Shown here piece by piece: positions 1 through 64,000 of a stretch of DNA of 64,000 nt. How positions within the stretch are numbered: position 1 is the first letter of the stretch; each line of letters opens with the position of its first letter. This DNA comes from a virus, in the IMG/VR virus record IMGVR_UViG_3300034117_002447, positions 124,001-188,000 of that record. One strand, 5' to 3'. The position numbers were made by a program, and so were the translations under genes. The notes beneath the pieces are model-generated. The model saw only the letters and a list, made by a program, of their open reading frames with translations, searched no databases and was not told the origin of the DNA.

Positions 1-206
1 TTCTCGAACTCTTCGTTCTTCTCAAAATGTTTTATCATAGTCCATATTGCTTGAGTCTTATCTTCAACTGGACTCTTATCATGTATTACATCTTTAAATT
101 CTCCAGTCAAGGCTTCGTACAAGCGATTCATAAAGGCCGAGTAATCCGTCTGTCTTAGATGGATGAGGTCCAATAGAATCTTTGTATAATTATTTAAGTC
201 TGACAT
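1..206 (-). CDS. Partial small protein, C-terminus off the window
   Basis: The ATG is at 204-206 and 68 codons are readable leftward before the window ends, so the C-terminus is missing. The visible part begins MSDLNNYTKILLDL and is charged and probably helical. No family is recognised. A TAGTATAATA element and, behind it, the terminator of the preceding gene lie just upstream, so it probably has its own promoter. That it is a real gene is inferred from the uninterrupted frame and this context. Confidence 0.6.
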   Translation of the reverse strand, partial: MSDLNNYTKILLDLIHLRQTDYSAFMNRLYEALTGEFKDVIHDKSPVEDKTQAIWTMIKHFEKNEEFE

Positions 207-233
207 AACCTTTTTATTTATTTTGGCTATATC

Positions 234-243
234 TATTATACTA
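234..243 (-). promoter_or_regulatory. TAGTATAATA promoter-like element
   Basis: On the minus strand this reads TAGTATAATA, about 27 nt before the ATG at 206 and directly after a terminator hairpin. The same element recurs before many genes of the window. Confidence 0.4.
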
Positions 244-245
244 AA

Positions 246-278
246 AAAGGGGTCAAAGATTCTCGCCTTGACCCCTTT
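246..278 (-). terminator. Rho-independent terminator
   Basis: An 11-bp stem (AAAGGGGTCAA / TTGACCCCTTT) is followed leftward by a T-run. It closes the transcript of the 296-556 gene. Confidence 0.75.
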
Positions 279-295
279 AGTTAAAAGATGGATTA

Positions 296-556
296 TTATT
301 GTTCAGTTAAACACTCTTTGCATAGACTCGAGAACTCGTTAATACTCTGTGTAAAGTACGGTCCGTCGAATCCGTTTCGCTTGGCAATGATTGCGTTCCA
401 AAGCGGTTCGGATTCCGTATGGTAATTGACATCTTCAAAAGAATCGTGCAATTTTTCCAAGTCTTCTAGAGAAGTATCCACTGTTACTTCCGAGCCAGCC
501 TTTAGCATTCCGTCGTAGTCGAAGTTGTGCGACCATTTGTTTCCTAATTTATACAT
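296..556 (-). CDS. Hypothetical protein, 86 aa
   Basis: Small acidic protein beginning MYKLGNKWSHNFDYDG, with two cysteines in a CKEC motif near the C-terminus. No family is recognised. It is the last gene of a leftward cluster behind the sigma factor (784-1512) and the 71-aa protein, with an 18-nt gap, and a strong terminator follows it. It is probably co-transcribed with the sigma gene from the TATATTTG promoter near 1543. Confidence 0.65.
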   Translation of the reverse strand: MYKLGNKWSHNFDYDGMLKAGSEVTVDTSLEDLEKLHDSFEDVNYHTESEPLWNAIIAKRNGFDGPYFTQSINEFSSLCKECLTEQ

Positions 557-574
557 GGTTTTAGATTTTAAATA

Positions 575-790
575 TTAGTTACTGTTTTTCTTGGCATTTT
601 CCAGACAGGCTTGGAACTCTTCTTCGGTTAAGAAGTCTGAATCTTCTATAACCAGCTTCTTTAAGGTTGCTGCCTGGATCTCTTTTACTAGGGAGTCCTT
701 ATCTACCTTACCTTTAAATAGATCTCCTTCTGCAAAGAGTATATCTACCGCCATCTCGGCCATGGTACTTGCGTGTTCCATTGTTAGCAT
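575..790 (-). CDS. Hypothetical protein, 71 aa, coupled to sigma factor
   Basis: Acidic helical protein (starts MLTMEHASTMAEMAVDIL). Its ATG overlaps the stop codon of the upstream sigma gene by 7 nt, and AGGAGG lies 8 nt before the ATG inside the sigma gene. This is one of the few clear Shine-Dalgarno sites in the window. Such coupling suggests a role linked to the sigma factor, for example a small regulator, but the sequence itself gives no function. Confidence 0.7.
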   Translation of the reverse strand: MLTMEHASTMAEMAVDILFAEGDLFKGKVDKDSLVKEIQAATLKKLVIEDSDFLTEEEFQACLENAKKNSN

Positions 791-1512
791 GATACTACCT
801 CCTTTCTCATTTGCGCTCTAGCAACTTTAAGAGAACGATTTACTTCTGATGGAGTCTTACCAATTAACTCTGCAATTTCTTTTGTTGATAATCCATCGCC
901 AACCAATCCATAAAATAACTCTACGATTTGGCGATCGCTTGCTTTTAATTTGCCAAGTAATCGGGCAAGAATCATGTCTCTCTCTTGGTTCTCGAATGGA
1001 TCAGCGAAATCGGTCTTAAGAATCAAGTCGCCGATTGTTGTTGCACTGTCCTCGTCCCCGACTGGTTTGTCAATCGCAACGTTAGTAAGATTGATTTCTT
1101 CGCCTTTCATTTTACGTTTGTAAAGATCGTATTCCTGATTTACTGGAATTCTAACGGTTCTTCCCAAGTCGCAAAGAGCAAGGTTAAGACGCTTGCGAAT
1201 CCAGAACTGAGCGTAAGTAATAAACTTAACATCTTTGTCTGACGTAAACTTGCGAGCGGCTTCGATTAGACCAGCGTTTCCTTCTTGGATGAGGTCATCG
1301 ATTGGCAGACCCATACCAATAAACTTGTTGGCTAAGGTTACAACGAACTTAAGGTTCGCGGTGACTAGGGAGTTAAGCGCTTCGTCATCTCCTAACTGGA
1401 TTCTGTCAGCTAACGCTCCTTCTTCGCATTTACTTAACGGTCTAGCCAATCCGTCCAGGCTTTTAAAGTATTGGGGTAGTCCCGCACTTGTTTCGAATCT
1501 TGTATTTTTCAT
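784..1512 (-). CDS. Phage-encoded sigma-70 family factor (short, 242 aa)
   Basis: RNA polymerase sigma factor. After a short N-terminus come region 2 (about residues 30-125, with NLKFVVTLANKF, DDLIQEGNAGL and FITYAQFWIRK, the core-binding and -10-melting helices) and region 4 (about 190-240, ASDRQIVELFYGL then an HTH STKEIAELIGKT). Region 3 is short and region 1.1 absent. The frame could extend to a TTG at 1545, but that TTG lies inside the TATATTTG promoter, so the ATG at 1512 is chosen. It presumably redirects host polymerase. A second sigma factor lies at 4818-5765 and an ECF-type one at 55924-56553. Confidence 0.93.
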   Translation of the reverse strand: MKNTRFETSAGLPQYFKSLDGLARPLSKCEEGALADRIQLGDDEALNSLVTANLKFVVTLANKFIGMGLPIDDLIQEGNAGLIEAARKFTSDKDVKFITYAQFWIRKRLNLALCDLGRTVRIPVNQEYDLYKRKMKGEEINLTNVAIDKPVGDEDSATTIGDLILKTDFADPFENQERDMILARLLGKLKASDRQIVELFYGLVGDGLSTKEIAELIGKTPSEVNRSLKVARAQMRKEVVSC

Positions 1513-1542
1513 GGTTTGATTTTTTAATTGATTAATATGATA

Positions 1543-1585
1543 CAAATATAAAAAGAATAATTGATATAAAAAAATATTTTATGAC
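1543..1585 (-). promoter_or_regulatory. Early-type promoter (TATATTTG) for the sigma gene
   Basis: Minus-strand TATATTTG at 1543-1550 matches the Bacteroidota -7 consensus TAnnTTTG. Upstream lies a conserved AT-rich block, TCAATTATTCTTTT preceded by a T-run, shared with the other promoters of the first 6.6 kb. Confidence 0.7.
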
Positions 1586-1612
1586 TTATTTTTAAAAAGT
1601 TTTACTAGGGAG

Positions 1613-2053
1613 TTAAGCAGCTACTTCCTCTTGGCTGTTTCGGACGAACGCTTTGTCTGCCCAAGTCTTAGCGTTACACAGTCTGTAATTAGTTTGACTG
1701 TATAGATTACTATTAGACCAGTCCTGATTGATATCGCCTACCTCCATTTCAAGAAACATTGCAGTATCCATTAGGATTATCGTGTTACCTTTGCGGGCGA
1801 AGACAGTTAACCATGTATTAAAGCCTTCCGCTCTGAACTCGATGGTTTGTAAAGCTCCCTTCTTGAATCCGCGGAAAACATCCATTGCTGTCTTCCAGCT
1901 TGCGCCGCTAGACCATTTAGACTGGATTCCATGGTCGTTTACTACCGTCATGAATCCGGCCTGAACTTTAACGATTGCGCGGTATTCGCCTGCTTGACCT
2001 GTTATAAAGTCTACTTGGCCGATTCTTTCTGAGTTAATGATTTGATTTTTCAT
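1613..2053 (-). CDS. Hypothetical protein, 146 aa
   Basis: Begins MKNQIINSERIGQVDF and looks like a mixed alpha/beta soluble protein rich in aromatic residues. No family is recognised. It has its own TATATTTG promoter at 2085. The sequence CTCCCTAGTAAAA just downstream of its stop recurs upstream of the next promoter, so it may belong to a shared regulatory block. Probably an early gene, by position and promoter. Confidence 0.7.
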   Translation of the reverse strand: MKNQIINSERIGQVDFITGQAGEYRAIVKVQAGFMTVVNDHGIQSKWSSGASWKTAMDVFRGFKKGALQTIEFRAEGFNTWLTVFARKGNTIILMDTAMFLEMEVGDINQDWSNSNLYSQTNYRLCNAKTWADKAFVRNSQEEVAA

Positions 2054-2084
2054 GTTGGTTTGATTTAAGAGTTAATTGATATAG

Positions 2085-2125
2085 CAAATATAAAAAGAAT
2101 AATTGACACTAAAAAATTTATTATG
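2085..2125 (-). promoter_or_regulatory. Early-type promoter (TATATTTG)
   Basis: Minus-strand TATATTTG at 2085-2092, preceded by TTTTTTAGTGTCAATTATTC, 32 nt before the ATG at 2053. Confidence 0.7.
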
Positions 2126-2186
2126 ACTTATTTTACTAGGGAGTCCGACTATGCGGTAGGCAGGAATCCGAATTGGGATAGAACTC

Positions 2187-2630
2187 TTAGACCCAAAAGT
2201 TCCAGGTCCGTAAGTCGATTGAAAACATTCCGGTCCAATCCAAAACCAGACTCGATACTTCCGGGTGGGTTAACTTGCGGCCGCACTTGCAACAGGCACC
2301 AGCATGCTGGATTTCTGTGTTGCGTAGGCTAGCTGGATTCGATAGCACTCTCACCAACCAGTCCGTGATTTGGATTTCTCTATCCGAAATATTCGCTGCT
2401 CGCTTGAAGCGACGAGTATCCGAGAAGAAGGCTCCAACGTAGCGGTAGCCGATTTCGCCGTCGCCCAATAGAGCAAGACTCATGAAGTAACAGTTGCTTA
2501 GCTGGCCAGTTGTACGGTCCTTGCGGCGTTTCATCTTGATTTTTATCCATTGGCCTGTAGTTGGATTAGTAATAGTCAACTGTGCTTTTCCAGCAAGGGC
2601 AGCGATAGCGAAGTGATTAGGATTTATCAT
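2187..2630 (-). pseudogene. DUF6011-like zinc-binding protein, frame broken
   Basis: From the ATG at 2630 (MINPNHFAIAAL) the frame runs to CCKCGRKLTHPE, the start of a zinc site typical of small phage DUF6011-type proteins (CxxCGRxLxxPxSxxxGxGPxC). It then loses sense. The next frame reads IESGFG and the third reads IGPECF, so restoring one base after HPE and one after GFG gives HPESIESGFGIGPECF. Two single-base losses within 35 nt therefore break the gene, at GAA(A)GT and TTGG(G)ATT. They may be homopolymer base-calling errors or real decay. The stop is 2187 as read and 2149 in the IESG frame. It has its own promoter at 2655. Confidence 0.7.
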
Positions 2631-2654
2631 ATTGGTAATAATTAATTGATTAAG

Positions 2655-2700
2655 TAAATATAACAAGAACTTTTGACAATAAAAAATTTTTGGCTAATTA
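2655..2700 (-). promoter_or_regulatory. Early-type promoter (TATATTTA)
   Basis: Minus-strand TATATTTA at 2655-2662, preceded by TTTTTTATTGTCAAAAGTTC and by a GTTAATAACTTTTC box further up (to about 2720). Confidence 0.65.
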
Positions 2701-2839
2701 TTTTCAGAAAAGTTATTAACAATCTAAAAAGTTTATTGTAGGTCGGAGTATACCCTCTGCGCTTGTTAGGCGAACCGTTTAATTATAAAGCTAATATAAG
2801 CAGAATACTTGACAGTAAAAAACTTTTTGTGAATTATTT
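2701..2839 (-). promoter_or_regulatory. Orphan promoter and ~110-nt untranslated leader or small RNA
   Basis: A promoter copy (minus-strand TATATTAG at 2791-2798 with GTGTCAAGT-like upstream block to 2840) is followed leftward by about 90 nt with no ORF before the next promoter at 2655-2700. The intervening stretch is less AT-rich and contains GGTATACTCCGACC. It may be a small RNA or just a second start for the downstream gene. Confidence 0.35.
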
Positions 2840-3076
2840 TTAAACTCGTTGGATGGATGGATCGACAACTCTCCACGGTCTCGAGGGATCGATCACGGAT
2901 ATAATGTTAGGAATCAAATTATTCTCTATCCATCGGGAAAATGTTTGACCACCGAACTGCATGTCTCGATTTAAGCTCTCATGAAGCTCCATTGGAATAT
3001 CAACACTTGCGGAAATTCTACCGGTTTGAGATCGTGAATCCGTGTATTCAACTGTAAATGTTATGTTAGACGCCAT
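2840..3076 (-). CDS. Hypothetical protein, 78 aa
   Basis: Begins MASNITFTVEYTDSRSQTG, likely a small beta-strand-rich fold followed by a helix. No family is recognised. It follows the 40-aa zinc-ribbon gene by 27 nt in the same direction and probably shares its promoter. Confidence 0.65.
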   Translation of the reverse strand: MASNITFTVEYTDSRSQTGRISASVDIPMELHESLNRDMQFGGQTFSRWIENNLIPNIISVIDPSRPWRVVDPSIQRV

Positions 3077-3103
3077 AGTTTCTAGATTTTAAAAGATTAA
3101 TAA

Positions 3104-3226
3104 TTATCCGCAGTATACTGATTTACCGCAGTCTCTGCATTTTACGAGCTTCATTCCTGAAGCATGACGAACCGCAACGTAGGTATTTACGTGTTGGCAA
3201 GCTGGTTTCTGTTCTTGATTTTTCAT
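3104..3226 (-). CDS. Small zinc-ribbon protein, 40 aa
   Basis: The ATG at 3226 is chosen because the longer frame would run back through the promoter at 3231. The protein carries CQH near residue 10 and CRDCGKSVYC at the end, a plausible four-ligand zinc ribbon. Function unknown. It is expressed from the terminator-promoter fusion at 3231-3269. Confidence 0.6.
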   Translation of the reverse strand: MKNQEQKPACQHVNTYVAVRHASGMKLVKCRDCGKSVYCG

Positions 3227-3230
3227 AATA

Positions 3231-3269
3231 CAAATATAACTAAAAAAGCCGAGACTAAAAAATCCCGGC
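3231..3269 (-). promoter_or_regulatory. Fused terminator-promoter element
   Basis: Minus-strand hairpin GCCGGGA-TTTTTTAG-TCTCGGC (3248-3269) ends the gene at 3291. The following T-run is immediately succeeded by TATATTTG (3231-3238), the -7 box for the 40-aa gene. The hairpin loop TTTTTTAG is the conserved upstream block of the other early promoters. Confidence 0.7.
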
Positions 3270-3290
3270 TCATTTATTTTTAAAATAATT

Positions 3291-3452
3291 TTAGGCTTCG
3301 TCGCCGATGAGGTCCCATGCGGTTTCGCCGGTTCCGCGGCCGTCGCAGGTAATTTCATAGTTTGGGTCCATGCCGCTCGAGAGCACGTCGTCCAGTAATT
3401 CGGAGATTGAGCGAAATTCTTTGGTGTAGTAATTACATTTTAAACTGTACAT
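3291..3452 (-). CDS. Hypothetical protein, 53 aa
   Basis: Starts MYSLKCNYYTKEFRS. The ATG at 3452 lies just inside a promoter whose -7 box is at 3478-3485, which excludes the longer frame. No family is recognised. It is a single-gene unit between two terminator-promoter fusions. Confidence 0.6.
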   Translation of the reverse strand: MYSLKCNYYTKEFRSISELLDDVLSSGMDPNYEITCDGRGTGETAWDLIGDEA

Positions 3453-3477
3453 ATTTTCTTGTTTTAATTGGTTAATA

Positions 3478-3516
3478 CAAATATAACAAAAAAAGCCGAG
3501 ACTAAAAAATCTCGGC
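3478..3516 (-). promoter_or_regulatory. Fused terminator-promoter element
   Basis: A perfect minus-strand hairpin GCCGAGA-TTTTTTAG-TCTCGGC (3495-3516) terminates the gene at 3538. It is followed by a T-run and TATATTTG (3478-3485) for the next gene. This is a near-copy of the element at 3231-3269. Confidence 0.75.
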
Positions 3517-3537
3517 TCATTTATTTTCAAAAAAGTT

Positions 3538-3915
3538 TTATCCAAAGATAATGTCTTCGTAAAATACGGTTTGAATAATTACGTCCGCCGTTTCCGCATC
3601 GTCGTTTTCTTCAACCATTTGCAACAAGAATCTCAATGGAGTTTTATCCACTCGAGCATGGACATCAGCTAACGTAATCGTTCGCGTATATTCTCCTTCG
3701 CATTCTTCGTCTACCATAGTTAGACCTTTTCCGTCTCGTAAAATCTGTAACAAGACATCTTCGTAACAAGGAGATTCCAATTTCTTGCGCGCTTCTTCGT
3801 AATCCGCCTTCTCGAAAGTAAGATCTAATCCATAGCCTGACATATAGCCTAGCCCGTTGCAAAGAGCAGTATGAAAAAATTCTTCTGCTTCTTTTTGATT
3901 TAATTTAATTTCCAT
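3538..3915 (-). CDS. Hypothetical acidic protein, 125 aa
   Basis: Begins MEIKLNQKEAEEFFHTALCNGLG. The protein is acidic and helical with a beta-rich middle. No family is recognised. The start at 3915 is chosen because the upstream extension overlaps the promoter at 3958. It has its own promoter and a terminator just past its stop. Confidence 0.65.
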   Translation of the reverse strand: MEIKLNQKEAEEFFHTALCNGLGYMSGYGLDLTFEKADYEEARKKLESPCYEDVLLQILRDGKGLTMVDEECEGEYTRTITLADVHARVDKTPLRFLLQMVEENDDAETADVIIQTVFYEDIIFG

Positions 3916-3957
3916 TTCTTTTTTGGTTTTAAAGTTAATTAATATTATTATACAGTA

Positions 3958-4000
3958 CAAATATAAAAAGAATACTTGACACTAAAAAATTTATTTTTAA
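3958..4000 (-). promoter_or_regulatory. Early-type promoter (TATATTTG)
   Basis: Minus-strand TATATTTG at 3958-3965, preceded by TTTTTTAGTGTCAAGTATTC. It lies 42 nt before the ATG at 3915. Confidence 0.7.
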
Positions 4001-4023
4001 ATATTTTCTCTTTAACCCACAAA

Positions 4024-4044
4024 GGAATCTTATCTTAAGATTCC
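4024..4044 (-). terminator. Hairpin downstream of tRNA-like RNA
   Basis: A 9-bp stem (GGAATCTTA / TAAGATTCC) with a 3-nt loop lies 37 nt beyond the 3' end of the tRNA-like RNA. The trailing T-run is only three bases, so it may be a processing or stabilising hairpin rather than a terminator. Confidence 0.4.
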
Positions 4045-4080
4045 AATGAGGTATCAATCAACCAAACCAATAGTTGTTGT

Positions 4081-4187
4081 GGAGAGATCCGGATTCGAAC
4101 CGGATGGACGAACTCAAGCAACTGTTTGACGTACAGCGTTTCGTCCTCACTTTTGTCAAATACCTCGTTCCAACGAGGATTCTCTCC
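4081..4187 (-). ncRNA. Atypical tRNA-like RNA, 107 nt
   Basis: The ends form a perfect 7-bp acceptor (GGAGAGA / TCTCTCC) followed by a canonical T arm (TCCGG-TTCGAAT-CCGGA) and a D-like arm (CCTCG-TTGGAA-CGAGG). The middle is not a normal anticodon arm. GGACGAA pairs with TTCGTCC as a long stem enclosing a hairpin CTGT-ACGTCAA-ACAG, and the linker TTTGAC is complementary to GTCAAA in that loop, which could give a pseudoknot. Alternatively TTTGAC/GTCAAA is an anticodon stem with a 24-nt loop. CCA is not encoded. At 107 nt it is longer than ordinary class I or II tRNAs. It may be a degenerate tRNA or a distinct tRNA-like element. Confidence 0.55.
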
Positions 4188-4192
4188 TTGTC

Positions 4193-4471
4193 TTAGTTAA
4201 GACTTATTCCAAGACCAGCAAGCATTGAGCTTAACGAGTCTTCTTCTTTCTTCTGCACCGGCTCGTTTGCTCGAGCAGAATATTCTTTAATCATAGATTC
4301 CAAAAGCTGAATTCCTTCTTCCGTTTCTACTGCACCAATTGCTGCGAGTAGAGTCTTGCCGATTACCAATAATTCAGGTTCTTGTTTTTTTAGACCGCCG
4401 ATAATCAAGCTCTGTGCTAGATCGGTTAAATCCAATAAGATCTTTGTTTTATCTGAGCTTATATTTTGCAT
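4193..4471 (-). CDS. Hypothetical helical protein, 92 aa
   Basis: Begins MQNISSDKTKILLDLTDLAQ. Almost entirely helical by appearance, with an acidic linker and an LSSMLAGLG tail. No family is recognised. The stop codon lies 5 nt from the 5' end of the tRNA-like RNA, so the two may be cut from one transcript. A TAGTATAATA element lies upstream at 4503. Confidence 0.6.
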   Translation of the reverse strand: MQNISSDKTKILLDLTDLAQSLIIGGLKKQEPELLVIGKTLLAAIGAVETEEGIQLLESMIKEYSARANEPVQKKEEDSLSSMLAGLGISLN

Positions 4472-4502
4472 GGTCTGTTTCTCCTTCCGTTTGTTATATA
4501 AT

Positions 4503-4512
4503 TATTATACTA
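4503..4512 (-). promoter_or_regulatory. TAGTATAATA promoter-like element
   Basis: Minus-strand TAGTATAATA, 31 nt before the ATG at 4471 and directly after the terminator at 4515-4541. Confidence 0.4.
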
Positions 4513-4514
4513 AA

Positions 4515-4541
4515 AAGCCGGACCCATTGGACCCGGCTTCT
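4515..4541 (-). terminator. Rho-independent terminator
   Basis: Minus-strand stem AAGCCGG / CCGGCTT with a partly paired interior, followed by TTTTTAG. It ends the gene at 4563. Confidence 0.7.
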
Positions 4542-4562
4542 AGAGAAAGAGATTCGGATAGC

Positions 4563-4733
4563 TTAGTATCCGTTTAATCTTTTGTTTTCCGCATAGACGC
4601 TGGTCCAAAACTCGTTGAATCCTAATTTCTCGTCCGGCTCGACTGTGCGCGCAACGCGTAGAGTTCCGTACGTTAAATCAATTGTTTCTCCTTGTGGTTC
4701 TCCAAAGAATAATTTAGCTAAGAATTTTTGCAT
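4563..4733 (-). CDS. Hypothetical protein, 56 aa
   Basis: A short gene found by reading the minus strand between the terminator at 4541 and the promoter at 4760. It starts MQKFLAKLFFGEPQGET and ends NKRLNGY. No family is recognised. Support is the promoter-ATG-stop-terminator arrangement, the same as for neighbouring small genes. Confidence 0.6.
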   Translation of the reverse strand: MQKFLAKLFFGEPQGETIDLTYGTLRVARTVEPDEKLGFNEFWTSVYAENKRLNGY

Positions 4734-4759
4734 GGTTTCTGGTTTTAGTTGTTATAATA

Positions 4760-4800
4760 CAAATATAATAATAATCTTTGATACTAGAAAATATTTTATC
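4760..4800 (-). promoter_or_regulatory. Early-type promoter (TATATTTG)
   Basis: Minus-strand TATATTTG at 4760-4767 with the conserved TAGTATCAAAGATTAT block upstream, 26 nt before the ATG at 4733. A GTTAATAACTC box lies at about 4805-4815. Confidence 0.7.
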
Positions 4801-4817
4801 CTAGAGTTATTAACAAT

Positions 4818-5765
4818 TTACCAACCGCTGCCAAACGGGGTATATGCAATGGCTGACTCTCGGAAATTAGGATTAAAATATCTTAACTTATCTTTTTGAT
4901 TCTTCTTTAATAATTTAAAAGATAATTTAATCCGTTGTCTAACCGTCTCGACACTGCAATCGAATTCTTCCGCTATTGTCTTTATTGGAGTCGGTTGGTA
5001 TCCATCGAGACCGTAATGCTTTACTATAAACAAGCGATTATCTCCTTTCAAGGTTTTGAGCATTGCTTCAACCACAGACTCTTTCTCGAGACCAAGCAGA
5101 TCTGAATCAGTTGATATACTTGAAGCAAGGCTGTCTATAAATTCTTCGTTCGAGTCCGGGTCTATCTTTTGATTAAGACTCTTTTCCCAACTTGTTGCGG
5201 TTAAGACCTCAGCTATTCTAGACGCAGTTACCTTGGTATCTGACATTGCTGGATCCGCCGCTACGATATCTGCTATTTCTTCAAACGTTGCGCTACGCTC
5301 GGTCTTGTGCTCAACCTGCTCCGCCGCTTTTAGAGCCCGAGTTACAATTAGTTGGGCAGAGTTTGGAACACGAACCGTCTTGACATTATGTTGAAGACAA
5401 TCTAGTATTGCTTGTTTAATCCAAAAAACCGCGTATGATATAAACTTAAACCCACGGTCCGGCTCGAACCTGTGAACCGCCTTGACCAGACCAAGATTAC
5501 CTTCAGAAACCAGATCTTCCAGTGTTAGGCTGGTCTTGTTGACTAGGCTTGAATACTGTTTGGCAACCGTAATTACAAAAAGCAGATTCGCTTTTATAAT
5601 CCGCTGTTCCGCGGTCGGGTCTCCAGCTTTAAACCGCCTAAACAATGCTATCTCTTCCTCGCTCGAGAGAACCGGAGTCCGGCGGATTTCCTGCAAATAC
5701 CGGTTAAAGCTTTCGCGGTTATCAGCAACTGTTCTAACTATATTCTTTGAATCTATCTTCTTCAT
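4818..5765 (-). CDS. RpoD-like sigma-70 factor, 315 aa
   Basis: A sigma-70 factor with region 1.2 (NRYLQEIRRTPVLSSEEE), region 2 (NLLFVITVAKQY, LEDLVSEGNLGLVKAVHRF, FISYAVFWIKQAI), region 3 (about 150-210) and region 4 (about 235-290, LFIVKHYGL and an HTH IKTIAEEFDCSVETVRQRI). It is more complete than the 242-aa factor and resembles the primary sigma factor of Bacteroidota, except that region 1.1 is lacking. The start at 5765 is preferred over the longer frame, which reads through a terminator hairpin. It presumably switches promoter choice during infection. Confidence 0.93.
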   Translation of the reverse strand: MKKIDSKNIVRTVADNRESFNRYLQEIRRTPVLSSEEEIALFRRFKAGDPTAEQRIIKANLLFVITVAKQYSSLVNKTSLTLEDLVSEGNLGLVKAVHRFEPDRGFKFISYAVFWIKQAILDCLQHNVKTVRVPNSAQLIVTRALKAAEQVEHKTERSATFEEIADIVAADPAMSDTKVTASRIAEVLTATSWEKSLNQKIDPDSNEEFIDSLASSISTDSDLLGLEKESVVEAMLKTLKGDNRLFIVKHYGLDGYQPTPIKTIAEEFDCSVETVRQRIKLSFKLLKKNQKDKLRYFNPNFRESAIAYTPFGSGW

Positions 5766-5779
5766 AAAGTATATCTTAC

Positions 5780-5809
5780 CAAAAAAAGAAAGGGCCGATC
5801 TCTCGGCCC
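5780..5809 (-). terminator. Rho-independent terminator
   Basis: Minus-strand stem GGGCCGA / TCGGCCC followed by TTTCTTTTTTT. It ends the 58-aa gene at 5834 just before the sigma gene start. Confidence 0.75.
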
Positions 5810-5833
5810 AGTACATCAGTTCTTCAGTAATGG

Positions 5834-6010
5834 TTAATCTTCTTCGAATCCAGTAAATGGAAGTAACTCTAACTCTGCTGCTACTAACGTGGCTCTTGCT
5901 TCTGAACCGGTTAGGTAATCGTTAATAATGAAATCGAGTATCGCTGATTCTTGAATTCCTTGTGCTCTAAGATTTTCAAGGCTGGCTACTGCTTTTTGTC
6001 TGTCTGTCAT
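5834..6010 (-). CDS. Hypothetical protein, 58 aa
   Basis: Starts MTDRQKAVASLENLRAQG and ends LLPFTGFEED. Helical and acidic, with no family recognised. It lies 18 nt behind the 46-aa membrane protein in the same direction and is followed by a terminator, which supports it as a real gene. Confidence 0.6.
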   Translation of the reverse strand: MTDRQKAVASLENLRAQGIQESAILDFIINDYLTGSEARATLVAAELELLPFTGFEED

Positions 6011-6028
6011 GTCGCTAGATTTTACGGG

Positions 6029-6169
6029 TTAAAATTCAAAACTTGCAGTTCCGTGTACGTTTCCAGTTAAGACATTAAATGCTGCGTATCCAATTCCTAC
6101 TACGACCATTGCCATTAGCGTGAACGCCCATACCATCATAACTCCTTCTAAGATAATTCCCTTTTTCAT
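6029..6169 (-). CDS. Small membrane protein, 46 aa
   Basis: Starts MKKGIILEGVMMVWAF and has one transmembrane segment at about residues 8-32 (AFTLMAMVVVGIGYAAF). Function unknown. Its promoter is at 6204. Confidence 0.6.
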   Translation of the reverse strand: MKKGIILEGVMMVWAFTLMAMVVVGIGYAAFNVLTGNVHGTASFEF

Positions 6170-6203
6170 AATGTTTTGTTTTTAATTGGTTTGATTTATA
6201 AAG

Positions 6204-6260
6204 TAAATATAACAAGAACTTTTGAGACTAAAAAACTTTTTGTGATTTATTTTTCAGAAG
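6204..6260 (-). promoter_or_regulatory. Early-type promoter (TATATTTA)
   Basis: Minus-strand TATATTTA at 6204-6211, preceded by TTTTTTAGTCTCAAAAGTTC and AAATCACAAAAAG. It serves the 46-aa and 58-aa genes. Confidence 0.65.
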
Positions 6261-6270
6261 TTATTAACAA

Positions 6271-6498
6271 TTACCAAGAGTCTTCTTCATCTTCATCATG
6301 GTCCGAAAGGGATACATCCCAATCTCCGTATCTGTCTCTAAACGCAATACCTCCGTGGATCTTCGGACCCACCTCGCCTATCCAATCTTGAATACTTAGG
6401 TTATCTTCATTGTGGTTTTTTAGATTCCACTGGGCTAGATCCTGTCTTACAAGTCTCCACCAGTCCTGCTTGTCTTTTGCGATTACTTCATTGCCCAT
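6271..6498 (-). CDS. Hypothetical acidic protein, 75 aa
   Basis: Starts MGNEVIAKDKQDWWRLV, is rich in tryptophan and ends in an acidic tail (DHDEDEEDSW). No family is recognised. It has its own promoter at 6526. The strongly acidic tail suggests binding to a basic partner or DNA mimicry, which is only a guess. Confidence 0.65.
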   Translation of the reverse strand: MGNEVIAKDKQDWWRLVRQDLAQWNLKNHNEDNLSIQDWIGEVGPKIHGGIAFRDRYGDWDVSLSDHDEDEEDSW

Positions 6499-6525
6499 AG
6501 TACTGTAGTTTAATTGGTTATACTG

Positions 6526-6580
6526 TAAATATAATACTAATCTTTGAGACCCAAAAACTTTTTGTGAATTATTTTCAGTA
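6526..6580 (-). promoter_or_regulatory. Early-type promoter (TATATTTA)
   Basis: Minus-strand TATATTTA at 6526-6533, preceded by GGTCTCAAAGATTAG and a GTTAATAACTC box near 6580-6590. It is divergent from the rightward gene at 6658. Confidence 0.65.
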
Positions 6581-6657
6581 GAGTTATTAACCGGTAATAT
6601 ATAAAAGTATAACCGTTGTTGAAACGTCTAGCTCAAATTTAAAAAATAATAAAAACA

Positions 6658-7269
6658 ATGAGTATAGACAAAAAGACCCAAAGATTACAAGAGTTAACTA
6701 GCATCGCGCCAACCGTCTCAATCAGACTAGACATGGAATGGTTAGCCTCAACTGAAAACACGGCAGACTTCCTGATTAGATTAACAAATACCAATACGAC
6801 AACCGTTAAATTTAACGCGTTGATTATTCGAGGAGTTCATTCCCCAAAGATAACAACTGGAACTATAACATGGAAAGCACTGAATAATAATATTGACCGG
6901 TCCTGGTTGGGCTGGCCTAGAGTAACTGCTAACTTGCCCTATATTTCAGGCCAGCGAAAGTTAAATTTCTCTTCCGCAACTAATATCTTTACCAACGAGA
7001 CCGCGCCCACCATACCGGCTGGAGCTGGAGTAGAGGTTGGAATTTTTAGGATTTCAACCTCAACCGCATGGAACCCAAACTCTAATTTTGGTTTTACTTG
7101 GGAAATGACTACCGGCGGAGTGATTGCTTATCTGGTTCCGGCCAAGCCGTCTTCGACTTCAGCGCTAGCGATTGGCATTATGCACTACGGTCCAATAACA
7201 TCTAATACATTGGGTAAATGCTTAACTGTGCAGGCTTCAAGCGAGCAGACCCTAAATAAAAAACCCTGA
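6658..7269 (+). CDS. Putative beta-sandwich virion or surface protein, 203 aa
   Basis: Starts MSIDKKTQRLQELTS. After about 20 residues it is dominated by alternating Thr/Asn/Ile strands (TNTNTTTVKFNALII), giving an all-beta appearance like a virion decoration or fibre domain. No signal peptide and no family are recognised. It is the first rightward gene and ends at a strong bidirectional terminator whose stem overlaps the last codons. The structural role is inferred from composition only. Confidence 0.65.
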   Translation: MSIDKKTQRLQELTSIAPTVSIRLDMEWLASTENTADFLIRLTNTNTTTVKFNALIIRGVHSPKITTGTITWKALNNNIDRSWLGWPRVTANLPYISGQRKLNFSSATNIFTNETAPTIPAGAGVEVGIFRISTSTAWNPNSNFGFTWEMTTGGVIAYLVPAKPSSTSALAIGIMHYGPITSNTLGKCLTVQASSEQTLNKKP

Positions 7270-7287
7270 ATCTAAAAAATCCAGGGT
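7264..7287. terminator. Bidirectional terminator
   Basis: Stem CCCTGAAT / ATCCAGGG with A/T-runs on both sides, between the convergent genes ending at 7269 and 7314. Confidence 0.75.
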
Positions 7288-7313
7288 CTATTATTTTTTA
7301 AAAAGATTTACTC

Positions 7314-7532
7314 TTATTTCTTAGACTCTAACTTGGTCTTTGGAAAAATAAGATGGGCAAGGAATACTAGACCCCAAGCCTGCACTGCGCTAATTGGTTT
7401 AGCACCAAAAATTTCGGGTACCAACCAGTTCCACAACCATTTTACTGGAAAAGCAACAACGATAGAAGCCAGCAAGCCAATCGCTAGAGCTCCAAGTATA
7501 GTTGCAATCTGTTCTGTTCTTTTTGAATTCAT
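7314..7532 (-). CDS. Small two-helix membrane protein, 72 aa
   Basis: Two hydrophobic segments: residues 12-30 (ILGALAIGLLASIVVAF) and 50-63 (VQAWGLVFLAHLIF). The WLWNWLVPEIFG motif followed by QAWGLVFL is common in small bacterial and phage membrane proteins of unknown function. A holin role is possible but not shown. Confidence 0.65.
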   Translation of the reverse strand: MNSKRTEQIATILGALAIGLLASIVVAFPVKWLWNWLVPEIFGAKPISAVQAWGLVFLAHLIFPKTKLESKK

Positions 7533-7569
7533 AATCCTATGGGTTATTTTTGTTTAATAATATTATATC

Positions 7570-7767
7570 TTACTCTCTCCATAGCCAAGGTTCCCTGGCT
7601 CTAGAGCGTAACAGCTCTTTGCAACGTCTATGCAGAAGTCCGCGTTCTACATTTATCTTCTTGTCCAGGAGTCTGGCCTGTATTCCGGTCCAGTCAATTA
7701 GACCCGGCCCGTTAAGCTCGAGAATTATCTCTTGGTCTATAACATCCGGTCGGTTAGCATTGTACAT
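7570..7767 (-). CDS. Hypothetical protein, 65 aa, GC-richer
   Basis: Starts MYNANRPDVIDQEIILEL and is basic at the C-terminus. Its ATG overlaps the end of the upstream 103-aa gene by 14 nt, suggesting coupling. Base composition is clearly richer in G+C than the first 6.6 kb. No family is recognised. Confidence 0.5.
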   Translation of the reverse strand: MYNANRPDVIDQEIILELNGPGLIDWTGIQARLLDKKINVERGLLHRRCKELLRSRAREPWLWRE

Positions 7768-8065
7768 ATTCAGATTCGGTTTTTTTAGGTTCTATTCCAA
7801 GCTCTACCAGCCTGGCCGTTATTTCATGCGCCCATTCAAACTCCTCTAAGCCTATTGCCTCGGTTCTTGCGAGGACCAGGGCTTCCACGATTCTGGACTC
7901 TAAATACTCTTCTAACTCCTCGGACCAAGGATCGTCCTGGGCGATTGACGCCCGGACCTCTGCTTCCAATCCGCGTATTGCCCATTGGATACGGTGCCAG
8001 TCCCGGCCGCTGCGGTCTAGAATTCTTAGGAATTCCGCAACTAAATACTCTGTAACTTGACTCAT
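7754..8065 (-). CDS. Hypothetical helical protein with UVR-like segment, 103 aa
   Basis: The ATG at 8065 (MSQVTEYLVAEFLRIL) is preferred to an upstream one at 8095. The protein is helical and acidic. Near the C-terminus EEFEWAHEITARLVELG resembles the UVR helical hairpin of UvrB/UvrC, but the match is short and could be chance. GC-rich like its neighbours. Confidence 0.5.
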   Translation of the reverse strand: MSQVTEYLVAEFLRILDRSGRDWHRIQWAIRGLEAEVRASIAQDDPWSEELEEYLESRIVEALVLARTEAIGLEEFEWAHEITARLVELGIEPKKTESEYVQC

Positions 8066-8141
8066 CTCTAATCTGTAATTATATTTCTTATACACAGCGG
8101 TAGACCAAAGTTCTAAGCTCTAGAGCAGAAAGACGGGTAGT

Positions 8142-8201
8142 TGCTAATTTTCGGCGGGGCTTAACAACTTTCGGCGGGGTCTAACAACTTTTGGCCGGGC
8201 G
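8142..8201 (+). repeat. Three tandem ~20-bp iteron-like repeats
   Basis: Units begin at about 8142, 8162 and 8182 and share TAACAACTTTCGGCGGGGTC with a few changes (the third has TTGGCCGGGC). Exact 20-bp spacing keeps them on nearly the same helical face, as in initiator- or repressor-binding iterons. Confidence 0.65.
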
Positions 8202-8354
8202 GAATAACGACTAGCCTGCTCTAGACCCGGCCAGCTGGATCCGAACTAGCTAAGATCTGCCGGAGTCCGGACCAGATCAGTAGCCGGACCGGTCCAGTAC
8301 CGGCTGAATAGTACCGGCCAGGACAGCCCCCAGGAGCCGGCCAGGGTCACCGGC

Positions 8355-8460
8355 CAGGTGACTCCAGGAGCAGTACCCAGGTGACTCCAGGAGTGGTACC
8401 GGGCAGCTGAATAAGTGCTCCAGGAGTGACCTTGCTGACATAAAAAAAGTACTCCAGGAG
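8355..8460 (+). repeat. Dispersed CTCCAGGAG repeats
   Basis: CTCCAGGAG occurs at 8362, 8385, 8418 and 8452. The first two lie in a 16-bp direct repeat, CAGGTGACTCCAGGAG, 23 bp apart. Each copy is itself an imperfect palindrome. Confidence 0.65.
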
Positions 8461-8670
8461 GCGGTGTGCTGCACTTTACTTTCTTCTGATTTCTCCACGG
8501 CCTGGGAATAGCGCTCTGGCCAATGCAGCCGATTTCCGTCGAGGTCCTTGGTATCTGCGGATTCCCGGTCTAAACTACCCGAGGAAACCTCGTCTACCTA
8601 ATAGCTTTTTAGAAATTCTCCCCGAGCTAGACTCTCTGCCTGGAGCAAATTCTCCCCCGGGTAGGGGCTG

Positions 8671-8679
8671 TATAAATAA
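8671..8679 (+). promoter_or_regulatory. Late promoter motif (exact T4 consensus TATAAATA)
   Basis: TATAAATAA lies 4 nt before the ATG at 8684, so the message would be nearly leaderless. Confidence 0.55.
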
Positions 8680-8683
8680 CCAC

Positions 8684-9115
8684 ATGCAGAATTATATTAC
8701 CGATTTCAATGGATTTGCGCTAACTGAGTCGGCTCAGAATTACACCGATCAGATGGAACTCCATAGGCTGGGGATTCCCATTCCTGGGTTTCGTGTGCTG
8801 ATAGTCCGGGTAGACTGGGAAAAGATTGGTCGAAAGGATTTTTCCGGTAATCTAGAAACCTTTATGAAGTGTTGGTTCATGGAGGCCTATCCGGCTCCCA
8901 ATGCTGACGGTGAGGACTCTTGGTACGAGTATCCACCGGCTGAACTTATTCGCATGGTCAAGGCCGACGAGCCTGGAGATGTTGAGTTTGTTGACGGGTT
9001 TATCATGAATCTAGCTAAAGAACACGATGTAGATCTTATTTGGGAATTGGGAGACAAGACCTGGCGGGAAGTACCCAGCGGGCGATCTGTACCCCGACTG
9101 GATCTCTTAAGATAA
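8684..9115 (+). CDS. Hypothetical protein with capsid-targeting-like N-terminus, 143 aa
   Basis: Starts MQNYITDFNGFALTES. The ALTE|S site fits the (L)-x-E cleavage pattern shared by the packaged-protein family of this window. The remainder is acidic and alpha/beta with no recognised domain. A TATAAATA late motif directly precedes it. Being a virion-internal protein is inferred from these two features together. Confidence 0.65.
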   Translation: MQNYITDFNGFALTESAQNYTDQMELHRLGIPIPGFRVLIVRVDWEKIGRKDFSGNLETFMKCWFMEAYPAPNADGEDSWYEYPPAELIRMVKADEPGDVEFVDGFIMNLAKEHDVDLIWELGDKTWREVPSGRSVPRLDLLR

Positions 9116-9117
9116 CC

Positions 9118-9210
9118 TTAACCTCTACGTTCTATCCTCTTCAATCCGGAGTAGACTATAATAGCTAGGAACCACAGGGTAACCCCCAGCCACACATATA
9201 CCGTTTTCAT
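9118..9210 (-). CDS. Small single-TM protein, 30 aa
   Basis: Reads MKTVYVWLGVTLWFLAIIV then a basic tail (KRIERRG): one transmembrane helix with a positive C-terminus. It ends 2 nt past the convergent gene at 9115. Too short for certainty; a lysis or membrane accessory role is only possible. Confidence 0.4.
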   Translation of the reverse strand: MKTVYVWLGVTLWFLAIIVYSGLKRIERRG

Positions 9211-9231
9211 GAAGTTATCTATATACCCCAA

Positions 9232-9260
9232 AAAGGGATCCCTTCTGAGGATCCCCTTTC
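9232..9260. terminator. Bidirectional terminator
   Basis: Stem AAAGGGATCC / GGATCCCCTTT with T-rich flanks, between the 30-aa gene and the 9284-9664 gene. Confidence 0.7.
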
Positions 9261-9283
9261 TTTGTTTTGGGCTAAGTGTTGTG

Positions 9284-9664
9284 TTATGCAGTTACCTTAC
9301 GGCCACGTACAGTATTGTATAGGGCATTCATAACTCGCATGTCTGACTTACGGCCAGTTACGACAGCGCTTACCAATTTAGAGTCTACCCCTAATTTCGT
9401 AGCTACCATTGAGTTATCTCCACGACGTTTGCGAGCAGAGATTACCTCTAACTTTTGAGCTGGAGTTAACTTTGCGTAACTCATACCTTTACGGCCAGCA
9501 TTACGACCCGTTGAAACGGTAGCTGTTACGGTTACCGCTGAAACAGTAGACCCAGTAGATTTTTTAGACTTCGCAGTTTTTGCGGTCTTTGTTGTTGAAG
9601 GAGTTGCGGCCTTTACCGCTGGTGCAGATACCTTGGTAGCTGCGGTTGCTTTTGATTTTCTCAT
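9284..9664 (-). CDS. Histone-tail-like basic protein with HTH domain, 126 aa
   Basis: Residues 1-55 are a Lys/Ala/Thr/Ser/Val tail (for example KTAKTAKSKKSTGSTVS) like histone H1 or HU-type tails. Residues 60-126 form a helical domain (LTPAQKLEVISARKRRGD, then ATKLGVDSKLVSAVVTGRK) with a helix-turn-helix look. It probably binds DNA, either as a nucleoid-like protein or a regulator. The start at 9664 (MRKSKAT) is preferred to the one 9 nt upstream. It stands alone, followed by a terminator, and faces a GC-rich divergent region. Confidence 0.75.
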   Translation of the reverse strand: MRKSKATAATKVSAPAVKAATPSTTKTAKTAKSKKSTGSTVSAVTVTATVSTGRNAGRKGMSYAKLTPAQKLEVISARKRRGDNSMVATKLGVDSKLVSAVVTGRKSDMRVMNALYNTVRGRKVTA

Positions 9665-9699
9665 GTTAAACAAATTATTTTTGATTTAAGGTTAAGGTA

Positions 9700-9899
9700 C
9701 CAAAGAATCCCGGCAATTGGTCGCCCGGCCTGAAAAAGATTGGGCGTGCCTGCACCGCCGCAAAAACCCCCTAGGCGGGGCCGCGACGTGGAGACCTCTG
9801 TGAAGCTGCGGAAGACCCGTGACTATTATGTACCGGTGAGACGGTCGCCTAATCAGTCGGAAAGCTGTTCAGGTAATAAAAAAATGGGAACCTGCTCAA
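9700..9899. other. GC-rich, structured gene-free block
   Basis: About 200 nt of unusually GC-rich DNA without an ORF between divergent transcripts. It contains CCCC-CTAGGC-GGGG hairpin sequence. On the minus strand this is followed by GTTTTT, which looks like a terminator. CCGCCGC/GCGGC and CCCGGC-type segments could form further stems. It could be a structured RNA or operator region. RNase P and 4.5S signature sequences are not found. Confidence 0.35.
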
Positions 9900-9908
9900 G
9901 ATAAATAA
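9900..9908 (+). promoter_or_regulatory. Late promoter motif
   Basis: GATAAATAA, 21 nt before the ATG at 9930. A TTTTAGTATACT element lies between. Confidence 0.55.
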
Positions 9909-9929
9909 CTTAAAATATTTTAGTATACT

Positions 9930-11183
9930 ATGAACTTAATTAAAGGCTATAGCCAATGGTTAAACGAAAACCTAAACGCTATAAACGAAAACTGGTCAAT
10001 CGATTCAGTTACTCTCAGTACTGATGACTTTAGCATTGACGAGGCAAAATACGATCAGTACATCGCAAGTCAAGCTGGAGCACAATTTAGACTATTCACG
10101 CAAGAGGTTGCAAAGTCTAACATCCAAAACATTAAAAAGAAAGAGGCTCATCAAGAAATTTTGGGAAGCCTTGCTAAACACGGCCAAACGGCTAAAAAAG
10201 GTTTCTTGGGAATCTTTGGCGGTAAGAGCCTAGACGAAGTAGTTACCGCTACTCTTGATAGTTTGATTGCAGGTCAATCAAAAATTGCCTACAGCAAAAC
10301 AACGGTGGACTACAATCCTGGAGCTGACGGTACAGGTAGAATCATGACTCAGGGTCGAATTGGGATTAATTCACTGGAAATTGATACTGATCCACGTTGG
10401 AGTAAAGCAACCTCTAGTACAGGTATGTTGTTGGGATTTGTTAACGCATATAACCAAAATGCATTTGAAATGGGTCAAGGTCAATTCATCTTGAGCCAAA
10501 GAATGGGAGAAGACGGTTACCTAGATATTACAACTACTCCAGTAGTAGACGCTGACAATCTATATTTGTACACTCAACAATTACTTGGCGACCTTGCTGC
10601 AGGTAAGGATCTTAAAGTAGACGTTGCTCAAACTGGAGGTTCCGATGCAGTTACTGGCAAATTCGCTGCAGAATTCGCAGCTGGTTCTGACCAAGTTACT
10701 CCAGCTATTCAAGCTGAGGTTGCAAAAGCAGTAGAGTTATGTTTAGCTAAATTCCCAGCAGGATCACGCCCTGATAAATTTACTTTAACTTCTGGTGCAA
10801 GTACTGAATGGAACGGTAAACAAATGCCTAAGGCTGACGGAACTGGTGCAGTAACTCCAAAGGATGATGCAACTAAAAATCAAGATCTTGCTTACCGTCG
10901 TGGTGTTGCTTTCATGAATGCTCTTAACTCTGGACTTAAAGCAAAAGGACATCCAGGTTTTGATGCATACGAAGTTGCATGGTCAATCGGTGCAAGTGGT
11001 CAACCTGCAAATGCAGCTGACCGTTTCGTTGACCTAAACATTGAAAAAAATGCAGTTAAGCCTAAAGCTGTAGAAACTACTAAGACTACTGCTGTTTCAA
11101 CTGGAAATGCAACTACTAACGTTAGAGGAAAAGCTCAATTCTTTGAATTGAAACTTACTTTAACTGCAGCAGCCGCTAAATAA
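9930..11183 (+). CDS. Capsid-targeted OmpA-like domain protein, 417 aa
   Basis: The N-terminus MNLIKGYSQWLNE|N matches the packaged-protein peptide of this window. Residues 20-230 are of unknown fold. Residues about 240-375 resemble an OmpA C-terminal peptidoglycan-binding domain: an initial strand FAAGSDQVTPAIQAEV, then the helix DLAYRRGVAFMNALNSGL corresponding to the family's (S)xxRAxxVxxxL helix. It shares this architecture with the 539-aa protein at 11844. I infer a late virion-internal protein that contacts the host cell wall during entry. A late motif precedes it and a terminator follows. Confidence 0.75.
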   Translation: MNLIKGYSQWLNENLNAINENWSIDSVTLSTDDFSIDEAKYDQYIASQAGAQFRLFTQEVAKSNIQNIKKKEAHQEILGSLAKHGQTAKKGFLGIFGGKSLDEVVTATLDSLIAGQSKIAYSKTTVDYNPGADGTGRIMTQGRIGINSLEIDTDPRWSKATSSTGMLLGFVNAYNQNAFEMGQGQFILSQRMGEDGYLDITTTPVVDADNLYLYTQQLLGDLAAGKDLKVDVAQTGGSDAVTGKFAAEFAAGSDQVTPAIQAEVAKAVELCLAKFPAGSRPDKFTLTSGASTEWNGKQMPKADGTGAVTPKDDATKNQDLAYRRGVAFMNALNSGLKAKGHPGFDAYEVAWSIGASGQPANAADRFVDLNIEKNAVKPKAVETTKTTAVSTGNATTNVRGKAQFFELKLTLTAAAAK

Positions 11184-11203
11184 TAAGTTTAAACTTAATA
11201 CAC

Positions 11204-11238
11204 AAAGGGACCGATAGAAATATCAGTCCCTTTTTTAT
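11204..11238 (+). terminator. Rho-independent terminator
   Basis: Stem AAAGGGACCGATA / TATCAGTCCCTTT followed by a T-run, ending the 9930 gene. Confidence 0.8.
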
Positions 11239-11254
11239 TTGATTAGTGTTTTAC

Positions 11255-11758
11255 TTAATACTTTTTATCTAGTGCATGGTAAGATGCAGTTACTCTAAAT
11301 GAGTCTTTGCCAAATTCCATAACTGTGGTAATCGTTGACTCAGCTGCAAATTTACTTGCAATTCTAAAATTATGATTAGGCGAATCGATCCAAGCCTGTA
11401 CCACAATTTTTGCGATTTCCTGCAATACCTCATCAGTTAAAGCATTCACACTGTATTTTTTAGAAACAGTTGTCCCACTAGTCTTATACATGTAGATACA
11501 CTCAGTATTATATCCAACAAAAGTACTGTCTCCACGGGTATGATCAATTTCAGGTCTACCTGCATTAAGATTAGTTAACTGATAACTTCTTTTACGTAAA
11601 GCACCATTATTGAATTTGGTTACTGGTGAACCACCCAAGCCCAAACGGTACACGTTAATTTCTTGCCAGATCAAAGAGTCTAATCTACTAGATCTAACTT
11701 GTTGCGCTTGGGCAGAGATTGAGATTAGGATTGCGAATAGGATTGCTAATTTTTTCAT
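11255..11758 (-). CDS. Secreted CAP/SCP-like protein, 167 aa
   Basis: N-terminal signal peptide (MKKLAILFAILISISAQAQ, cut after AQA). The mature part looks like a divergent CAP (cysteine-rich secretory/antigen 5/PR-1) domain: NVYRLGLGGSPVTKFN near the start, a histidine in EIDHTRG, and AWIDSPNHNFRI near the end, matching the WxxSPxHxxxI signature. CAP proteins bind lipids or act as proteases or structural factors; the function in a phage is unknown. A second CAP gene is at 13510. It is flanked by late rightward genes but on the opposite strand, with a TATAAT-like element upstream. Confidence 0.7.
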   Translation of the reverse strand: MKKLAILFAILISISAQAQQVRSSRLDSLIWQEINVYRLGLGGSPVTKFNNGALRKRSYQLTNLNAGRPEIDHTRGDSTFVGYNTECIYMYKTSGTTVSKKYSVNALTDEVLQEIAKIVVQAWIDSPNHNFRIASKFAAESTITTVMEFGKDSFRVTASYHALDKKY

Positions 11759-11784
11759 GGCTTGTTTATTACTTGGTTATATAG

Positions 11785-11794
11785 TTATTATACC
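11785..11794 (-). promoter_or_regulatory. TATAATAA promoter-like element
   Basis: Minus-strand GGTATAATAA, 26 nt before the ATG at 11758. Confidence 0.35.
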
Positions 11795-11803
11795 TAAAAA
11801 CTC

Positions 11804-11813
11804 GAATAAATAA
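11804..11813 (+). promoter_or_regulatory. Late promoter motif
   Basis: GAATAAATAACCTAGTA, 30 nt before the ATG at 11844. The CCTAGTA tail is shared with the motif at 14079. Confidence 0.5.
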
Positions 11814-11843
11814 CCTAGTACAAAATAAAAATAGACATAGTTA

Positions 11844-13463
11844 ATGAAACATTCAATTATTAAAGGCTACTCTAGCTGGTTAAACGAAAACTTGTTAATC
11901 GCAGAAGCTGAAGGAACTGATATTGGTGCTCTTTACAAAGCTGGCGATCGTGCAGGTTTAGTAAATGCAGCAATGGCAGCAGACTCTGCTGAAATAAAAG
12001 CTCACCCAGCTTACGAATCTGTAATGCAATGGTGGAAAAACGGAGAGGGCGACCTCAACTTATTCAAATCGCTTCTTAAAAAGAGTTCATCTGCTAAAAC
12101 TGACAGATTACGTTCCCTAAAATCGATATATTACTGGACAGGCGGCGGTACGGTTAAGGGTGCAGCTCCTAGAGCAGATATGTTTTATAAAGTAGCAGAT
12201 TCAATTATTGCAAACGGTGCAAAGGCTGGGGTAACTCCAGAAAAGCTAGCTCAACTTAAACAAGCGGTTGACTTATTAAAGACTGCAAAGACTGAAGGTT
12301 TCGAATTAAGAACATCAGCTCTATTCGGTTCAATTATACCAGGTGCTCTAACTGATGGAGTATTCGATACTGGCGGTAAAAAAATTGATGTGATTGCTGA
12401 ACTAGCCAAGCCTCAGGTCATGGATACTCTTAAGAAAGCACTAACTGCTTACCGATTAAATACTAATGCAAGCAAGGAATTAATGGTAGATCCTTTAACT
12501 TCTGCTAAATTCCTGATTGCACAGAGAACCAATAAAGCAACAGTCAGTCAATACTGGATAGCCTCAATGTCGTTAAGCGATACTGAAAAGAAGTCTATGC
12601 TAGATAACTTTAAAGCAAAAGCTGAAGCGTATGCTGCTCGTAAAAAGGATCCTAATGTAACTTTCGATAAAGCAATTTTAGTTGCTACGAATTTATACAT
12701 TGCACCAAAGAACGAAAAAATTACAGTTGTCGCTGGAACACCAGCTGCACCAGCTGCCCCAGTTGTTCAGGCTTTTTCATATCCTGAAAGTGCAAACGGT
12801 AACGCTAAGAGCCCAGCTTTCCAAAAGGGTTTACAGTTATTTCCAGATGATGGAGTGACTATTCAACCTACTGCTCAAGCTGAATTAGCCGCAACTGTTA
12901 AATCTGCAGTAGATGCAGTTAAAGCAGCCGGCGGTACAATTACAGCTGTTTCAACTTGGGGTTATGCAAGTACTTCACAAGTAGGAACGACTTACAAGTC
13001 AGCTGATAAAACCTCAAAGAAGGAAAATAACGTTGCGTTAGCAAACGATAGACTTGCGTCTATTAATAGCGCGCTAGCTGCCGCTCTTACTGAAAACGGA
13101 ATAACTATTGCACCAACCGTTGATGCTAAAAATTTAGCTGAACCGAATAGAGGTCCTGACTGGACTGATAAAGATAAAACTGATGCTAAGTGGGGTAAAC
13201 CTGGAGCAAGAACTCCAGAGTACCAAGCAACTTACGGACCATGGAGATATGCAGTTGCGTTCTTCCAGTTAACGTATACAATCACATCAACCGAACCTAC
13301 TCCAGTTAAGTCAACTGCAACTCCTAGTGGAGAATGGAACTCAGTAATTACATGGTCTGATGAATCATTCCAAATTGAGTTACCTAGAATTCAATTCGGA
13401 ACCGCTTTACCTAAAGTACCAATGTATAAAGGTGGAAGCTCTACTGCATGCCCGATATTTTAA
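11844..13463 (+). CDS. Capsid-targeted OmpA-like domain protein, 539 aa
   Basis: N-terminus MKHSIIKGYSSWLNE|N matches the packaged-protein peptide. Residues about 30-290 are Ala/Lys-rich and helical with no recognised domain. An Ala/Pro linker (TPAAPAAPVV) leads to an OmpA-like C-terminal domain (about 310-490: LQLFPDDGVTIQPTAQAEL and the helix NVALANDRLASINSALAAAL). A paralogue of the 9930 protein in architecture. Probably ejected with DNA, with a peptidoglycan-directed role. The ATG follows a late motif by 30 nt. Confidence 0.75.
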   Translation: MKHSIIKGYSSWLNENLLIAEAEGTDIGALYKAGDRAGLVNAAMAADSAEIKAHPAYESVMQWWKNGEGDLNLFKSLLKKSSSAKTDRLRSLKSIYYWTGGGTVKGAAPRADMFYKVADSIIANGAKAGVTPEKLAQLKQAVDLLKTAKTEGFELRTSALFGSIIPGALTDGVFDTGGKKIDVIAELAKPQVMDTLKKALTAYRLNTNASKELMVDPLTSAKFLIAQRTNKATVSQYWIASMSLSDTEKKSMLDNFKAKAEAYAARKKDPNVTFDKAILVATNLYIAPKNEKITVVAGTPAAPAAPVVQAFSYPESANGNAKSPAFQKGLQLFPDDGVTIQPTAQAELAATVKSAVDAVKAAGGTITAVSTWGYASTSQVGTTYKSADKTSKKENNVALANDRLASINSALAAALTENGITIAPTVDAKNLAEPNRGPDWTDKDKTDAKWGKPGARTPEYQATYGPWRYAVAFFQLTYTITSTEPTPVKSTATPSGEWNSVITWSDESFQIELPRIQFGTALPKVPMYKGGSSTACPIF

Positions 13464-13479
13464 TACTAATTTACACCAG

Positions 13480-13508
13480 AAAAAAGCCGAACCTAGTTCG
13501 GCTTTTTT
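13480..13508. terminator. Bidirectional terminator
   Basis: Perfect stem AAAAAAGCCGAAC / GTTCGGCTTTTTT with a 3-nt loop between convergent genes. Confidence 0.85.
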
Positions 13509-13509
13509 G

Positions 13510-14055
13510 TTATAGCTTAACCGCAAACAGACAGTTTGCGTATGCTGAGAATCGGTTCTTTTGAGTATCATAGCCGCCGTTTATATCGAATGCTGCTACT
13601 GTTACTTTTGGGTCGAGCAGCGCTGCATTATGACTAGCTGATTTAACCCATTCGTTGAATATTATAATAACGGTTGATTTATCAACGTTAACCGATTTTA
13701 GTGAGTTATAATTACTGCTGATTTTATAATGAGCACCGACATTTTCTCTGAAACTATATCGTGAAAAGTGTTTCTTCCAGTCCTGATCAAATTTTTCAAT
13801 TCGGGTAAGAGGGCCGGTGTAGTAAATTCCATCTGGAGTTAATGGATATTCGTAGTGCTCCAATGTGTCAGCACGTATCATCCAATTGACATGAAGAGTT
13901 ACAGCAGAGTCGAGAGTAGCTGAGTATTCTACTGGACTAAGCCCGTGACTTGCTCTGTGAGCATTCACCAATTCTAAAAAGATTTTATTTTCAGAATCTT
14001 GAGCAGTTGCGCTAATCGCAAAACTAAAAAGTATGATATGTATTAGCTTTTTCAT
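13510..14055 (-). CDS. Secreted CAP/SCP-like protein, 181 aa
   Basis: Signal peptide MKKLIHIILFSFAISATAQ, then a clear CAP domain: FLELVNAHRASHGLSPVEYS, the histidine of HVNWMIRADTLEHYEY, ENVGAHY, and WVKSASHNAALLDP (WxxSxxHxxxLL). This is the bacterial SCP/PR-1 layout with the two conserved histidines present. Export across the host inner membrane is predicted. It faces away from the patatin gene, with which it shares an upstream region. Confidence 0.85.
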   Translation of the reverse strand: MKKLIHIILFSFAISATAQDSENKIFLELVNAHRASHGLSPVEYSATLDSAVTLHVNWMIRADTLEHYEYPLTPDGIYYTGPLTRIEKFDQDWKKHFSRYSFRENVGAHYKISSNYNSLKSVNVDKSTVIIIFNEWVKSASHNAALLDPKVTVAAFDINGGYDTQKNRFSAYANCLFAVKL

Positions 14056-14060
14056 ATAGT

Positions 14061-14070
14061 TATTATACTT
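14061..14070 (-). promoter_or_regulatory. AGTATAATAA promoter-like element
   Basis: Minus-strand AAGTATAATA, 5 nt before the ATG at 14055. It abuts the divergent late motif at 14079. Confidence 0.35.
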
Positions 14071-14078
14071 AAAATCCG

Positions 14079-14087
14079 GATAAATAA
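14079..14087 (+). promoter_or_regulatory. Late promoter motif
   Basis: GGATAAATAACCTAGTA, 31 nt before the ATG of the patatin gene. Confidence 0.55.
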
Positions 14088-14118
14088 CCTAGTAAAAAAT
14101 AAAAATAAAAATACACGT

Positions 14119-15081
14119 ATGAGTAAAGTTAGAATATTATCAATAGACGGTGGTGGATTAAGAGGAATCGTTCCATTACTTATCCTTAAAGAAATTGAAA
14201 ATCAGCAAGGTAAAAAAATACACGAATTATTTGATGTCATAGTAGGTACCTCAACTGGCGGTATTATTGCATGCGGATTAACTTGTACGAAAGACGGAGT
14301 TAATCCTTATTTAACAATCGACCAGCTAATAGAACTTTACACAACTAAAGGTAATGTTATTTTCCCTTATAGTAAAAATATATTAGCTAAAGTAATTAGA
14401 GGAGTTAATTCAGTATTTAATCCTAAATTCTCTCCAAAAGGTTTAGACGGTTTATTGGAAAATTATTTTGGTGATATGATGATATCGCAATCACTAAAGC
14501 CTATCATCGTTAGTTCGTATGACCTAAAGAACAATGAAGTTATTATGTTTAAAACTAGAACTGCTAAATGGTCTAAAGAACGATTTGATGTTAGATTAAA
14601 AGATGTTTGTCGGGCTACGTCAGCCGCGCCGACCTACTTACCGTCATACGAAATGGTGTTTGATGGCAAAGACCGGATCTTAGTGGATGGTGGTGTTTAC
14701 ATTAACAATCCAGCAATGGCAGCAGTTGCTGAAGTTCTTAAAACAAGACCGGGTATTAAGATAGAAGATATTGAATGCTTATCGTTAGGCACCGGAAATC
14801 ATTCAGAATCGTTAGGTATTAAAACTGAAAGTTGGGGTATAGCTAATTGGGCACAACCTATAACAACAGTTATGATGCAAGCCTCTTCTAAATCAGTTGT
14901 TTACGAATGTCAACAAATATTAGAAAAGTATTTAAGAGTTCAATTAGAGATTGATGATGAAAAGAAAAGCGACATGTCAGATTCAAGACCGGCTACTACT
15001 CAATACATTGTTGATAAAGTAAATAAAGATATTATTAGTAATAAAAAAACAATGACTAATATTAAAAATTTCCTTAAATAA
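14119..15081 (+). CDS. Patatin-like phospholipase, 320 aa
   Basis: Patatin-family lipid acyl hydrolase with all catalytic elements: the oxyanion loop DGGGLRG (10-16), the nucleophile elbow GTSTGG (Ser45) and the aspartate of the DGG motif (Asp190). No signal peptide, so it should act on the inner face of host membranes. It starts an operon with the secreted nuclease (5-nt gap) behind a late motif, suggesting a role late in infection such as membrane damage at lysis or lipid remodelling. No nucleotide cyclase neighbours it, so a CBASS CapV role is unsupported. Confidence 0.92.
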   Translation: MSKVRILSIDGGGLRGIVPLLILKEIENQQGKKIHELFDVIVGTSTGGIIACGLTCTKDGVNPYLTIDQLIELYTTKGNVIFPYSKNILAKVIRGVNSVFNPKFSPKGLDGLLENYFGDMMISQSLKPIIVSSYDLKNNEVIMFKTRTAKWSKERFDVRLKDVCRATSAAPTYLPSYEMVFDGKDRILVDGGVYINNPAMAAVAEVLKTRPGIKIEDIECLSLGTGNHSESLGIKTESWGIANWAQPITTVMMQASSKSVVYECQQILEKYLRVQLEIDDEKKSDMSDSRPATTQYIVDKVNKDIISNKKTMTNIKNFLK

Positions 15082-15086
15082 AGAAT

Positions 15087-15740
15087 ATGAAAACCGTTAA
15101 ATTATTCATAGTATCACTAATTTTATTAATTACGGCTACTGGCTTTGTTCCAGAGCCAACTACTGTTAAATTAGAACACAAAGGCTATACTGCTTATTAT
15201 AGTAAGCAGTTACACTATTCTCTTAAGGTTGAATGGTGGGACACAAAAGCCCGTCTTGAATGTCCAGGCTCAAAGGTTGCACGCAAGGACAGATTCGCGC
15301 CAGATCCATTACTTCCAGCTGAAACTGATCTTATGGAAGATTATGTAGGTTCAGGAACCGATAGAGGTCACATGTGCCCGGCTGCAGATAACCAGTGCAG
15401 CCCAGTTCTACAAGAAGAGTGCTTCTACTTTTCAAACATGGCTCCTCAATACCATTCCTTAAATGCTGGAGACTGGAAAAGATTAGAGGTCCGAACCAGA
15501 GAACTTGCTAGCCAATACGATTCAGTTATGGTATGGTGCGGTTCAGTCGGAGCAGCCAAGAAAATTGGAACGACGTCAGTGCCGACTAAATGTTGGAAAG
15601 TTATTTTTATTAAGAGGACAAAAACGTTTGAGGCTTATATTTTTAATAATACACCCGACAAACCGGTGGGTCTTGATAAATGGAAGGTTAAACCAGCTGA
15701 TGTAGAGAAATTGACAGGATATAGGTTCAAGGTTAAGTAA
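15087..15740 (+). CDS. Secreted DNA/RNA non-specific endonuclease (DRGH family), 217 aa
   Basis: Endonuclease of the NUC1/Serratia type (beta-beta-alpha-metal). The motif TDRGHMCPAADN places the catalytic His95, and Asn117 in YFSNMAPQ is the metal ligand. An N-terminal hydrophobic segment (FIVSLILLITATGF) acts as signal peptide or anchor, so the nuclease acts outside the cytoplasm. It follows the patatin gene by 5 nt. Likely purpose: to degrade released nucleic acid or incoming DNA in the periplasm (inference). Confidence 0.92.
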   Translation: MKTVKLFIVSLILLITATGFVPEPTTVKLEHKGYTAYYSKQLHYSLKVEWWDTKARLECPGSKVARKDRFAPDPLLPAETDLMEDYVGSGTDRGHMCPAADNQCSPVLQEECFYFSNMAPQYHSLNAGDWKRLEVRTRELASQYDSVMVWCGSVGAAKKIGTTSVPTKCWKVIFIKRTKTFEAYIFNNTPDKPVGLDKWKVKPADVEKLTGYRFKVK

Positions 15741-15757
15741 TAATGAAACTGTGTTTG

Positions 15758-15766
15758 GATAAATAA
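15758..15766 (+). promoter_or_regulatory. Late promoter motif
   Basis: GGATAAATAATAAA, 19 nt before the ATG at 15786. Confidence 0.55.
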
Positions 15767-15785
15767 TAAAAAAACCAGATTACAA

Positions 15786-16382
15786 ATGGCAGACATCGCA
15801 CAACAATTTGCTGGATTACCAATTGAAGACCTTATTGTGTCTCCGATTGTAGGTATGGCAAAAGGGCAAGCAAAATTAAACGATGTAACGTGGAAATATA
15901 TTTCTGAAGTTGCATTCGTAACAGACAAAGACGGCAAAACTCAAGCTCGTTCTTTGGATGTAGAAATGAACCGAGTTGTTACTGACGGTACAACCGGCGA
16001 ACAAACAGTTCAAACTTTATACTCAAAGGTTCCTATGTTACCTTTAGTTCCACTTCCTTCATTAGCTATCACATCAGCTGATATTGAATTCTCAATGGAA
16101 GTAAAAACTTCTGAAGTAGACAAATCAAGCACTGATACTGAATCTTCAATTCAAGCTTCTGCTTCTGGCGGATTCTGGGGAATGAAGTACTCGGTGAGCA
16201 TGGCTGGTAAAGTTGCGACTCACAAAGAGAACACACGTAGCACAGATAACTCTGCAAAGTACAATGTAAAAGTACACGCTGAGCAATTACCTGCAACTGA
16301 AGGTATGTTAAAGCTTTCTGACTATTTGACTCAAATGTTAGAGCCAACTTTAATTCCTCTTACGGCTGATCCAAACAAGTAA
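15786..16382 (+). CDS. DUF2589 family protein, 198 aa
   Basis: Starts MADIAQQFAGLPIEDLI, followed by the family hallmarks: PIVGMAKGQAKL, a middle strand block, then VPMLPLVPLPSLAITSADIEFSMEV. The DUF2589 family is of unknown function and is found in bacteria and phages. No signal peptide. It starts a late rightward operon with a second DUF2589 protein after a terminator. A virion-associated role is possible. Confidence 0.8.
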   Translation: MADIAQQFAGLPIEDLIVSPIVGMAKGQAKLNDVTWKYISEVAFVTDKDGKTQARSLDVEMNRVVTDGTTGEQTVQTLYSKVPMLPLVPLPSLAITSADIEFSMEVKTSEVDKSSTDTESSIQASASGGFWGMKYSVSMAGKVATHKENTRSTDNSAKYNVKVHAEQLPATEGMLKLSDYLTQMLEPTLIPLTADPNK

Positions 16383-16409
16383 TCAGTAATCGGACAATAA
16401 ACCCCTAAG

Positions 16410-16436
16410 GAGACCAGTTTATCTGGTCTCTTTTTT
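16410..16436 (+). terminator. Rho-independent terminator
   Basis: Stem GAGACCAG / CTGGTCTC followed by TTTTTT. Confidence 0.85.
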
Positions 16437-16458
16437 GTTTAAACCGATTCAGCTTGAG

Positions 16459-16469
16459 TAGTATAATTA
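16459..16469 (+). promoter_or_regulatory. TAGTATAATTA promoter-like element
   Basis: Plus-strand TAGTATAATTA, 20 nt before the ATG at 16490, after a terminator. Confidence 0.4.
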
Positions 16470-16489
16470 TTAATACAAATCGCACAACT

Positions 16490-17203
16490 ATGGCTAAAAT
16501 TAATCTAGAAGAATTACTCGGCGGTCTACAAGAAGCAGCGTTAATCGTTCTCGGTATTCAGGAAAGACAACACATTAATACTATTTCAAAGTACTTTACA
16601 CCGGAAGGCGAACCTCTGACTAAAACATTTTTGCTCGGAGACAAGACCTTGGAAATTCCTCTCTATATCTTAGCTGACCATTCGTCAATGGGACTAGAAG
16701 AACTGGAAATAGACTTTGATATCAGATTACTTGCATCAGACGATAAGACACCATCCAGTCTTAAAGAGAATATTTTACCGATTTTTAAGAAGATTGAGGA
16801 TCAAACTATTCGTGGAGTTCAAGAGGCTCTAGTTAAATTAGGAGAGCCATATAAGACTCTACTTGGGAAAACCGGCGCCAAGAAGAATGGAGTTGACGGA
16901 GTTATTGGCCCAAAATGTAGAGAAGCCCTAATGCGTTACCAATTAAAAAACAGGATTCCGCAGACTGGTGAAGCAGACGACGAGACTTGCAAACTGCTTG
17001 GAGTCTCAACTGCGTCTGACTACACGCATACTGTAACCAATATTTCAGTTGACAGTAATGCACCAAACTCTGATAGCAAAGCTGGCATGGCAACCGTGAA
17101 AGTTAAATTCAAAAAGGACGAAAAACCTGAAGCCGTTTCCAGACTGGTTGAGATGTTAATTCAAAAATTAGATGATGTAGGTCATACTGACAAAACCTCT
17201 TAA
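16490..17203 (+). CDS. DUF2589-related protein with peptidoglycan-binding domain, 237 aa
   Basis: The ATG at 16490 (MAKINLEELLGGLQEAAL) is chosen; the frame opens 36 nt upstream but inside the promoter. Residues 1-100 follow the DUF2589 pattern (LEIPLYILADHSSMGLEELE). Residues about 110-175 are a PG_binding_1 domain (VQEALVKLG, NGVDGVIGPKCREALMRYQ). The combination is unusual. It is followed 1 nt later by a zinc-ribbon protein. Confidence 0.75.
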   Translation: MAKINLEELLGGLQEAALIVLGIQERQHINTISKYFTPEGEPLTKTFLLGDKTLEIPLYILADHSSMGLEELEIDFDIRLLASDDKTPSSLKENILPIFKKIEDQTIRGVQEALVKLGEPYKTLLGKTGAKKNGVDGVIGPKCREALMRYQLKNRIPQTGEADDETCKLLGVSTASDYTHTVTNISVDSNAPNSDSKAGMATVKVKFKKDEKPEAVSRLVEMLIQKLDDVGHTDKTS

Positions 17204-17204
17204 T

Positions 17205-17408
17205 ATGGCATTACCTTGTCCAGCATGTAGAACTCCATTAGGTATCGACCTACAATTCATAATGCAACATCCTGTATCGGTTTGCCCGAACTGTCAAGTT
17301 ATATTAGACTTCACAGTAAACGATGAGATCAAGGGCAAGTTTAACGCAGCAATGGCCGAGATCGAAGATATTAAGAAGCGGTACAAGAGCATTGCAAAAT
17401 TCGGCTAA
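17205..17408 (+). CDS. Zinc-ribbon protein, 67 aa
   Basis: Two CxxC pairs (CPAC at residue 5, CPNC at about 29) form a zinc ribbon, followed by a coiled-coil-like helix. Its ATG is 1 nt past the stop of the DUF2589/PG-binding gene, so the two are translationally linked. Confidence 0.75.
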   Translation: MALPCPACRTPLGIDLQFIMQHPVSVCPNCQVILDFTVNDEIKGKFNAAMAEIEDIKKRYKSIAKFG

Positions 17409-17497
17409 TATTTGGTTACTGTAACCAGTACAGTCACTCACTAGATCACACTGGCCACACCCAAACCTTTCCCATAATATTCTAATCACATAAAAAA

Positions 17498-17530
17498 ATC
17501 CGAGATCGGTAGCGACACTTTTCTCGGATT
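17498..17530. terminator. Bidirectional terminator
   Basis: Stem ATCCGAGA / TCTCGGAT with A- and T-runs on either side, between convergent genes. Confidence 0.75.
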
Positions 17531-17569
17531 TTGTGTTACTTGCGTAACTTTACGGTCCTAAGTCCGTTA

Positions 17570-17758
17570 TTAGTGTTGATAATCGTCTTCGTAATCTTCT
17601 TCGTCTTCTTCTGCTTCACAATGTTCTTTACAATCAGAGCAAATATCGCCCATCATAATAGGAGCACCGCAACAGTTTGAAGTCTCACCAGAGAAAGCAT
17701 CACTTGGATCCCAGCTCTCGTTTACGAATTTCGTAAAACTGTTAACTAAATTTTTCAT
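17570..17758 (-). CDS. Capsid-targeted mini zinc-finger protein, 62 aa
   Basis: N-terminus MKNLVNSFTKFVNE|S fits the packaged-protein peptide. The rest has a zinc-finger-like cluster (CCGAPIMMGDICSDC, HC) and an extremely acidic tail (EEDEEDYEDDY). It lies 20 nt downstream of the 153-aa capsid-targeted gene and likely shares its late promoter. DNA mimicry or binding to a basic partner is conceivable but not shown. Confidence 0.65.
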   Translation of the reverse strand: MKNLVNSFTKFVNESWDPSDAFSGETSNCCGAPIMMGDICSDCKEHCEAEEDEEDYEDDYQH

Positions 17759-17778
17759 GTTACCAGAGTTGATATTTT

Positions 17779-18240
17779 TTAAGGTTCGTACTCTTCAGAG
17801 GTCTCATCATCTGCTAACCCTAAGGCTTCAGAATTAAAGTTGTCCCAAGCTTTAATAGAGTCTTTCATTGTCTTATTAAGTTCAACTAATTCGCTCTTTA
17901 ATGTCTCGACCTTTGTTTTATCAGCCTCTTCGACTGGACTCTTACGAATCTCATTAGGAATTTCTAAAAATTCTTCTTGTTTCTTTTTAAAGGCTTTAAT
18001 TGCATCTCTTCTAGCTGTGTCTAGTTCTTGATACTTTTCAATTTCTGATTCGGCTGTGTCGTCTTCAACCGGAGCCTCTGCTGGAATCCCGGCATCAACT
18101 GGAGTCTCAGCTGGAACTTCTGCAACCGGTTCCGCTGGAACTTCTGCTGGAGCTTCAACTGGAGCGTCTGGTGTTACCGGCGTATCAACTGCCTCTAGTT
18201 TCTCAGATTCATCAAGCCATTGTTGATATTTATGAATCAT
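17779..18240 (-). CDS. Capsid-targeted Pro/Ala/Glu-repeat coiled-coil protein, 153 aa
   Basis: N-terminus MIHKYQQWLDE|S fits the packaged-protein peptide. Residues 20-65 are an extended repeat of PVEAPAEVPAE type. Residues 70-140 form a charged helix, probably a coiled coil. No catalytic motif. Preceded by a late motif, which is back to back with that of the rightward protease gene. Confidence 0.7.
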   Translation of the reverse strand: MIHKYQQWLDESEKLEAVDTPVTPDAPVEAPAEVPAEPVAEVPAETPVDAGIPAEAPVEDDTAESEIEKYQELDTARRDAIKAFKKKQEEFLEIPNEIRKSPVEEADKTKVETLKSELVELNKTMKDSIKAWDNFNSEALGLADDETSEEYEP

Positions 18241-18257
18241 TACTTATGATTTTCTTG

Positions 18258-18266
18258 TTATTTATC
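18258..18266 (-). promoter_or_regulatory. Late promoter motif
   Basis: Minus-strand GATAAATAA, 17 nt before the ATG at 18240. It lies 9 nt from the divergent motif at 18276. Confidence 0.55.
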
Positions 18267-18275
18267 TGCGCTTGG

Positions 18276-18284
18276 GATAAATAA
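18276..18284 (+). promoter_or_regulatory. Late promoter motif
   Basis: GGATAAATAAACC, only 7 nt before the ATG at 18292, implying a nearly leaderless message. Confidence 0.55.
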
Positions 18285-18291
18285 ACCTGTA

Positions 18292-19089
18292 ATGAAACTT
18301 TTATCAACATATAGCGATTGGTTAAATGAAAATCATAATCCAAGACCCCTAAGGAAGTTAACGGAACTTGATATTAACAGAAAATTCGGACGTAATCCAC
18401 AAACTGGAGATAAGTACGAAACTGAGCTATTTCCAATGTTTAGAAGACTAAAACCTCGAATTGAGGCTCTGTCTAAAAAACCTAGCCTTGAAGAATGGTT
18501 CGCAATGATGCAGAATTCAGATAATCAATTTTACTCAATGGTTCAGGCAGATACACTTGCCCAGCCAGACGTCAGAGAATTATGGAGAGACTTAACTGGT
18601 CAACGTGCTTCAAAAATGAAGAAGTATAACTTATCTGAAAGCGCAGAGGATGCGGTTTGGAAAAGCGAAATTGATCCCGAATGGACAGTCATTGTTCTTT
18701 TCTCGGACGATGAGCTCTATGCAAAAGTTGCAAAAATATTTGATAGCTTAGGAATTGCTTTCGCTGATATGGTTTCAAAAACAATATTCGTCGATGGACA
18801 GGAAGTTGAGTCTCAGAATCTAGGAGACGACCATCTGTTGGCAATCGAAGCACATGAAATTTCGCATTCACTACTAAATCACGGAGGCTCTGACCGAGGA
18901 ATGGCAGCTTACGACGAGAGACAGGAGAGAGAAGCTGACTGGTTAGCTATCCGAATCCTAGAGAATTTAGGATACGGTGAAGCTTCTGCAATTTTAGAGA
19001 AACGATATAACGAATACTATGACGAGCAATCGTCAGAACTTGAGAACACAGACACACTTGAAGTGGCACTTCAAGATTACGTCAACTAA
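18292..19089 (+). CDS. Capsid-targeted zinc metalloprotease (ImmA/IrrE-like), 265 aa
   Basis: N-terminus MKLLSTYSDWLNE|N is nearly the same as in the two OmpA-like proteins. Residues 188-192 are HEISH, a zincin HExxH motif, and EREAD at 212-216 supplies the likely third zinc ligand in the arrangement seen in ImmA/IrrE-type peptidases. Family members cleave repressors or act on host regulators. A late-expressed, packaged protease could act on host proteins as the DNA enters, or on the head itself; neither is shown. The small membrane protein at 19097 follows 7 nt downstream. Confidence 0.8.
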   Translation: MKLLSTYSDWLNENHNPRPLRKLTELDINRKFGRNPQTGDKYETELFPMFRRLKPRIEALSKKPSLEEWFAMMQNSDNQFYSMVQADTLAQPDVRELWRDLTGQRASKMKKYNLSESAEDAVWKSEIDPEWTVIVLFSDDELYAKVAKIFDSLGIAFADMVSKTIFVDGQEVESQNLGDDHLLAIEAHEISHSLLNHGGSDRGMAAYDERQEREADWLAIRILENLGYGEASAILEKRYNEYYDEQSSELENTDTLEVALQDYVN

Positions 19090-19096
19090 AAAAATC

Positions 19097-19405
19097 ATGG
19101 CTAATATGAAAATTCAAAATCTCGGAGACATTAAGAAGTTTTCATTCGGTGAAATGACATCAAACGACAGCGGTAAAACATCTGGAACATCAAGCGCTGG
19201 ACTTTACATCATTTTTATTGGAGGAATCTGTTTTTTTCTAGGTTGCATTGACAAAATGTTTATAGACAAGTCTATTGACATTATTAATCAATCAGTAATG
19301 TTCACTACAATTGGAGCAGCTCTACTTGGAGTTAAGAACATAGTTAATGGGAAAAAGGTTAAGGCTAAAGAAGAACCTACTTCACCTGAACCTTTAAATT
19401 CTTAA
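19097..19405 (+). CDS. Two-TM membrane protein, 102 aa
   Basis: The ATG at 19097 (MANMKIQNLGDIKKF) is chosen because the longer frame overlaps the protease gene. Two hydrophobic helices: about residues 34-50 (LYIIFIGGICFFLGCI) and 68-82 (VMFTTIGAALLGV). No family is recognised. Same operon as the protease. Confidence 0.65.
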   Translation: MANMKIQNLGDIKKFSFGEMTSNDSGKTSGTSSAGLYIIFIGGICFFLGCIDKMFIDKSIDIINQSVMFTTIGAALLGVKNIVNGKKVKAKEEPTSPEPLNS

Positions 19406-19414
19406 TTTAAAAAG

Positions 19415-19437
19415 CAATCGCCCCAATGGGGCGATTG
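19415..19437. terminator. Terminator between convergent genes
   Basis: Perfect 10-bp stem CAATCGCCCC / GGGGCGATTG. The T-run is better on the minus strand. Confidence 0.7.
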
Positions 19438-19447
19438 TTGTGTGAAG

Positions 19448-19636
19448 TCATTTGATATGACCAGTAATCTCTTTGTAATACGCCCATAACTCTTGGCACT
19501 TTTCGTATTCTTCCTTGCTTTCCAAGTACTTAATTATATCTAGGACTTCATTCCAGTAGGCGGATGTGATTCCTTTTTTATCGACATCTTTATACTTTCT
19601 AGTCCATTCTCTCTCGTTTGCTATATCGATTGCCAT
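19448..19636 (-). CDS. Hypothetical helical protein, 62 aa
   Basis: Starts MAIDIANEREWTRKYK. The gene overlaps the 3' end of the deacetylase gene by 38 nt in another frame and is presumably translated by coupling. Charged and helical, with no family recognised. Confidence 0.6.
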   Translation of the reverse strand: MAIDIANEREWTRKYKDVDKKGITSAYWNEVLDIIKYLESKEEYEKCQELWAYYKEITGHIK

Positions 19637-20594
19637 GACTGTACCCGAATTTTTGGCGAGGCTGTACCTCTATAGTATATTTAACCTTGGATCCAAGTAA
19701 TTCAGTAATGCATTCAACGAAATCCGCTGTGTGTAGACTTAGAACAGAGTCGTAATGGTCATCCCGATAACCTCCAAAAAGAGCACATGAAACCGGTAGA
19801 GGTTTTCCCAATAATTCGTCCATTTCTTTTACCCATCTCCAAAAAAGAGTAGAGCAAGCAACCCAATAATCAGTTTCGCATTGGCTTCCTAAGTTGTCAT
19901 CTGCATGAGAATCCGCTCCGTGACACCAAACAACATAGCCAATTTTACCGGCAAGGATCGCCGCCTTTGTTCGTTCCAACCAAATTGCCAAATCTTCTAA
20001 GTATCGATCATCATGGCCTATTGGATTAATATTGAAATCTCTAGGAACTGCCTTATTTAAGTCTTTGCAAAAAGTTCGGCTGTCCTCAATTGAATTTCCG
20101 AAATGACCGTCAAGATCAAAGTACGCTCCGCTTAATCCAAACTCTTCGTATATTTTAAGTGATGCAATTACCTGTCCACTAAACGTACAGAAACCGCTGC
20201 CTCCGCTTGGGCGAGCATGGTGAAATCCACTGGTTGGGCTGAAGCTTACTTGATCTGGATTTACGATTGAATTTCTGATCGCTGAGTACAACGAAGAGTT
20301 TGTGTATCTTATTGATTCAGCGAATTGAGGTGACCAAGACAATCCATTAGAACAGTATCGACCCCTTCCTTTGAAAAAGTCTTTCACGTAACTTTTTTCA
20401 TGGGCAATTCTGAAATCAGCATTCGAATATGGATTAAACTCTGAAGTAATTTCAAAATTATCAATTAGTCCGTGCATTTCAAGGTATTCCAATAAAAGCT
20501 TAGGCTTTAATGGAGACTTGCTGTAATTTGAAGTTTTATCGTTTTGTAAAACCTGCTTTGGATTATAAAACGTCTTTATTTTAGTAGATCGCAT
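19599..20594 (-). CDS. Histone deacetylase-like amidohydrolase, 331 aa
   Basis: Zinc-dependent deacetylase of the HDAC / acetylpolyamine amidohydrolase / AcuC superfamily. The catalytic set is complete: the His dyad (His125-His126 in GFHHARPSGG), the zinc ligands Asp162 and His164 (YFDLDGHFGN) and Asp228 (CHGADSHADDNLG), and the transition-state Tyr276 (FGGYRDD). Typical substrates are acetyl-lysine or acetylated polyamines. No signal peptide, so it acts in the cytoplasm. It has a TATATTTA-type promoter at 20610 and no obvious metabolic partner. Confidence 0.9.
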   Translation of the reverse strand: MRSTKIKTFYNPKQVLQNDKTSNYSKSPLKPKLLLEYLEMHGLIDNFEITSEFNPYSNADFRIAHEKSYVKDFFKGRGRYCSNGLSWSPQFAESIRYTNSSLYSAIRNSIVNPDQVSFSPTSGFHHARPSGGSGFCTFSGQVIASLKIYEEFGLSGAYFDLDGHFGNSIEDSRTFCKDLNKAVPRDFNINPIGHDDRYLEDLAIWLERTKAAILAGKIGYVVWCHGADSHADDNLGSQCETDYWVACSTLFWRWVKEMDELLGKPLPVSCALFGGYRDDHYDSVLSLHTADFVECITELLGSKVKYTIEVQPRQKFGYSHGNRYSKRERMD

Positions 20595-20609
20595 AATTAG
20601 GTCTTTTGT

Positions 20610-20650
20610 TAAATATAATATACCAAAAAAGCCCGATTAATATCAGGCTT
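20610..20650 (-). promoter_or_regulatory. Terminator followed by early-type promoter
   Basis: Minus-strand stem AAGCCTGAT / ATCGGGCTT (20629-20650) with a T-run ends the gene at 20679. TATATTTA at 20610-20617 follows directly, 15 nt before the deacetylase ATG. Confidence 0.6.
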
Positions 20651-20678
20651 TCTGTATTCTACCAATAGACTTCGTGAA

Positions 20679-21389
20679 TTAGCTTCGAATATTCTTATTT
20701 TTAAAAAAATCGTCCAAGTCTTCCATGTGCTCGAATAGTTCAGTTGAACTAAGTGGAGGTAAATTATCCAGGTCAGATTTTGGAAAAACGCCAGTAACAA
20801 ATGAATAAGTGGTTAACTCATTCGCTAGGGTTCTGATAAAATCAAAAAGGCTCCAGCTCGTAATTCCACCGAACTGCGATTCCATAGATTCGTCAACGTA
20901 CTCAAGAAGATCATCGATGACCAGAGGCTTGTCTAATAGCTGGGTGATTGATATTTCGTGGATGCTGATGAATTCATCTTCATCAGAGCCTTCATCGCCA
21001 GATTCATCTAGTGCCATCAGAGTAGGATACGCGTCAAGTTCAGCATCTTCCTCGTCGAGTGGCTTAACTTGGCCGACCCACAACATACAAATTAAACCAA
21101 CCTCTTCAATTGAGTCTTCACGGTCCGCTCCAAATAATGAATCTAGTAGACCCTCAAATGAAACTGTTTTTAGATAATTAATAAAAACAAAATTAATTTG
21201 TTCAGCGTAAGGTTTTAATAGAGTAAGTACCTCCCGAATGGTTACACCTTCCTCAACGAATACTTCGTACGGTAAGTACCAAGTAATAGGTAATTCAGAT
21301 TTGGAAATATCTCGGTCTTGCCAGTCTTCTGCCGTTTCATCCCAGAAGGAGACTTGAATGGATTTCTTATGGAATGTGATCTTTTGCAT
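20679..21389 (-). CDS. Hypothetical acidic protein, 236 aa
   Basis: Starts MQKITFHKKSIQVSFWDE. Strongly acidic, with a low-complexity stretch (DESGDEGSDEDEF) at about 130 and a helical C-terminus ending in FFKNKNIRS. No family is recognised. A single-gene unit followed by a terminator. Confidence 0.7.
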   Translation of the reverse strand: MQKITFHKKSIQVSFWDETAEDWQDRDISKSELPITWYLPYEVFVEEGVTIREVLTLLKPYAEQINFVFINYLKTVSFEGLLDSLFGADREDSIEEVGLICMLWVGQVKPLDEEDAELDAYPTLMALDESGDEGSDEDEFISIHEISITQLLDKPLVIDDLLEYVDESMESQFGGITSWSLFDFIRTLANELTTYSFVTGVFPKSDLDNLPPLSSTELFEHMEDLDDFFKNKNIRS

Positions 21390-21438
21390 AATTTCGTTTT
21401 GTTTATCTATTTTACTACATTAGTACCACCGGATTCAT

Positions 21439-21448
21439 GAATAAATAA
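21439..21448 (+). promoter_or_regulatory. Late promoter motif
   Basis: GAATAAATAACTC, 23 nt before the ATG at 21472. Confidence 0.5.
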
Positions 21449-21471
21449 CTCAAAGAAATTTTTATTACATT

Positions 21472-23442
21472 ATGATAAATTCCTTAAGAGACATAGTTAA
21501 CGAGTCCGCTTTTAATCAAGACGGCCTGGTTGGCGAAATGGGAGTTAAACGACCAGAGAGACTTGCTCAAAGTCACATGGGTAGAGTTAGACAATCAACA
21601 ATTGACAGAAATCAACAATTAGCAAACAGGCCAGAGACCCGATCGTTTGCGGAAATTTCAGTAGATCTAGTTAGAGCCCTTAAGGGAGTTCGACGATTGG
21701 ATATTACAATGGAAAAACCTTCAAACTCCAGAGATTATTACCCTAAATTTCCACAACCTATCGTTGACTTAATGGCTGAACTTAAAAATGTTGACGCTAG
21801 CCGATTCGCTAATGAATTCGGAAGATGGAGAGACGTTTACCCAGGAGACGATAATGCAATTCACTTTCGTACTGAAGGACCTTCGGATTTTCAACGAAGC
21901 CACTTTCCAAATGGAGGTATTCCAAGCGGATTAAGAGGAGCTGGTTTGGGTTATAAAATGTACCGAACTCTATTAAAATACGCAGACTATATTTCGTCTA
22001 ATCCATCTGGTACTACTGAGAAGGATAAAGCATGGGGATCAATGTTGACTTACAAATCCAACCCAGATGGCTCTCCATCAGAAGATGATGCTCACGCAAT
22101 TATCGGCGCAGGCAACTGGATGGCAATGGATAAATCCATGTCAACCGCTGCAAAAATTGATGTGGCTAACAGATTTATTGAAAGAGTAATTGGTAGAGAT
22201 AAAACAAAGCCTGATCGTTTTGATATGGACGATGAATTACTTGCAATTTTACCCGATGAATCACTAGTTCTATTAAATAGAGATTATCTTAATTCATTAG
22301 TTACGGATAATCGATTAACACCTGAAAGAGTTCAGGCTATCTTGGCTGCACGAACTGAGGCTCAACGAAGAGAAGAAGAACAAAGAGAACGTGAAAGAGT
22401 TGAAGCAGCTGAACGTAGAACTCGTGAAGAGGCAGCAACTCGTCAAAGACTAGCTGACCGAATTACACAATACGGAGCAGATCCTGATGCTGAATGGAAC
22501 GTTGGAGACTTTATCGTAGTTAAGAGCTACTTATACGATGCATCATATTCGTCTCTACCAATTCGACGAGTTATTTTAGATAGAAATGGTTCGTATGTCG
22601 CTGCCTCAATTTCTAATGCTATACAGATTGACAATGGTAACCTTGAGCCAGGAAATGCTGGAGATACTAGAACGACTACCGATAAATCACAATGGATTAA
22701 AGTAATCCCAGAAGCAATTCCGGATCTTAGTCGTGTTAATTTATCAACAGTTGAACAAGAGTACATGAGATCATTCATTGATCCTGAGGAAATTGAAAGA
22801 CGTCGAGAAACTGAAAGACAGGCTGCTATTACTAGAAGAGAAGCTGAACGTACTCAAAATGCAGAACGAGCTACTCGACCTGGAGTATTTGCGGAAATGC
22901 CACAGAGCGGATCTGATCTTAAACGTCGAGTTGAAGCACGTGGACTCTTACCGGAACTTGACTTATTGAAAAAGATTAGAACCGGCGACTTTGCTAAGTT
23001 CATTGTACTAGGTCCTCAAGAGAGAGAAGCGTTTAGATCATCTTTTGGTATCCCAGTTTATGTAGCATTCAGTAGAGCAGGAAGATCAATTCGTCCAGTA
23101 GATTCAGTTGACGACCTATTGAACCGCACTGGTTACGATGCTAAATTAATAAACGTTGTAACTGGCCATATTATCGAAAGACCATTTGCTGGTCTTGGAC
23201 TGATGGCATACGAATTGGAAACAGTAACTGAGGAAGATAAATTAAGAGCTAGAGCAGGAGACCGTTACTATATCGCTAATCACATGAATAATTGGGGAAT
23301 CTTTGCTAGTTGCGATTACACTACCCGAAATACAGCAAATCAGCCATTTATCTACTTAAATACATTCGGTGGAGCTACTCGACCTACACCAGTTAGATTA
23401 GATCTTTTACGTAAAGTATCAGGTCAGCCTATTGAATTGTAA
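21472..23442 (+). CDS. Large capsid-targeted protein with charged coiled coil, 656 aa
   Basis: N-terminus MINSLRDIVNE|S fits the packaged-protein peptide. Residues 30-280 are alpha/beta of unknown family and contain a Gly-rich segment GLRGAGLGYKMYRTLLKYA that recalls an acetyl-CoA-binding loop of GNAT enzymes, but the match is weak. Residues about 295-325 and 430-465 are Glu/Arg-rich coiled coils (RREEEQRERERVEAAERR). The C-terminal 200 residues have no recognised domain. Convergent with the exonuclease gene, with a 14-nt overlap. Probably a late internal virion protein. Confidence 0.7.
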   Translation: MINSLRDIVNESAFNQDGLVGEMGVKRPERLAQSHMGRVRQSTIDRNQQLANRPETRSFAEISVDLVRALKGVRRLDITMEKPSNSRDYYPKFPQPIVDLMAELKNVDASRFANEFGRWRDVYPGDDNAIHFRTEGPSDFQRSHFPNGGIPSGLRGAGLGYKMYRTLLKYADYISSNPSGTTEKDKAWGSMLTYKSNPDGSPSEDDAHAIIGAGNWMAMDKSMSTAAKIDVANRFIERVIGRDKTKPDRFDMDDELLAILPDESLVLLNRDYLNSLVTDNRLTPERVQAILAARTEAQRREEEQRERERVEAAERRTREEAATRQRLADRITQYGADPDAEWNVGDFIVVKSYLYDASYSSLPIRRVILDRNGSYVAASISNAIQIDNGNLEPGNAGDTRTTTDKSQWIKVIPEAIPDLSRVNLSTVEQEYMRSFIDPEEIERRRETERQAAITRREAERTQNAERATRPGVFAEMPQSGSDLKRRVEARGLLPELDLLKKIRTGDFAKFIVLGPQEREAFRSSFGIPVYVAFSRAGRSIRPVDSVDDLLNRTGYDAKLINVVTGHIIERPFAGLGLMAYELETVTEEDKLRARAGDRYYIANHMNNWGIFASCDYTTRNTANQPFIYLNTFGGATRPTPVRLDLLRKVSGQPIEL

Positions 23443-24184
23443 TAGGAGGATTCTTTTTATAAAAGTCAGCTAATCTTTCTCTGAATTTATAATAGTACTC
23501 ACGCATTTCGACCTGGTCCATTCTAAAGTACTGGGGTTGAAGGTGCATTTCGTTTGAGATCCAAATTCGGCAAGTAACAGCTTTGATCTGCATTCTATCC
23601 CAAACGGCAACTGAATACGCAGCGACCTGATGCTTGTAATCCTCAATCCATTTCTCTTCCTTGGGTTTACGCGCTGTTTTAAAATCAACTATTGCAACGT
23701 CATTAGTTATTAACTCAGAAACATTATCGACTGTGCCAGCATAACCGCCGTCTCTTGGAGTCCATAGAAATCTTTCTTGTGCAATTACTCTCTTTATTTC
23801 ATCGAATGAGTTTGACTTAACGAAGTTGTAGAATAACATTCCACCCACAATTTTGGCTCTACTGTCAAACTCGTCAATTTCATCGTCTAACCTAGATAGC
23901 AAAAGACACTCTTCTAATCGATCCTTGGGTTTCATAGACGCGGGCAAACTTAAATAGAGTTCACACAACCTGTGCATGACCGTTCCGCGATTGGCGGCAT
24001 CTCGACCTATTCGATCAGCTGCCTCATGTCCTACCCGGTTTCGCCAAGCATCAAGACCTGTCTTATCGGAGGTTTCTCCAAGAACTGAAGTGACGCTTGG
24101 GAATGTGCCAATTATCCCAGATGAGTCAGATACTTCGTAATACCTAAATCCGTTTAACTCTACTCTCTTTATTTTCTCACTCAT
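23429..24184 (-). CDS. PD-(D/E)XK nuclease (RecB-like exonuclease), 251 aa
   Basis: RecB-family nuclease domain: the helix RGTVMHRLCELYL supplies the conserved His, GGYAGTVDNV carries the first acidic metal ligand and IVDFKTARKPK carries the D-x-K pair. A downstream Gln-rich helix (HQVAAYSVAV) is the QxxxY motif of the family. Likely role in phage recombination or DNA processing. It has its own ATG close to the divergent late promoter of 24236. Confidence 0.88.
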   Translation of the reverse strand: MSEKIKRVELNGFRYYEVSDSSGIIGTFPSVTSVLGETSDKTGLDAWRNRVGHEAADRIGRDAANRGTVMHRLCELYLSLPASMKPKDRLEECLLLSRLDDEIDEFDSRAKIVGGMLFYNFVKSNSFDEIKRVIAQERFLWTPRDGGYAGTVDNVSELITNDVAIVDFKTARKPKEEKWIEDYKHQVAAYSVAVWDRMQIKAVTCRIWISNEMHLQPQYFRMDQVEMREYYYKFRERLADFYKKNPPITIQ

Positions 24185-24188
24185 TAAG

Positions 24189-24197
24189 GATAAATAA
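24189..24197 (+). promoter_or_regulatory. Late promoter motif
   Basis: GGATAAATAATTTAGTA, 38 nt before the ATG at 24236. Confidence 0.55.
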
Positions 24198-24235
24198 TTT
24201 AGTATCTATTACAAAATAAACAGGTAAAGTTTAAC

Positions 24236-24601
24236 ATGATTCATAATTTTAATCAATTCACAGAAAAAACAAATGAGGGTTTTTGGGACTGGCTTACCGG
24301 CAAGAAGGAAGAGACCTCTGCTCAGAAAAAAGAAGACGGCACACTCCTAGACGATAAGGTCGAAGCGTTCTATGCTACATTGGAGGATTTTGCAAATTCT
24401 GGAAAATCAGTAGCTGTCCAAAACGGCGGAACCTATACCTATTCTAAATTAGTAGAAGACATTCAAGCAGCGCTAGAGTTCTTAGGTTACGAATTACCTG
24501 AACACGGAGTTGATGGTTATTTTGGACCAGAAACAGCAATAGCTATTCAGAAATTCAATGAGGATACTACAAAAATCAGCACTTCAGATAATGGAAAATA
24601 A
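24236..24601 (+). CDS. Capsid-targeted peptidoglycan-binding protein, 121 aa
   Basis: N-terminus MIHNFNQFTEKTNE|G fits the packaged-protein peptide. Residues about 70-115 are a PG_binding_1 domain (IQAALEFLGYELPEHGVDG, FGPETAIAIQKF). The gene overlaps the start of the bifunctional lysin gene by 11 nt, so the two are coupled and probably act together on the cell wall. Confidence 0.8.
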   Translation: MIHNFNQFTEKTNEGFWDWLTGKKEETSAQKKEDGTLLDDKVEAFYATLEDFANSGKSVAVQNGGTYTYSKLVEDIQAALEFLGYELPEHGVDGYFGPETAIAIQKFNEDTTKISTSDNGK

Positions 24602-25844
24602 GATATTAAATTTCAAACAGTTTTTAACTGAAGCCGCAAATGGCCGACTTGATACTACTGGATTAGAACCTATCGCTGGTGCAGGACAACCGACTAAAGG
24701 TCATAAATTAAATTCAATTGCAGCGAAAGCATACGAAGAAATGAGAGCTGCTGCCGAAGCAGACGGAATAACTTGGGGAATTACTGACTCGTACAGAGAT
24801 TACGATTCGCAAGTTGATGTCGCTGCACGTAAAGGTCTCTATAAAAATGGAGGACTTGCGGCAGTTCCTGGAACTTCCAATCACGGATGGGGAAGCGCTC
24901 TTGACTTAGACCTTAGTGCTGAAGCTCTTCAGTGGTTGAAGGACAATGCTGCAACTTATGGATTCACAAATATTCCAAGAGAGTCTTGGCATTGGGAACA
25001 CAAAGGCAGCGTTGAATTTGCAAAGACTGGTAAAGAGGGAGCCGGTCGAACTACTGACTCTGTTTTAATTGATGCAAATCTTATTAACCGACTAATCACA
25101 GCCCTTAAAGATAAAAACTTTTCACAAGCTGATCTAGATAAACACACAACTCTTACCCCAGGAAAAGGGCAGAATTTTAAATCTACCTCAAAATTCCCTG
25201 AAGAAAATATGGATGCCTTACTAAAGGCGATGGATCAAAACGGAATAACTAATGAATTTGCTAGAAAGGCAGTACTTGGAGTTATTTCAAAAGAGTCTCC
25301 TAATTTAACTAGTGAAATTTCTTATTTCGGTACCCCTATTTCAAGAATACGTGAGGTATTTCCAAGCAAATTATCCCAATACACCGATGAACAAATTGAG
25401 GGTTGGAGGACCCAAGGCCAAGAATTATTCGATAGCCTATTTTGGGAAGCAGTATACGGTGGAAAATACGGAAACGTTTCTCCAGGAGACGGAGCTAAGT
25501 ATAGAGGCCGTGGATTTAATGGAATAACGTTTAAAGGAAATTACGAAAATCTTCAAAGAATATACGACCAAATGGGAGCTAAACTTGGAAAAGTTAATAT
25601 TGTTGAGAATCCTGAAGAATTGGAAAAACCTGAAGTTGCAGCAGAATTCGCAGTAATTTATTTCATTGATTCGTTTGATCGCAAAGGAAAAGATCCAAAT
25701 GCATATACTGACTTAGACAGTGCAGTACAAGACTACGTTCAGGCAAATGCCGGATGGGGCTCTTCATTGGGATCAACTGTCGGTAGAGAAGCTATAGCGA
25801 AAGCAAGCGCCTTCGCTAAGAGCCTAGATGCAGAAGTTGCTTAA
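24591..25844 (+). CDS. Capsid-targeted bifunctional cell-wall lysin: M15 peptidase plus GH19-like domain, 417 aa
   Basis: The start at 24591 overlaps the previous gene (ATGGAAAATAA). N-terminus MENKILNFKQFLTE|A fits the packaged-protein peptide. Residues 35-140 are a VanY-like M15 peptidase: SYRDYDSQ, the zinc ligands His98 and Asp105 in TSNHGWGSALDLD, and WHWEH (His137 region). Residues about 215-410 resemble a GH19 chitinase/lysozyme (a glutamate in VISKESPN, then YRGRGFNGITFKGNYENL). It would cut both peptide and glycan of peptidoglycan. With a packaging peptide it may be a virion-borne lysin rather than, or as well as, the lysis endolysin. Confidence 0.85.
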   Translation: MENKILNFKQFLTEAANGRLDTTGLEPIAGAGQPTKGHKLNSIAAKAYEEMRAAAEADGITWGITDSYRDYDSQVDVAARKGLYKNGGLAAVPGTSNHGWGSALDLDLSAEALQWLKDNAATYGFTNIPRESWHWEHKGSVEFAKTGKEGAGRTTDSVLIDANLINRLITALKDKNFSQADLDKHTTLTPGKGQNFKSTSKFPEENMDALLKAMDQNGITNEFARKAVLGVISKESPNLTSEISYFGTPISRIREVFPSKLSQYTDEQIEGWRTQGQELFDSLFWEAVYGGKYGNVSPGDGAKYRGRGFNGITFKGNYENLQRIYDQMGAKLGKVNIVENPEELEKPEVAAEFAVIYFIDSFDRKGKDPNAYTDLDSAVQDYVQANAGWGSSLGSTVGREAIAKASAFAKSLDAEVA

Positions 25845-26200
25845 TTTAAGCGGTAATTCTTAAAGTGAGTTGGAATACTTATCGTTTCATCATACCATTC
25901 GAATGAGTCAAGGTTAACCTCTTTCATTGATTCAAGCAGAGCATCATACTCCATTCCAGTTTCGTAATAGTTTGCAACGAACCATGCAACTCTCTCTTCG
26001 TATGTAGCTTCGCGATTCGCTTGATCGTCTAAATAGAATTCACGATTAGGATCGCCGTTCTCAGCGTTATCTCTCCCAAGAGCAGACTTAACCCAGTTAG
26101 CTAATTGTTCATCCGCACACGTTGCAACGGTTCCTTCTTGACTAATTGATCCAGTATCTGGGTCAATGTCTCTAAATTTTACTAGTATCATAGATTCCAT
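25841..26200 (-). CDS. Hypothetical acidic protein, 119 aa
   Basis: Starts MESMILVKFRDIDPDTG; an internal ATG 9 nt further on could be the real start. Acidic, no family recognised. Its stop overlaps the convergent lysin gene by 4 nt. It is the last gene of the leftward thyA cluster. Confidence 0.65.
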   Translation of the reverse strand: MESMILVKFRDIDPDTGSISQEGTVATCADEQLANWVKSALGRDNAENGDPNREFYLDDQANREATYEERVAWFVANYYETGMEYDALLESMKEVNLDSFEWYDETISIPTHFKNYRLN

Positions 26201-26319
26201 TTGTTTTTAATTTTAATAAAGTACTGATCCTGCTTACGACCGTTTACGAAAAACCAGCCAATGTACAAATCCCAAAACTGTTCAAGTCTTTTGATCCTGG
26301 ATAAAGTTTCAGTTTTCAT
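26188..26319 (-). CDS. Small basic protein, 43 aa
   Basis: Starts MKTETLSRIKRLEQFWDLY and ends KIKNKWNL. It lies between thyA (1-nt gap) and the 119-aa gene (13-nt overlap), a spacing that supports coupled translation. No family is recognised. Confidence 0.55.
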   Translation of the reverse strand: MKTETLSRIKRLEQFWDLYIGWFFVNGRKQDQYFIKIKNKWNL

Positions 26320-26320
26320 G

Positions 26321-27487
26321 TTAGTTACTTAGTGGTGCTTTAATTGATGGGTGTGATTGATAATCGACTAATTCAAAATCATCAATTAACCAATGTTCTG
26401 GCGTGAATGATGGTTCGTTTTTAAAATGCAATTTGATATTGCACTTAGGTAACTCAAATGGTTCTCTTGTACGGTACGGAATTTTATAAGCATCGTAGTA
26501 CTCAGACATACCTCCACCGAATGGCATCAGTTCATTAACTGCTTTGTTATATAAACGCAAGCTCATAGCATCCTTTAACATGGTCTCCCTTTCTTCTGGT
26601 GTATACTTTCTACCAATTTGTTCCTTTGCTTGTTCAATGTGGTTCAAATATAAATGAGTATCTCCTAAGTTTCCAATCAATTCATCAGGAATCATATTAA
26701 CTTCTTTTGCAATGATTTCTAGAAGAAGTCCGTAACTTGCAATATTGAACGGAAGGCCTAAGAATGTATCTACTGAACGTTGATTCCACATAAGGGAGAT
26801 TGCTCTGGTTGGAACATTCCATTGATTGATTTCAGAATGGGATAAGGTATCCGGCCCACCTCCATTATAGATTTGATTAAACATTTCTTGACTGACTAAG
26901 GATCTTCTTTCTTCTAAACTTAATTCTCTTGTATAACATTGAAATCCATAATGACAAGGTGGAAGTGTCATTTGGTCTAATTCACCTACATTCCATGCAT
27001 TTACCATTAATCGTCTTGAGTCTGGATTTGTTTTAAGGTCGTTGATTAGGTTTTGGATTTGGTCTACTCCTCCATCAAATATAGCGCCCCAATTTCTCCA
27101 TTGTCTACCATAAATTGGACCTAATTCACCCCAGGTCTTTGCTCTTAACGAATCATTTTTTATTGTATCAATAAACTCCATTATTGATAATGTATGGTCT
27201 GCTGTACTTTTGTATTTCTTATAAGCATCACCATCCCAAATATGACAATTATTGTCAACCAAATACTTAATATTTGTATCACCACGCAAGAACCACAATA
27301 ATTCAGTTACAATTGTTTTGAATGGCATCTTCTTAGTTGTAAGTAAAGGAAACCCTTCACTCATTTTATGACGGATCTGTCTACCGAATACTGAAATTGT
27401 TCCAGTACCGGTTCGGTCACTCTTCTCCACTCCATAATCTAAAATCGATTGAAGAAGATCGGTGTATTGTTTATCGAGTCGGTTCAT
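26321..27487 (-). CDS. thyA: Thymidylate synthase, 388 aa
   Basis: ThyA converts dUMP to dTMP using methylene-tetrahydrofolate. Visible signatures are the dUMP-binding SDRTGTGTISVFG near the start, the catalytic Cys178 in LPPCHYGFQCY and the C-terminal substrate site. It is longer than the common 264-aa form because of insertions, including a segment after the catalytic loop (about 185-230, with NGGGPDTLSHSEIN). It supplies thymidine for phage DNA synthesis and overlaps the preceding 49-aa gene by 17 nt. Confidence 0.95.
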   Translation of the reverse strand: MNRLDKQYTDLLQSILDYGVEKSDRTGTGTISVFGRQIRHKMSEGFPLLTTKKMPFKTIVTELLWFLRGDTNIKYLVDNNCHIWDGDAYKKYKSTADHTLSIMEFIDTIKNDSLRAKTWGELGPIYGRQWRNWGAIFDGGVDQIQNLINDLKTNPDSRRLMVNAWNVGELDQMTLPPCHYGFQCYTRELSLEERRSLVSQEMFNQIYNGGGPDTLSHSEINQWNVPTRAISLMWNQRSVDTFLGLPFNIASYGLLLEIIAKEVNMIPDELIGNLGDTHLYLNHIEQAKEQIGRKYTPEERETMLKDAMSLRLYNKAVNELMPFGGGMSEYYDAYKIPYRTREPFELPKCNIKLHFKNEPSFTPEHWLIDDFELVDYQSHPSIKAPLSN

Positions 27488-27620
27488 TGATAATTTCTCT
27501 TAATCTTTTAATTTCTGCAATTACATCATCGCCTAATTCAATTTTAGACATTATTGTTAGGTCTGCAACTTGGTCCATCAATACCTCGATTAGTGCATCC
27601 TTTGCTTGATCTGGTGTCAT
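27471..27620 (-). CDS. Small helical protein, 49 aa
   Basis: Starts MTPDQAKDALIEVLMDQV. Entirely helical; it overlaps the thyA start by 17 nt. No family is recognised. A partner or coupling ORF for thyA. Confidence 0.55.
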   Translation of the reverse strand: MTPDQAKDALIEVLMDQVADLTIMSKIELGDDVIAEIKRLREIINEPTR

Positions 27621-27640
27621 ACTTTTTCTATTTTTTAGGT

Positions 27641-27874
27641 TTATAATAAATCGTCCAATCCATTGGACTCTTGGTTTAATTCTTCAATTCGAGTATCTAC
27701 GTAACTCTTTAATTCGCTAGCCGCTTTTAAGTAAGCCTCTCTAAGTTCATGGAATTTAGGATCCTTTACCTCTTCGAAACTTGAATAGTGCTCAAAGCAA
27801 TAGTGCATACCTTCAGCTCTCATTCGGTAGCTAACGTTTTCAAATTGTTCTATTTGAGTATCTAAGTCTGCCAT
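27641..27874 (-). CDS. Hypothetical helical protein, 77 aa
   Basis: Starts MADLDTQIEQFENVSYRM, acidic with a probable coiled-coil C-terminus. It lies 8 nt after the oxygenase gene in the same operon. No family is recognised. Confidence 0.65.
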   Translation of the reverse strand: MADLDTQIEQFENVSYRMRAEGMHYCFEHYSSFEEVKDPKFHELREAYLKAASELKSYVDTRIEELNQESNGLDDLL

Positions 27875-27882
27875 AATTATAA

Positions 27883-28572
27883 TTATTTGTACCAGCCAGT
27901 AAAGCTGATTCTTTTATTTTTGCAACCTTGAGCAATTTCAGTAACGAAATGCGGAGCTCCACTAGCTGCATTTCCAAATACATTAAACATAACCAAGTTA
28001 TTAAATTTAGGAACCACTATTGCATCCGCGTTTTTCCAATCCCAATCCATTCTAACAAAAAGTCCACCGTTCCACGGTTTCCAATTTTTGGAAAGGTGAT
28101 ACACAAACGCAATTCGGCCATTTACTCCATCAGTATGAGGTCCATTGTAATGGCCTTCCTCATAGCAATTCATAAACGTGTAATTAGGATCAAGCGTAAT
28201 TCCAGAATATCCAGTAATGTACTCAAGAGCTTCAATGAATTCAGCTGATTTAAAAACTTCCAAGTTATAATGATGATCTTCTGTTCTTCTATACGTGTAG
28301 GAGAATTGGTTTTGATCATTTAATTCCCTAATGTATGCTAATCTTTCTGGAATGGAAGGATCTCCAGGCTTGCATCTATAAATTGGATAGGCTGCTGACA
28401 AGTTATATTGGTCTGGATAAATTGCCAAATCCCAATAATCAGCAGGCTTATTAAAGTAATATTGTTGAATTTGCTCAGCATCAGCATCCACCAAAAAATC
28501 CTCAAAAGAAATGAAGTTTTTTTCGATCCATTGCTGACGTATCTTTTCTACATTAAAAAGGTTTATTGCCAT
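27883..28572 (-). CDS. 2-oxoglutarate/Fe(II) oxygenase (prolyl-4-hydroxylase-like), 229 aa
   Basis: Double-stranded beta-helix dioxygenase with the 2-His-1-carboxylate iron triad His146-x-Asp148 (GPHTDG) and His208 (GAPHFV), and the 2-oxoglutarate-binding Arg221 (KRISFTGW). The N-terminal half is helical and unassigned. Phages encode such enzymes for protein or nucleic-acid hydroxylation; the substrate is unknown. The ATG at 28572 is preferred over one 24 nt upstream, which overlaps the previous gene. Confidence 0.88.
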   Translation of the reverse strand: MAINLFNVEKIRQQWIEKNFISFEDFLVDADAEQIQQYYFNKPADYWDLAIYPDQYNLSAAYPIYRCKPGDPSIPERLAYIRELNDQNQFSYTYRRTEDHHYNLEVFKSAEFIEALEYITGYSGITLDPNYTFMNCYEEGHYNGPHTDGVNGRIAFVYHLSKNWKPWNGGLFVRMDWDWKNADAIVVPKFNNLVMFNVFGNAASGAPHFVTEIAQGCKNKRISFTGWYK

Positions 28573-28574
28573 TG

Positions 28575-28934
28575 CTATAAGTTTATTTCTCGCCAAGGAG
28601 TTTCATTATTCCAAAATTCAAAAGTATCTCCGTCCTGTGGATTAACGTTTCTGGATTGAGGGCTAATCTCCTTCATTATCCGTTGAGCCGCGATTAACTC
28701 TTTTTGAAATTTAGAGTCCTTCCAGGCTGCATCTAATTTGGCAATTTCAGGATCCTCAAAATTATAGGTTAAACCTGCTTCTTCTACTATAATCCAATTA
28801 GCTGAATCAATTACAAACCACGTATTTCCCATTGTAATTCCATACAGGAATAGCGTACGAGACTCTTCAAGTTCCCTGTGTTGTTTTATTAGATGACTAA
28901 ATACCTCATTTCCGAGGTCGATAATATCTTTCAT
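28575..28934 (-). CDS. Hypothetical protein, 119 aa
   Basis: Starts MKDIIDLGNEVFSHLIKQH: a helical N-terminus, a central strand region and a long helix. No family is recognised. It is the first gene behind a TAGTATAATA element and is followed by the oxygenase after 2 nt. Confidence 0.65.
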   Translation of the reverse strand: MKDIIDLGNEVFSHLIKQHRELEESRTLFLYGITMGNTWFVIDSANWIIVEEAGLTYNFEDPEIAKLDAAWKDSKFQKELIAAQRIMKEISPQSRNVNPQDGDTFEFWNNETPWREINL

Positions 28935-28939
28935 GCTAC

Positions 28940-28949
28940 TATTATACTA
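28940..28949 (-). promoter_or_regulatory. TAGTATAATA promoter-like element
   Basis: Minus-strand TAGTATAATA, 5 nt before the ATG at 28934. Its TAG is also the stop of the upstream Fpg gene. Confidence 0.4.
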
Positions 28950-29753
28950 TAATTGTAGACTTGGAACCCAATGAGTGGTTCTTCCGTCTAAGGTTTCTTC
29001 CCTAACCACCAGATTGCCCAATAGATCGGTCTTTTGTGCATACACTTCAAAGTCAAAGGTAAATCCACCTGACTCACCAGTTACCTGTCGATAATTTCGG
29101 ATACTGGCGCCGCCTTGTGTATAGGAAGATCGCATGATTAATTTTCCCCAATTCCATAATCCACAAATATCTTCCTGAGTTAGGTCGCTGACCAGTCGAT
29201 ATGGGGATATTCTGCACCGGTAAAGCATTTCACATTTGATATAGTTACCGACCCCGGCAAATAGCGACTGGTCCATTAAAGCTTCAGCTACAGTTTTCTT
29301 CTGAGCCTTAGGTAACTCAACTTTTCTAACAAAATCGTACATGCTTGAGGTCTGATCGTTTAGCATATCAAGCCCCAAGCCGGCCAGTTTTTTTGCAAGA
29401 TCTGAAGTTTGCATGAACTTTAGTGTACCGAATCTGCGTTGATCAACGAAATATAACGAAGTGCCATCATCGAAGCCTATACGGAAATGGCTGTGTGGTC
29501 TCAAGTCAGTTGACCAGAACCCGCTCATTCCCAGTGTTATCCAGAGGCAGGTCTCGTCACTTAATTCAAGCCAAATGAATTTGCCTTTAACTCCACCGCC
29601 CACTACTCTGGTGGGTAAACTGGGGCTAACGACTAGGTCCGGTGCTCTCTTTAGGAAGCGGCCGCCTAATACTTCAAATTGAGTAACCGTCTTTCCTTTG
29701 GAAAATTCGGCAATTCCTTCGTACACTCTTCTACATTCAGGTCCTTCTGGCAT
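28947..29753 (-). CDS. mutM: Formamidopyrimidine/endonuclease VIII-type DNA glycosylase, 268 aa
   Basis: Fpg/Nei glycosylase-AP lyase for oxidised bases. Visible are the catalytic Pro2-Glu3 (MPEGPE), the hairpin lysine Lys58 (VKGKFI), the H2TH segment DQSLFAGVGNYIKCEML and the C-terminal loop GRTTHWVPSLQ. The usual four zinc-finger cysteines at the C-terminus are missing, so this is a zincless-finger variant. It belongs with UVDE, ligase and an MBD4-like glycosylase in a sizeable repair set. Confidence 0.92.
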   Translation of the reverse strand: MPEGPECRRVYEGIAEFSKGKTVTQFEVLGGRFLKRAPDLVVSPSLPTRVVGGGVKGKFIWLELSDETCLWITLGMSGFWSTDLRPHSHFRIGFDDGTSLYFVDQRRFGTLKFMQTSDLAKKLAGLGLDMLNDQTSSMYDFVRKVELPKAQKKTVAEALMDQSLFAGVGNYIKCEMLYRCRISPYRLVSDLTQEDICGLWNWGKLIMRSSYTQGGASIRNYRQVTGESGGFTFDFEVYAQKTDLLGNLVVREETLDGRTTHWVPSLQL

Positions 29754-29754
29754 G

Positions 29755-29763
29755 GATAAATAA
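29755..29763 (+). promoter_or_regulatory. Late promoter motif
   Basis: GGATAAATAAATT, 27 nt before the ATG at 29791, back to back with the Fpg start codon. Confidence 0.55.
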
Positions 29764-29790
29764 ATTTATTAAAATTATACCAAAAACATA

Positions 29791-30267
29791 ATGAAACGAT
29801 ACGTTGCACTATTTGAAAGTTTCGAAGAAAGCTTTGACGATTTTCACCAAAAAGCGGATATGAAGTCAGACCGATTCTATCACGAAACGGCTAGAGAATT
29901 AATTGAATTGGCGAATCAATACAGCTCAGCAGGCATTGATATTGACCCTTACTCTGAAAAATACGGCACTGCTACCCGATTAACAGACCTTGAGAATGAC
30001 TTAATTGTTATGATTAATGACGAAATGGGAGAGGCAATTGCTGAAGAATTCGCAGATGAAGCTGATACTCTATTGGCTCAGTATGCAGAAGGTTCTGATC
30101 TTAACGAAAAGAAGAAGACCAAGAAAATGAATGGCGATAAAGTATTCAAGAAGGACAAAGAGGTAAAGGATAATAAAATTATGCAAGCCAATCCTGTAAA
30201 ATCTAGTTTTGAGTCTCCTGGTAAAAGGTTATCGATGAGATCTAATCAAGCAGCTGCTAAACAGTAA
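29791..30267 (+). CDS. Capsid-targeted-like acidic/basic protein, 158 aa
   Basis: N-terminus MKRYVALFESFEE|S fits the packaged-protein peptide loosely (F-E-E|S). The middle is acidic and helical, and the C-terminal 60 residues are Lys-rich (EKKKTKKMNGDK). No catalytic motif. A late motif precedes it. The bipolar charge would suit a DNA-binding internal head protein, by analogy only. Confidence 0.65.
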   Translation: MKRYVALFESFEESFDDFHQKADMKSDRFYHETARELIELANQYSSAGIDIDPYSEKYGTATRLTDLENDLIVMINDEMGEAIAEEFADEADTLLAQYAEGSDLNEKKKTKKMNGDKVFKKDKEVKDNKIMQANPVKSSFESPGKRLSMRSNQAAAKQ

Positions 30268-30312
30268 ACCTAATCCAGATTCTCAGTATAACACTCTATA
30301 AATTTATAAATT

Positions 30313-30510
30313 ATGTATTACTTAGCAAAATTAAGATTCGAGTCGGAAGACGACAACGGCAAAACAAAAAAGATTCGTGAACAGTACTTAGTTGAGGCAA
30401 GCTCAGTAGGAGAAGCTGAACAGAAATTACTTGACAGATTTGGAGAAGGAATTTCCCCATGTCAGTTAGAGGCAGTTCAGGAATCAAGAATATTGGGACT
30501 TATTGAATAA
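30313..30510 (+). CDS. DUF4494-like protein, 65 aa
   Basis: Starts MYYLAKLRFESEDDNGK; with KKIREQYLVEASSVGEAE this follows the pattern of DUF4494, a small family common in Bacteroidota and their phages. Function unknown. It lies 45 nt after the 158-aa gene and is followed by a terminator. Confidence 0.75.
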   Translation: MYYLAKLRFESEDDNGKTKKIREQYLVEASSVGEAEQKLLDRFGEGISPCQLEAVQESRILGLIE

Positions 30511-30530
30511 GTTTACAGATATTAAAAAGA

Positions 30531-30557
30531 AAAAAGGGAGCACTTGCTCCCTTTTTT
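30531..30557. terminator. Bidirectional terminator
   Basis: Stem AAAAAAGGGAGCA / TGCTCCCTTTTTT between convergent genes. Confidence 0.85.
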
Positions 30558-30813
30558 ATTGTGGTTTAGTTTGTAACAAGTCAACTATTTTTGCCTGATC
30601 TTCTGGCGTTACCAGGATATTATCAAAGTGTCCATACCTGGACCGGTAGCCAAATGCATACCTTAAGCCTGCCCATAATCTCCGAAAGAAGCCTGGAGTT
30701 GGACATAGGTGGACCTCCAACCAAACCTCTTGATCAGTGGTGTCCTTGATTAGGATAAACTGGTGTTCTGGACAGTGACAGTCACAAATAACTACGTGTT
30801 TTTCTAAATTCAT
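30556..30813 (-). CDS. Hypothetical phage protein with CxCxxxH motif, 85 aa
   Basis: Starts MNLEKHVVICDCHCPEHQF. The CDCHCPEH motif, the LHLCPTP strand and RYAFGYRSRYGHFDN fit a small conserved family often seen in phages, function unknown, possibly metal-binding. It overlaps the previous gene by 4 nt. Confidence 0.7.
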   Translation of the reverse strand: MNLEKHVVICDCHCPEHQFILIKDTTDQEVWLEVHLCPTPGFFRRLWAGLRYAFGYRSRYGHFDNILVTPEDQAKIVDLLQTKPQ

Positions 30814-31097
30814 CTCTTTACTTTTATTTTTTGAATTATTGCCATTTTACCGACTGGCGACCATCTGGCCTCCTCCTCGTATTGAAATTTCCCAGTATCC
30901 CAAAGAAATACTTGACCGTTTCGGTTCATTACAGTTAGGGCTGCACGCTCTGGCAGATTTGGGAATGAGATGCCCTGCTCAAATAGTGCAAGTTTATAGG
31001 CTGACCGGAATGTGCTTGAAACTCCGCTATGTACTTCAGTTTCACCAACTCTTAGTGTTACTAAACAGACATCATTAGCTCTTAACGGACTCGCCAT
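30810..31097 (-). CDS. Hypothetical protein, 95 aa
   Basis: Starts MASPLRANDVCLVTLRVG. Mixed alpha/beta with no family recognised. It overlaps the upstream gene by 23 nt and the downstream gene by 4 nt, in a tight three-gene operon. Confidence 0.6.
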   Translation of the reverse strand: MASPLRANDVCLVTLRVGETEVHSGVSSTFRSAYKLALFEQGISFPNLPERAALTVMNRNGQVFLWDTGKFQYEEEARWSPVGKMAIIQKIKVKR

Positions 31098-31314
31098 TGA
31101 AATAGGTTGGAAATTTTTTACGCAAGCTCTGCATCACAGTTGCATCATCTTTACCTAAGGTCACCTCTTCATAGATGTGATCTAGTATATCTATGCTGAC
31201 TGGATTTCCGATCACTGCATCTATTTTTCTGGAGATAAAAGCCTTTGGCCCTTTCTTCTTTACTAGATCAGCAACCACTTCTGGTTCTGGAATAAAATAT
31301 TTATTAAAGCTCAT
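31075..31314 (-). CDS. Hypothetical protein, 79 aa
   Basis: Starts MSFNKYFIPEPEVVADLV. Helical, basic in the first half, no family recognised. First gene of the three-gene operon behind a TAGTATAATA element. Confidence 0.65.
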   Translation of the reverse strand: MSFNKYFIPEPEVVADLVKKKGPKAFISRKIDAVIGNPVSIDILDHIYEEVTLGKDDATVMQSLRKKFPTYFNGESVKS

Positions 31315-31319
31315 GCTAT

Positions 31320-31329
31320 TATTATACTA
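31320..31329 (-). promoter_or_regulatory. TAGTATAATA promoter-like element
   Basis: Minus-strand TAGTATAATA, 5 nt before the ATG at 31314. Confidence 0.4.
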
Positions 31330-31374
31330 CAGTAGAGAATAAAAGGTTACATCGAAGACTTGCTAAACTTTCGC

Positions 31375-31384
31375 AAATAAATAA
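31375..31384 (+). promoter_or_regulatory. Late promoter motif
   Basis: AAATAAATAA, 21 nt before the ATG at 31406. Confidence 0.45.
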
Positions 31385-31405
31385 ATTCAAATAATTTTAT
31401 ACACT

Positions 31406-32548
31406 ATGACACCAAATCCAGTATGTTATAATCGCCTTAGCCAATCACCGGCAGCGATTCATATAGGAACCGTTTCTTTGGGACTTACTCCTAAGGATTA
31501 CCGAGCGGACACTGCTCGAAAATGGAGAGCGGGTATTTCTCCAAACACAAATATAGTTCTGTATTCAGATACTTTTAGTAGAGGAATAGACACCGAAGAT
31601 AATGCAGTACCGCGTATCTGGTGGATCGATGGAACTGGAACCTACACTGACAAAATCGCCGAATTAGTAAGTAGACTACCTGACCGAAGTGCAAATAATT
31701 ATGCACTGATGAGTTACACAGAGACACTTGCCTGGTTAAAGGCCAGCGGCAAATATGCACTAATTAACTGTGATTACCCAGAATATACGTTCGCAGAGTC
31801 ACTGACTGGTTGTCAAACGGTTGCGAATATTGAATCAGGTTACTTGGGAAGCTATTACGGCGGAGGAGACACTGAAATGTTTAACTTAGCAAATCCCACA
31901 ACATCCGTTGGATTTGGAACACACGCTCCAGCTGCATTCAAAGTTAAAGATTTTAATTTAATTAGCGCGACTGGAGTCACCCCAAATGGTAACGGCCTTG
32001 GCTCGGAGGGCGGATTTGTATTAGGAGGAGCAGGCGGTCTTGTACAGACCACAGCAACGGCTGCAAGCGTTTACTCGAATGGCTTTGTATTTGAGGGAGT
32101 ATTTGGAGAACTTGTACCTGACAAAACACTTTTTGAATTATATGACACTGTCGCAAATAAAGCAATTTACCAAGTTCGAACAGCTGATTCAGGTATTCAG
32201 GTGTTGAATATCAGTGGATCGATTTGTTATCAAGTCGACTATGACTTGGCTCTAACTCAACCGTCCACGTACATTACCTTCGCTCATAAAGCTGGAGAAA
32301 CTCCGATCATTCGAGCGAACGGCGGAGAGAGCCGCAATTTATCAGTAATTACGCCTATTACCTGGACAAACACTACTAAATGGGTAGTTGGATCACATTT
32401 AAATGCTGGAACATATAGTGAGCAAGTACAGACCGTTAAGTCTTTTAAAATACACTTAGCTAATGATTCAGCTGCTGGCCATAGGGATTTACAGCAACTT
32501 TTACATTCCGCTAATTATCCAATTGTAAGTAGTCTGTATACAGTTTAA
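31406..32548 (+). CDS. Putative virion surface protein with LamG-like fold, 380 aa
   Basis: Starts MTPNPVCYNRLSQSPAAI. The C-terminal 200 residues (FVFEGVFGELVPDKTLFELYD, WTNTTKWVVGSHLNAGTYSE, FKIHLANDSAAGHRDLQQLL) read like a concanavalin/LamG sandwich of the kind found in phage fibre and head-decoration proteins. Residues 150-210 are Gly-rich. No signal peptide. A late motif precedes it and a terminator follows. Compare the truncated LamG protein at 62761. Confidence 0.7.
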   Translation: MTPNPVCYNRLSQSPAAIHIGTVSLGLTPKDYRADTARKWRAGISPNTNIVLYSDTFSRGIDTEDNAVPRIWWIDGTGTYTDKIAELVSRLPDRSANNYALMSYTETLAWLKASGKYALINCDYPEYTFAESLTGCQTVANIESGYLGSYYGGGDTEMFNLANPTTSVGFGTHAPAAFKVKDFNLISATGVTPNGNGLGSEGGFVLGGAGGLVQTTATAASVYSNGFVFEGVFGELVPDKTLFELYDTVANKAIYQVRTADSGIQVLNISGSICYQVDYDLALTQPSTYITFAHKAGETPIIRANGGESRNLSVITPITWTNTTKWVVGSHLNAGTYSEQVQTVKSFKIHLANDSAAGHRDLQQLLHSANYPIVSSLYTV

Positions 32549-32564
32549 TCGGTTAATATAACTA

Positions 32565-32597
32565 ACAAAAAAGGACTCTTAAAGAGTCCTTTTTTGT
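32565..32597. terminator. Bidirectional terminator
   Basis: Stem ACAAAAAAGGACTCTT / AAGAGTCCTTTTTTGT. The stop codon of the leftward gene at 32579 lies inside it. Confidence 0.85.
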
Positions 32598-32836
32598 TTA
32601 ACAAGTTTTTTATATCGCCAACGAAAGTAGAAAGAGCAGCCAAAGAATAGTGCCGCTATGCAGTACAAAACGAAGTTGGCTCTCCATAAACTGCCAGTTA
32701 CCTGCATTAGCCAATACTGTACGATATCGAAACCGAACGGATTGAAGAACAGTGCGATCATCATGCACCATGTTGCCAGGTTGGCCATTAAGGTTTGTCT
32801 CCAAGTTTTGACTCTCACTGTCCATAGGGTTATCAT
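32579..32836 (-). CDS. Two-TM membrane protein, 85 aa
   Basis: Starts MITLWTVRVKTWRQTLMAN. Two hydrophobic helices: about 18-42 (LATWCMMIALFFNPFGFDIV) and 52-72 (FVLYCIAALFFGCSFYF), with a basic tail. No family is recognised. The competing frame at 32610-32885 starts with TTG and lacks protein-like character. Confidence 0.65.
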   Translation of the reverse strand: MITLWTVRVKTWRQTLMANLATWCMMIALFFNPFGFDIVQYWLMQVTGSLWRANFVLYCIAALFFGCSFYFRWRYKKLVKQKRTL

Positions 32837-32894
32837 TTTTCAAAGAGTCAGTGATTGACTCTAGGAAATTAAAAGTAAATTTCAAGATTATTTA

Positions 32895-33155
32895 TTACCA
32901 CTTAGGTTGCTCGCCTATTTGATCTAGCGCGCAGTGAAATCCTACCAGTCGAGTCTTTGCTTCAAGAAAACAGCCGCATATTCCACATTGGGATAGGGTC
33001 TCTCCAAAATGAGGACACTGTTTGCAAATGGACATTCGGTGATTCTTTAGATCTTCACTAACAAACACTTTATCGATGATTCGGCTAAGTACCGTAGGTT
33101 TTGGAGTTGCTGGCGTTGAACCGCATCCGCAGTCTTCAGTAGTTTGATCAGTCAT
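32895..33155 (-). CDS. Zinc-ribbon protein, 86 aa
   Basis: The N-terminal 25 residues are Cys/Thr/Pro-rich. The C-terminal half has CKQCPHFGETLSQCGICGCF and a final FHC, a multi-cysteine zinc ribbon seen in small phage proteins. It follows the UVDE gene with no gap. Confidence 0.75.
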   Translation of the reverse strand: MTDQTTEDCGCGSTPATPKPTVLSRIIDKVFVSEDLKNHRMSICKQCPHFGETLSQCGICGCFLEAKTRLVGFHCALDQIGEQPKW

Positions 33156-34130
33156 TTAGTCTGCTATTTTTTCAAAGTATCTTTTATCATCGAACTCCAA
33201 GTAGTTTTCAAGAAGACTCACAGAAGAGTCACGATACTTAAGTACGGCTAGGTCTTTTGCCTTGGCCTCTATCTCAATATCGAAACTGCGATTATAAGTA
33301 TTTATCTGTTCGTAAACGTAATCAGCATGGGATCTGGCAATAACTGACGGATCTTCAAATGTTTTTTTACTACTAGAGTAATGAGTGAGCGGAGTCACGC
33401 GTCCCCAGGTAGTGGCAGCTAGGGCGAGTGCAGCTTCCTCAGTAAGATCGCTGGTGTTAAAACGGTGATGATGGAAATCAAATGTAATTGGCGTGCCAAT
33501 ATTCGTATAGACTAATTGAAAAAGATCGAGTACCGAGTACTGTGTAGCCTTATCGTCGTTTTCGACAACAAGCCTGGCCTTAGTATTTTCGTGGAGACGT
33601 TGAAAATTCTGACAGAATCGTTGAGCAGCGGACTCCTTATCGCCATAGGTCCCACCGACATGAATGTTAATTGGATAATTATGGTCAATTGGCAAGCCCA
33701 TTAAGGTCATAATTTGCGCATGCTGGTCCAGATCCTTGACTGTTTTTGTGACAACCGCTGGATTGGGAGATGGCAGAACATCGAACTGGCCTGGATGCAT
33801 TGAGATTCGCATGCCGTTTGCAATTACAAACTTGCCGATTGCCTGCATGTCTGGCAAGATTTCCATAAAGTTTGGAAGCTGAGTAATTTCGTACTCTGAC
33901 ATCCATGGAAAAATATCGCTTGACATTCGATATACGTAAATGCCATTAGCTAAATTCCATTGTAGAATTTTTAGAACATCTTTTATATTTTGATGCGCAA
34001 GCTCAGCACAATATGAAACGCCCTTTTCTTGAAAGGTTTTACGGATCATACCTCGATTGGCTGTAATTTTTTGGTCGGCTAGAGACAAGTTAATGCAACA
34101 GTAACCCAAACGGACGTTAGTATCTTTCAT
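33156..34130 (-). CDS. uvsE: UV damage endonuclease (UVDE/UvsE), 324 aa
   Basis: TIM-barrel endonuclease that nicks 5' of UV photoproducts. Family signatures visible: LGYCCINLSL at the start, YRMSSDIFPW, MHPGQFDVLPSPN (metal-binding His), INIHVGGTYGDKE, LVVENDD and FDFHHHRFN. The length is normal. It is expressed from a TAGTATAATA element directly before the ATG and is the head of a pair with the zinc-ribbon gene. Confidence 0.95.
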   Translation of the reverse strand: MKDTNVRLGYCCINLSLADQKITANRGMIRKTFQEKGVSYCAELAHQNIKDVLKILQWNLANGIYVYRMSSDIFPWMSEYEITQLPNFMEILPDMQAIGKFVIANGMRISMHPGQFDVLPSPNPAVVTKTVKDLDQHAQIMTLMGLPIDHNYPINIHVGGTYGDKESAAQRFCQNFQRLHENTKARLVVENDDKATQYSVLDLFQLVYTNIGTPITFDFHHHRFNTSDLTEEAALALAATTWGRVTPLTHYSSSKKTFEDPSVIARSHADYVYEQINTYNRSFDIEIEAKAKDLAVLKYRDSSVSLLENYLEFDDKRYFEKIAD

Positions 34131-34135
34131 GTAGT

Positions 34136-34145
34136 TATTATACTA
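34136..34145 (-). promoter_or_regulatory. TAGTATAATA promoter-like element
   Basis: Minus-strand TAGTATAATA, 5 nt before the UVDE ATG at 34130. Its TAG is the stop of the upstream gene. Confidence 0.4.
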
Positions 34146-34415
34146 CAAAATTGTATTGGCTAGTTGAACCGATAACCAAATTCCTAAATATGACCCGGCT
34201 ACTGAGCCAGTAACATAACCAAACCATTGGTGTAGTGAATCTTCGCTCTTTGCAATTTTTCGGATTACGAAAAAATTTAGTGAAGCTATTGTAAAATCAC
34301 TAACTGCTGCTAAGTGATATTGAGTTTCAGCAACTGCTCTAAAATTTATGCATAAAATTCCATACAGTACAAGCTGAATTGCAAATAATAATAAACATTC
34401 TTTTAATTTTGTCAT
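34143..34415 (-). CDS. Multi-pass membrane protein, 90 aa
   Basis: The ATG at 34415 (MTKLKECLLLFAIQLVLY) is preferred to an upstream TTG. Three hydrophobic segments: 5-22, 34-48 and 66-86. No family is recognised. It follows the 196-aa gene by 6 nt. Confidence 0.6.
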   Translation of the reverse strand: MTKLKECLLLFAIQLVLYGILCINFRAVAETQYHLAAVSDFTIASLNFFVIRKIAKSEDSLHQWFGYVTGSVAGSYLGIWLSVQLANTIL

Positions 34416-34421
34416 AGACAA

Positions 34422-35012
34422 TTAGTTATATAAAAAGTTACGAATTAATAGTTTAATATTTTTGAATATTAAAGATTTCCTAGAATTAAGAGATTTGGTA
34501 AAAGAAACTGACCAGTTTGAAGCATTATTTGCCTCAATTGACTTACTGTCAAATTTGTAACCAATCATAAAGCCTACATCAAATAACGATTCCACTAATT
34601 GTATAATTTGATTCACTAAGTCTGAGTCAGTTTTTTGCGAATCAAAGTCAGCAGCGGATGGAGCCAGTAATTTAAGTGCTGATTTTTTAAGTGTACCAAT
34701 TGACTTTAATTGATTTTGTATTTCCATATAAATGAAAGTATATGCCTCAATTACCAGTTTATCAGCAGTTCCTGGCGAATTTAATAGAGCAGCTTGGACC
34801 ATTGCTGGAGTTTTACCAACTAGCCAGGTACTAAATTTATCAATTACCTGGTATACGTTAACAATCTTATTTGCTTTATCTAACTCAGTTTTATAAGTAC
34901 TTTTAAATTCAGAAATACTCTTAAGTTGATTAGCTGTACACTCATTAATTGAACTAGTTAAAATAGCTGGACTAAGTGCTTCATTTGTAAAAGTTTTAAA
35001 GGTCTTAATCAT
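34422..35012 (-). CDS. Capsid-targeted helical protein, 196 aa
   Basis: N-terminus MIKTFKTFTNE|A fits the packaged-protein peptide and resembles T4 internal-protein N-termini. The remainder is helical (MVQAALLNSPGTADKLV) with no recognised domain. The upstream region has only a weak late-like sequence (AATAGATAAC). Confidence 0.65.
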   Translation of the reverse strand: MIKTFKTFTNEALSPAILTSSINECTANQLKSISEFKSTYKTELDKANKIVNVYQVIDKFSTWLVGKTPAMVQAALLNSPGTADKLVIEAYTFIYMEIQNQLKSIGTLKKSALKLLAPSAADFDSQKTDSDLVNQIIQLVESLFDVGFMIGYKFDSKSIEANNASNWSVSFTKSLNSRKSLIFKNIKLLIRNFLYN

Positions 35013-35048
35013 AACACGTAATATTTTTATAATGTTATCTATTTCAGC

Positions 35049-35675
35049 CTAATTAATATTAACAAAGTTATAATTACTAGTTACAGTTCGGATGACTCTA
35101 ACTACATCTAATGCATCTTGCAGAGCATCATGGGTTACTTCTCCAGATAATTGGCATCGATCCATGCACGTCTGTAAATTAGGTAAGCTCTCGTCAGTTT
35201 TCCAATTCATTAACAGAATGGCTGGATCCAAGATTCTCTGTCTAATCTGCACGTTTGAACTCCAGTTTGGAAGTTTCTGCAGAAATACTTTGTCAAAACT
35301 TGCAAAGTTCTTACCTGCTGCATTAATTTTTACGCAACCAGTCGCCTCAGCTGGGATACCATTTGAAGCTAGCCACATTTGAAATGAGTGGGCTACTAGT
35401 CCAACCGGTAAAATGTTATGATACTTTCGGTATGCGAGACGTTCGTCCTTTGTTAGATTCTCTAAACCGCCAAGAATTTTTAGAATCCAAGAGTTTAGAG
35501 ATAGGGCAAATGGACTTCCTACATACGTAGTGTGTTCCACAATACACTGAAATTTAGGTAGTTCTTCCAATGAGGCTGGATTTAGGGTGTCCTCAATGAC
35601 AGCTCCAATCTGTAAAATTTGACAGGTCTCTGGATCAAGACCCGTCGTTTCAATATCAATCGATACGTATTTCAT
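35049..35675 (-). CDS. DnaQ-like DEDD 3'-5' exonuclease, 208 aa
   Basis: Exonuclease fold with Asp7-x-Glu9 (SIDIETTG), an internal aspartate (NFASFDKVFL) and the closing His-Asp of VTHDALQDALD, the DEDDh arrangement. It acts on single-stranded DNA or RNA. It is next to the DUF3127 SSB-like gene (2-nt gap) and guanylate kinase, forming a DNA metabolism operon. Confidence 0.88.
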   Translation of the reverse strand: MKYVSIDIETTGLDPETCQILQIGAVIEDTLNPASLEELPKFQCIVEHTTYVGSPFALSLNSWILKILGGLENLTKDERLAYRKYHNILPVGLVAHSFQMWLASNGIPAEATGCVKINAAGKNFASFDKVFLQKLPNWSSNVQIRQRILDPAILLMNWKTDESLPNLQTCMDRCQLSGEVTHDALQDALDVVRVIRTVTSNYNFVNIN

Positions 35676-35677
35676 AA

Positions 35678-36106
35678 TTAAAAGTCGAATGGTAAATCGT
35701 CATCAGTCAAAGTAGACTGAGTCGATGTTGATTTTTTTGGTGCAGAGGTCTCAATTCCAAGGCTACGGAAGATTTCGTCATCGTCCTCATCATTAAAATC
35801 AGAAGCAGGTTTACTTACGTTAGCTCTCTGCTGTCCGTTGATTCGGTAAGCCTCAAGGCTATTAAAGTATTTTGTCTGACCTGACTTGTCTGTCCAGTCT
35901 CGGCCTTTTACATCAAACGCAACTGAGACAGTATCTCCGATTCCATAAGAATCAATCATGTCACATTTGTCCTGTACAAGTCCAAATACAATTTTTTGCG
36001 GGTACTTATCTCCCGATTCAATTACAAATTCTCTCTTACGAAAGCCTTTATTGAAAGTCTGTGCTGGGAAAATCTCAATGATTATTCCGTTTAGTTCAAA
36101 TGCCAT
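35678..36106 (-). CDS. DUF3127 family, SSB-like OB-fold protein, 142 aa
   Basis: An OB-fold-like N-terminal domain (IVFGLVQDKCDMIDSYGIGD, FDVKGRDWTDKSGQTKYFN) matches DUF3127 of Bacteroidota. The C-terminus is acidic and ends DDDLPFDF, like the protein-interaction tip of bacterial SSB (DDDIPF). It probably binds ssDNA and recruits partners; the role is inferred from these two features. Confidence 0.85.
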   Translation of the reverse strand: MAFELNGIIIEIFPAQTFNKGFRKREFVIESGDKYPQKIVFGLVQDKCDMIDSYGIGDTVSVAFDVKGRDWTDKSGQTKYFNSLEAYRINGQQRANVSKPASDFNDEDDDEIFRSLGIETSAPKKSTSTQSTLTDDDLPFDF

Positions 36107-36107
36107 A

Positions 36108-36587
36108 TTAGAAATCGTGGTTAGTTATTTTTATATCATAATTTGTGAAGCCTTCAAAATCTTTACGATCGGCCTCTAATCGTCTGTCTACTGAATCACC
36201 GGGCATGTCTCGGTCCATCATACGTTGACGCCTAACATCCTCAGCAATATCAAAGAATATTACCAATGACTCTTTACGCGCATCATCAGACAGGTGAGCT
36301 AAGCCACTAGGTGTCATGATGAATACGTCATCCTCATCGAATTGGTCACGAGTAGTTCCGTAAATCCAGCCATTAAACTCAACGTATTCATAGAACTCGT
36401 CATTTTTAATTAGATCAGCTGCCTGTTCTGGACTTAAGAAGAAGTAATCTCTTCCTTCAACTTCCCCTTCGCGTGGAGGGCGTGTTGTGTAACTTACTGC
36501 GTACCTAAAACCTCTATCTTCGAATTTTTTACGAAGAAAATCTTTTCCGCTTGCGGCTCTGCCGACTACAATTATTCGTTTGCTCAT
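36108..36587 (-). CDS. gmk: Guanylate kinase-like enzyme, 159 aa
   Basis: P-loop GRAASGKD (9-16), the GMP-binding segment SYTTRPPREGEVEGRDYFF and YVEFNGWIYGTT, as in guanylate kinases, which phosphorylate GMP/dGMP. Shorter than the typical 200 residues, lacking much of the C-terminal helix region. It probably boosts dGTP supply. Confidence 0.9.
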   Translation of the reverse strand: MSKRIIVVGRAASGKDFLRKKFEDRGFRYAVSYTTRPPREGEVEGRDYFFLSPEQAADLIKNDEFYEYVEFNGWIYGTTRDQFDEDDVFIMTPSGLAHLSDDARKESLVIFFDIAEDVRRQRMMDRDMPGDSVDRRLEADRKDFEGFTNYDIKITNHDF

Positions 36588-36594
36588 ATATAAA

Positions 36595-37884
36595 TTAAAA
36601 TTCTCTCTTTTGACCGTGGATTGCTTTGAATACTGGAAATCTTAGGGAATGAGCTCCGTGTTGATCAGTAGTTTCTTCAAAGAATTGAACGGTAATTGTT
36701 TTACCTAAAATTTCATTTGGGTTTTTGTGATAGTATCTTCGCTGTTCAATATTAAAACCTGAACCCACTCTAACTGTATTGCCTTTATGCTCTACGATTA
36801 CTGCTTTCAACATGACCTCCTCAACCTCTTTTCCCATGTCAATGATACGATTTACGTCAGATTCAAGATCAATTACGACGTATTCTGCATCGTGCATCTT
36901 TTTAACTTTAAGCAGATTCTTTGAGCGTTTGCCTTCGTAACCAATATCCTTACGCATCATTACTCCTTCGTAACCCATTTCAGTTGCATCAGCTACAATC
37001 TTTTCAAATTCGTCAACCGATTTTATTTGAAATTGTGGAAGTGGTTCTGCATAGGTTAAGTCAGTTACGATTGCATTTAAGATAATTAATCGAGCTGAAA
37101 GAGAAACTTCCCCTGCTTGATTATTAAATTCAGCCATTTCTAAGAAGTCAAATACGTAATACTTTGGAGTCTGAATCGTATGGTTCTTTCTGCCGATCTC
37201 CTTGATAATTCCTTGGAAATCTTCAAGTCCACCTTCTTTCATAACGCAAACTTCTCCGTCCAATACTTTGTTTCTGAGACCAAGTTTCTTAATGTCCTCT
37301 GCTAAAACTGAAAGAGTTAAGAATTCATTGCCCGCTCGTGAATAAAATTTAGGTTCTCCGTGTTCGTCAATTATTGTAATACACCGAACTCCATCAAGCT
37401 TACGACTTGCCCACCATTCTCCAGATTCGAAATTTACCTTCTTTTCATTTCCGTCAAACTTCTCAGCGAGAGCGACATCAAAAGTAGGAACCGTTCCGGG
37501 CATTACTGAGTTAATTAAAGTAGCCGTAGCTCTAGTCTTTAAGTTACGATCTATCACATCATAGATCACATCTGCGAACTCCTGATTCTTGGCAATAAAA
37601 CCATTAACTACCTGTATAGCATTATGGCCAGTGACACGACGTTCATTCAGATCGTCAAGTAATTGAAACAAGTTATCGTAACTATCGACAGTAAGATCTT
37701 GACGCTTTTTCAAGTTATCTGAGGTAACGTAGTACTGCTTAAACGGAGAGTATACGTATTCAAATAACTTACGCAAGGTCGAGGTATCATACTTTTTAAG
37801 TATCTCCTTTTTATCGTTGGTTGAAGAAGTAGCCTTCATTTCTTCAATGAACTCGGCAACCTGTTTAAAATCTGATGTTTTCAT
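36595..37884 (-). CDS. ATP-dependent DNA ligase, 429 aa
   Basis: Nucleotidyltransferase motif I KLDG with catalytic Lys162 (ASRKLDGVRC), followed by LDGEVCV (motif III), YYVFDFLE (IIIa), YEGVMMRKD (IV) and LLKVKKMHDAEYVV (V). A C-terminal OB fold ends in the motif-VI region (LRFPVFKAIHG). The N-terminal 140 residues are helical. The ATG at 37884 is preferred because the longer frame reads through a terminator. Seals nicks in replication and repair. Confidence 0.94.
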   Translation of the reverse strand: MKTSDFKQVAEFIEEMKATSSTNDKKEILKKYDTSTLRKLFEYVYSPFKQYYVTSDNLKKRQDLTVDSYDNLFQLLDDLNERRVTGHNAIQVVNGFIAKNQEFADVIYDVIDRNLKTRATATLINSVMPGTVPTFDVALAEKFDGNEKKVNFESGEWWASRKLDGVRCITIIDEHGEPKFYSRAGNEFLTLSVLAEDIKKLGLRNKVLDGEVCVMKEGGLEDFQGIIKEIGRKNHTIQTPKYYVFDFLEMAEFNNQAGEVSLSARLIILNAIVTDLTYAEPLPQFQIKSVDEFEKIVADATEMGYEGVMMRKDIGYEGKRSKNLLKVKKMHDAEYVVIDLESDVNRIIDMGKEVEEVMLKAVIVEHKGNTVRVGSGFNIEQRRYYHKNPNEILGKTITVQFFEETTDQHGAHSLRFPVFKAIHGQKREF

Positions 37885-37890
37885 ATTGAT

Positions 37891-37900
37891 TATTATACTA
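37891..37900 (-). promoter_or_regulatory. TAGTATAATA promoter-like element
   Basis: Minus-strand TAGTATAATA, 6 nt before the ligase ATG and directly after a terminator. Confidence 0.45.
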
Positions 37901-37904
37901 AACA

Positions 37905-37929
37905 AAAAAAGCCGCTGTCGCGGCTTTTT
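37905..37929 (-). terminator. Rho-independent terminator
   Basis: Stem AAAAAGCCGC / GCGGCTTTTT, ending the gene at 37948. Confidence 0.85.
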
Positions 37930-37947
37930 CATAAAATTTATAAATTA

Positions 37948-38514
37948 TTAGCTAGGGTTTACAACCTCTTCGTTAGCCAAGTTATCAAGTTCGTCTTGTT
38001 TCGCCATTCCAACTTTGATAGTTTGGATAATACGATCAAGCTCTTTCATTTCCATTACTGAAGTGTTAAGAGCTACTGCGATACGAAATACACGTTGTGC
38101 TGATTCAAGGCTAGATCCTTCGAACTTGTTAAGTAGAATTGCTGCAGCTTCTAGGGCAGATGCCTGAATTTGAACTGCTCCACTCGATTCAGTGTTTTCG
38201 TCCTGTTCCTGCTCCAATCGCGCAATTGCAGAAGAGAATCCCAAGAAACAATTCATTACCATGAATGCTTCATTAGGGCCAGTGAAAGTAAATTTACCTC
38301 CATTGCATGCATTTTTGATCCATTTAAGATCAGCTAATTCTAATTTAACTGGGAAGTATCCAGTACGACGATTGATAAGCATGTCAAGTTCTGACATTTC
38401 TTGTACAGGCTCTTCGCCGCCTTCTTGTGTTGGTTCCATTTCTGGAGAAGTTTCTTCGACCATTACAGTTTCTTCAACTAATAAGTCGGTTGCTAGTTCT
38501 TGTGAGTTTTCCAT
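37948..38514 (-). CDS. Hypothetical protein, 188 aa
   Basis: Starts MENSQELATDLLVEETVMV with a very acidic N-terminal 40 residues, then a helical region ending NLANEEVVNPS. No family is recognised. Followed by a terminator. A TAGAATAATA-like element lies near 38540. Confidence 0.65.
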   Translation of the reverse strand: MENSQELATDLLVEETVMVEETSPEMEPTQEGGEEPVQEMSELDMLINRRTGYFPVKLELADLKWIKNACNGGKFTFTGPNEAFMVMNCFLGFSSAIARLEQEQDENTESSGAVQIQASALEAAAILLNKFEGSSLESAQRVFRIAVALNTSVMEMKELDRIIQTIKVGMAKQDELDNLANEEVVNPS

Positions 38515-38567
38515 TTGAATAAAGATATTGTTTAGATTATTATTCTACTAGGAAACTTGAACTAGTT

Positions 38568-39038
38568 TTAGGAAAGTCTGTCTAAAATTATAAGTTGGGC
38601 TCGCGAAACTTTTGAGTAAGCCTCTTTGATATCGATGAATCCGGCCCAGTCAATCTCTTCTGCCTGAAGTTGGCTCTTTGGAATAGTTAATGACTCCAGC
38701 TCAATCTCAGATAGATCCTCAATTCGGAAAACGAAATAGTGTAGTGCATTCTTGTACTTGCCGTCTTTATCGTAAACTTCAACTGTCTGCACGGGCAATT
38801 CTAATTTATCTGGAGAAAGATAGATTCCTGTCTCTTCGCTAAGTTCTCGTAGAGCAGCATTCATTAGGTCTTCGCCAGCTTCGACCTTGCCCTTTGGAAT
38901 TCCCATGATTGGTCTAACCCAACTTCCATTAGTTGGATGAACTAGTAAAATTTTTTGATTGTATAATATTGCTACACCGGCCGTATCGTGGCCAGCTGAT
39001 GACTCAGCTAAGAATTCAGAGAATGCTTTAATCTTCAT
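38568..39038 (-). CDS. Capsid-targeted Nudix hydrolase, 156 aa
   Basis: Complete Nudix box GX5EX7REUXEEXGU at residues 50-72 (GKVEAGEDLMNAAL then RELSEETGI). Nudix enzymes cleave nucleoside diphosphates linked to another moiety. The domain begins around residue 17 and is preceded by MKIKAFSEFLAE|S, the packaged-protein peptide. Without that peptide it would be an ordinary T4-like NudE relative. It lies 7 nt downstream of another capsid-targeted gene. This could be a packaged enzyme acting on NAD-like, cap-like or alarmone molecules at entry. Confidence 0.9.
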   Translation of the reverse strand: MKIKAFSEFLAESSAGHDTAGVAILYNQKILLVHPTNGSWVRPIMGIPKGKVEAGEDLMNAALRELSEETGIYLSPDKLELPVQTVEVYDKDGKYKNALHYFVFRIEDLSEIELESLTIPKSQLQAEEIDWAGFIDIKEAYSKVSRAQLIILDRLS

Positions 39039-39043
39039 TTAGT

Positions 39044-39053
39044 TATTATACTA
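39044..39053 (-). promoter_or_regulatory. TAGTATAATA promoter-like element
   Basis: Minus-strand TAGTATAATA, 5 nt before the Nudix ATG. It overlaps the last codons of the preceding gene. Confidence 0.35.
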
Positions 39054-40044
39054 AAGCTGCCTTTATTGCTGCGATACTCTCAGTATACGTGACCGTATCG
39101 AATCTGTATGCTGTGTAAAAACCGGACCAAAGCGTGAGACCTCTTATTCCAACTGTCCAGGCCGCAAATTTTTCAGGCCATTTTTGGGTAGTACCCATAA
39201 TCTCGTCGATTTCCCCAGCAATACCTGTTAAAAAACCGCCAGATTTACCGGACGCTGTCCACATCTTGGCAAGTTGATCAGCGGAGAATTTTGGTGAAAT
39301 TAGCATGTACAAACCGTGCATAGCTGCACTATCAGCAAATGATGTAACTGTCTCATTTAGCTTAAGATCAACTGCGTCCATGATCATCTTAATATCAGCA
39401 TCTGACTCAACTGAGCCGGCTTTCTTGTATTTTGAGGTAATTGTGGTTACTTGTGTAGGTAAATCTCCACCGGTCAGCTTAATCCAATTGTCTGCGATAT
39501 TACCGTCACCTAGTAAAAAGCTGGCATTTGCTGCTTTTTCGATTCCTGCGAAGGAGCCGCCTAATGCTTTAACCTTATTGGTTTGAGCAGTAACCCATTT
39601 AATATGATCAGGAGTCCATGCCTTTCCGAATTTTTGAATCGATATTGTGATTAATGCAGCAATAAATTCATACATTTTACCCTTTGGGTCATATTCGGCA
39701 ATCTTATTAATGTCAATAGATGAGCCGGAAACTGGAGACGACGAGGTTGCCGCTGCTAGCTTAAGACTTCCTTTTACTGGCTTTAAGTCTGTTCCGATTT
39801 GATAAGCGACGTTAATCATGTCTTTTCCGTTATCGTGTTTAACCATGAACGTATAGTTACCAGCTGCCTTCTTTGATTCAACTTCATCCATGAATTGGTT
39901 CCATTGGTTTGCATAAGGTCCTCCATTTTGACCAGATAATAGTTTAGTTAAACCGTCAGCTGTTTGCATATCAGCGGCCTCATTGACCAGTAAGTAGCCA
40001 TGAGACTTTTTCTCTAAAATAAGCGCGTAATTTGAAATATTCAT
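39046..40044 (-). CDS. Capsid-targeted-like protein, 332 aa
   Basis: Starts MNISNYALILEKKSHGYLL and reaches LVNE|AADM, matching the cleavage pattern at residue 22. The rest is helical with no recognised domain (for example FMVKHDNGKDMINVAYQIG). A late-type AAATAAATATA precedes the ATG. The gene order 41095-40069-39046-38568 forms a run of probable internal proteins. Confidence 0.65.
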   Translation of the reverse strand: MNISNYALILEKKSHGYLLVNEAADMQTADGLTKLLSGQNGGPYANQWNQFMDEVESKKAAGNYTFMVKHDNGKDMINVAYQIGTDLKPVKGSLKLAAATSSSPVSGSSIDINKIAEYDPKGKMYEFIAALITISIQKFGKAWTPDHIKWVTAQTNKVKALGGSFAGIEKAANASFLLGDGNIADNWIKLTGGDLPTQVTTITSKYKKAGSVESDADIKMIMDAVDLKLNETVTSFADSAAMHGLYMLISPKFSADQLAKMWTASGKSGGFLTGIAGEIDEIMGTTQKWPEKFAAWTVGIRGLTLWSGFYTAYRFDTVTYTESIAAIKAALV

Positions 40045-40053
40045 TTGTTGTAG

Positions 40054-40064
40054 TATATTTATTT
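40054..40064 (-). promoter_or_regulatory. Late promoter motif (variant)
   Basis: Minus-strand AAATAAATATA, 9 nt before the ATG at 40044. Confidence 0.4.
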
Positions 40065-40068
40065 TTTA

Positions 40069-41073
40069 TTAAAATGGACTAGGCCTTTGAACTTTACGGT
40101 CGACTGGCTTTTCTACTTTCTTATTAGCTGCATCGATTTGAGCTTGAGTTAAGTTCACAAAGGCTGCATCTAATTTAGCAGAAATCTCTGCATTAATTGA
40201 GTCAACTGGAGTACCGTTATTTACAAGTTTTCCAATTGCATTAGCTGTACCGCTTCCATATTTACCGTCTGCTCCGAATTTACCAAGAGCCGTTGCTGCG
40301 TCTCCGCCTAGTGTCTTGATCTTCTTCTGTAGATCTTGAACCTTTTGATTAAATCCTGGGGCTTTCTTAAGATCAACGAAGGTAGTTGAGTTCGATTGAG
40401 AGCCTTGTGGCGAGTCGACCGTTTGTGTAGAAGTAGTAGGTGAAACTGTCGTTGTATCAGTAGTCGTAGGTTTATCAGTAGCTGATTGGCCTTCGCTTTT
40501 CATGTAAGACGGATAAACTTTATCGATTTCAATAAGCTTGCCCGATTTATCCCTTGCTGGTACTGGCTGCGCCAACTTAATATCAATTAATTTTTCTTGA
40601 TGCCATACAGCTAACGGAATCTTTGAACCTGAAACGGTCGCGGTTGCGATTGGTTCAGCTTTAGTTACATCATAGAATACGTCGGCTGCAGGTTTGTCAA
40701 CTCCAGCAGATTCGCCTGTGTGTTGTCTTCTATACGTAACAAAGGCAATTTCAGCTTTAGCTACCTCTTTTCCAACTAAATTCGTCTTGTTCATAACTCC
40801 ACTGTACACAATACCAAGGGTCATGCTCGCAGGAGTTCCTTCAAATTTAGTAGTAGTCCACCAATTTTTAAAATCGCCGTTCATTACTAAACTGTCGATA
40901 ATCGACTGAATTGGTGTTGCATTGCTGATTGAATCAGCAGATCCACTCTTTAGTACAACTTTCCATCTAGCAAGTTCGCCGGCTTCTGGTGAAATCTTAG
41001 TTATGTTTGCTTTATCGACTGCTTCAGTTAACGAAGTTGCTCTAAAGCTTTCAAATGTTTTAACAAAGGTCAT
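40069..41073 (-). CDS. Capsid-targeted protein with PG-binding-like domain, 334 aa
   Basis: N-terminus MTFVKTFESFRATSLTE|A fits the packaged-protein peptide. A Thr/Ser/Pro linker (about 200-230, TTDTTTVSPTTSTQT) separates an unknown N-terminal domain from a C-terminal PG_binding_1-like domain (KVQDLQKKIKTLGG, KFGADGKYGSGTANAIGKL). It therefore repeats the theme of packaged proteins that can hold peptidoglycan. A late motif precedes it. Confidence 0.7.
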   Translation of the reverse strand: MTFVKTFESFRATSLTEAVDKANITKISPEAGELARWKVVLKSGSADSISNATPIQSIIDSLVMNGDFKNWWTTTKFEGTPASMTLGIVYSGVMNKTNLVGKEVAKAEIAFVTYRRQHTGESAGVDKPAADVFYDVTKAEPIATATVSGSKIPLAVWHQEKLIDIKLAQPVPARDKSGKLIEIDKVYPSYMKSEGQSATDKPTTTDTTTVSPTTSTQTVDSPQGSQSNSTTFVDLKKAPGFNQKVQDLQKKIKTLGGDAATALGKFGADGKYGSGTANAIGKLVNNGTPVDSINAEISAKLDAAFVNLTQAQIDAANKKVEKPVDRKVQRPSPF

Positions 41074-41094
41074 TTGTTTCTGTTATTATTTTAA

Positions 41095-41104
41095 TTATTT
41101 ATTT
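41095..41104 (-). promoter_or_regulatory. Late promoter motif
   Basis: Minus-strand AAATAAATAA, 21 nt before the ATG at 41073. It overlaps the stop codon of the upstream gene. Confidence 0.5.
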
Positions 41105-43365
41105 CCGAATGAAAGGCCTTTAACTGAGAAGAGCCCTTCGTTTACTGGAGGTAACTTAATTTCAGGTTCTTCGCCCGATTGAATAAGTTTCAAGGCTTCT
41201 GCTTTTATACCAGCAGCCTCTTCCGGTCGGATTTTTCCCATACGAACCATCTCTTGAATGGTGCTGTCTAACCGAGACTTATCGACTAGATTTACATTAA
41301 TTACTCCAGATTCAGGATCGTAAACATCTGCGAAATAGGCTTGGACGACAGGCTCATTATAGTCAAGAGCATGTTGAACATCAATTGATGTATCTAATCC
41401 TAGTGAAGCTAGTACCTGTTTTGAGTAGTCTGTGCTCTTCTTTTGGAATTCAGCTGCTTGTGCAGGATCTTCTCCCATGTTAGCAGTTCCTCCTAAATTT
41501 GCAGTACTTCCTGGAAAATCTGCAACGAATGAGCCGGTTGTTGCTTGAACAGCCGCCGCCTGTAATCCGCAATCTACCTTTGCGACAGTCCTTTGTGGGT
41601 TTGAACTTTCTTCTGCTTCTTCCAATGCAGATATTCCTGTTCTAACTAACGATGAAGTTGCGCCAAGAGCTACATCTCCTGCTTTATTTGCGCCGGCTTG
41701 GATAATACATTCAAGTGATCCGTATTTTTGCCAAACTAATCTAGCTACCAGGTTAAGAACTCGCTTGAAAGGTACGGCTCTCATTCCAATAGCGCCGCCT
41801 TTCTTTGTGAGAATTTCAAGAGTCTTAACGCTACCATTAAATTTAGCAACTCCCTCGATGAATGCTTCCGGCTTAGCAACAAACGGTGCAAATGCTCTAA
41901 TTTCAGATTTAGATAAGTTCTTAGCTATTGCTGGATTAGTTAAGAACACTTCAAAGAATTTCTTAACTTCTTGAGGGTTTCCTCCTCTAGCTAATCTAAT
42001 TAAGTGATCTCCACCTGGTCTCCAGCCGGCTGCACCTAACAGTTTAACTGCCTCAGGATCTTTCATTATCCTATCAACTGACAGTTTAGCTTGTCCAATT
42101 AATTCATTTTCCATTTTTGCAGCGATCGCAATGTCTTTCTGCTTGGAAGATAATTGGCTAATTGAATCCATGAATTTCGTATTTGAAGTAACTGTCTGCT
42201 TTAGATCACTTAAGTAACCTCCTCTAGCTCTAATGTACTTATCTGCTTGAGTTGCATCAAAGTCTTTAAGTGCTGCACTGATATCTGCTCCGACTTCAGA
42301 TGAAGTTTTTCCAGCTTTAAGAGCTTGATCTTGAGCACCTAGGGCAACTTCTTTACGAGCAGCTTTAGCCAAGTCATCCGCACTTTGAGCAATTTCTTTT
42401 CCTACTCCAGGCTTTGTAAGAATTTGAGTAGCTGTATCGAAATTTCTACCAATCATCGAGACGTTCACTACAATAGAGTCTACTAATTTTGAAATTTTAA
42501 ATCCAAATTTTCCAGCCATACCAAAGGTTGCAAGATTAATCGCAGTATCCATAAACCCGGCGATCATTCTAACTACTGAGACTGCGGTGTTTAGGAAAAA
42601 CTTAGCAAGTCCTTTAAATAAGCTAATCACATTGTCTAATAAACTCTTTCCGCCGATTCGGATAATTCCATCTTTTAGTGCAATTACTCCTTTTTCTAGA
42701 GCAACAACGTCCTTCCCAGATCTAAATATGAGAGGTAGAATTTTTTCCAATAACGGCATTGCTGGTTTTAGTACTATCTTCAATACATCAGAGGCTTGAG
42801 TAATATCAATTGCTGAAAGAAGGCTTAATACCATTGAGACGTACTCCCCTTTATACAATGAAATTAGAGCAGATAGAACGTTTGCAACAATATCAATAGG
42901 AAAACCTACCCATGTGAATGGCACAAGTCCAATAATATCCAGCACAAGACGTAAGATATTAAGACCCATTTCTACTGGATCCGGATCACTTACTAGGCTA
43001 GCTAAGAAGTCTCCAATAGACCCTAATAGACCCTCGTTAAGAGTTTCAATTGTTTCTAAATAAGATTCATTGATTCTTAATTCAATCGTATCATATCCAG
43101 CTCGAGCTAAAAAATCTTCCTTTCGAATAATATCTTGAATATCTTCAAAATTCTCAAATAAGTATACTTGGTGAGCAAAAACTTCTGATTCAGAATGTTT
43201 TCTTTTGATTGTAACTGGCGTTGCCAAAATACTAAAATCAACTTTATCTAGAGCCTCAAAAAAGGCAGCAGGTATTTGATTAAAGTATTGGGTCAGCTTA
43301 TCAGTAGAGTTTCCTGAAGTCGATAACGATTCAAAAAACTGTTGGGACGAAACTACGTATGACAT
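41095..43365 (-). CDS. Large putative ejection/internal virion protein with hydrophobic segment, 756 aa
   Basis: Starts MSYVVSSQQFFESLSTSG; FFE|S may be a variant cleavage site. Residues about 125-200 are strongly hydrophobic (LRLVLDIIGLVPFTWVGFPI, MVLSLLSAI), enough for several membrane helices. The rest is helical and Ala/Lys-rich. No enzyme motif. Size, hydrophobic core and late promoter suit an internal protein that inserts in the host membrane during DNA ejection. This is inference. Confidence 0.65.
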   Translation of the reverse strand: MSYVVSSQQFFESLSTSGNSTDKLTQYFNQIPAAFFEALDKVDFSILATPVTIKRKHSESEVFAHQVYLFENFEDIQDIIRKEDFLARAGYDTIELRINESYLETIETLNEGLLGSIGDFLASLVSDPDPVEMGLNILRLVLDIIGLVPFTWVGFPIDIVANVLSALISLYKGEYVSMVLSLLSAIDITQASDVLKIVLKPAMPLLEKILPLIFRSGKDVVALEKGVIALKDGIIRIGGKSLLDNVISLFKGLAKFFLNTAVSVVRMIAGFMDTAINLATFGMAGKFGFKISKLVDSIVVNVSMIGRNFDTATQILTKPGVGKEIAQSADDLAKAARKEVALGAQDQALKAGKTSSEVGADISAALKDFDATQADKYIRARGGYLSDLKQTVTSNTKFMDSISQLSSKQKDIAIAAKMENELIGQAKLSVDRIMKDPEAVKLLGAAGWRPGGDHLIRLARGGNPQEVKKFFEVFLTNPAIAKNLSKSEIRAFAPFVAKPEAFIEGVAKFNGSVKTLEILTKKGGAIGMRAVPFKRVLNLVARLVWQKYGSLECIIQAGANKAGDVALGATSSLVRTGISALEEAEESSNPQRTVAKVDCGLQAAAVQATTGSFVADFPGSTANLGGTANMGEDPAQAAEFQKKSTDYSKQVLASLGLDTSIDVQHALDYNEPVVQAYFADVYDPESGVINVNLVDKSRLDSTIQEMVRMGKIRPEEAAGIKAEALKLIQSGEEPEIKLPPVNEGLFSVKGLSFGNK

Positions 43366-43387
43366 TTATAAAAATAGTAATTTCTTA

Positions 43388-43397
43388 TTATTTATTC
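43388..43397 (-). promoter_or_regulatory. Late promoter motif
   Basis: Minus-strand GAATAAATAATAA, 22 nt before the ATG at 43365. Confidence 0.5.
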
Positions 43398-43410
43398 GTG
43401 GGCCCTGATG

Positions 43411-44469
43411 CTAAAGCGCCTTTGCGATTTCTCGAAGTATTTTAAAATAGTCACCCGATGAGCACTCGGAAAGGAACTTGCAAATCTCAAAGAAGTCATC
43501 TACTGTTTCAAATGTCATTGCTGAATGGTGGCCTTTCATATATGAAACTGGAATTACTCCAAAAATAATGGATTCGTACACTCTAGCTGGAGTAAAACCT
43601 GCCTGTAAATAAAGATCTTTACTTACATTAATTGATACGAGCGAGTTAGTGAATGAATTCCAAATCGCTTCACGATTCTGTCTAGGAATCAAGTACGCTC
43701 GATCTAATGAATTGATCCAATTAGTTAAGTCCTCAGTTTCTTTAGCCGATACAGTTAATTGAAAAGTATCACCGTTGAACATTTTCACATTTTCCACCTG
43801 AGTAATAATATCATTTATTATTGGGTTTTTTGTGTGACCTTCTTTATAATTATCAAATGACAGATTTCCGTAATATAGTAAGCTGTTAACAGTCGGCTTT
43901 ATTGAGTTCTCATGCACAGACAAACACGAATCTAAGAATTTTGATCCTATTCCTGGAATAGTTACTGAGACAATTTCTCTAGTTATCCCAAGATTCTCAA
44001 TCGTTTCTAAGAATTCCGGACTTAGAGATAAGTCAGTATCTAAAATAACGATGTCAGATGGAGCGTATCCGCAAGCCAATGCATGTTTTATAAATGTCTC
44101 AAATCTCTGAGCATCCTTTAACTTCTTTTGGAGAGTTGAAAGATTTCTGAATCTAGCCTTTAAGAAAATTTTATCGTATTCTTTATTTGACATATTCAGA
44201 AGAACATCCTCATAGCCAATTCGATACTCCTTGATTAAGTGTTGAGTAAAACCCTCAAACACCTGTCCAAGTATTCCGTCTGGATATATCGGCCTAACGG
44301 CAAATGCACGTTCTGTGTCCATGTAATTATAGAAATCGAAATTCTCGTTTCCGTATTTTTCAGAGATTGCATCAAGTAATCCAATTTGATAAAAAGTATG
44401 GCCTGGGATATTTTCTTCAAAAATTCCTAGTTCGCCAAAGTAGCAGTATAATGATTTTGTCTTTTCCAT
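43411..44469 (-). CDS. Glycosyltransferase-like protein, 352 aa
   Basis: The C-terminal region (LYLQAGFTPARVYESIIFGVIPVSY) resembles the donor-binding half of GT-B glycosyltransferases, where an Arg and a Glu near GxxP contact the sugar nucleotide. The N-terminal half is alpha/beta. In a phage the acceptor could be DNA bases, as in T4, or host polysaccharide. It overlaps the glycosylase gene by 43 nt. The assignment rests on one region only. Confidence 0.55.
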   Translation of the reverse strand: MEKTKSLYCYFGELGIFEENIPGHTFYQIGLLDAISEKYGNENFDFYNYMDTERAFAVRPIYPDGILGQVFEGFTQHLIKEYRIGYEDVLLNMSNKEYDKIFLKARFRNLSTLQKKLKDAQRFETFIKHALACGYAPSDIVILDTDLSLSPEFLETIENLGITREIVSVTIPGIGSKFLDSCLSVHENSIKPTVNSLLYYGNLSFDNYKEGHTKNPIINDIITQVENVKMFNGDTFQLTVSAKETEDLTNWINSLDRAYLIPRQNREAIWNSFTNSLVSINVSKDLYLQAGFTPARVYESIIFGVIPVSYMKGHHSAMTFETVDDFFEICKFLSECSSGDYFKILREIAKAL

Positions 44470-44846
44470 TCTAAGTATTTTACTAGAACTCCATCATTGG
44501 GTTCTATGTCAAGTCTATTATTGTAAAAAATATCCCATGAGTCTGCTGCATACTGCCCAATTCCATGAAGTTCTCGAGGATGATCCCACTCTTTTGTAAT
44601 CCACTCAGTACTAAACTTAATTAATGATCGTGACCTGCGATTATAAAAACCAAGAGGCCGAATTACTTCGGCCAATTGAATAGGATCAGCGTTTGATAAC
44701 TCAGCCGCGTCTCGATATGTGTTAAATAGTTCTTCTCTTATTCGGTCTACCTGTTTTCTACGAGTACAATTCAATAGAATACAGCAGACTTGCGACTTCC
44801 ACGGGTCATCATGATAAATTTCCTGTAAAAGTTCGTATGGGCTCAT
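44427..44846 (-). CDS. HhH-GPD DNA glycosylase, MBD4-like, 139 aa
   Basis: A compact helical glycosylase: LHGIGQYAADSWDIF (93-107) is the helix-hairpin-helix and Asp118 in EPNDGVLVKYLEW the catalytic aspartate, in the spacing of the MBD4 thymine/uracil glycosylase domain. The iron-sulphur cluster of EndoIII is absent. Expected to remove mismatched or modified pyrimidines. Its start codon overlaps the stop of the FkbM gene. Confidence 0.82.
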   Translation of the reverse strand: MSPYELLQEIYHDDPWKSQVCCILLNCTRRKQVDRIREELFNTYRDAAELSNADPIQLAEVIRPLGFYNRRSRSLIKFSTEWITKEWDHPRELHGIGQYAADSWDIFYNNRLDIEPNDGVLVKYLEWKRQNHYTATLAN

Positions 44847-45658
44847 TAACGTCCTTTAAATCCTGCGAAGTGAGTAATAAAGTGTTTGCCGTTTATTGTT
44901 TTAGGGTTAACGAAGAGTTCTCCAAAGTTAGCTCTAAAAATATCTAGGATCTCTGTAAATTTCGCTGAGCGATTTTCCAATAACCAGCTGTAGTGAAAAT
45001 GGTATTCAACTATGAATAACCTGATTTGATCTAAACTTTCTTGATTTAAAGCTTTAATCATATCGTATTCAAGACCTTCAATATCCATCTTGATCGCAGT
45101 GATACCCTTTTCTTTGATTATAGTGTTAATATTCTCAGCAGGTACGGTGGTGACCTGACGACCTCTAATGTGATGGACGCTATGCTTACCTGAATCTTGT
45201 GATAAGTAGAATTCAACTTCAGTTGAATCGTCCGCGACAATTGCTTTTTCGATAATTTCACAACGATCTTCAACACTATTCATTTGAAGGTTTTGTTCTA
45301 GGAACTCCACGTTATTATGGAAAGGTTCGTATGAGTATACTTTCTTTACTTTTGGAAATTGCGTTAGTAAACGAGTTGCAAATATGCCAATGTGGCCGCC
45401 TGCATCCAACCAAACGTCTTCGTGGTCCAAGTCTTCTAAGAGCATAGGGCCGCCGTTTTGTGCATAATGCGGTATGAACAGAGGTTTGAAGTATTCTCCA
45501 CCAGTAGGTTTAGTAGAGATATTCTGAGACACGTTAAATTTAATCTCTTCAGAAGATCTAACTAAGAATTGATAATCGTGATATTTGGTCTTCTTTTCGA
45601 AAACCTGAAGGGTGCCATTTTCGCGAGCCTCTTCAATTGAGCATAATACGTCAGCCAT
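44846..45658 (-). CDS. FkbM-family methyltransferase, 270 aa
   Basis: SAM-binding motif I VWLDAGGHIGIFA, then the post-motif acidic VYSYEPFHNNVEFL and the FkbM signature AIKMDIEGLEYDMIKAL. FkbM enzymes O-methylate sugars or small molecules. Together with the glycosyltransferase-like gene it may build or cap a glycan modification. First gene of a three-gene cluster. Confidence 0.9.
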   Translation of the reverse strand: MADVLCSIEEARENGTLQVFEKKTKYHDYQFLVRSSEEIKFNVSQNISTKPTGGEYFKPLFIPHYAQNGGPMLLEDLDHEDVWLDAGGHIGIFATRLLTQFPKVKKVYSYEPFHNNVEFLEQNLQMNSVEDRCEIIEKAIVADDSTEVEFYLSQDSGKHSVHHIRGRQVTTVPAENINTIIKEKGITAIKMDIEGLEYDMIKALNQESLDQIRLFIVEYHFHYSWLLENRSAKFTEILDIFRANFGELFVNPKTINGKHFITHFAGFKGR

Positions 45659-45675
45659 TTGTAAGTTTCTTTTAG

Positions 45676-45686
45676 TAATTATACTA
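45676..45686 (-). promoter_or_regulatory. TAGTATAATTA promoter-like element
   Basis: Minus-strand TAGTATAATTA, 17 nt before the ATG at 45658. Confidence 0.4.
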
Positions 45687-45693
45687 CAGATAC

Positions 45694-45957
45694 TTACTTT
45701 TGGTCTACGGCAACGTCCTTTGTTTTAATTGAGAGTTCGTCTGGATTCTTTGGATCAGGTCCTGAAGCTTGATAATCGGTAAATTTACCAGTATCGAGTT
45801 TATCAATCTCATCAGGTTTTACTGATTTATATTGATTGTCTGCTCCCATTACTTTATAGGTTTGACCTACTGGATCGATTCCAACAATTGTAGCACTTTG
45901 CCCAGACTTTAACATGACCTTTTGGCCAGTTACGTACTTAGCTGCGGTCGCGGACAC
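45694..45957 (-). CDS. KOW-like domain ORF, possibly the C-terminus of the 512-aa protein
   Basis: As read it would start with GTG at 45957. It resembles a small beta-barrel (VTGQKVMLKSGQSATIVG, DPVGQTYKVMG). The frame is open upstream through SLTESEDITIV to the A9 run at 45987-45995. One more A there, or a -1 ribosomal slip, would join it to the 512-aa protein. It is probably not an independent gene. Confidence 0.55.
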   Translation of the reverse strand: MSATAAKYVTGQKVMLKSGQSATIVGIDPVGQTYKVMGADNQYKSVKPDEIDKLDTGKFTDYQASGPDPKNPDELSIKTKDVAVDQK

Positions 45958-45980
45958 TATAGTAATGTCCTCAGACTCAG

Positions 45981-47519
45981 TTAGGCTTTTTTTTTGGACT
46001 GGTCTACTAAAATGTATTGATTCTTAAGAGCATTAACGTTCTTCTCGATTGACATCTTAAGTTCATTAAGTTTCTCACGATAGTCTGCCGTAAGAGATGT
46101 ATCAGTTAAGGCCTCTTGAATTTGAGAGATTGAAGTTTCTAATTTAGCAAGATTTTGCTCAATCGTAACTTTTTCAGCATCAAGTGATTTAAGGTTGGCT
46201 TCTCTTTCCTCCAATTGAATAGAGTACATTTCGCTAACATCGTATTTGAAGTTTTCCATAACATAATTATGGAAAGTTAAACCTTTCATTTTCTTAAGAA
46301 TTCTAGTCTCAGCTAATTTCTCGAATACGTAAATATCTTCTCCGAAATTTAAAACGATCGATTCTTTACCAAGTCTTTCATTAACGATTGTTTTTCCAAA
46401 CTCTAAATTAACGATTAGGTCTAAGTTTTTGAAGATTTTAGTAAGAGCATTACGAGTATCAATGGTCTCCATTAATACGATTTCTGAAAATTTAACTGAA
46501 TCGATATTATCAATTACTGAACCATTGATTTTTAGGTTCAATGAGCCGTTTTCGTTAATTCCAAAAGCAACTGTTAAATTTCTACTAGCTGATACTAATT
46601 CTGTGCTCTTCTCTTTGAAGTTTAGGGCACTGAAGGCTTCGCAAGTTTCAAAGAAATCTGGAAAGTCTTTTGCATCGTCTGCTGATACTTGAGTAGGATC
46701 CGCATCTTCCGATACTTTGATAAATTTATTATCTACAAAGATTAGTGCTGAGTTTTCGCTAACTTTATAAAAAGGAGCAATAATAGGTTTTACGAATGCA
46801 TCGCCGTTACCAATACCTAAATTAAACGAACCAGTTTCTTTAGATTCTAGCATGCTAATTTTATTAATCAATTGGTTAACTACTGGCAAATTAGAATGAG
46901 AACGTAATTTCATTTTTAATGAATCAGCTGTCTGTACATTTTCCAATAGAGCTTGTTCCAATAGAGAACATGCATCTTTATAAAGAACTGCACCAGTTAC
47001 TCTCATTTCGAAAATTGAATTTAAGATTTCAAGTTTAATACGATTCTCATTAACGTAAGTTGATAATGATTCTAAAACTTCAGAAACAGTCGTATCGTAG
47101 TTAAACTTAGATAGACCTTCAAAGAAGAAATGGATTGCTCTAAATTCAGGCATAGATTTAACAGCTTCCTCTAGTCTAGCAACTGTATGCTTAACTACTG
47201 GATCTTTGTAAATTTGTGCCTCTTTGATAGCTTGAATCTTGATAGAAAGACCTGCTTCTTTAGCCATGTTTTGAAGACGGCTTGTTGGTTTTTCTGCCAT
47301 TTTTTTGAATTTAGCTACCACTTCTTTAATATTCTCGTTTACCAATTCAGTAGCGAATTGATCTAGTGTATTTAGAGAGTTTTCTAAAATCTGATCATTT
47401 GCAACCCCCAACATTAGTGAGTTGTTAATTGATTCTAATACTACTTTAGCAGCAATGCTAGAATTTACGCTCGAATTATTTTTGAGCTCGTTAGTTAGTT
47501 CTTGTATGAGACCGTTCAT
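45981..47519 (-). CDS. Helical virion-type protein, 512 aa, ends at A9 run
   Basis: Starts MNGLIQELTNELKNNSSVN. Mainly helical, with a coiled-coil C-terminus (residues about 440-510). No domain is recognised. The last codons are SKKKA-stop on a run of nine A; the -1 frame continues into the 87-aa ORF, giving a fusion of about 609 residues. Late promoter upstream. A core, scaffold or internal head role is plausible but unproven. Confidence 0.7.
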   Translation of the reverse strand: MNGLIQELTNELKNNSSVNSSIAAKVVLESINNSLMLGVANDQILENSLNTLDQFATELVNENIKEVVAKFKKMAEKPTSRLQNMAKEAGLSIKIQAIKEAQIYKDPVVKHTVARLEEAVKSMPEFRAIHFFFEGLSKFNYDTTVSEVLESLSTYVNENRIKLEILNSIFEMRVTGAVLYKDACSLLEQALLENVQTADSLKMKLRSHSNLPVVNQLINKISMLESKETGSFNLGIGNGDAFVKPIIAPFYKVSENSALIFVDNKFIKVSEDADPTQVSADDAKDFPDFFETCEAFSALNFKEKSTELVSASRNLTVAFGINENGSLNLKINGSVIDNIDSVKFSEIVLMETIDTRNALTKIFKNLDLIVNLEFGKTIVNERLGKESIVLNFGEDIYVFEKLAETRILKKMKGLTFHNYVMENFKYDVSEMYSIQLEEREANLKSLDAEKVTIEQNLAKLETSISQIQEALTDTSLTADYREKLNELKMSIEKNVNALKNQYILVDQSKKKA

Positions 47520-47539
47520 TGAAACGCTTGTCTTTTTTA

Positions 47540-47548
47540 TTATTTATC
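47540..47548 (-). promoter_or_regulatory. Late promoter motif
   Basis: Minus-strand GGATAAATAATAA, 20 nt before the ATG at 47519. Confidence 0.55.
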
Positions 47549-47614
47549 CGTTTTTGATAAGTTTATTTATCTGCTATCGTCTATATTATTTATAGGATAG
47601 CCTAATTACTTACG

Positions 47615-49555
47615 TTATGTTGCATTCCTAAATCCAGCCATCGGGTTGATTGATTTAGAGGTTTCGTCAACCCTTGAGTATCTTACGCTCTTTGAACTAA
47701 CTATCTTGGTTTTAAGTTTTTCATTCTCGGTCGTAAGATCCGCAATTGACTTGTTTAAAGTTGCAATTGTTTCATACGGGTCATTTAGTAGTGCATTTTT
47801 AGCAGCATCATTTGCTCTTAAAATTGCGCCGTAGTCAGAAGAAGCCATCCATTTTCCTGTGTATAATAAAGTTTCGCTTCCGTCTACTCCAATTAATGAA
47901 ATAAACATTAGCGAGTCAGTCGATTCAAGAATCTGTTTCGCTTGATCCTTAGGTATACGAAAGGCCAGTTTTCCACTAGCTGGTTCCGAGACAGCCGGAT
48001 CACTTAGTGAATTATATGTATACTTCGAGTCTTTACCGAAGTTAAGGGTGAAAGTTGAAGTGGGATTCAAATTAGCTGGAGTCTGCTCGCTAGGTTTAGC
48101 TGGGTTAGCCTCATACACTGAAAACTTAATGTAATTGTCAGTTGGGTCAATTGGTAAAACCATGTCGCCTTGTCCAAAAATTACTTCAGACGTTCCGTTA
48201 GTAGCTTTTAGTAGAGCGTTCTTTTGGCTGATTCGAATATTTGCCTGTTTATAAAAAGTCGGAACTGCTACGTTAACTGGTTTGTCTACATACACAATTG
48301 ATGCAGTTGGCGTAGCTGTTGTTGGTATTTTTTTACCAGTAAATAAGTTACTTATCTCTAAATTCTTTTGAACAATTTTATTATAAACTTTCATAGATTG
48401 AGGCTTATCTGCCAGTTCCAATTTAGCTAAGTGCTTTCCATACTTATTTGGATTAAACAGAGACATTGACCCGGTTCTGATTACTTGATCTCCGGTCTTT
48501 TTGTTAAGTAACCGTACGATATAGTCGATTGACATTGAAACTGCAAAACCTGCATCCTTTAGAATTGGTCTGTATGATAATGGAACATCAAAATTGTCTT
48601 CTTGATAGACTAGAAAATTTCCAGAAGGAGTTATAATACTTCCAACCTGTTCGTATACTTGTAAGTTATGAATTAAGATCCAGTCATTATCTACGCCTTT
48701 TGCATTAAGAGTAGATATTAAGTCTTCTGGGAATGCGCCGTTCCATGTTGCAAAGAATTCAATATAGTCTCCATCTATTGCTTCTTGAATAACTGCTCCT
48801 AAACTATCAAATTCATTTACTTGCGCAACTGAACCTTCGTAATAATTAACAACGCGGTAGGCTTCATACTGCTCGCCGTTATCTGCAAATAGGTCTTCAT
48901 ATTCAGCTTCACTTAAAGATACGGTGATTGGTGAGTTTTTAATAAAACCAGTACCGTTCGTAATCGCATGTTCAAAGGAAGCTGACCCGAATTGCGTAAA
49001 GTCTTCATCTAGATACGAACATGCTGGGACTTTAATATCAATGTACTTATCGTAAATTGTATTTGCTAAGAAAAGCGGTTTATTGTTGAAGGTTAAAAGG
49101 TCTTGTGCAGTAACTGAAGTCACTAAAATATTAACTAGCTGGATCTGCTTTAAGTCATTTAATTTTTGGCGAGCTCCTAATATAATATTTTCAACTTCTG
49201 TAAAATTGAACCCTGATGCAAAATGGAATCGCATAGTGTCCATGACTAGAGCATTACTATAGCTATTAGATAATTCAGTTTCACTTATTGCTGGATCGTA
49301 TGCAGTATAAATTGGAATATCAGTTAAGTCAACTCTAATCAGCTTAGATCCTCCAACCGGTACTACACTTAATCCTCTTGAGTTTTTAGTCGTTGCTGCA
49401 TAGGCATCAGTATTGTAAATCTGAAACAGATCAACATGAGCATTTTCGAGAAAATAATAGTTCGTATTAATTATCTCTGGTGCAGGATCGCCCGCTGGAG
49501 TCAACATGTACTCCAATATACAATAGTCAGATAGAGTTACAAACCTTGATGTCAT
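47615..49555 (-). CDS. Putative structural protein, 646 aa
   Basis: Starts MTSRFVTLSDYCILEYML. Beta-rich for the first 450 residues (SFEHAITNGTGFIKNSPITV), then a Pro/Ala segment and a terminal coiled coil (LNKSIADLTTENEKLKTKI). No enzyme motif. Size, beta content and place among baseplate genes suggest a baseplate or tail component, but the family is not identified. Confidence 0.65.
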   Translation of the reverse strand: MTSRFVTLSDYCILEYMLTPAGDPAPEIINTNYYFLENAHVDLFQIYNTDAYAATTKNSRGLSVVPVGGSKLIRVDLTDIPIYTAYDPAISETELSNSYSNALVMDTMRFHFASGFNFTEVENIILGARQKLNDLKQIQLVNILVTSVTAQDLLTFNNKPLFLANTIYDKYIDIKVPACSYLDEDFTQFGSASFEHAITNGTGFIKNSPITVSLSEAEYEDLFADNGEQYEAYRVVNYYEGSVAQVNEFDSLGAVIQEAIDGDYIEFFATWNGAFPEDLISTLNAKGVDNDWILIHNLQVYEQVGSIITPSGNFLVYQEDNFDVPLSYRPILKDAGFAVSMSIDYIVRLLNKKTGDQVIRTGSMSLFNPNKYGKHLAKLELADKPQSMKVYNKIVQKNLEISNLFTGKKIPTTATPTASIVYVDKPVNVAVPTFYKQANIRISQKNALLKATNGTSEVIFGQGDMVLPIDPTDNYIKFSVYEANPAKPSEQTPANLNPTSTFTLNFGKDSKYTYNSLSDPAVSEPASGKLAFRIPKDQAKQILESTDSLMFISLIGVDGSETLLYTGKWMASSDYGAILRANDAAKNALLNDPYETIATLNKSIADLTTENEKLKTKIVSSKSVRYSRVDETSKSINPMAGFRNAT

Positions 49556-49565
49556 GCGTATTTAA

Positions 49566-50195
49566 TTATTTCTTTAATTTAATTTTCCAGTAGATTCCTC
49601 CTTGGATTGAAACTGCTCCGCTTCCAGCATAACCGACTCCGACACTATAAATCTTGTCGGTTTTGGTTTTTAATAATAGAGAAGGGCCTGCAAAATTAAC
49701 GATATTTACCTTGTCAAATCCTCCAACTACTCCAATGTAAACTTGGTTTTTAGGAAGTTCCTTAACGATTATTTGTTCCTTGATCGTTGTTTTATTTACT
49801 TGAGCGGTCCAAAGTCTACCGAGAAGAGAATTCTCAGAGATTGTATCATTTACTACAATGTATCCTAGTGAATCGGCTAATTTTAGAGTATCGATGTAAA
49901 CGTGCTTTGCATAAAAATCCTTAAGTATAGCGAGTGTGTCTACATCAATTGGCACTACTTGATACACTGGGACTTCATGGTAAATATCTTTACCCTTTCG
50001 GTATACAATAGTATCATGAGGTACAATTACCGTATCAATTGTGTGTTTTAATACTTCGTATTTCTTACCATCAATATTGATGATTTCTCCGGGGTTTTTT
50101 CCTGAACCGTCACACGATCTCATTAAGACTATTATAATCACTAATGCGATAAGCAATAGAGTTTTAATGTCTAGTTTAAGAAGGGATTTAAACAT
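49566..50195 (-). CDS. Membrane-anchored protein, 209 aa
   Basis: An N-terminal transmembrane helix (LLLIALVIIIVLM, 13-25) is followed by RSCDGSG and an extracytoplasmic domain with repeated TxxVP strands and a Gly-rich C-terminal beta region (YSVGVGYAGSGAVSIQGGIYW). The layout resembles small phage or Bacteroidota envelope proteins; a spanin-like role is possible. Overlaps the coiled-coil gene by 8 nt. Confidence 0.65.
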   Translation of the reverse strand: MFKSLLKLDIKTLLLIALVIIIVLMRSCDGSGKNPGEIINIDGKKYEVLKHTIDTVIVPHDTIVYRKGKDIYHEVPVYQVVPIDVDTLAILKDFYAKHVYIDTLKLADSLGYIVVNDTISENSLLGRLWTAQVNKTTIKEQIIVKELPKNQVYIGVVGGFDKVNIVNFAGPSLLLKTKTDKIYSVGVGYAGSGAVSIQGGIYWKIKLKK

Positions 50196-50415
50196 TTAAT
50201 TCTTGCATAATTTTGTAGTAATCAGGCTGTTCGCCTGTTTCCTTTACTATTTTATCTATTAGAGTCTTCTCCTTTTCCTTATTTGAATTTAGTGCATGCT
50301 CCAACTCAGTTTTTCTAAGCTGAAGAAGATTTGTCATTTTTTCAAGTTCAGATAAACCTGCATTGATTCGGTCGTATTCTGATATGATTTGCTTAATTTC
50401 TTTAAAGTGCTTCAT
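50188..50415 (-). CDS. Coiled-coil protein, 75 aa
   Basis: Starts MKHFKEIKQIISEYDRI. Nearly all one charged helix with heptad-like spacing. No family is recognised. It is between the 375-aa and 209-aa genes in the same operon. Confidence 0.65.
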   Translation of the reverse strand: MKHFKEIKQIISEYDRINAGLSELEKMTNLLQLRKTELEHALNSNKEKEKTLIDKIVKETGEQPDYYKIMQELNV

Positions 50416-50419
50416 GTTA

Positions 50420-51547
50420 TTAGTATCCTAAGGTTACTTTTATTTTTCCAGACATTAGTGCCGAGTATATTGCCTGTAAGTAATAGTCATTGTTTATGCC
50501 TGGAGCAATAGCTACTGGCTTAGAGTCAGCAGACTCAGCCTTATTCATATTTCCAGAAGTAGGACTATTAATCGTAGTTTGGTTACGTTGATCAATCTTT
50601 GCCCCTTCATTCATAACTGAGGTTGACGAGCTGGTTTGCGGCGAAATTGAAGTTACTGAGTTACTTAAGTTATTAACTGCGTCCGGTAAAGATTTAGATA
50701 AGCTAGTTACGCTTTTTTCTAACGTTTTATCTGGAGCTAGCATTTTTTTAACATTTGACGACTCAACTAATTTTGAACTTTTTACTTGAGTTAAGTTATT
50801 CGTAACCTCATCGGTTTTAGTATTAGTCGAGTCAGACTTTCCGGTAAGCGTCGAGAGTATTGAACTCTCTAATGTAGATAAATTAGAAGACTCGGCCTTT
50901 GATTTTTCAGAATTAGAGGTTACCTTCGTTAGTGAGTCTTTAGTTAATAAGTTAATTGCATCGGCATCCTTCGACCCGTTAGCTAATGATCTAAGCGATT
51001 CAATAAGAGCTGAATTGTTAACGATTGAGTTGATCGAGTCGGTCTTGCTCAAATTTTTAGTTAACGACTGTATTGACTCCATTACATTTTTACTGGAGTC
51101 TACTAATATATTAGATGAATTCACTGACGAATTTGAGGCAGCTGCTGCTAATTGACTAGGTAAAGAATTAGAAATTGACGTATTATTAACAGTAGTTGTA
51201 TTAGCTGGAGCTAATTGTAATTGGCTTTTCTCAATCTCAGCAGTTGTGACTTTTCCAGAAGTAGCGTCAGTTGGTTTTACAAGTACCTCAATAGGCTTAA
51301 GTTCAATAACTACTGGTTTATCTAAATCTACTGGGTTTAAGTCAACTCCATCAACTGTGGGCGAAGGAGTTTCAATTGGAACTGATCTAACTGAAGTAGT
51401 CGCTTGAGTATTTACATTCTTTAAGAGTTCACCTTCGAGTATCGCGTCGCCAGTTGGAGCTTTTTTACTGAAAACTCTATCTAATGCAGCAAGAAGAACT
51501 GACTCTTGATCAGTTTCAAAGGCAGAAGAGTTTTCTAGGTTAGTCAT
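50420..51547 (-). CDS. Ser/Thr/Asn-rich low-complexity protein, 375 aa
   Basis: Starts MTNLENSSAFETDQESVLL. More than half of the protein is Ser, Asn, Thr and Leu in repeats such as SNSLPSQLAAAASNSSVNSS and SLTKNLSKTDSINS. No domain until a short conserved-looking C-terminus (NNDYYLQAIYSALMSGKIKV). The composition suits an extended tail or fibre-linked scaffold. Preceded by a terminator and late motif. Confidence 0.65.
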   Translation of the reverse strand: MTNLENSSAFETDQESVLLAALDRVFSKKAPTGDAILEGELLKNVNTQATTSVRSVPIETPSPTVDGVDLNPVDLDKPVVIELKPIEVLVKPTDATSGKVTTAEIEKSQLQLAPANTTTVNNTSISNSLPSQLAAAASNSSVNSSNILVDSSKNVMESIQSLTKNLSKTDSINSIVNNSALIESLRSLANGSKDADAINLLTKDSLTKVTSNSEKSKAESSNLSTLESSILSTLTGKSDSTNTKTDEVTNNLTQVKSSKLVESSNVKKMLAPDKTLEKSVTSLSKSLPDAVNNLSNSVTSISPQTSSSTSVMNEGAKIDQRNQTTINSPTSGNMNKAESADSKPVAIAPGINNDYYLQAIYSALMSGKIKVTLGY

Positions 51548-51562
51548 TGTGTAATCTTTTTA

Positions 51563-51611
51563 GTTATTTATTAAAAAAAGAAGGACTTGAGTCGATTAGT
51601 CCTCAAGTCCT
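51563..51611 (-). promoter_or_regulatory. Terminator followed by late promoter motif
   Basis: Minus-strand stem AGGACTTGA / TCAAGTCCT (51582-51611) with a T-run ends the hub genes. AATAAATAAC at 51563-51572 follows, 15 nt before the ATG at 51547. Confidence 0.6.
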
Positions 51612-51766
51612 GTTTGAATTTCAAATGTTTCTTGAACAGATTCTCCAGACTCGTCTACTAGAAATTTAACGTAACTTAAATACTCATAGAACGGTAGAGT
51701 GTACAGTTCGGTTATCGATTGATTCAGCTTCACGGCCAAGAGACGGTTTGTCTCAAATAAGTTCAT
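51596..51766 (-). CDS. Small ORF continuing the hub protein in another frame, 56 aa
   Basis: The ATG at 51766 overlaps the end of the 342-aa gene by 14 nt. The protein (MNLFETNRLLAVKLNQSITE, then LPFYEYLSYVKFL) looks like the C-terminal helices of T4 gp26-type hub proteins rather than a separate family. Dropping one T in ATTTGAG would fuse the two frames as NELIETNRLL. It could be a separate coupled gene, a +1 frameshift product at UGA, or a base-calling artefact. Confidence 0.55.
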   Translation of the reverse strand: MNLFETNRLLAVKLNQSITELYTLPFYEYLSYVKFLVDESGESVQETFEIQTGLED

Positions 51767-52781
51767 TAAGTCTACCTGAAATAAGGAAAAGATCTTTGAT
51801 CGTGAAGCTGTCTGACGAAAAAATTGAACTGGATAATTTTGACCCACATTTAGGACAAATTGTTCCGATTGAATTATCTCGTGAAGCTTGCATCATTTCT
51901 GAGAACTTTGTAATAAATGTAAATTTATTTAGGTTCCAGGAAAATGATTCAGATTGAATAGATGAATATTGTTCCTGTCCAAACTTTGACCAGTCTTGAA
52001 TAAGGTATGGTGCAATTTTAATAAAAGATTTATCAATTTGGCGACCAGTTAATTTAGACTCAGCTATTCGTTTACGAAGTCTTTCAATTACACCGAGAGT
52101 CGGCATGTACAGGTAAAACGTCTCATTTAACTTCTGGGAAACTACTTCAAAGCATCGATATTCGTCAGAATACCAAACCTCAACTTCTTCAGGAAGATCG
52201 AATAGTTGTAACATGTTGCTTCTGACCTTAACGTCATCGCTCCAAGCACCGTCTTCTGAGCAAGTTTGAGTACACGCAATTTTAGTAAATAGCTCATTTT
52301 GTCCTTCTGGAAAAGTTATTTCGTGAATTACAAAGATGATGTACAATCGGTCGACTTCTGAAATATCTCTCCAAGTTAACCAGGATTGTCCGCCGTTTAC
52401 TTTAAAACGTGTACATTTCTCAATTATAAAATTTAGTTTGTCGTCTATGTCTAAGACATCGCTATCGTCGATAGTCGACCAGTGTCGAATCTCAGAAACA
52501 GTCGCTGCTCTAACCGTTAACTCAGAGCCTTTAGCGTAGAATAGTCCACGTGACGGTAAATTTTCTAATGGAATGTTTTTCCAAAAGTTATCATTTGCGC
52601 CAGAAATGGTCGATTGAATTGGTCCGGCTGAGATAGCTTGGCCTAAACTAGTGACTGGTTTTTCAGATTCAATTGATTTATTGGAGTTATTAGAGTTCTT
52701 GCCGTATTTAGCGTCCTCAGATTCAAGGAATGCTTGAACTTCATCCTCTTGATTAAGCGGACGGTCTTGTTCGTTGCCCAT
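51753..52781 (-). CDS. Baseplate hub-like protein (T4 gp26-type), 342 aa
   Basis: After about 70 disordered residues comes LENLPSRGLFYAKGSELTVR, then ATVSEIRHWS, the conserved start of T4-type baseplate hub proteins. A CxxC pair (ICPKCGSKL) lies near the C-terminus. The frame ends at UGA after LNELI, with a natural-looking continuation in the +1 frame. Expected to take part in hub assembly of a contractile tail. Confidence 0.75.
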   Translation of the reverse strand: MGNEQDRPLNQEDEVQAFLESEDAKYGKNSNNSNKSIESEKPVTSLGQAISAGPIQSTISGANDNFWKNIPLENLPSRGLFYAKGSELTVRAATVSEIRHWSTIDDSDVLDIDDKLNFIIEKCTRFKVNGGQSWLTWRDISEVDRLYIIFVIHEITFPEGQNELFTKIACTQTCSEDGAWSDDVKVRSNMLQLFDLPEEVEVWYSDEYRCFEVVSQKLNETFYLYMPTLGVIERLRKRIAESKLTGRQIDKSFIKIAPYLIQDWSKFGQEQYSSIQSESFSWNLNKFTFITKFSEMMQASRDNSIGTICPKCGSKLSSSIFSSDSFTIKDLFLISGRLNELI

Positions 52782-52801
52782 AAATAAACAGTTTTTTAGA
52801 A

Positions 52802-53254
52802 TTATATCACGAAATCTAGGAAGGTTTTCGCAAGATACGATTTAGACTCATTAAGTCTATTTAAAGTTTCAGGATAAACTTCAATTACTTCCATTGTTTT
52901 TGGATCCCTAATGAAAGCTCTGATGGTTTTGTGCTTTTTATCAATTTTGAAAGCTTCAAACTTTCCGATAATATTTTCAGGTTCATGTTTCTTGTTTTTA
53001 AAAGTAGAGTTAACCTTAACTCCAGTTAATCTAGAACCCTTTTTGAATGCTTGATTTAAAGCCTTAACATCTTGGACAAAGTCGTCTACTTCAACCTGTT
53101 GAGGTCTAGACAAATCGGATAACGGTAAAATACTAATTGCAATACCGTTTGAGAAACCGCTTCTTGATGCAACAAAATTAAAATCGCCCTTCCCATAAAA
53201 AGGAAGACCTCTCATTGCTTGCTGTCTCTGACCGAATGTTAAGATTGGCGTCAT
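52802..53254 (-). CDS. Putative structural protein, 150 aa
   Basis: Starts MTPILTFGQRQQAMRGLPF. Basic in the middle (NSTFKNKKHEPENI), alpha/beta, no family recognised. It lies between hub-like and beta-rich genes with overlapping stops and starts, so a tail or baseplate role is likely by context. Confidence 0.6.
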   Translation of the reverse strand: MTPILTFGQRQQAMRGLPFYGKGDFNFVASRSGFSNGIAISILPLSDLSRPQQVEVDDFVQDVKALNQAFKKGSRLTGVKVNSTFKNKKHEPENIIGKFEAFKIDKKHKTIRAFIRDPKTMEVIEVYPETLNRLNESKSYLAKTFLDFVI

Positions 53255-53583
53255 TATCTACTAAATGTTGTTGGTATACCTAATAGAACCATGTCAGCAG
53301 ATACTGTTAATTTAGAAAGAGTTGCATAGAAAGTTTCTCCTGGGAGAATTCGTACGTCTACGCCAGATCCTCCAATTCCTTGGTCAACGGTCCATACCGT
53401 AACAGTTTGTGCAGTAGTTTGAGGATTGTGAACTCCGAACCATGTATCAGTAAAGTAACCTACTCCAGTAGTTGCATCGGACGCAGTATCTCTAGTACTT
53501 TGAGTAGTAAAGACCGGCGTGTAATTTGTACTGTTATTAGCGGTTCCGTGTTTTTTTACAAGTTTTGCAACAATATTGTTCAT
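53254..53583 (-). CDS. Small beta-rich protein, 109 aa
   Basis: Starts MNNIVAKLVKKHGTANN. Thr/Val-rich strands (TAQTVTVWTVDQGIGGSGVD) suggest a small beta-sandwich virion protein. Its stop shares a base with the next start. No family is recognised. Confidence 0.65.
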   Translation of the reverse strand: MNNIVAKLVKKHGTANNSTNYTPVFTTQSTRDTASDATTGVGYFTDTWFGVHNPQTTAQTVTVWTVDQGIGGSGVDVRILPGETFYATLSKLTVSADMVLLGIPTTFSR

Positions 53584-53598
53584 TTCATTTTAGTATTT

Positions 53599-54297
53599 TT
53601 AGCAAGCACAATTGTTTGGATCAGTGTTGCTTTTTACATATACTACCAAGCCTTTAACCTTAATACTAAAGTCTAGATTTGGATTATGTATCTCTATCTT
53701 ATTTATCAGCTTAGTTGCGTTAAGAGTCTCAGGATTACTGAACTGTGAAAAGAACTGTGAAATTGGATATGAAATAGACGAACCTGTGTAGTCCGTAATA
53801 ATTATATCGCAAGATAGAGCGGCTGGCACAATGGCCTCACCGTTTTTATCAAGACTCGGATAGTCGATGTACAAGATACAGCCACGTGCGTAATTTCTGT
53901 CATTCTGTAGTAGATAATACGCTGGGCTTGAAGAAGTTCCTGCTGGAATTGCTGTAAAGTATTCTAATGGATTTGATACAGCTGGATAATTAGTGGGAGT
54001 AGTTACGTTTGCTTGGTAAGTTGGAATTATTGAATCTAGTGAATTATCATAGATCACTAAAGTTTCGCCAGGGTTTCCTCCACATACTTCAAAATCAATA
54101 GATTGACTTCCGTCTACTGGATATAGAAATTTCTCTAAATCACAAAAACTTGCTTCAGATTTTCCATTGTTAAAAATCTTAAAACAACGATCTAGTAATT
54201 TTAAAACCTTTTTAGTAGGATCGCCCGCGCATAGATTAGCAAATGAATTGTTAAATCTTTGGGCAATCGGATCGTCTTGAAATTTAATGTATGACAT
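53599..54297 (-). CDS. Putative structural protein, 232 aa
   Basis: Starts MSYIKFQDDPIAQRFNNSF. Helical N-terminus, then beta-rich with several cysteines, ending NNCAC. No family is recognised. Followed 15 nt later by the beta-rich 109-aa gene. Confidence 0.65.
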   Translation of the reverse strand: MSYIKFQDDPIAQRFNNSFANLCAGDPTKKVLKLLDRCFKIFNNGKSEASFCDLEKFLYPVDGSQSIDFEVCGGNPGETLVIYDNSLDSIIPTYQANVTTPTNYPAVSNPLEYFTAIPAGTSSSPAYYLLQNDRNYARGCILYIDYPSLDKNGEAIVPAALSCDIIITDYTGSSISYPISQFFSQFSNPETLNATKLINKIEIHNPNLDFSIKVKGLVVYVKSNTDPNNCAC

Positions 54298-54312
54298 TCA
54301 TGGTTGACTTTT

Positions 54313-55089
54313 TTAAATAACGTCGCTAAATAATATTCCACTTTTGTGTGAAGTAAGGCCTCTGGCTATTTTATCATCGATTGACATTTGTATATCTTTA
54401 TTATCTACCTGTGTTTCAGTTGGAATTTCTTCAATTTGACTTGGAGAAATCTCTACTTCATCCGTGATCACGTCTTCTTCAATTACAACCGGTTCGGTTT
54501 CGTATACTTCTTGCTCGCTAGCAGGAAAAGTCTCAATTTTTTCCAAATCCTCAAACAGATCATCCGATGGTATCTCAATTGCTTGAGTAACAGCGTCAGT
54601 AATTTGTGGATTTACAGGATCACCTACTATATCATTTACGGTATCATTTACGGTATCAGCCGGTTTAATGTAGTCAACTAGTGATTTAATGAAGCCTAAT
54701 GCAACGATTGGTAGAATTGCTCCACTAACAATTGAAAGTACTCGTTTTTGGTATATCAATTCTTCTTCAACTAGGCCAAATAATTCAATCCATCCTTGAA
54801 AATCCTTAAGGTGAACGTATGTGTAATAGGTATTTCCCATTGCCTGCATTGCAGTTAATAGAATAAAAAGAGCCCAAACAATTCCCTTATTCATCTTATC
54901 TAATGTGATAATTGATGCAAGAGAAGCTGCTGCTCCTACCTCAAATGCGATTGCTAGGCTAATTGCTAACCATGGTGGGTTAGACATACTAAAGAAATCA
55001 ATAACGTGGATTGTTGAAATTACTGATACTAATAAGTATAGAGTAACAAACGTCCCAATAATAAAGATTTTTGTTGCTTTGCTTGACAT
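54313..55089 (-). CDS. Four-TM membrane protein with acidic tail, 258 aa
   Basis: Hydrophobic helices at about 7-30, 38-60, 70-88 and 118-138, then an acidic cytoplasmic tail (residues 145-258). The tail includes a micro-repeat NDTVNDTVNDIV encoded by a tandem 12-bp repeat near 54640. No family is recognised. Holin-like or membrane-remodelling roles are possible. Overlaps the small lipoprotein-like gene by 1 nt. Confidence 0.65.
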   Translation of the reverse strand: MSSKATKIFIIGTFVTLYLLVSVISTIHVIDFFSMSNPPWLAISLAIAFEVGAAASLASIITLDKMNKGIVWALFILLTAMQAMGNTYYTYVHLKDFQGWIELFGLVEEELIYQKRVLSIVSGAILPIVALGFIKSLVDYIKPADTVNDTVNDIVGDPVNPQITDAVTQAIEIPSDDLFEDLEKIETFPASEQEVYETEPVVIEEDVITDEVEISPSQIEEIPTETQVDNKDIQMSIDDKIARGLTSHKSGILFSDVI

Positions 55090-55388
55090 TACTTAGAATT
55101 TCTGATTTTTTCTATTTCTAAATCGTATTGGTTCATACGATCATCAGGTCTAACCGTTGTTCTAATAACTGAATTCCAGTCGTATAGTGTACGTTTGGAC
55201 GCTTTTAAACCTTCAACCTCAATCATTTTCTTAAGATCTGAGGTATACACTGAATCAATTCTTTGATTCATTAGCTTTTCCTGTTTTTCAACTTTTGCAA
55301 TTTTACTTGAATTATTGCACTGTTGTACCATTAGGATTAACAGTAATCCAAGTACAATTTTCTCAAAATGTAATTTAATGAATTTCAT
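55089..55388 (-). CDS. Lipoprotein-like / spanin-like protein, 99 aa
   Basis: An N-terminal hydrophobic helix (IVLGLLLILMVQQC) ends in a cysteine, a weak lipobox, followed by a long coiled coil. This resembles small phage envelope proteins, including outer-spanin candidates. A late motif precedes it. Confidence 0.6.
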   Translation of the reverse strand: MKFIKLHFEKIVLGLLLILMVQQCNNSSKIAKVEKQEKLMNQRIDSVYTSDLKKMIEVEGLKASKRTLYDWNSVIRTTVRPDDRMNQYDLEIEKIRNSK

Positions 55389-55405
55389 AAAAGTTATTTC
55401 TTTTA

Positions 55406-55415
55406 GTTATTTATT
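55406..55415 (-). promoter_or_regulatory. Late promoter motif
   Basis: Minus-strand AATAAATAAC, 17 nt before the ATG at 55388. Confidence 0.5.
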
Positions 55416-55921
55416 TACTTTCCGTTAATAATTTGAAGAGCCGACTCTTGTATTTGGCTGATGTTATTAACTAAATAGCCAATGTAAGTTATTCCGAAAT
55501 AGGCGATTAGGGCAAACCCTAGGACTCTTAATAGATTTGAAAATTTGAATTTAGAATCGTATTTAATTAGAATTAAGAACGCGTAATACTCATCTGTTTT
55601 AATTCGAGTAGAGGACACATTAATTATTTCAACTAAATTATGATCGGCGAATCGACCCTGTATTTTAGAAACTGACTCAAATACTCGACTTTTCTCAAGA
55701 TCAGCTAGATCACCAGTCGCTAACAGAGTTTCAGGTTCAAGATTAAGAACATAATAGACACGTCTCAATAAGTCAGTTCTGGCATTCAAATCCTTAAAAA
55801 AGTTTTGAGTTTCCATCTTCTTTATCTGCTTTCTATAAAAGACATAATTATTAAGGTCCTTGATAATGTCCTTAGCCGAATTAAAGGCAATGACTGGATT
55901 TATAAAGTTTAATAGTTTCAT
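55415..55921 (-). CDS. Membrane-associated helical protein, 168 aa
   Basis: Starts MKLLNFINPVIAFNSAKDI. Amphipathic helices, then one transmembrane segment at about 132-150 (LLRVLGFALIAYFGITYIGY). No family is recognised. It follows the ECF-type sigma gene by 2 nt, as an anti-sigma gene often does, and has a C-terminal membrane helix. An anti-sigma role is speculative. Confidence 0.6.
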   Translation of the reverse strand: MKLLNFINPVIAFNSAKDIIKDLNNYVFYRKQIKKMETQNFFKDLNARTDLLRRVYYVLNLEPETLLATGDLADLEKSRVFESVSKIQGRFADHNLVEIINVSSTRIKTDEYYAFLILIKYDSKFKFSNLLRVLGFALIAYFGITYIGYLVNNISQIQESALQIINGK

Positions 55922-55923
55922 AG

Positions 55924-56553
55924 TTAAAAGTATTCAGTTAATCGGTCTACCATTTCCGGATTTTTAGTTAAAACAGCTTCCTTTAACATTTTACGAGCTT
56001 TTCGTATTTTGGTTTTAACTGTATTTAGATTCATTGCATATTTCTCAGCAATTTCATTACCTCGCATGTGATGTAATTCCTTGTCAATTAGGATAAATTT
56101 TTCAATACAGTCAGGGAGCCCGTTTAATTCAGAAGTAGTCATGGTGTAGAGAGAGTCCATGTAAATCTCTTTTTCGAAAGTACTTACTGACTCGTCTGGT
56201 AAATTTAGAGGTTTTGCTAAATTGTCAATGCTGGTTGCGTATTGAACTTTTAACTTATGTTGGTGGAGTAGGGCTTCGTTTTTAGCGATAGTATAGATCC
56301 ACGTAGTGAACCTATAACTATCGCTGTATGAAGCAAGTCCCTTAAAGATTTTAAATAGCGTATTATGTAAAACCTCATCCGTCTCATCTGGGTCATTAAA
56401 AAACTTCCAAATGAAGTATTTTAGTTTGGGATACATTATTGAAGCTAGTCGATTTCTGTCTCTTTCCGTGTATTTGCCAGATTTAATAAGCTCCGCAAGG
56501 CTCTGCATTTCGTCATTTAGCTGCTTGTTAATTAAGTCGTACGCGCTCATCAA
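55924..56553 (-). CDS. ECF-type sigma factor (candidate late sigma), 209 aa
   Basis: Region 2 at about 30-105 (YPKLKYFIWKFFND, DETDEVLHNTLFKIFKGL, FTTWIYTIAKNEALL) and region 4 at about 145-195 (LPDCIEKFILIDKEL, GNEIAEKYAMNLNTVKTKIR). Regions 1 and 3 are absent, the ECF layout, also comparable with T4 gp55. Located between PhoH/terminase and tail genes, it is the best candidate for recognition of the GATAAATAA late promoters. That link is inference. Confidence 0.88.
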   Translation of the reverse strand: MMSAYDLINKQLNDEMQSLAELIKSGKYTERDRNRLASIMYPKLKYFIWKFFNDPDETDEVLHNTLFKIFKGLASYSDSYRFTTWIYTIAKNEALLHQHKLKVQYATSIDNLAKPLNLPDESVSTFEKEIYMDSLYTMTTSELNGLPDCIEKFILIDKELHHMRGNEIAEKYAMNLNTVKTKIRKARKMLKEAVLTKNPEMVDRLTEYF

Positions 56554-56562
56554 GTATTTTAG

Positions 56563-57276
56563 TTAAAAGTGTTTGGGATTATTTGCTTTCCATTTCTCGT
56601 ATCGATCCGTGATCTGTATTAAAATCTTATTTCGGACAATATCCTCATCTCTAAATTGGTGAATAGCCAATCCATTAATCCCATTTAATAGAGAAATAAA
56701 CTCCGGTAAAGCTACTTTACTCTTTGCGATGTCATATTGGCTAACATCGCCACAAATTAATACTTTTGAATCTTTACCCATTCGAGTAATGAAAAGCATA
56801 AGTTGTTTGAAATCAGCATTTTGTGCCTCATCCAATATCATTAAACAATTATCGAAGGTTGCTCCTCTCATATAGGCAAGAGGTCTAAATTCAATAACTC
56901 CCATGGCTTCAAGCCATCCCACATTATTCGGATCATTTAGTAATTTTACCAAATTTGATCGATAACTTTCCATAAATGGATCAATTTTATCCTTTATTTC
57001 GCCAGGTAAAAACCCAAGCTTCTCGCCGGACTCTTGAATCGGTTTTGAAAGAATAATCTTTTTAATTTTTCCGCCCATGTAAAGCTTTAGTGCGGCTAGG
57101 CAAGCAGTAAACGTTTTACTGGTACCAGCTGGGCCGTAGCAAAACGTAATGTCATTCGAAATAATCTTGTCTAGATACTCTCCTTGCGAATTTTTTAAAC
57201 TGATTTGACGTAAGTCTTTTTCATTTAACTCAATTTTTGTTATTTGCGGTTTTTTCCTAACTTGTCTTTCTGCCAT
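56563..57276 (-). CDS. phoH: PhoH-like ATPase, 237 aa
   Basis: P-loop GPAGTSKT (48-55), Walker B MILDEAQNA (about 147-154) and CGDVSQYD sensor, the complete PhoH domain. PhoH is frequent in marine and other large phages and may be an RNA helicase/nuclease partner. The start at 57276 (MAERQVRKKP) is preferred; the longer frame overlaps the upstream gene. Confidence 0.93.
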   Translation of the reverse strand: MAERQVRKKPQITKIELNEKDLRQISLKNSQGEYLDKIISNDITFCYGPAGTSKTFTACLAALKLYMGGKIKKIILSKPIQESGEKLGFLPGEIKDKIDPFMESYRSNLVKLLNDPNNVGWLEAMGVIEFRPLAYMRGATFDNCLMILDEAQNADFKQLMLFITRMGKDSKVLICGDVSQYDIAKSKVALPEFISLLNGINGLAIHQFRDEDIVRNKILIQITDRYEKWKANNPKHF

Positions 57277-57568
57277 TTGATTTTGTTTTTTTATTTGGAG
57301 ACTGAATCTTGGCCAATAGAGTTTGACACTTTGAGCAAGACTCGTAGTCTTCAATCTGTTTGTAAAAATTTAGTGCTTTAGTTAAGCAGTCTGGCCAATC
57401 TTTTTCTTGGGCAATTACATCGACCTTTTCGTCGATGATAGTTAACTCTCGAATAAAGATTTTAGGTAGTTTACTTTCGTGAGCTTCTTGAATATGAGAA
57501 ACTACTATATCGAATATTTGTTTCTTGTTTCCTTCGTAATCGAAGTTGATTAGCATGTCGTATCTCAT
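57257..57568 (-). CDS. Hypothetical protein, 103 aa
   Basis: Starts MRYDMLINFDYEGNKKQIF. Alpha/beta with a CSKC pair and a Lys-rich tail. The ATG overlaps the terminase stop and the C-terminus overlaps phoH by 20 nt. No family is recognised. Confidence 0.65.
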   Translation of the reverse strand: MRYDMLINFDYEGNKKQIFDIVVSHIQEAHESKLPKIFIRELTIIDEKVDVIAQEKDWPDCLTKALNFYKQIEDYESCSKCQTLLAKIQSPNKKTKSNGRKTS

Positions 57569-59523
57569 CCGCCATTATTGTTATTTCCGTAAAACTGAGA
57601 GAGTAAATTACGGTATTGGTCAACCGTATTTTCATCAAACCGTTTAGTTGCTCCAGGTTTTTTTATTGCTGGAGTTGCATTTAATTCTCTAAGAGCCCCA
57701 TAATCATATCCGTTTGAGGAACTAATATAGGTTTCTCCAAGAAAATCGGCGTACACTTTTTCCAAGTAGTCTTTAGGTAATCTGTCAAGTTCTTCATTAA
57801 CGAGTTCCCAGAAATTCGGAGATTCAAAGAATGCTGCAGTTGAAACGCATGTCATTGCCAAGTCGTCATTGCCGTTTTGGCTTCTATATGTTCCATTTGA
57901 AGATTTTCCAAATGCACCAAGTTCATGAACTGTTTTAAATTCGTTAGGAAGAATTTTATTAACTGCGGCTAGGTACTTGAAACGTTCGCAATATTTTGAT
58001 TTATTCGTCTCAGTCATCTTTAAACCGGGTTTCCAGTTAGTTGAAGAGATTGTATGTTTTGAATGTATTAATTGGCCGGGCCAAAAAAGTTCGTTCTGCT
58101 GTATTTTGTCCATTACATAATCCCCTTTATGGTCTAACTCAATTAAGAGTCTGACTTTTTCAGGATTAAACAAGGAGTACGTTAAGTATTCCAGAACATT
58201 AGTGAATTCATTAATATCCTTTTTATTTGATCTGAACGAGGCTACTTGAACCAGTCCAAAAAAGTCGCCTTCATTTTTAATAAAGTCCTTAACTTGGTCA
58301 AGCATTCGATACGGTAGAGCAGTCAATTTAAAAATATTAATAACTGAGTAATCACGACCTACGCCAGACGCGGTATCGACTGAGAATATGTACATATTAC
58401 CGTCATTGCGGATATCATCAGGGGTTAACTTGCTAAAGTTAGGATGAACTGAGAAGCCATCTAATAGATTCATATTGTCTGGAGCTTGCGCCCATTCTGG
58501 GGTGACGTATGTCGTCCTGAACGTAAATATCTTTCTAAGATCCTTGGAAGGCAGTAATAGTTTATCCGAAGAGAAGAATTGCAGCCCGTATTCCTGATTA
58601 AAATCTTCTTCTGATCCTAGGTTGGCAATAGTCATCTGCTTCCATGCGTCGTCTCTGCCTGGAACTTGCCACCAGTCAACTCGTAGCGGAACGTAAGTAT
58701 TATCCCCATTCAGTGCATCCATGTAGATTTCGTAGAAACGGTTCATTCCATTCGGAGTGGATGTTATAATAATCTTGGAATTTGAGGAGGCTGAGATCGT
58801 CGGATAGATTGCTCGATAGAAGAAGTCCAAGTAAGATGGATTAATATGGGCGAACTCATCAATGTACAGTACGTGAATTGTAAAACCAATACCTGTATTT
58901 TTCGTAGTTGTTCTACCGATCAAACGACAGCCGTTGTCGAACTTAAGTGACATTACGTTATTTGAAATACATCCAGGTTTTAGAAAGAACGGTAAGTTTT
59001 CAAGTACCGATTTAATTTTATCTAATACCTCTTTAGTAGTTGATGCAATATTCGCTACAGCTAATACGTTTTTATCAGTATGAAAAATTAGGTACCATGC
59101 AATAAATACACCCGACATTACAGTCTTACCGATCTGGCGACTTGCCATTAGGCAGTTAAAGCGATTATTCTTAAATGATTTAATAATCTCTTCCTGATAA
59201 TCCCTTAGTGTAATTTGTTGAATTCCGTCTTCCGTCATTACTTGGGCGTATTTGGAAGCGAAATAAACTGGATCAGCTTTACACTTCTTTAATTCCTCAA
59301 GCTCTTCGGGTGTGTATTCAAAAACAATATTAGCTTTTTTCCAAACTGGATCATTGTCCTTAAAAGGAGAGTTTCGGATTGTCTTAATATCAATTACCCC
59401 ATTTTCAAAATCATCGAGTAATTGTTGTATCTTAACGGTTGTCCAAATTGCGCTATTCTCTTGATCGAGATTGGACAATTTCATTTGGGTTCTACCGCCG
59501 CTGTTTGCTATAAAATCTTTCAT
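57565..59523 (-). CDS. terL: Terminase large subunit, 652 aa
   Basis: Packaging motor. ATPase: Walker A SRQIGKT (128-134) and Walker B LYIDEFAHI (220-228). C-terminal RNase H-like nuclease starts FSVDTASGVGRDYSVI (about 380), with later acidic residues in LLIELDHKGDY and GNDDLAM. The T4 gp17-like size and order support headful packaging by a myovirus. It overlaps the upstream gene by 4 nt. Confidence 0.96.
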   Translation of the reverse strand: MKDFIANSGGRTQMKLSNLDQENSAIWTTVKIQQLLDDFENGVIDIKTIRNSPFKDNDPVWKKANIVFEYTPEELEELKKCKADPVYFASKYAQVMTEDGIQQITLRDYQEEIIKSFKNNRFNCLMASRQIGKTVMSGVFIAWYLIFHTDKNVLAVANIASTTKEVLDKIKSVLENLPFFLKPGCISNNVMSLKFDNGCRLIGRTTTKNTGIGFTIHVLYIDEFAHINPSYLDFFYRAIYPTISASSNSKIIITSTPNGMNRFYEIYMDALNGDNTYVPLRVDWWQVPGRDDAWKQMTIANLGSEEDFNQEYGLQFFSSDKLLLPSKDLRKIFTFRTTYVTPEWAQAPDNMNLLDGFSVHPNFSKLTPDDIRNDGNMYIFSVDTASGVGRDYSVINIFKLTALPYRMLDQVKDFIKNEGDFFGLVQVASFRSNKKDINEFTNVLEYLTYSLFNPEKVRLLIELDHKGDYVMDKIQQNELFWPGQLIHSKHTISSTNWKPGLKMTETNKSKYCERFKYLAAVNKILPNEFKTVHELGAFGKSSNGTYRSQNGNDDLAMTCVSTAAFFESPNFWELVNEELDRLPKDYLEKVYADFLGETYISSSNGYDYGALRELNATPAIKKPGATKRFDENTVDQYRNLLSQFYGNNNNGG

Positions 59524-60263
59524 ATTAACGAATTGACGTCTCCAGAAAAGTCTTCACCATCTTCTTCCTCGATGATTACGTTAGATAATCCTCTTTCCAG
59601 CATGACTTCTGTTTTTTTCGATGGATGAGTTAGGTGTCGAGAATCTGAATCGTCATCTTCTATCTCAATTGCGTCAATTTCTTTAATTAAATTTTTTGTA
59701 CCTGCGGTTATGTAATAGTCAGATGTGCTGGTAGGAAGGGCTCGACTGGTAGTTCCACCGCCGGATTCTCTCTGTTCAACATCTTGATTTACTTTCTTAT
59801 ACGTATCCTCTAGGAATAGCATGTAATTTGCTTGAGTTTTTACAACTGAGGTTAACTTGTCCTGTAATTGCCCAAACACCTCAAACAGTCTAGGGTGAGT
59901 GTTTCCTTGATTAATTTCTTCAGCAATTTTTTCAATTGCCATTCTGATAGTTTTTAACTGAAAGAAGATATTTTGAATACTTGAATTGTCTAGGATCTGT
60001 TTCTGCTTTACGTATTCATGTTTCTCAAGTACGCCAAGATCGACGTAGAACTTAAGCATTGAATTTGTGATATTCTTTGCCTGCTTTTCAAATTCAGAAT
60101 TCATTTCAATAAAGTCTAATGGAGGAGCTGCTGCGATTTCCGCAAGCTGATCGTCTATATTATCTTCATCGTGATTTGGTCCACCTGAATAGGTGCTCAA
60201 TAGAGACTCAAGCTCTCCCTTGATTTGAGCCTTCTTTTCTTTGGAGAATACTGGTCCAGCCAT
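59520..60263 (-). CDS. Putative small terminase or packaging protein, 247 aa
   Basis: Starts MAGPVFSKEKKAQIKGELE. Helical and coiled-coil through residue 165, then an acidic linker rich in Asp/Ser. Position directly upstream of the large subunit, with a 4-nt overlap, matches the gp16-gp17 order of T4. The family itself is not recognisable by eye, so the call rests on context and helical character. Confidence 0.55.
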   Translation of the reverse strand: MAGPVFSKEKKAQIKGELESLLSTYSGGPNHDEDNIDDQLAEIAAAPPLDFIEMNSEFEKQAKNITNSMLKFYVDLGVLEKHEYVKQKQILDNSSIQNIFFQLKTIRMAIEKIAEEINQGNTHPRLFEVFGQLQDKLTSVVKTQANYMLFLEDTYKKVNQDVEQRESGGGTTSRALPTSTSDYYITAGTKNLIKEIDAIEIEDDDSDSRHLTHPSKKTEVMLERGLSNVIIEEEDGEDFSGDVNSLI

Positions 60264-60266
60264 ACA

Positions 60267-60512
60267 TTAGTTTAGTCGATTTTCATTCTTATCTAGCGCT
60301 GGATTAGCGAAGATCTTGATTTGCTTAACTGCCTCAATATGCTCATACATATAAGCTTCTAAATAGGCAATGAACTCATCTAAGACTGGATTTGCTCCAA
60401 ACATTTGATTCGAAAGGACTCGCTTCATTAGGGCATCTTTGTATTTGTAACCTAGATGAAGACGTTGGTCTTTTCTATTATACACTGTTTGGTATAGAGA
60501 GTTTCTTATCAT
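60267..60512 (-). CDS. Small helical protein, 81 aa
   Basis: Starts MIRNSLYQTVYNRKDQRLH. Located between the gp6-like wedge and the terminase operon with 3-4-nt spacing. Probably a baseplate or neck protein by context; no family recognised. Confidence 0.6.
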   Translation of the reverse strand: MIRNSLYQTVYNRKDQRLHLGYKYKDALMKRVLSNQMFGANPVLDEFIAYLEAYMYEHIEAVKQIKIFANPALDKNENRLN

Positions 60513-62203
60513 AGTATGCCAGTATTTTTACGAACTACTTGTGCTTTAATTTGAATATTTAATGCACCTAATCCAGTATCGGAAAGGCCTTCAGCGTATG
60601 AGTTTCCTTGGCTGTCTTTCCAACCTCCTCGTAATACTGGGAATTCGTCTAGCCCAATAACAATATCGTTAAAGTCGTCAAGTCCAATAATCGAAGTAGA
60701 AGACGGGTTGGTTATTTTATCAAGCTCGTTAAGTTCACTTACGACATTAACGTTAACTGAGTCAACTCCATTAATTGCTTCAATTACTGAAATAAGATCA
60801 CTCTTTGGTACACGGTCATGTCTTTTTAATTTAATAAAGTAGTTACCGATGGCGTCCGCTATATCAGACTTAACAATGTCAGTAGAAACATCGTCAAACA
60901 TAATGATACTTACGTTTAGTGCGTACCTACTTATCTTAGGATCAAGTATTTTTAGATCAGACGAAATCATTTTTGTACCTGATTTTTCAATGTACTTCAT
61001 TAACTCATTTTTCTGGAATGTTGTTAACTTAAAGTTACTTAACGGTAAGTTAAAGTAGTCAGTTCCATTATTAAACATTTGAGATACGTCTGGCACTAGG
61101 AATAAGTTAATCATTCTGGAATCTAGAATATTACCGTTTGCGTCCTGATCAAGGAATACTTTTATGGTTGAGAACATTTGCATCTTCTGCAAAAGAACTT
61201 CATAGTTATCAATATTTACTAGGGCAAAATTCTTTGAGGCTTTTGGCGCAATTAGTCTAGTTAAGTTAGGATCCTCCGGGTCAACTCCAAAATTTGGAGG
61301 ACTTACTGTTACGATTGAAAAATAGTCATTCATTAAGATTTCTTCCCCAATTGGAGAGAATCCAGTATCAGTAAAAGTAAATTGTACTTGTCTTGGGTCG
61401 TCTACTTTTACGTTTCCGAAAGCGCCGTCCGTATTTAAGTATTCAACGACGATAGTTGATCCAGTATTAGGAATCTTTCCAAATGAGCCGTTTCCAAAAT
61501 AGATGTCTAATCCATTTGTAATACCGGTTTTAGCAAGAAAGCATTTTCCGCCTCTTGGCATATCCAAAAGAGACTCGTATTTTTGCCATTTTTCACCATT
61601 TATATAAACGTTTACCATGAAATTATCTAGGTAAAAATTGTTAGGAGCTCCCATTTGATAACTCTCAAAAGGAATTCCCTTTGCCGTAAATGTTTGTGAT
61701 TCGATTTGACCTTGTCTAATACTAAAAATAGCAGGAGTTTCTGTTCCAGTCAAGGCAAGTCTAACCTCTTCTTGCGTTAACTCAATTGCGTAAGTTAAGC
61801 CGTTATTTGCACAGGTGATTCTAAATAAATTATTGATTACGACCTTTGAGGCAGTAGGCTTTATTCCAGTTTTTCTGATTACTCTAATTTGACCAGTTGC
61901 ACCGACTGCTCTGCTTGGATTGTGTCCAGCTAGGGTAGCTAGTGAATAGATTGATGAAACTCTACTTGCCTCATTGATATTTAGCTCTGTGATTGAATCT
62001 TCAATGTAATAAAAGATAAGTTGACTCAAGTTCTCAACTACGATCAATAACTGACCGAATGGAGAAGCCGCGGTGAATACTGAGCGACTCTGTTTAAAAG
62101 TAGTTTGTAAGAACTGGATACTCTCACTAAGAATATCGCGAACTCGTATGCGAAGACTGGTGAACAGCCTGAGGTTTGTATTTTGATTAGTAAGACCTGC
62201 CAT
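60509..62203 (-). CDS. Baseplate wedge protein (gp6 / baseplate-J-like), 564 aa
   Basis: An N-terminal helical part (RDILSESIQFLQTTFKQS, SPFGQLLIVVENLSQLIFYY) is followed by a beta-rich centre with GLDIYFGNGSFGKIPNTGS. A C-terminal domain follows (DVSTDIVKSDIADAIGNYF, VIEAINGVDSVNVNVV), the layout of T4 gp6 and baseplate assembly protein J. Part of a contractile tail. First gene of the leftward operon behind a late motif. Confidence 0.85.
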   Translation of the reverse strand: MAGLTNQNTNLRLFTSLRIRVRDILSESIQFLQTTFKQSRSVFTAASPFGQLLIVVENLSQLIFYYIEDSITELNINEASRVSSIYSLATLAGHNPSRAVGATGQIRVIRKTGIKPTASKVVINNLFRITCANNGLTYAIELTQEEVRLALTGTETPAIFSIRQGQIESQTFTAKGIPFESYQMGAPNNFYLDNFMVNVYINGEKWQKYESLLDMPRGGKCFLAKTGITNGLDIYFGNGSFGKIPNTGSTIVVEYLNTDGAFGNVKVDDPRQVQFTFTDTGFSPIGEEILMNDYFSIVTVSPPNFGVDPEDPNLTRLIAPKASKNFALVNIDNYEVLLQKMQMFSTIKVFLDQDANGNILDSRMINLFLVPDVSQMFNNGTDYFNLPLSNFKLTTFQKNELMKYIEKSGTKMISSDLKILDPKISRYALNVSIIMFDDVSTDIVKSDIADAIGNYFIKLKRHDRVPKSDLISVIEAINGVDSVNVNVVSELNELDKITNPSSTSIIGLDDFNDIVIGLDEFPVLRGGWKDSQGNSYAEGLSDTGLGALNIQIKAQVVRKNTGIL

Positions 62204-62225
62204 TTAAAGTGTGACTTCTTTTAGG

Positions 62226-62234
62226 TTATTTATC
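62226..62234 (-). promoter_or_regulatory. Late promoter motif
   Basis: Minus-strand TGATAAATAACC, 22 nt before the ATG at 62203. Divergent from the tmRNA motif. Confidence 0.55.
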
Positions 62235-62268
62235 AGTTGAGTAAAACGTTTATGAAGGGAAGCCTTTT

Positions 62269-62277
62269 GATAAATAA
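62269..62277 (+). promoter_or_regulatory. Late promoter motif for tmRNA
   Basis: GATAAATAA, 22 nt before the tmRNA 5' end. A TATAATAAC element at 62284-62292 lies between and could be an alternative -10 box. Confidence 0.5.
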
Positions 62278-62299
62278 AGGAGTATAATAACATTATTAT

Positions 62300-62666
62300 G
62301 GGGATGACCGGATTTGACAGGAATTATCGGTTACACCTGCACGCCGAGGAAGATGCTAAGACTCGTTAAAATGTATTAAAACTATAAGTGGCAACACTAA
62401 TTTCTGGAGTCTAGTTAACGAAAGCGTTAACGCTCCTGTTACTGAAGAGCTTTTAGCTGCATAAGTGACCAAGCGGCAACTGCTTGACTAACCCAAAGTT
62501 GCAAAACCAGCATGGCGTAACGGCCAAGTCGAACCGTTACCGACTTTAGCTTTAAGTCGTTAAAGAATAAGATATTTGGTCCAGTTAGAAAATGGGACTA
62601 AGCGTGTAAACGAAGGTCTAATTAGAGGTTTTTTGGACGAGGGTTCGAATCCCTCCATCTCCACCA
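62300..62666 (+). ncRNA. ssrA: Transfer-messenger RNA (tmRNA)
   Basis: The 5' end GGGGATGACCGGATTTGACA and the 3' end (T arm GAGGG-TTCGAAT-CCCTC, then CATCTCC-A-CCA) pair as the tRNA-like domain: GGGGATG with CATCTCC, 7 bp with one G-U. CCA is encoded. An open tag frame lies at 62390-62464, starting GNTNFWSLVNES and ending EELLAA before TAA, probably 24 residues. Ending in LAA is typical of proteolysis tags. It would rescue stalled ribosomes and recycle phage or host messages. A one-piece gene, 367 nt, followed by a terminator. Confidence 0.94.
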
Positions 62667-62672
62667 CTTCGT

Positions 62673-62702
62673 AAAAGCCAGTCTCTAGGGATTGGCTTTT
62701 TT
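62673..62702 (+). terminator. Rho-independent terminator of tmRNA
   Basis: Stem AAAAGCCA / TGGCTTTT followed by TTT. Confidence 0.8.
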
Positions 62703-62728
62703 GGTAATGGTAGAATTGAATAATGTCT

Positions 62729-62737
62729 GATAAATAA
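62729..62737 (+). promoter_or_regulatory. Late promoter motif
   Basis: TGATAAATAATTAG, 23 nt before the ATG at 62761. Confidence 0.55.
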
Positions 62738-62760
62738 TTAGAAATTCAGTTTTACAATAA

Positions 62761-64000
62761 ATGGCAAATGGAGTAAAGTATTCTACTGGCTCAACCCCAG
62801 CAGGTTGCCTTAGAAAGGGCAATATGTTACTCGCGGTCGGGCAGCAAGATTACGGGACGTCCTTTTATTCGGGAGTTAATCCACCGGCTGGCGGATACAC
62901 GATTTACGTTAATAAGGCAACTTCTGGTCCAAGCATACACTGCCCTCGAACTGATGCTGAACTGATTAGATTAACTAATCAAATCGCTGGAGCAAATTAC
63001 ACAACAACAAGTCAGTGCTTTAGCTATTTAGCCTCGCAATCGGATAAGATAATAGTCGATTTAGCGTATCCTGATATTGCGACCTCTGGTTTACTTTTAA
63101 AGTTAGACTCAAGTTTTACAGCGTCATATCCTAAAACTGGAACTACTTGGTATGACATAAGCGGAAATAGTTCAAATGGAGTAATTTATAATGGCCCAAT
63201 ATGGAATTCGAATGGGTATTTTGAATTTGATGGGATCGATGACTATGTTGATACAAATAAAACTTTTCAATTTACTAGAGACAGTCAATTTTCAGTTTGT
63301 GGATTTATAAACATTAGAGATCATAAATCTAGAGCAAGCGCTGCTGCTGGTATTATAGGAAAGGGCCATTGGTACTCTAATAGTTGGGATGTTTGGTTAA
63401 GTAACGATAATCGAATTTACTTTGAAACTAATGGAAATAGTAATCCAAATAACGTTCATTTCCTATATAGTGATCCGTTAACAATAGACCGCTGGTATTT
63501 CTTCACCGCTATATATGAAAATGGTAGGAAACTTCTCTATCTCAACCACTCTCAATATGAAAACTTTGATGGAGGAGTCGGTGATTTCACGAACAATAAT
63601 TCTGTATTAATTTCTAGGCGATATGATGACGTATATAGAAGCTTAATGGGATACGGGGCTAACTACTCAATATACGATAGGCAACTAGAGGAAACTGAAG
63701 TATTTCAAAACTATTACGGTGGAAATATTGCGCTAGACGGATTAGTCTTATCCGTAGATGGTGCAAATATTGTTTCTTATCCCGGAACCGGTTCTACTTG
63801 GTACGATATGACTCAAAGTGAGTACTCTGTTACTAATTGCAATATACAAAAGAGTAAAAATAACTACTATTCCTTATGGAGTAATGGAAATGACGCTGAT
63901 GTTGCATCTTCCCCAATTCTAAACAATGACTATCATTCGGTAGAACTTCTGCTAATGTTTAAAGGCTCAGCGACCTATCCAAACGGATACACTGGCAGTT
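62761..64000 (+). CDS. LamG-domain virion protein, N-terminal 413 residues (truncated by window)
   Basis: An open frame from MANGVKYSTGSTPAGCLRKG to the window edge. At about residue 110, GLLLKLDSSFTASYPKTG, TWYDISGNSSNGV and WNSNGYFEFDGIDDYV are the signature of concanavalin/LamG modules common in phage fibre proteins. A second module begins near 325 with GLVLSVDGANIVSYPGTG and TWYDMTQ. Likely a tail-fibre or capsid-surface protein that binds glycans. A late motif precedes it. The C-terminus is outside the window. Confidence 0.85.
   Translation, partial: MANGVKYSTGSTPAGCLRKGNMLLAVGQQDYGTSFYSGVNPPAGGYTIYVNKATSGPSIHCPRTDAELIRLTNQIAGANYTTTSQCFSYLASQSDKIIVDLAYPDIATSGLLLKLDSSFTASYPKTGTTWYDISGNSSNGVIYNGPIWNSNGYFEFDGIDDYVDTNKTFQFTRDSQFSVCGFINIRDHKSRASAAAGIIGKGHWYSNSWDVWLSNDNRIYFETNGNSNPNNVHFLYSDPLTIDRWYFFTAIYENGRKLLYLNHSQYENFDGGVGDFTNNNSVLISRRYDDVYRSLMGYGANYSIYDRQLEETEVFQNYYGGNIALDGLVLSVDGANIVSYPGTGSTWYDMTQSEYSVTNCNIQKSKNNYYSLWSNGNDADVASSPILNNDYHSVELLLMFKGSATYPNGYTGS

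Follow-up and report, generated by a model that had tools for sequence, protein, structure and literature searches.

An N-terminal tag of probable T4 capsid-targeting type on unrelated proteins of a jumbo phage

Only a minority of jumbo-phage genes have a known function. In the window analysed here (64 kb of a 271-kb phage record), proteins whose bodies belong to different families begin with a common short peptide, which raises the question of what this shared N-terminus does. An earlier note had quoted 14 such N-termini, all of which are present in the sequence at the genes named, and had read them as T4-type targeting and cleavage signals on capsid-delivered effectors. We conclude that the peptide very probably serves T4-type capsid targeting and maturation, in a greatly expanded form that is likely to deliver a set of enzymes at entry.

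A strict tag was defined as [FYW]xx[FW][ILVTA]xE|[ASGN], where the bar marks the predicted cut, and was sought near the protein start in piecewise gene calls from a home-made caller, a few of whose starts are wrong (e.g., 191750 in the relative G004). It was found on 8 of the 83 called genes of the window and on 18 of the 291 called genes of the record, versus 3 of 1716 internal windows (p 4.4e-13 for the record); a shuffle control gave at most 3 in 300 shuffles. Since at least 10 further strict members lie in the rest of the record, the earlier figure of at least 14 members holds but is too low. The looser rule of the earlier note, (L/V/I/T)-x-E|(S/N/A/G), was not kept as a criterion on its own, since roughly half of its matches would arise by chance (66 observed versus about 31-38 expected); the tag owes its specificity to the aromatic pair, [FYW]xx[FW], directly ahead of the cut site. 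About 20 proteins carry the full tag, or about 25-40 with half-tags and two-part tags. Tags are mostly 10-17 residues long and end in an aliphatic-x-E site; two subtypes were distinguished, FxxF[ILV]xE and MKH[IL]xLFEx[FW].

Among the strict members of the window, the 417-aa protein at 9930..11183 (plus strand; MNLIKGYSQWLNE|N) has a tag score of 24.8, which none of the 1716 internal windows reached; its body gave no family match in Pfam, PHROG or PDB sequence searches. The 539-aa protein at 11844..13463 (plus strand; MKHSIIKGYSSWLNE|N), with a C-terminal alpha/beta domain, keeps its tag in homologues of 47-52% identity; in the G004 homologue, the tag (MKHTIIKDYRSWLFE|S) lies upstream of the start chosen by the caller. 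Two strict tags on the minus strand are borne by a small protein of 62 aa (17570..17758; MKNLVNSFTKFVNE|S), whose G004 homologue starts MKNQVKRFTQFINE|N, and by a Pro/Glu-rich protein of 153 aa (17779..18240; MIHKYQQWLDE|S), whose G004 homologue starts MIYRYNQWLEE|S. The 265-aa protein at 18292..19089 (plus strand; MKLLSTYSDWLNE|N) is an M78-like metallopeptidase (AHEISHSLLNH), with matches to phrog_87 metallo-protease (E 2.6e-4) and, below the cut-off, PF06114 (E 0.0022). In 7 homologues, W at P4, E at P1 and N at P1' are invariant, with adjoining residues varying. A truncated homologue, L191, starts with the other type of tag (MKHITLFENWN), which indicates that the subtype has been exchanged on one homologous body.

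The remaining strict members include a VanY-type D-Ala-D-Ala carboxypeptidase of 417 aa (24591..25844, plus strand; MENKILNFKQFLTE|A; PF02557, E 1.3e-12) with a C-terminal endolysin-like domain (phrog_181, residues 205-359, E 2.6e-16), for which we used the ATG at 24591 rather than the start of the longest open reading frame at 24558; the G004 homologue starts MIKGFDQFTGKINE|A. On the minus strand, a 196-aa protein (34422..35012) begins MIKTFKTFTNE|A, and a 156-aa Nudix hydrolase (38568..39038; MKIKAFSEFLAE|S) has its PF00293 domain (E 8.9e-15) beginning at residue 18, right behind the tag.

Of the 14 proteins listed earlier, eight are therefore strict members, two more are backed by relatives, one is probable and three are weak. 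The 656-aa protein at 21472..23442 (plus strand; MINSLRDIVNE|S) has no aromatic residue at P4; NES is nevertheless invariant in 7 aligned sequences (54-67% identity), most of the others having F at P7. A 121-aa peptidoglycan-binding protein (24236..24601, plus strand; PF01471, E 1.2e-6) bears a two-part tag, MIHNFNQFTEKTNE|G, and its G004 homologue (MLKKFDEFNETLNE|GFWDWLTGK) retains both FxxF and NE|G. The probable member is a 334-aa protein (40069..41073, minus strand; MTFVKTFESFRATSLTE|A) with another two-part tag, in which LTE|A follows the FESF pair by a few residues. The three weak candidates, each unproven individually, are a 332-aa protein with the site and no aromatic pair (39046..40044, minus strand; MNISNYALILEKKSHGYLLVNE|A), a 158-aa protein with the targeting half, whose LFESF pair resembles the MKH[IL]xLFEx[FW] subtype (29791..30267, plus strand; MKRYVALFESFEE|S), and a 143-aa protein with a two-part pattern (8684..9115, plus strand; MQNYITDFNGFALTE|S), whose coding score is low and for which the gene caller preferred a shorter frame. 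No homologue of these three, of 40069 or of 34422 was found in the four relatives read.

Across 35 pairs of orthologues, identity was 83-89% at P7, P4 and P1 and similarity was 89% at P3, with flanks mostly 30-60% identical. Compared with the bodies of the same proteins, the tags were more conserved at the aromatics (0.90 versus 0.66, p 8e-6), at Glu (0.79 versus 0.41, p 7e-6) and at the P3 aliphatic residue (0.85 versus 0.72, p 0.05). In T4 IPIII, mutagenesis placed targeting (residues 4 and 7) and processing (residues 8 and 10; PMC9026906) at just these constrained positions (P7/P4 aromatic, P3 aliphatic, P1 Glu), and T4 gp21 cleaves after L/I-x-E.

The machinery expected of a T4-type system is also encoded. 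The gp21-like prohead protease that the earlier note had proposed to look for is present as an S77 (gp21-family) enzyme (genome 8613-10574; PF03420, E 3.9e-9) with conserved His and Ser active-site motifs (ELDHP and SSRAAG). It is fused to a scaffold in which a 14-residue repeat of the YxxY[LIV][GA]E type occurs nine times. The cut site, sought likewise in capsid and scaffold, occurs in these repeats, at the start of the protease (FIIE[KRH][ILV]NE|A) and in the gp23-type capsid protein (PF07068, E 3e-41), which has [IL]NE|[SA] at about residue 53 in five genomes, with length variation directly downstream. A T4-type large terminase (57565..59523, minus strand; PF03237, E 8e-19) provides further context for a T4-like head. 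Together with the conservation at the four T4 mutagenesis positions, the protease and the shared cut site lend strong support to the T4-type reading.

We infer that tagged proteins are packaged, cut and ejected. In prohead assembly, the aromatic pair (P7, P4) would dock the tagged protein onto the scaffold core; the S77 protease would then cleave behind the Glu of [aliphatic]-x-E|[small], at the same time as the capsid protein is cleaved and the protease's own fused scaffold is broken down. The freed proteins would remain in the head beside the DNA and be ejected into the next host. Several orthologues count against a uniform scheme, as they keep the aromatic pair and lose the Glu site (e.g., the G004 Nudix hydrolase, with FxxF retained in MIDTFDNFTKPKKR), so that not all members need be cut.

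Could the tag have spread as DNA, with no function for the peptide? Some tags are near-identical in protein sequence (MKLKRFTQFVNE, MRLKRFTQFVNE), as expected if recombination had copied a 5' segment for expression. However, identical residues share a codon no more often than expected (0.51 versus 0.50), and the flanking DNA, 60 bases to each side of the tags, is unrelated (0.30 and 0.29 identity); the similarity therefore exists at the protein level only, and a copied DNA leader was rejected as having next to no likelihood. It is also quite improbable that the tag is a localisation signal for another site, such as the replication compartment or the membrane, and resembles that of T4 by convergence. 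The tagged Nudix, HAD-like and 2H enzymes could also be understood as ordinary cytoplasmic proteins, the Nudix, HAD-like and nucleotidyltransferase-like bodies could work inside the infected cell, and half-tags without the Glu site exist; yet a localisation signal leaves unexplained the Glu with its small neighbour, the exact coincidence of the constrained positions with those that serve targeting and processing in T4, and the recurrence of this element at the N-terminus of the protease, in the scaffold repeats and in the capsid protein.

Less easily dismissed, though still unlikely, is targeting without delivery, with the tagged proteins being structural parts of the assembly core or virion interior that give the large head its shape, whether they later remain in it or leave it, and are not injected effectors. 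Some of them are indeed small or repetitive and lie within the head operon (genome 6117-6808 and 3809-4423), and T4 IPIII also has a role in assembly (PMC9026906). Several tagged enzymes, however, have no obvious structural use, and membership of the tagged set turns over between relatives, which fits accessory effectors rather than an assembly core. We favour targeting followed by delivery; from T4 IPI-III and Alt, it is reasonable to infer that the cargo would comprise effectors active at entry.

Of the cargo identities proposed earlier, the metalloprotease, Nudix, VanY and peptidoglycan-binding assignments stand with varying strength, but OmpA-like domains were not established, as neither 9930 nor 11844 gave such a match in Pfam, PHROG or PDB sequence searches. 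AlphaFold models of 11844 (low confidence, pLDDT 54) and 21472 (pLDDT 67) had no significant fold match in the PDB, the best for 11844 being the TssL periplasmic domain (E 0.14), and PADLOC gave weak matches only. The VanY/endolysin-like, T4-type lysozyme (genome 108703) and peptidoglycan-binding proteins presumably work on the cell wall at entry. The Nudix, metallopeptidase, nucleotidyltransferase-like and HAD-like proteins, as well as a half-tagged 2H-phosphoesterase/Acb1-like protein (genome 95005), presumably neutralise or reprogram the host.

In T4, IPI-III and Alt use a capsid targeting sequence (Mullaney and Black 1996, reviewed in PMC9026906). The present tags share with it a short N-terminal propeptide, aromatic P7/P4, aliphatic P3, Glu at P1, a small P1' residue, an S77 prohead protease in the same genome and unrelated bodies behind one tag. 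Unlike T4, in which the same expression matched ipII and ipIII exactly and no other gene, this phage has about 20 full tags (more when half-tags are counted), favours Asn at P2 and permits it at P1', uses two subtypes and two-part tags, and has cargo that includes cell-wall enzymes, a metallopeptidase and a Nudix hydrolase. At least 10 internal proteins have been reported among T-even phages (Repoila 1994, as cited in PMC12373910), with anti-restriction roles for Ip1-3 (PMC12373910). That repertoire likewise consists of variable proteins defined by a signal sequence, injected there and predicted to be so here, and sets a precedent for anti-defence; it belongs to Escherichia phages, whereas the present set occurs in a Bacteroidota-like phage, whose host is probably a member of that phylum, has more members within a single genome and draws largely on other or uncharacterised families. 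phiKZ and SPN3US are also jumbo phages with a Glu-specific prohead protease and many head-internal proteins, here predicted from genes; their sites are A-x-E (or S-x-E), behind mostly long propeptides (>100 aa) without a short shared tag (PMC5694885), whereas the tags here are mostly short, with an aliphatic-x-E site. Similar in kind is DarB of P1, whose N-terminal signal loads a reporter into the head (PMC9024508); unlike the present tag, the Dar proteins showed no consensus (PMC9024508).

Strict tags number 17 in one relative and 16 in another; six other S77-encoding phages have 0-1 each, and the relative G008 (90-kb fragment) has none among 76 genes. In Tenacibaculum phage PTm1 (AP019524), the S77 protease, annotated as prohead core scaffolding protein and protease, adjoins the major capsid protein; none of its 304 called genes has a strict tag, and its protease-scaffold lacks YxxY[LIV]xE repeats. 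The open-access literature searched contained no report of such a tag in such phages. Our results point to a signal by which cargo is loaded into the head in a phage lineage outside the enterobacterial ones. If the tag means the same as in T4, the head contents of uncultivated phages throughout the clade could be read from sequence, which would make dozens of uncharacterised proteins candidates for roles in early host takeover, anti-defence or cell-wall entry.

The tag and the scaffold repeat are the same element (aromatic, x, x, aromatic, aliphatic, x, Glu), and this likeness suggests why the tag is easily acquired. We tentatively consider, as a possibility short of an even chance, that the tag represents a single repeat, YxxY[LIV][GA]E, copied so as to stand by itself. 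A protein gaining such an N-terminus would then pack into the core like scaffold, and one protease step would cut all copies and release the cargo, which would account for the open-ended payload of 20-40 proteins in this clade and for the easy turnover of its members. The tag of the phage tmRNA (window 62300-62666), FWSLVNES, also resembles the capsid tag; as the site is not conserved in G004 (FWSLVNAG), this resemblance was treated as chance.

The tag motif was scanned in the whole 271290-base virus record, in which 291 genes were called; the window covers bases 124001-188000 of it. All 14 N-termini quoted in the earlier note, which had proposed that they carry a T4-type capsid-targeting and cleavage tag, were present in the sequence (14/14). 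The loose rule used there matched 66 N-termini versus about 31-38 expected, which is weak alone but becomes strong once an aromatic pair preceding the site is added. This strict motif, [FYW]xx[FW][ILVTA]xE|[ASGN] (the bar marks the predicted cut), was found on 18 of the 291 genome N-termini versus 3 of 1716 same-size internal windows (Fisher p 4.4e-13), with a mean of 0.2 and a maximum of 3 in shuffled sequences; within the window alone, 8 of 83 genes carried it (Fisher p 2.2e-9). Members outside the window lie at genome positions 54488, 56750, 79678, 80268, 101769, 104813, 108703, 109552, 255194, and 259092. A leave-one-out profile recovered 24 members versus about 1.5 expected, and the pair and site joined by a variable spacer occurred at 22 N-termini versus 0.4-0.8 expected. 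The bare pair near the N-terminus was also in excess (45 observed versus about 14 expected), which indicates that half-tags exist, such as MKH[IL]xLFEx[FW] without the Glu site. A run of genes with this or a similar start, many lacking the Glu site, lies at genome 101769-114503 (L007:1769-14503) and may represent either a second subtype of the tag or cargo that is not cut.

The gp21 protease of T4 cuts after L/I-x-E. Residues 4, 7, 8, and 10 of the T4 tag MKTYQEFIAE (T4 record) are in register with P7, P4, P3, and P1 here; mutagenesis of the IPIII tag assigned targeting mainly to residues 4 and 7, and processing to residues 8 and 10 (PMC9026906). The same four positions are those under constraint in 35 orthologue pairs with four relatives, with identities of 83% (P7), 89% (P4), and 86% (P1) and 89% similarity at P3, while most neighbouring residues were 30-60% identical. 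Compared with residue-matched controls from the bodies of the same tagged proteins, aromatics were retained as aromatics at 0.90 versus 0.66 and Glu as Glu at 0.79 versus 0.41; retention of the P3 aliphatic was borderline (0.85 versus 0.72, p 0.05). Origin of the tag as a copied DNA segment was rejected, since identical residues in two tags shared a codon at chance level (0.51 versus 0.50 expected from codon usage) and the DNA flanking the tags was unrelated between tagged genes. Taken with the residue constraint, this argues that the tag is kept by selection acting on the peptide.

The earlier note had pointed to a gp21-like protease, and to the same cut site in capsid and scaffold proteins, as things to look for in the rest of the genome. 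An S77 (gp21-family) prohead protease was indeed found on the minus strand at genome 8613-10574 (L002:8613-10574; PF03420, E 3.9e-9; 653 aa), with conserved ELDHP and SSRAAG motifs. Its start, FIIE[KRH][ILV]NE|A, recalls an LIE site that T4 gp21 has close to its N-terminus (PMC9026906). The protease domain is followed by a scaffold-like region of nine YxxY/H[LIV][GA]E repeats spaced 14 residues apart, which are retained in relatives, as four looser copies in the case of the phage record LR756500. Unlike T4 gp21 and gp22, protease and scaffold are fused in one gene and would be produced 1:1. A capsid protein of the gp23 type is encoded at genome 6928-8595 (minus strand; PF07068, E 3e-41); in five genomes this protein carries [IL]NE|[SA] around residue 53, and its length varies directly after that site. 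The cut site is matched in both capsid and scaffold sequences. Inside an adjoining head-operon protein (genome 3809-4423) lies a conserved [KRT][FY]xxF[VL]NE, and the window encodes a T4-type large terminase.

Our conclusion is that the tag works as a signal of the T4 type for capsid targeting and maturation, and we infer packaging, cutting, and ejection of the tagged proteins. The aromatic pair would dock them on the scaffold, and the S77 protease would cut at the Glu site. The likeness of the scaffold repeats to the tag suggests that tagged cargo may gain access to the core by mimicking one of them. A spacer separates pair and site in the VanY homologue of the 253-kb relative G004 and in both peptidoglycan-binding homologues, so targeting and cutting seem to be separable functions, as in T4. 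Among metallopeptidase homologues, tags vary, with W at P4, E at P1, and N at P1' invariant, and a truncated homologue bears the other subtype, MKHITLFENWN.

Family searches of the tagged proteins bore out the cell-wall enzymes and Nudix hydrolase of the earlier note, with a VanY plus endolysin-like domain (window 24591), a peptidoglycan-binding protein (24236), and Nudix (38568). Its metalloprotease (18292) was sub-threshold in Pfam with HExxH intact, and its OmpA-like assignment was not confirmed. Tagged proteins elsewhere included a phage lysozyme (genome 108703; PF00959, E 1.1e-9) and, as sub-threshold matches, a HAD-like hydrolase (259092) and a nucleotidyltransferase-like protein (101769); most others matched no known family in this search. 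A 2H-phosphoesterase (genome 95005-95556, L006:15005-15556) begins with the targeting half-tag MLKSFSQFVTG and matches the 2'-5' RNA ligase and anti-CBASS Acb1 families below threshold; it may be an anti-CBASS-like enzyme that travels in the phage head.

Strict tags numbered 18 in this phage (0.5 expected), 17 in G004, and 8, 5, and 0 in the relative fragments G005, G007, and G008 (90 kb), respectively. The 462-kb LR756500 had 16, which follow a consensus of their own, MKYIKEYEEFLLE|A. Exactly two T4 genes matched, ipII and ipIII; KVP40 and S-PM2 had one each, and the same regex found none in PTm1, PAU, RaK2, or RM378. All seven of these phages encode an S77 protease, which indicates that the expansion is a property of this clade and of the LR756500 lineage, not of S77 phages generally. 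T-even phages have internal proteins defined by a signal, with at least 10 reported and anti-restriction roles for Ip1-3 (PMC12373910). Against the open-access literature, three features appear to be new: how large the set is and which enzymes it contains within a single jumbo phage lineage, the link of the tag to a scaffold of repeats that is fused to the protease, and the two-part tag architecture. The hosts are probably Bacteroidota, given that Shine-Dalgarno motifs are missing, that signal peptides end in AQ, and that the capsid protein resembles those of Prevotella, Tenacibaculum, and Flavobacterium phages.

The window also encodes a phage tmRNA (62300-62666) whose tag, GNTNFWSLVNESVNAPVTEELLAA, is unusually long at 24 residues and is conserved in G004 (GNTNFWSLVNAGVSTPVTEELLAA); the resemblance of its LVNES to the capsid tag does not extend to that relative. 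An untagged patatin-like phospholipase (window 14119-15081; PF01734, E 4.3e-25) adjoins tagged genes and signal-peptide proteins. The phage further encodes a formamidopyrimidine-DNA glycosylase (Fpg/Nei; window 28947-29753; PF01149, E 5.4e-20) and, on record pieces L012 and L002, GroEL-, GroES-, and DnaJ-type chaperones (L012:3660-5243, L012:18767-19099, and L002:10663-11568; PF00118, PF00166, and PF00226, respectively).
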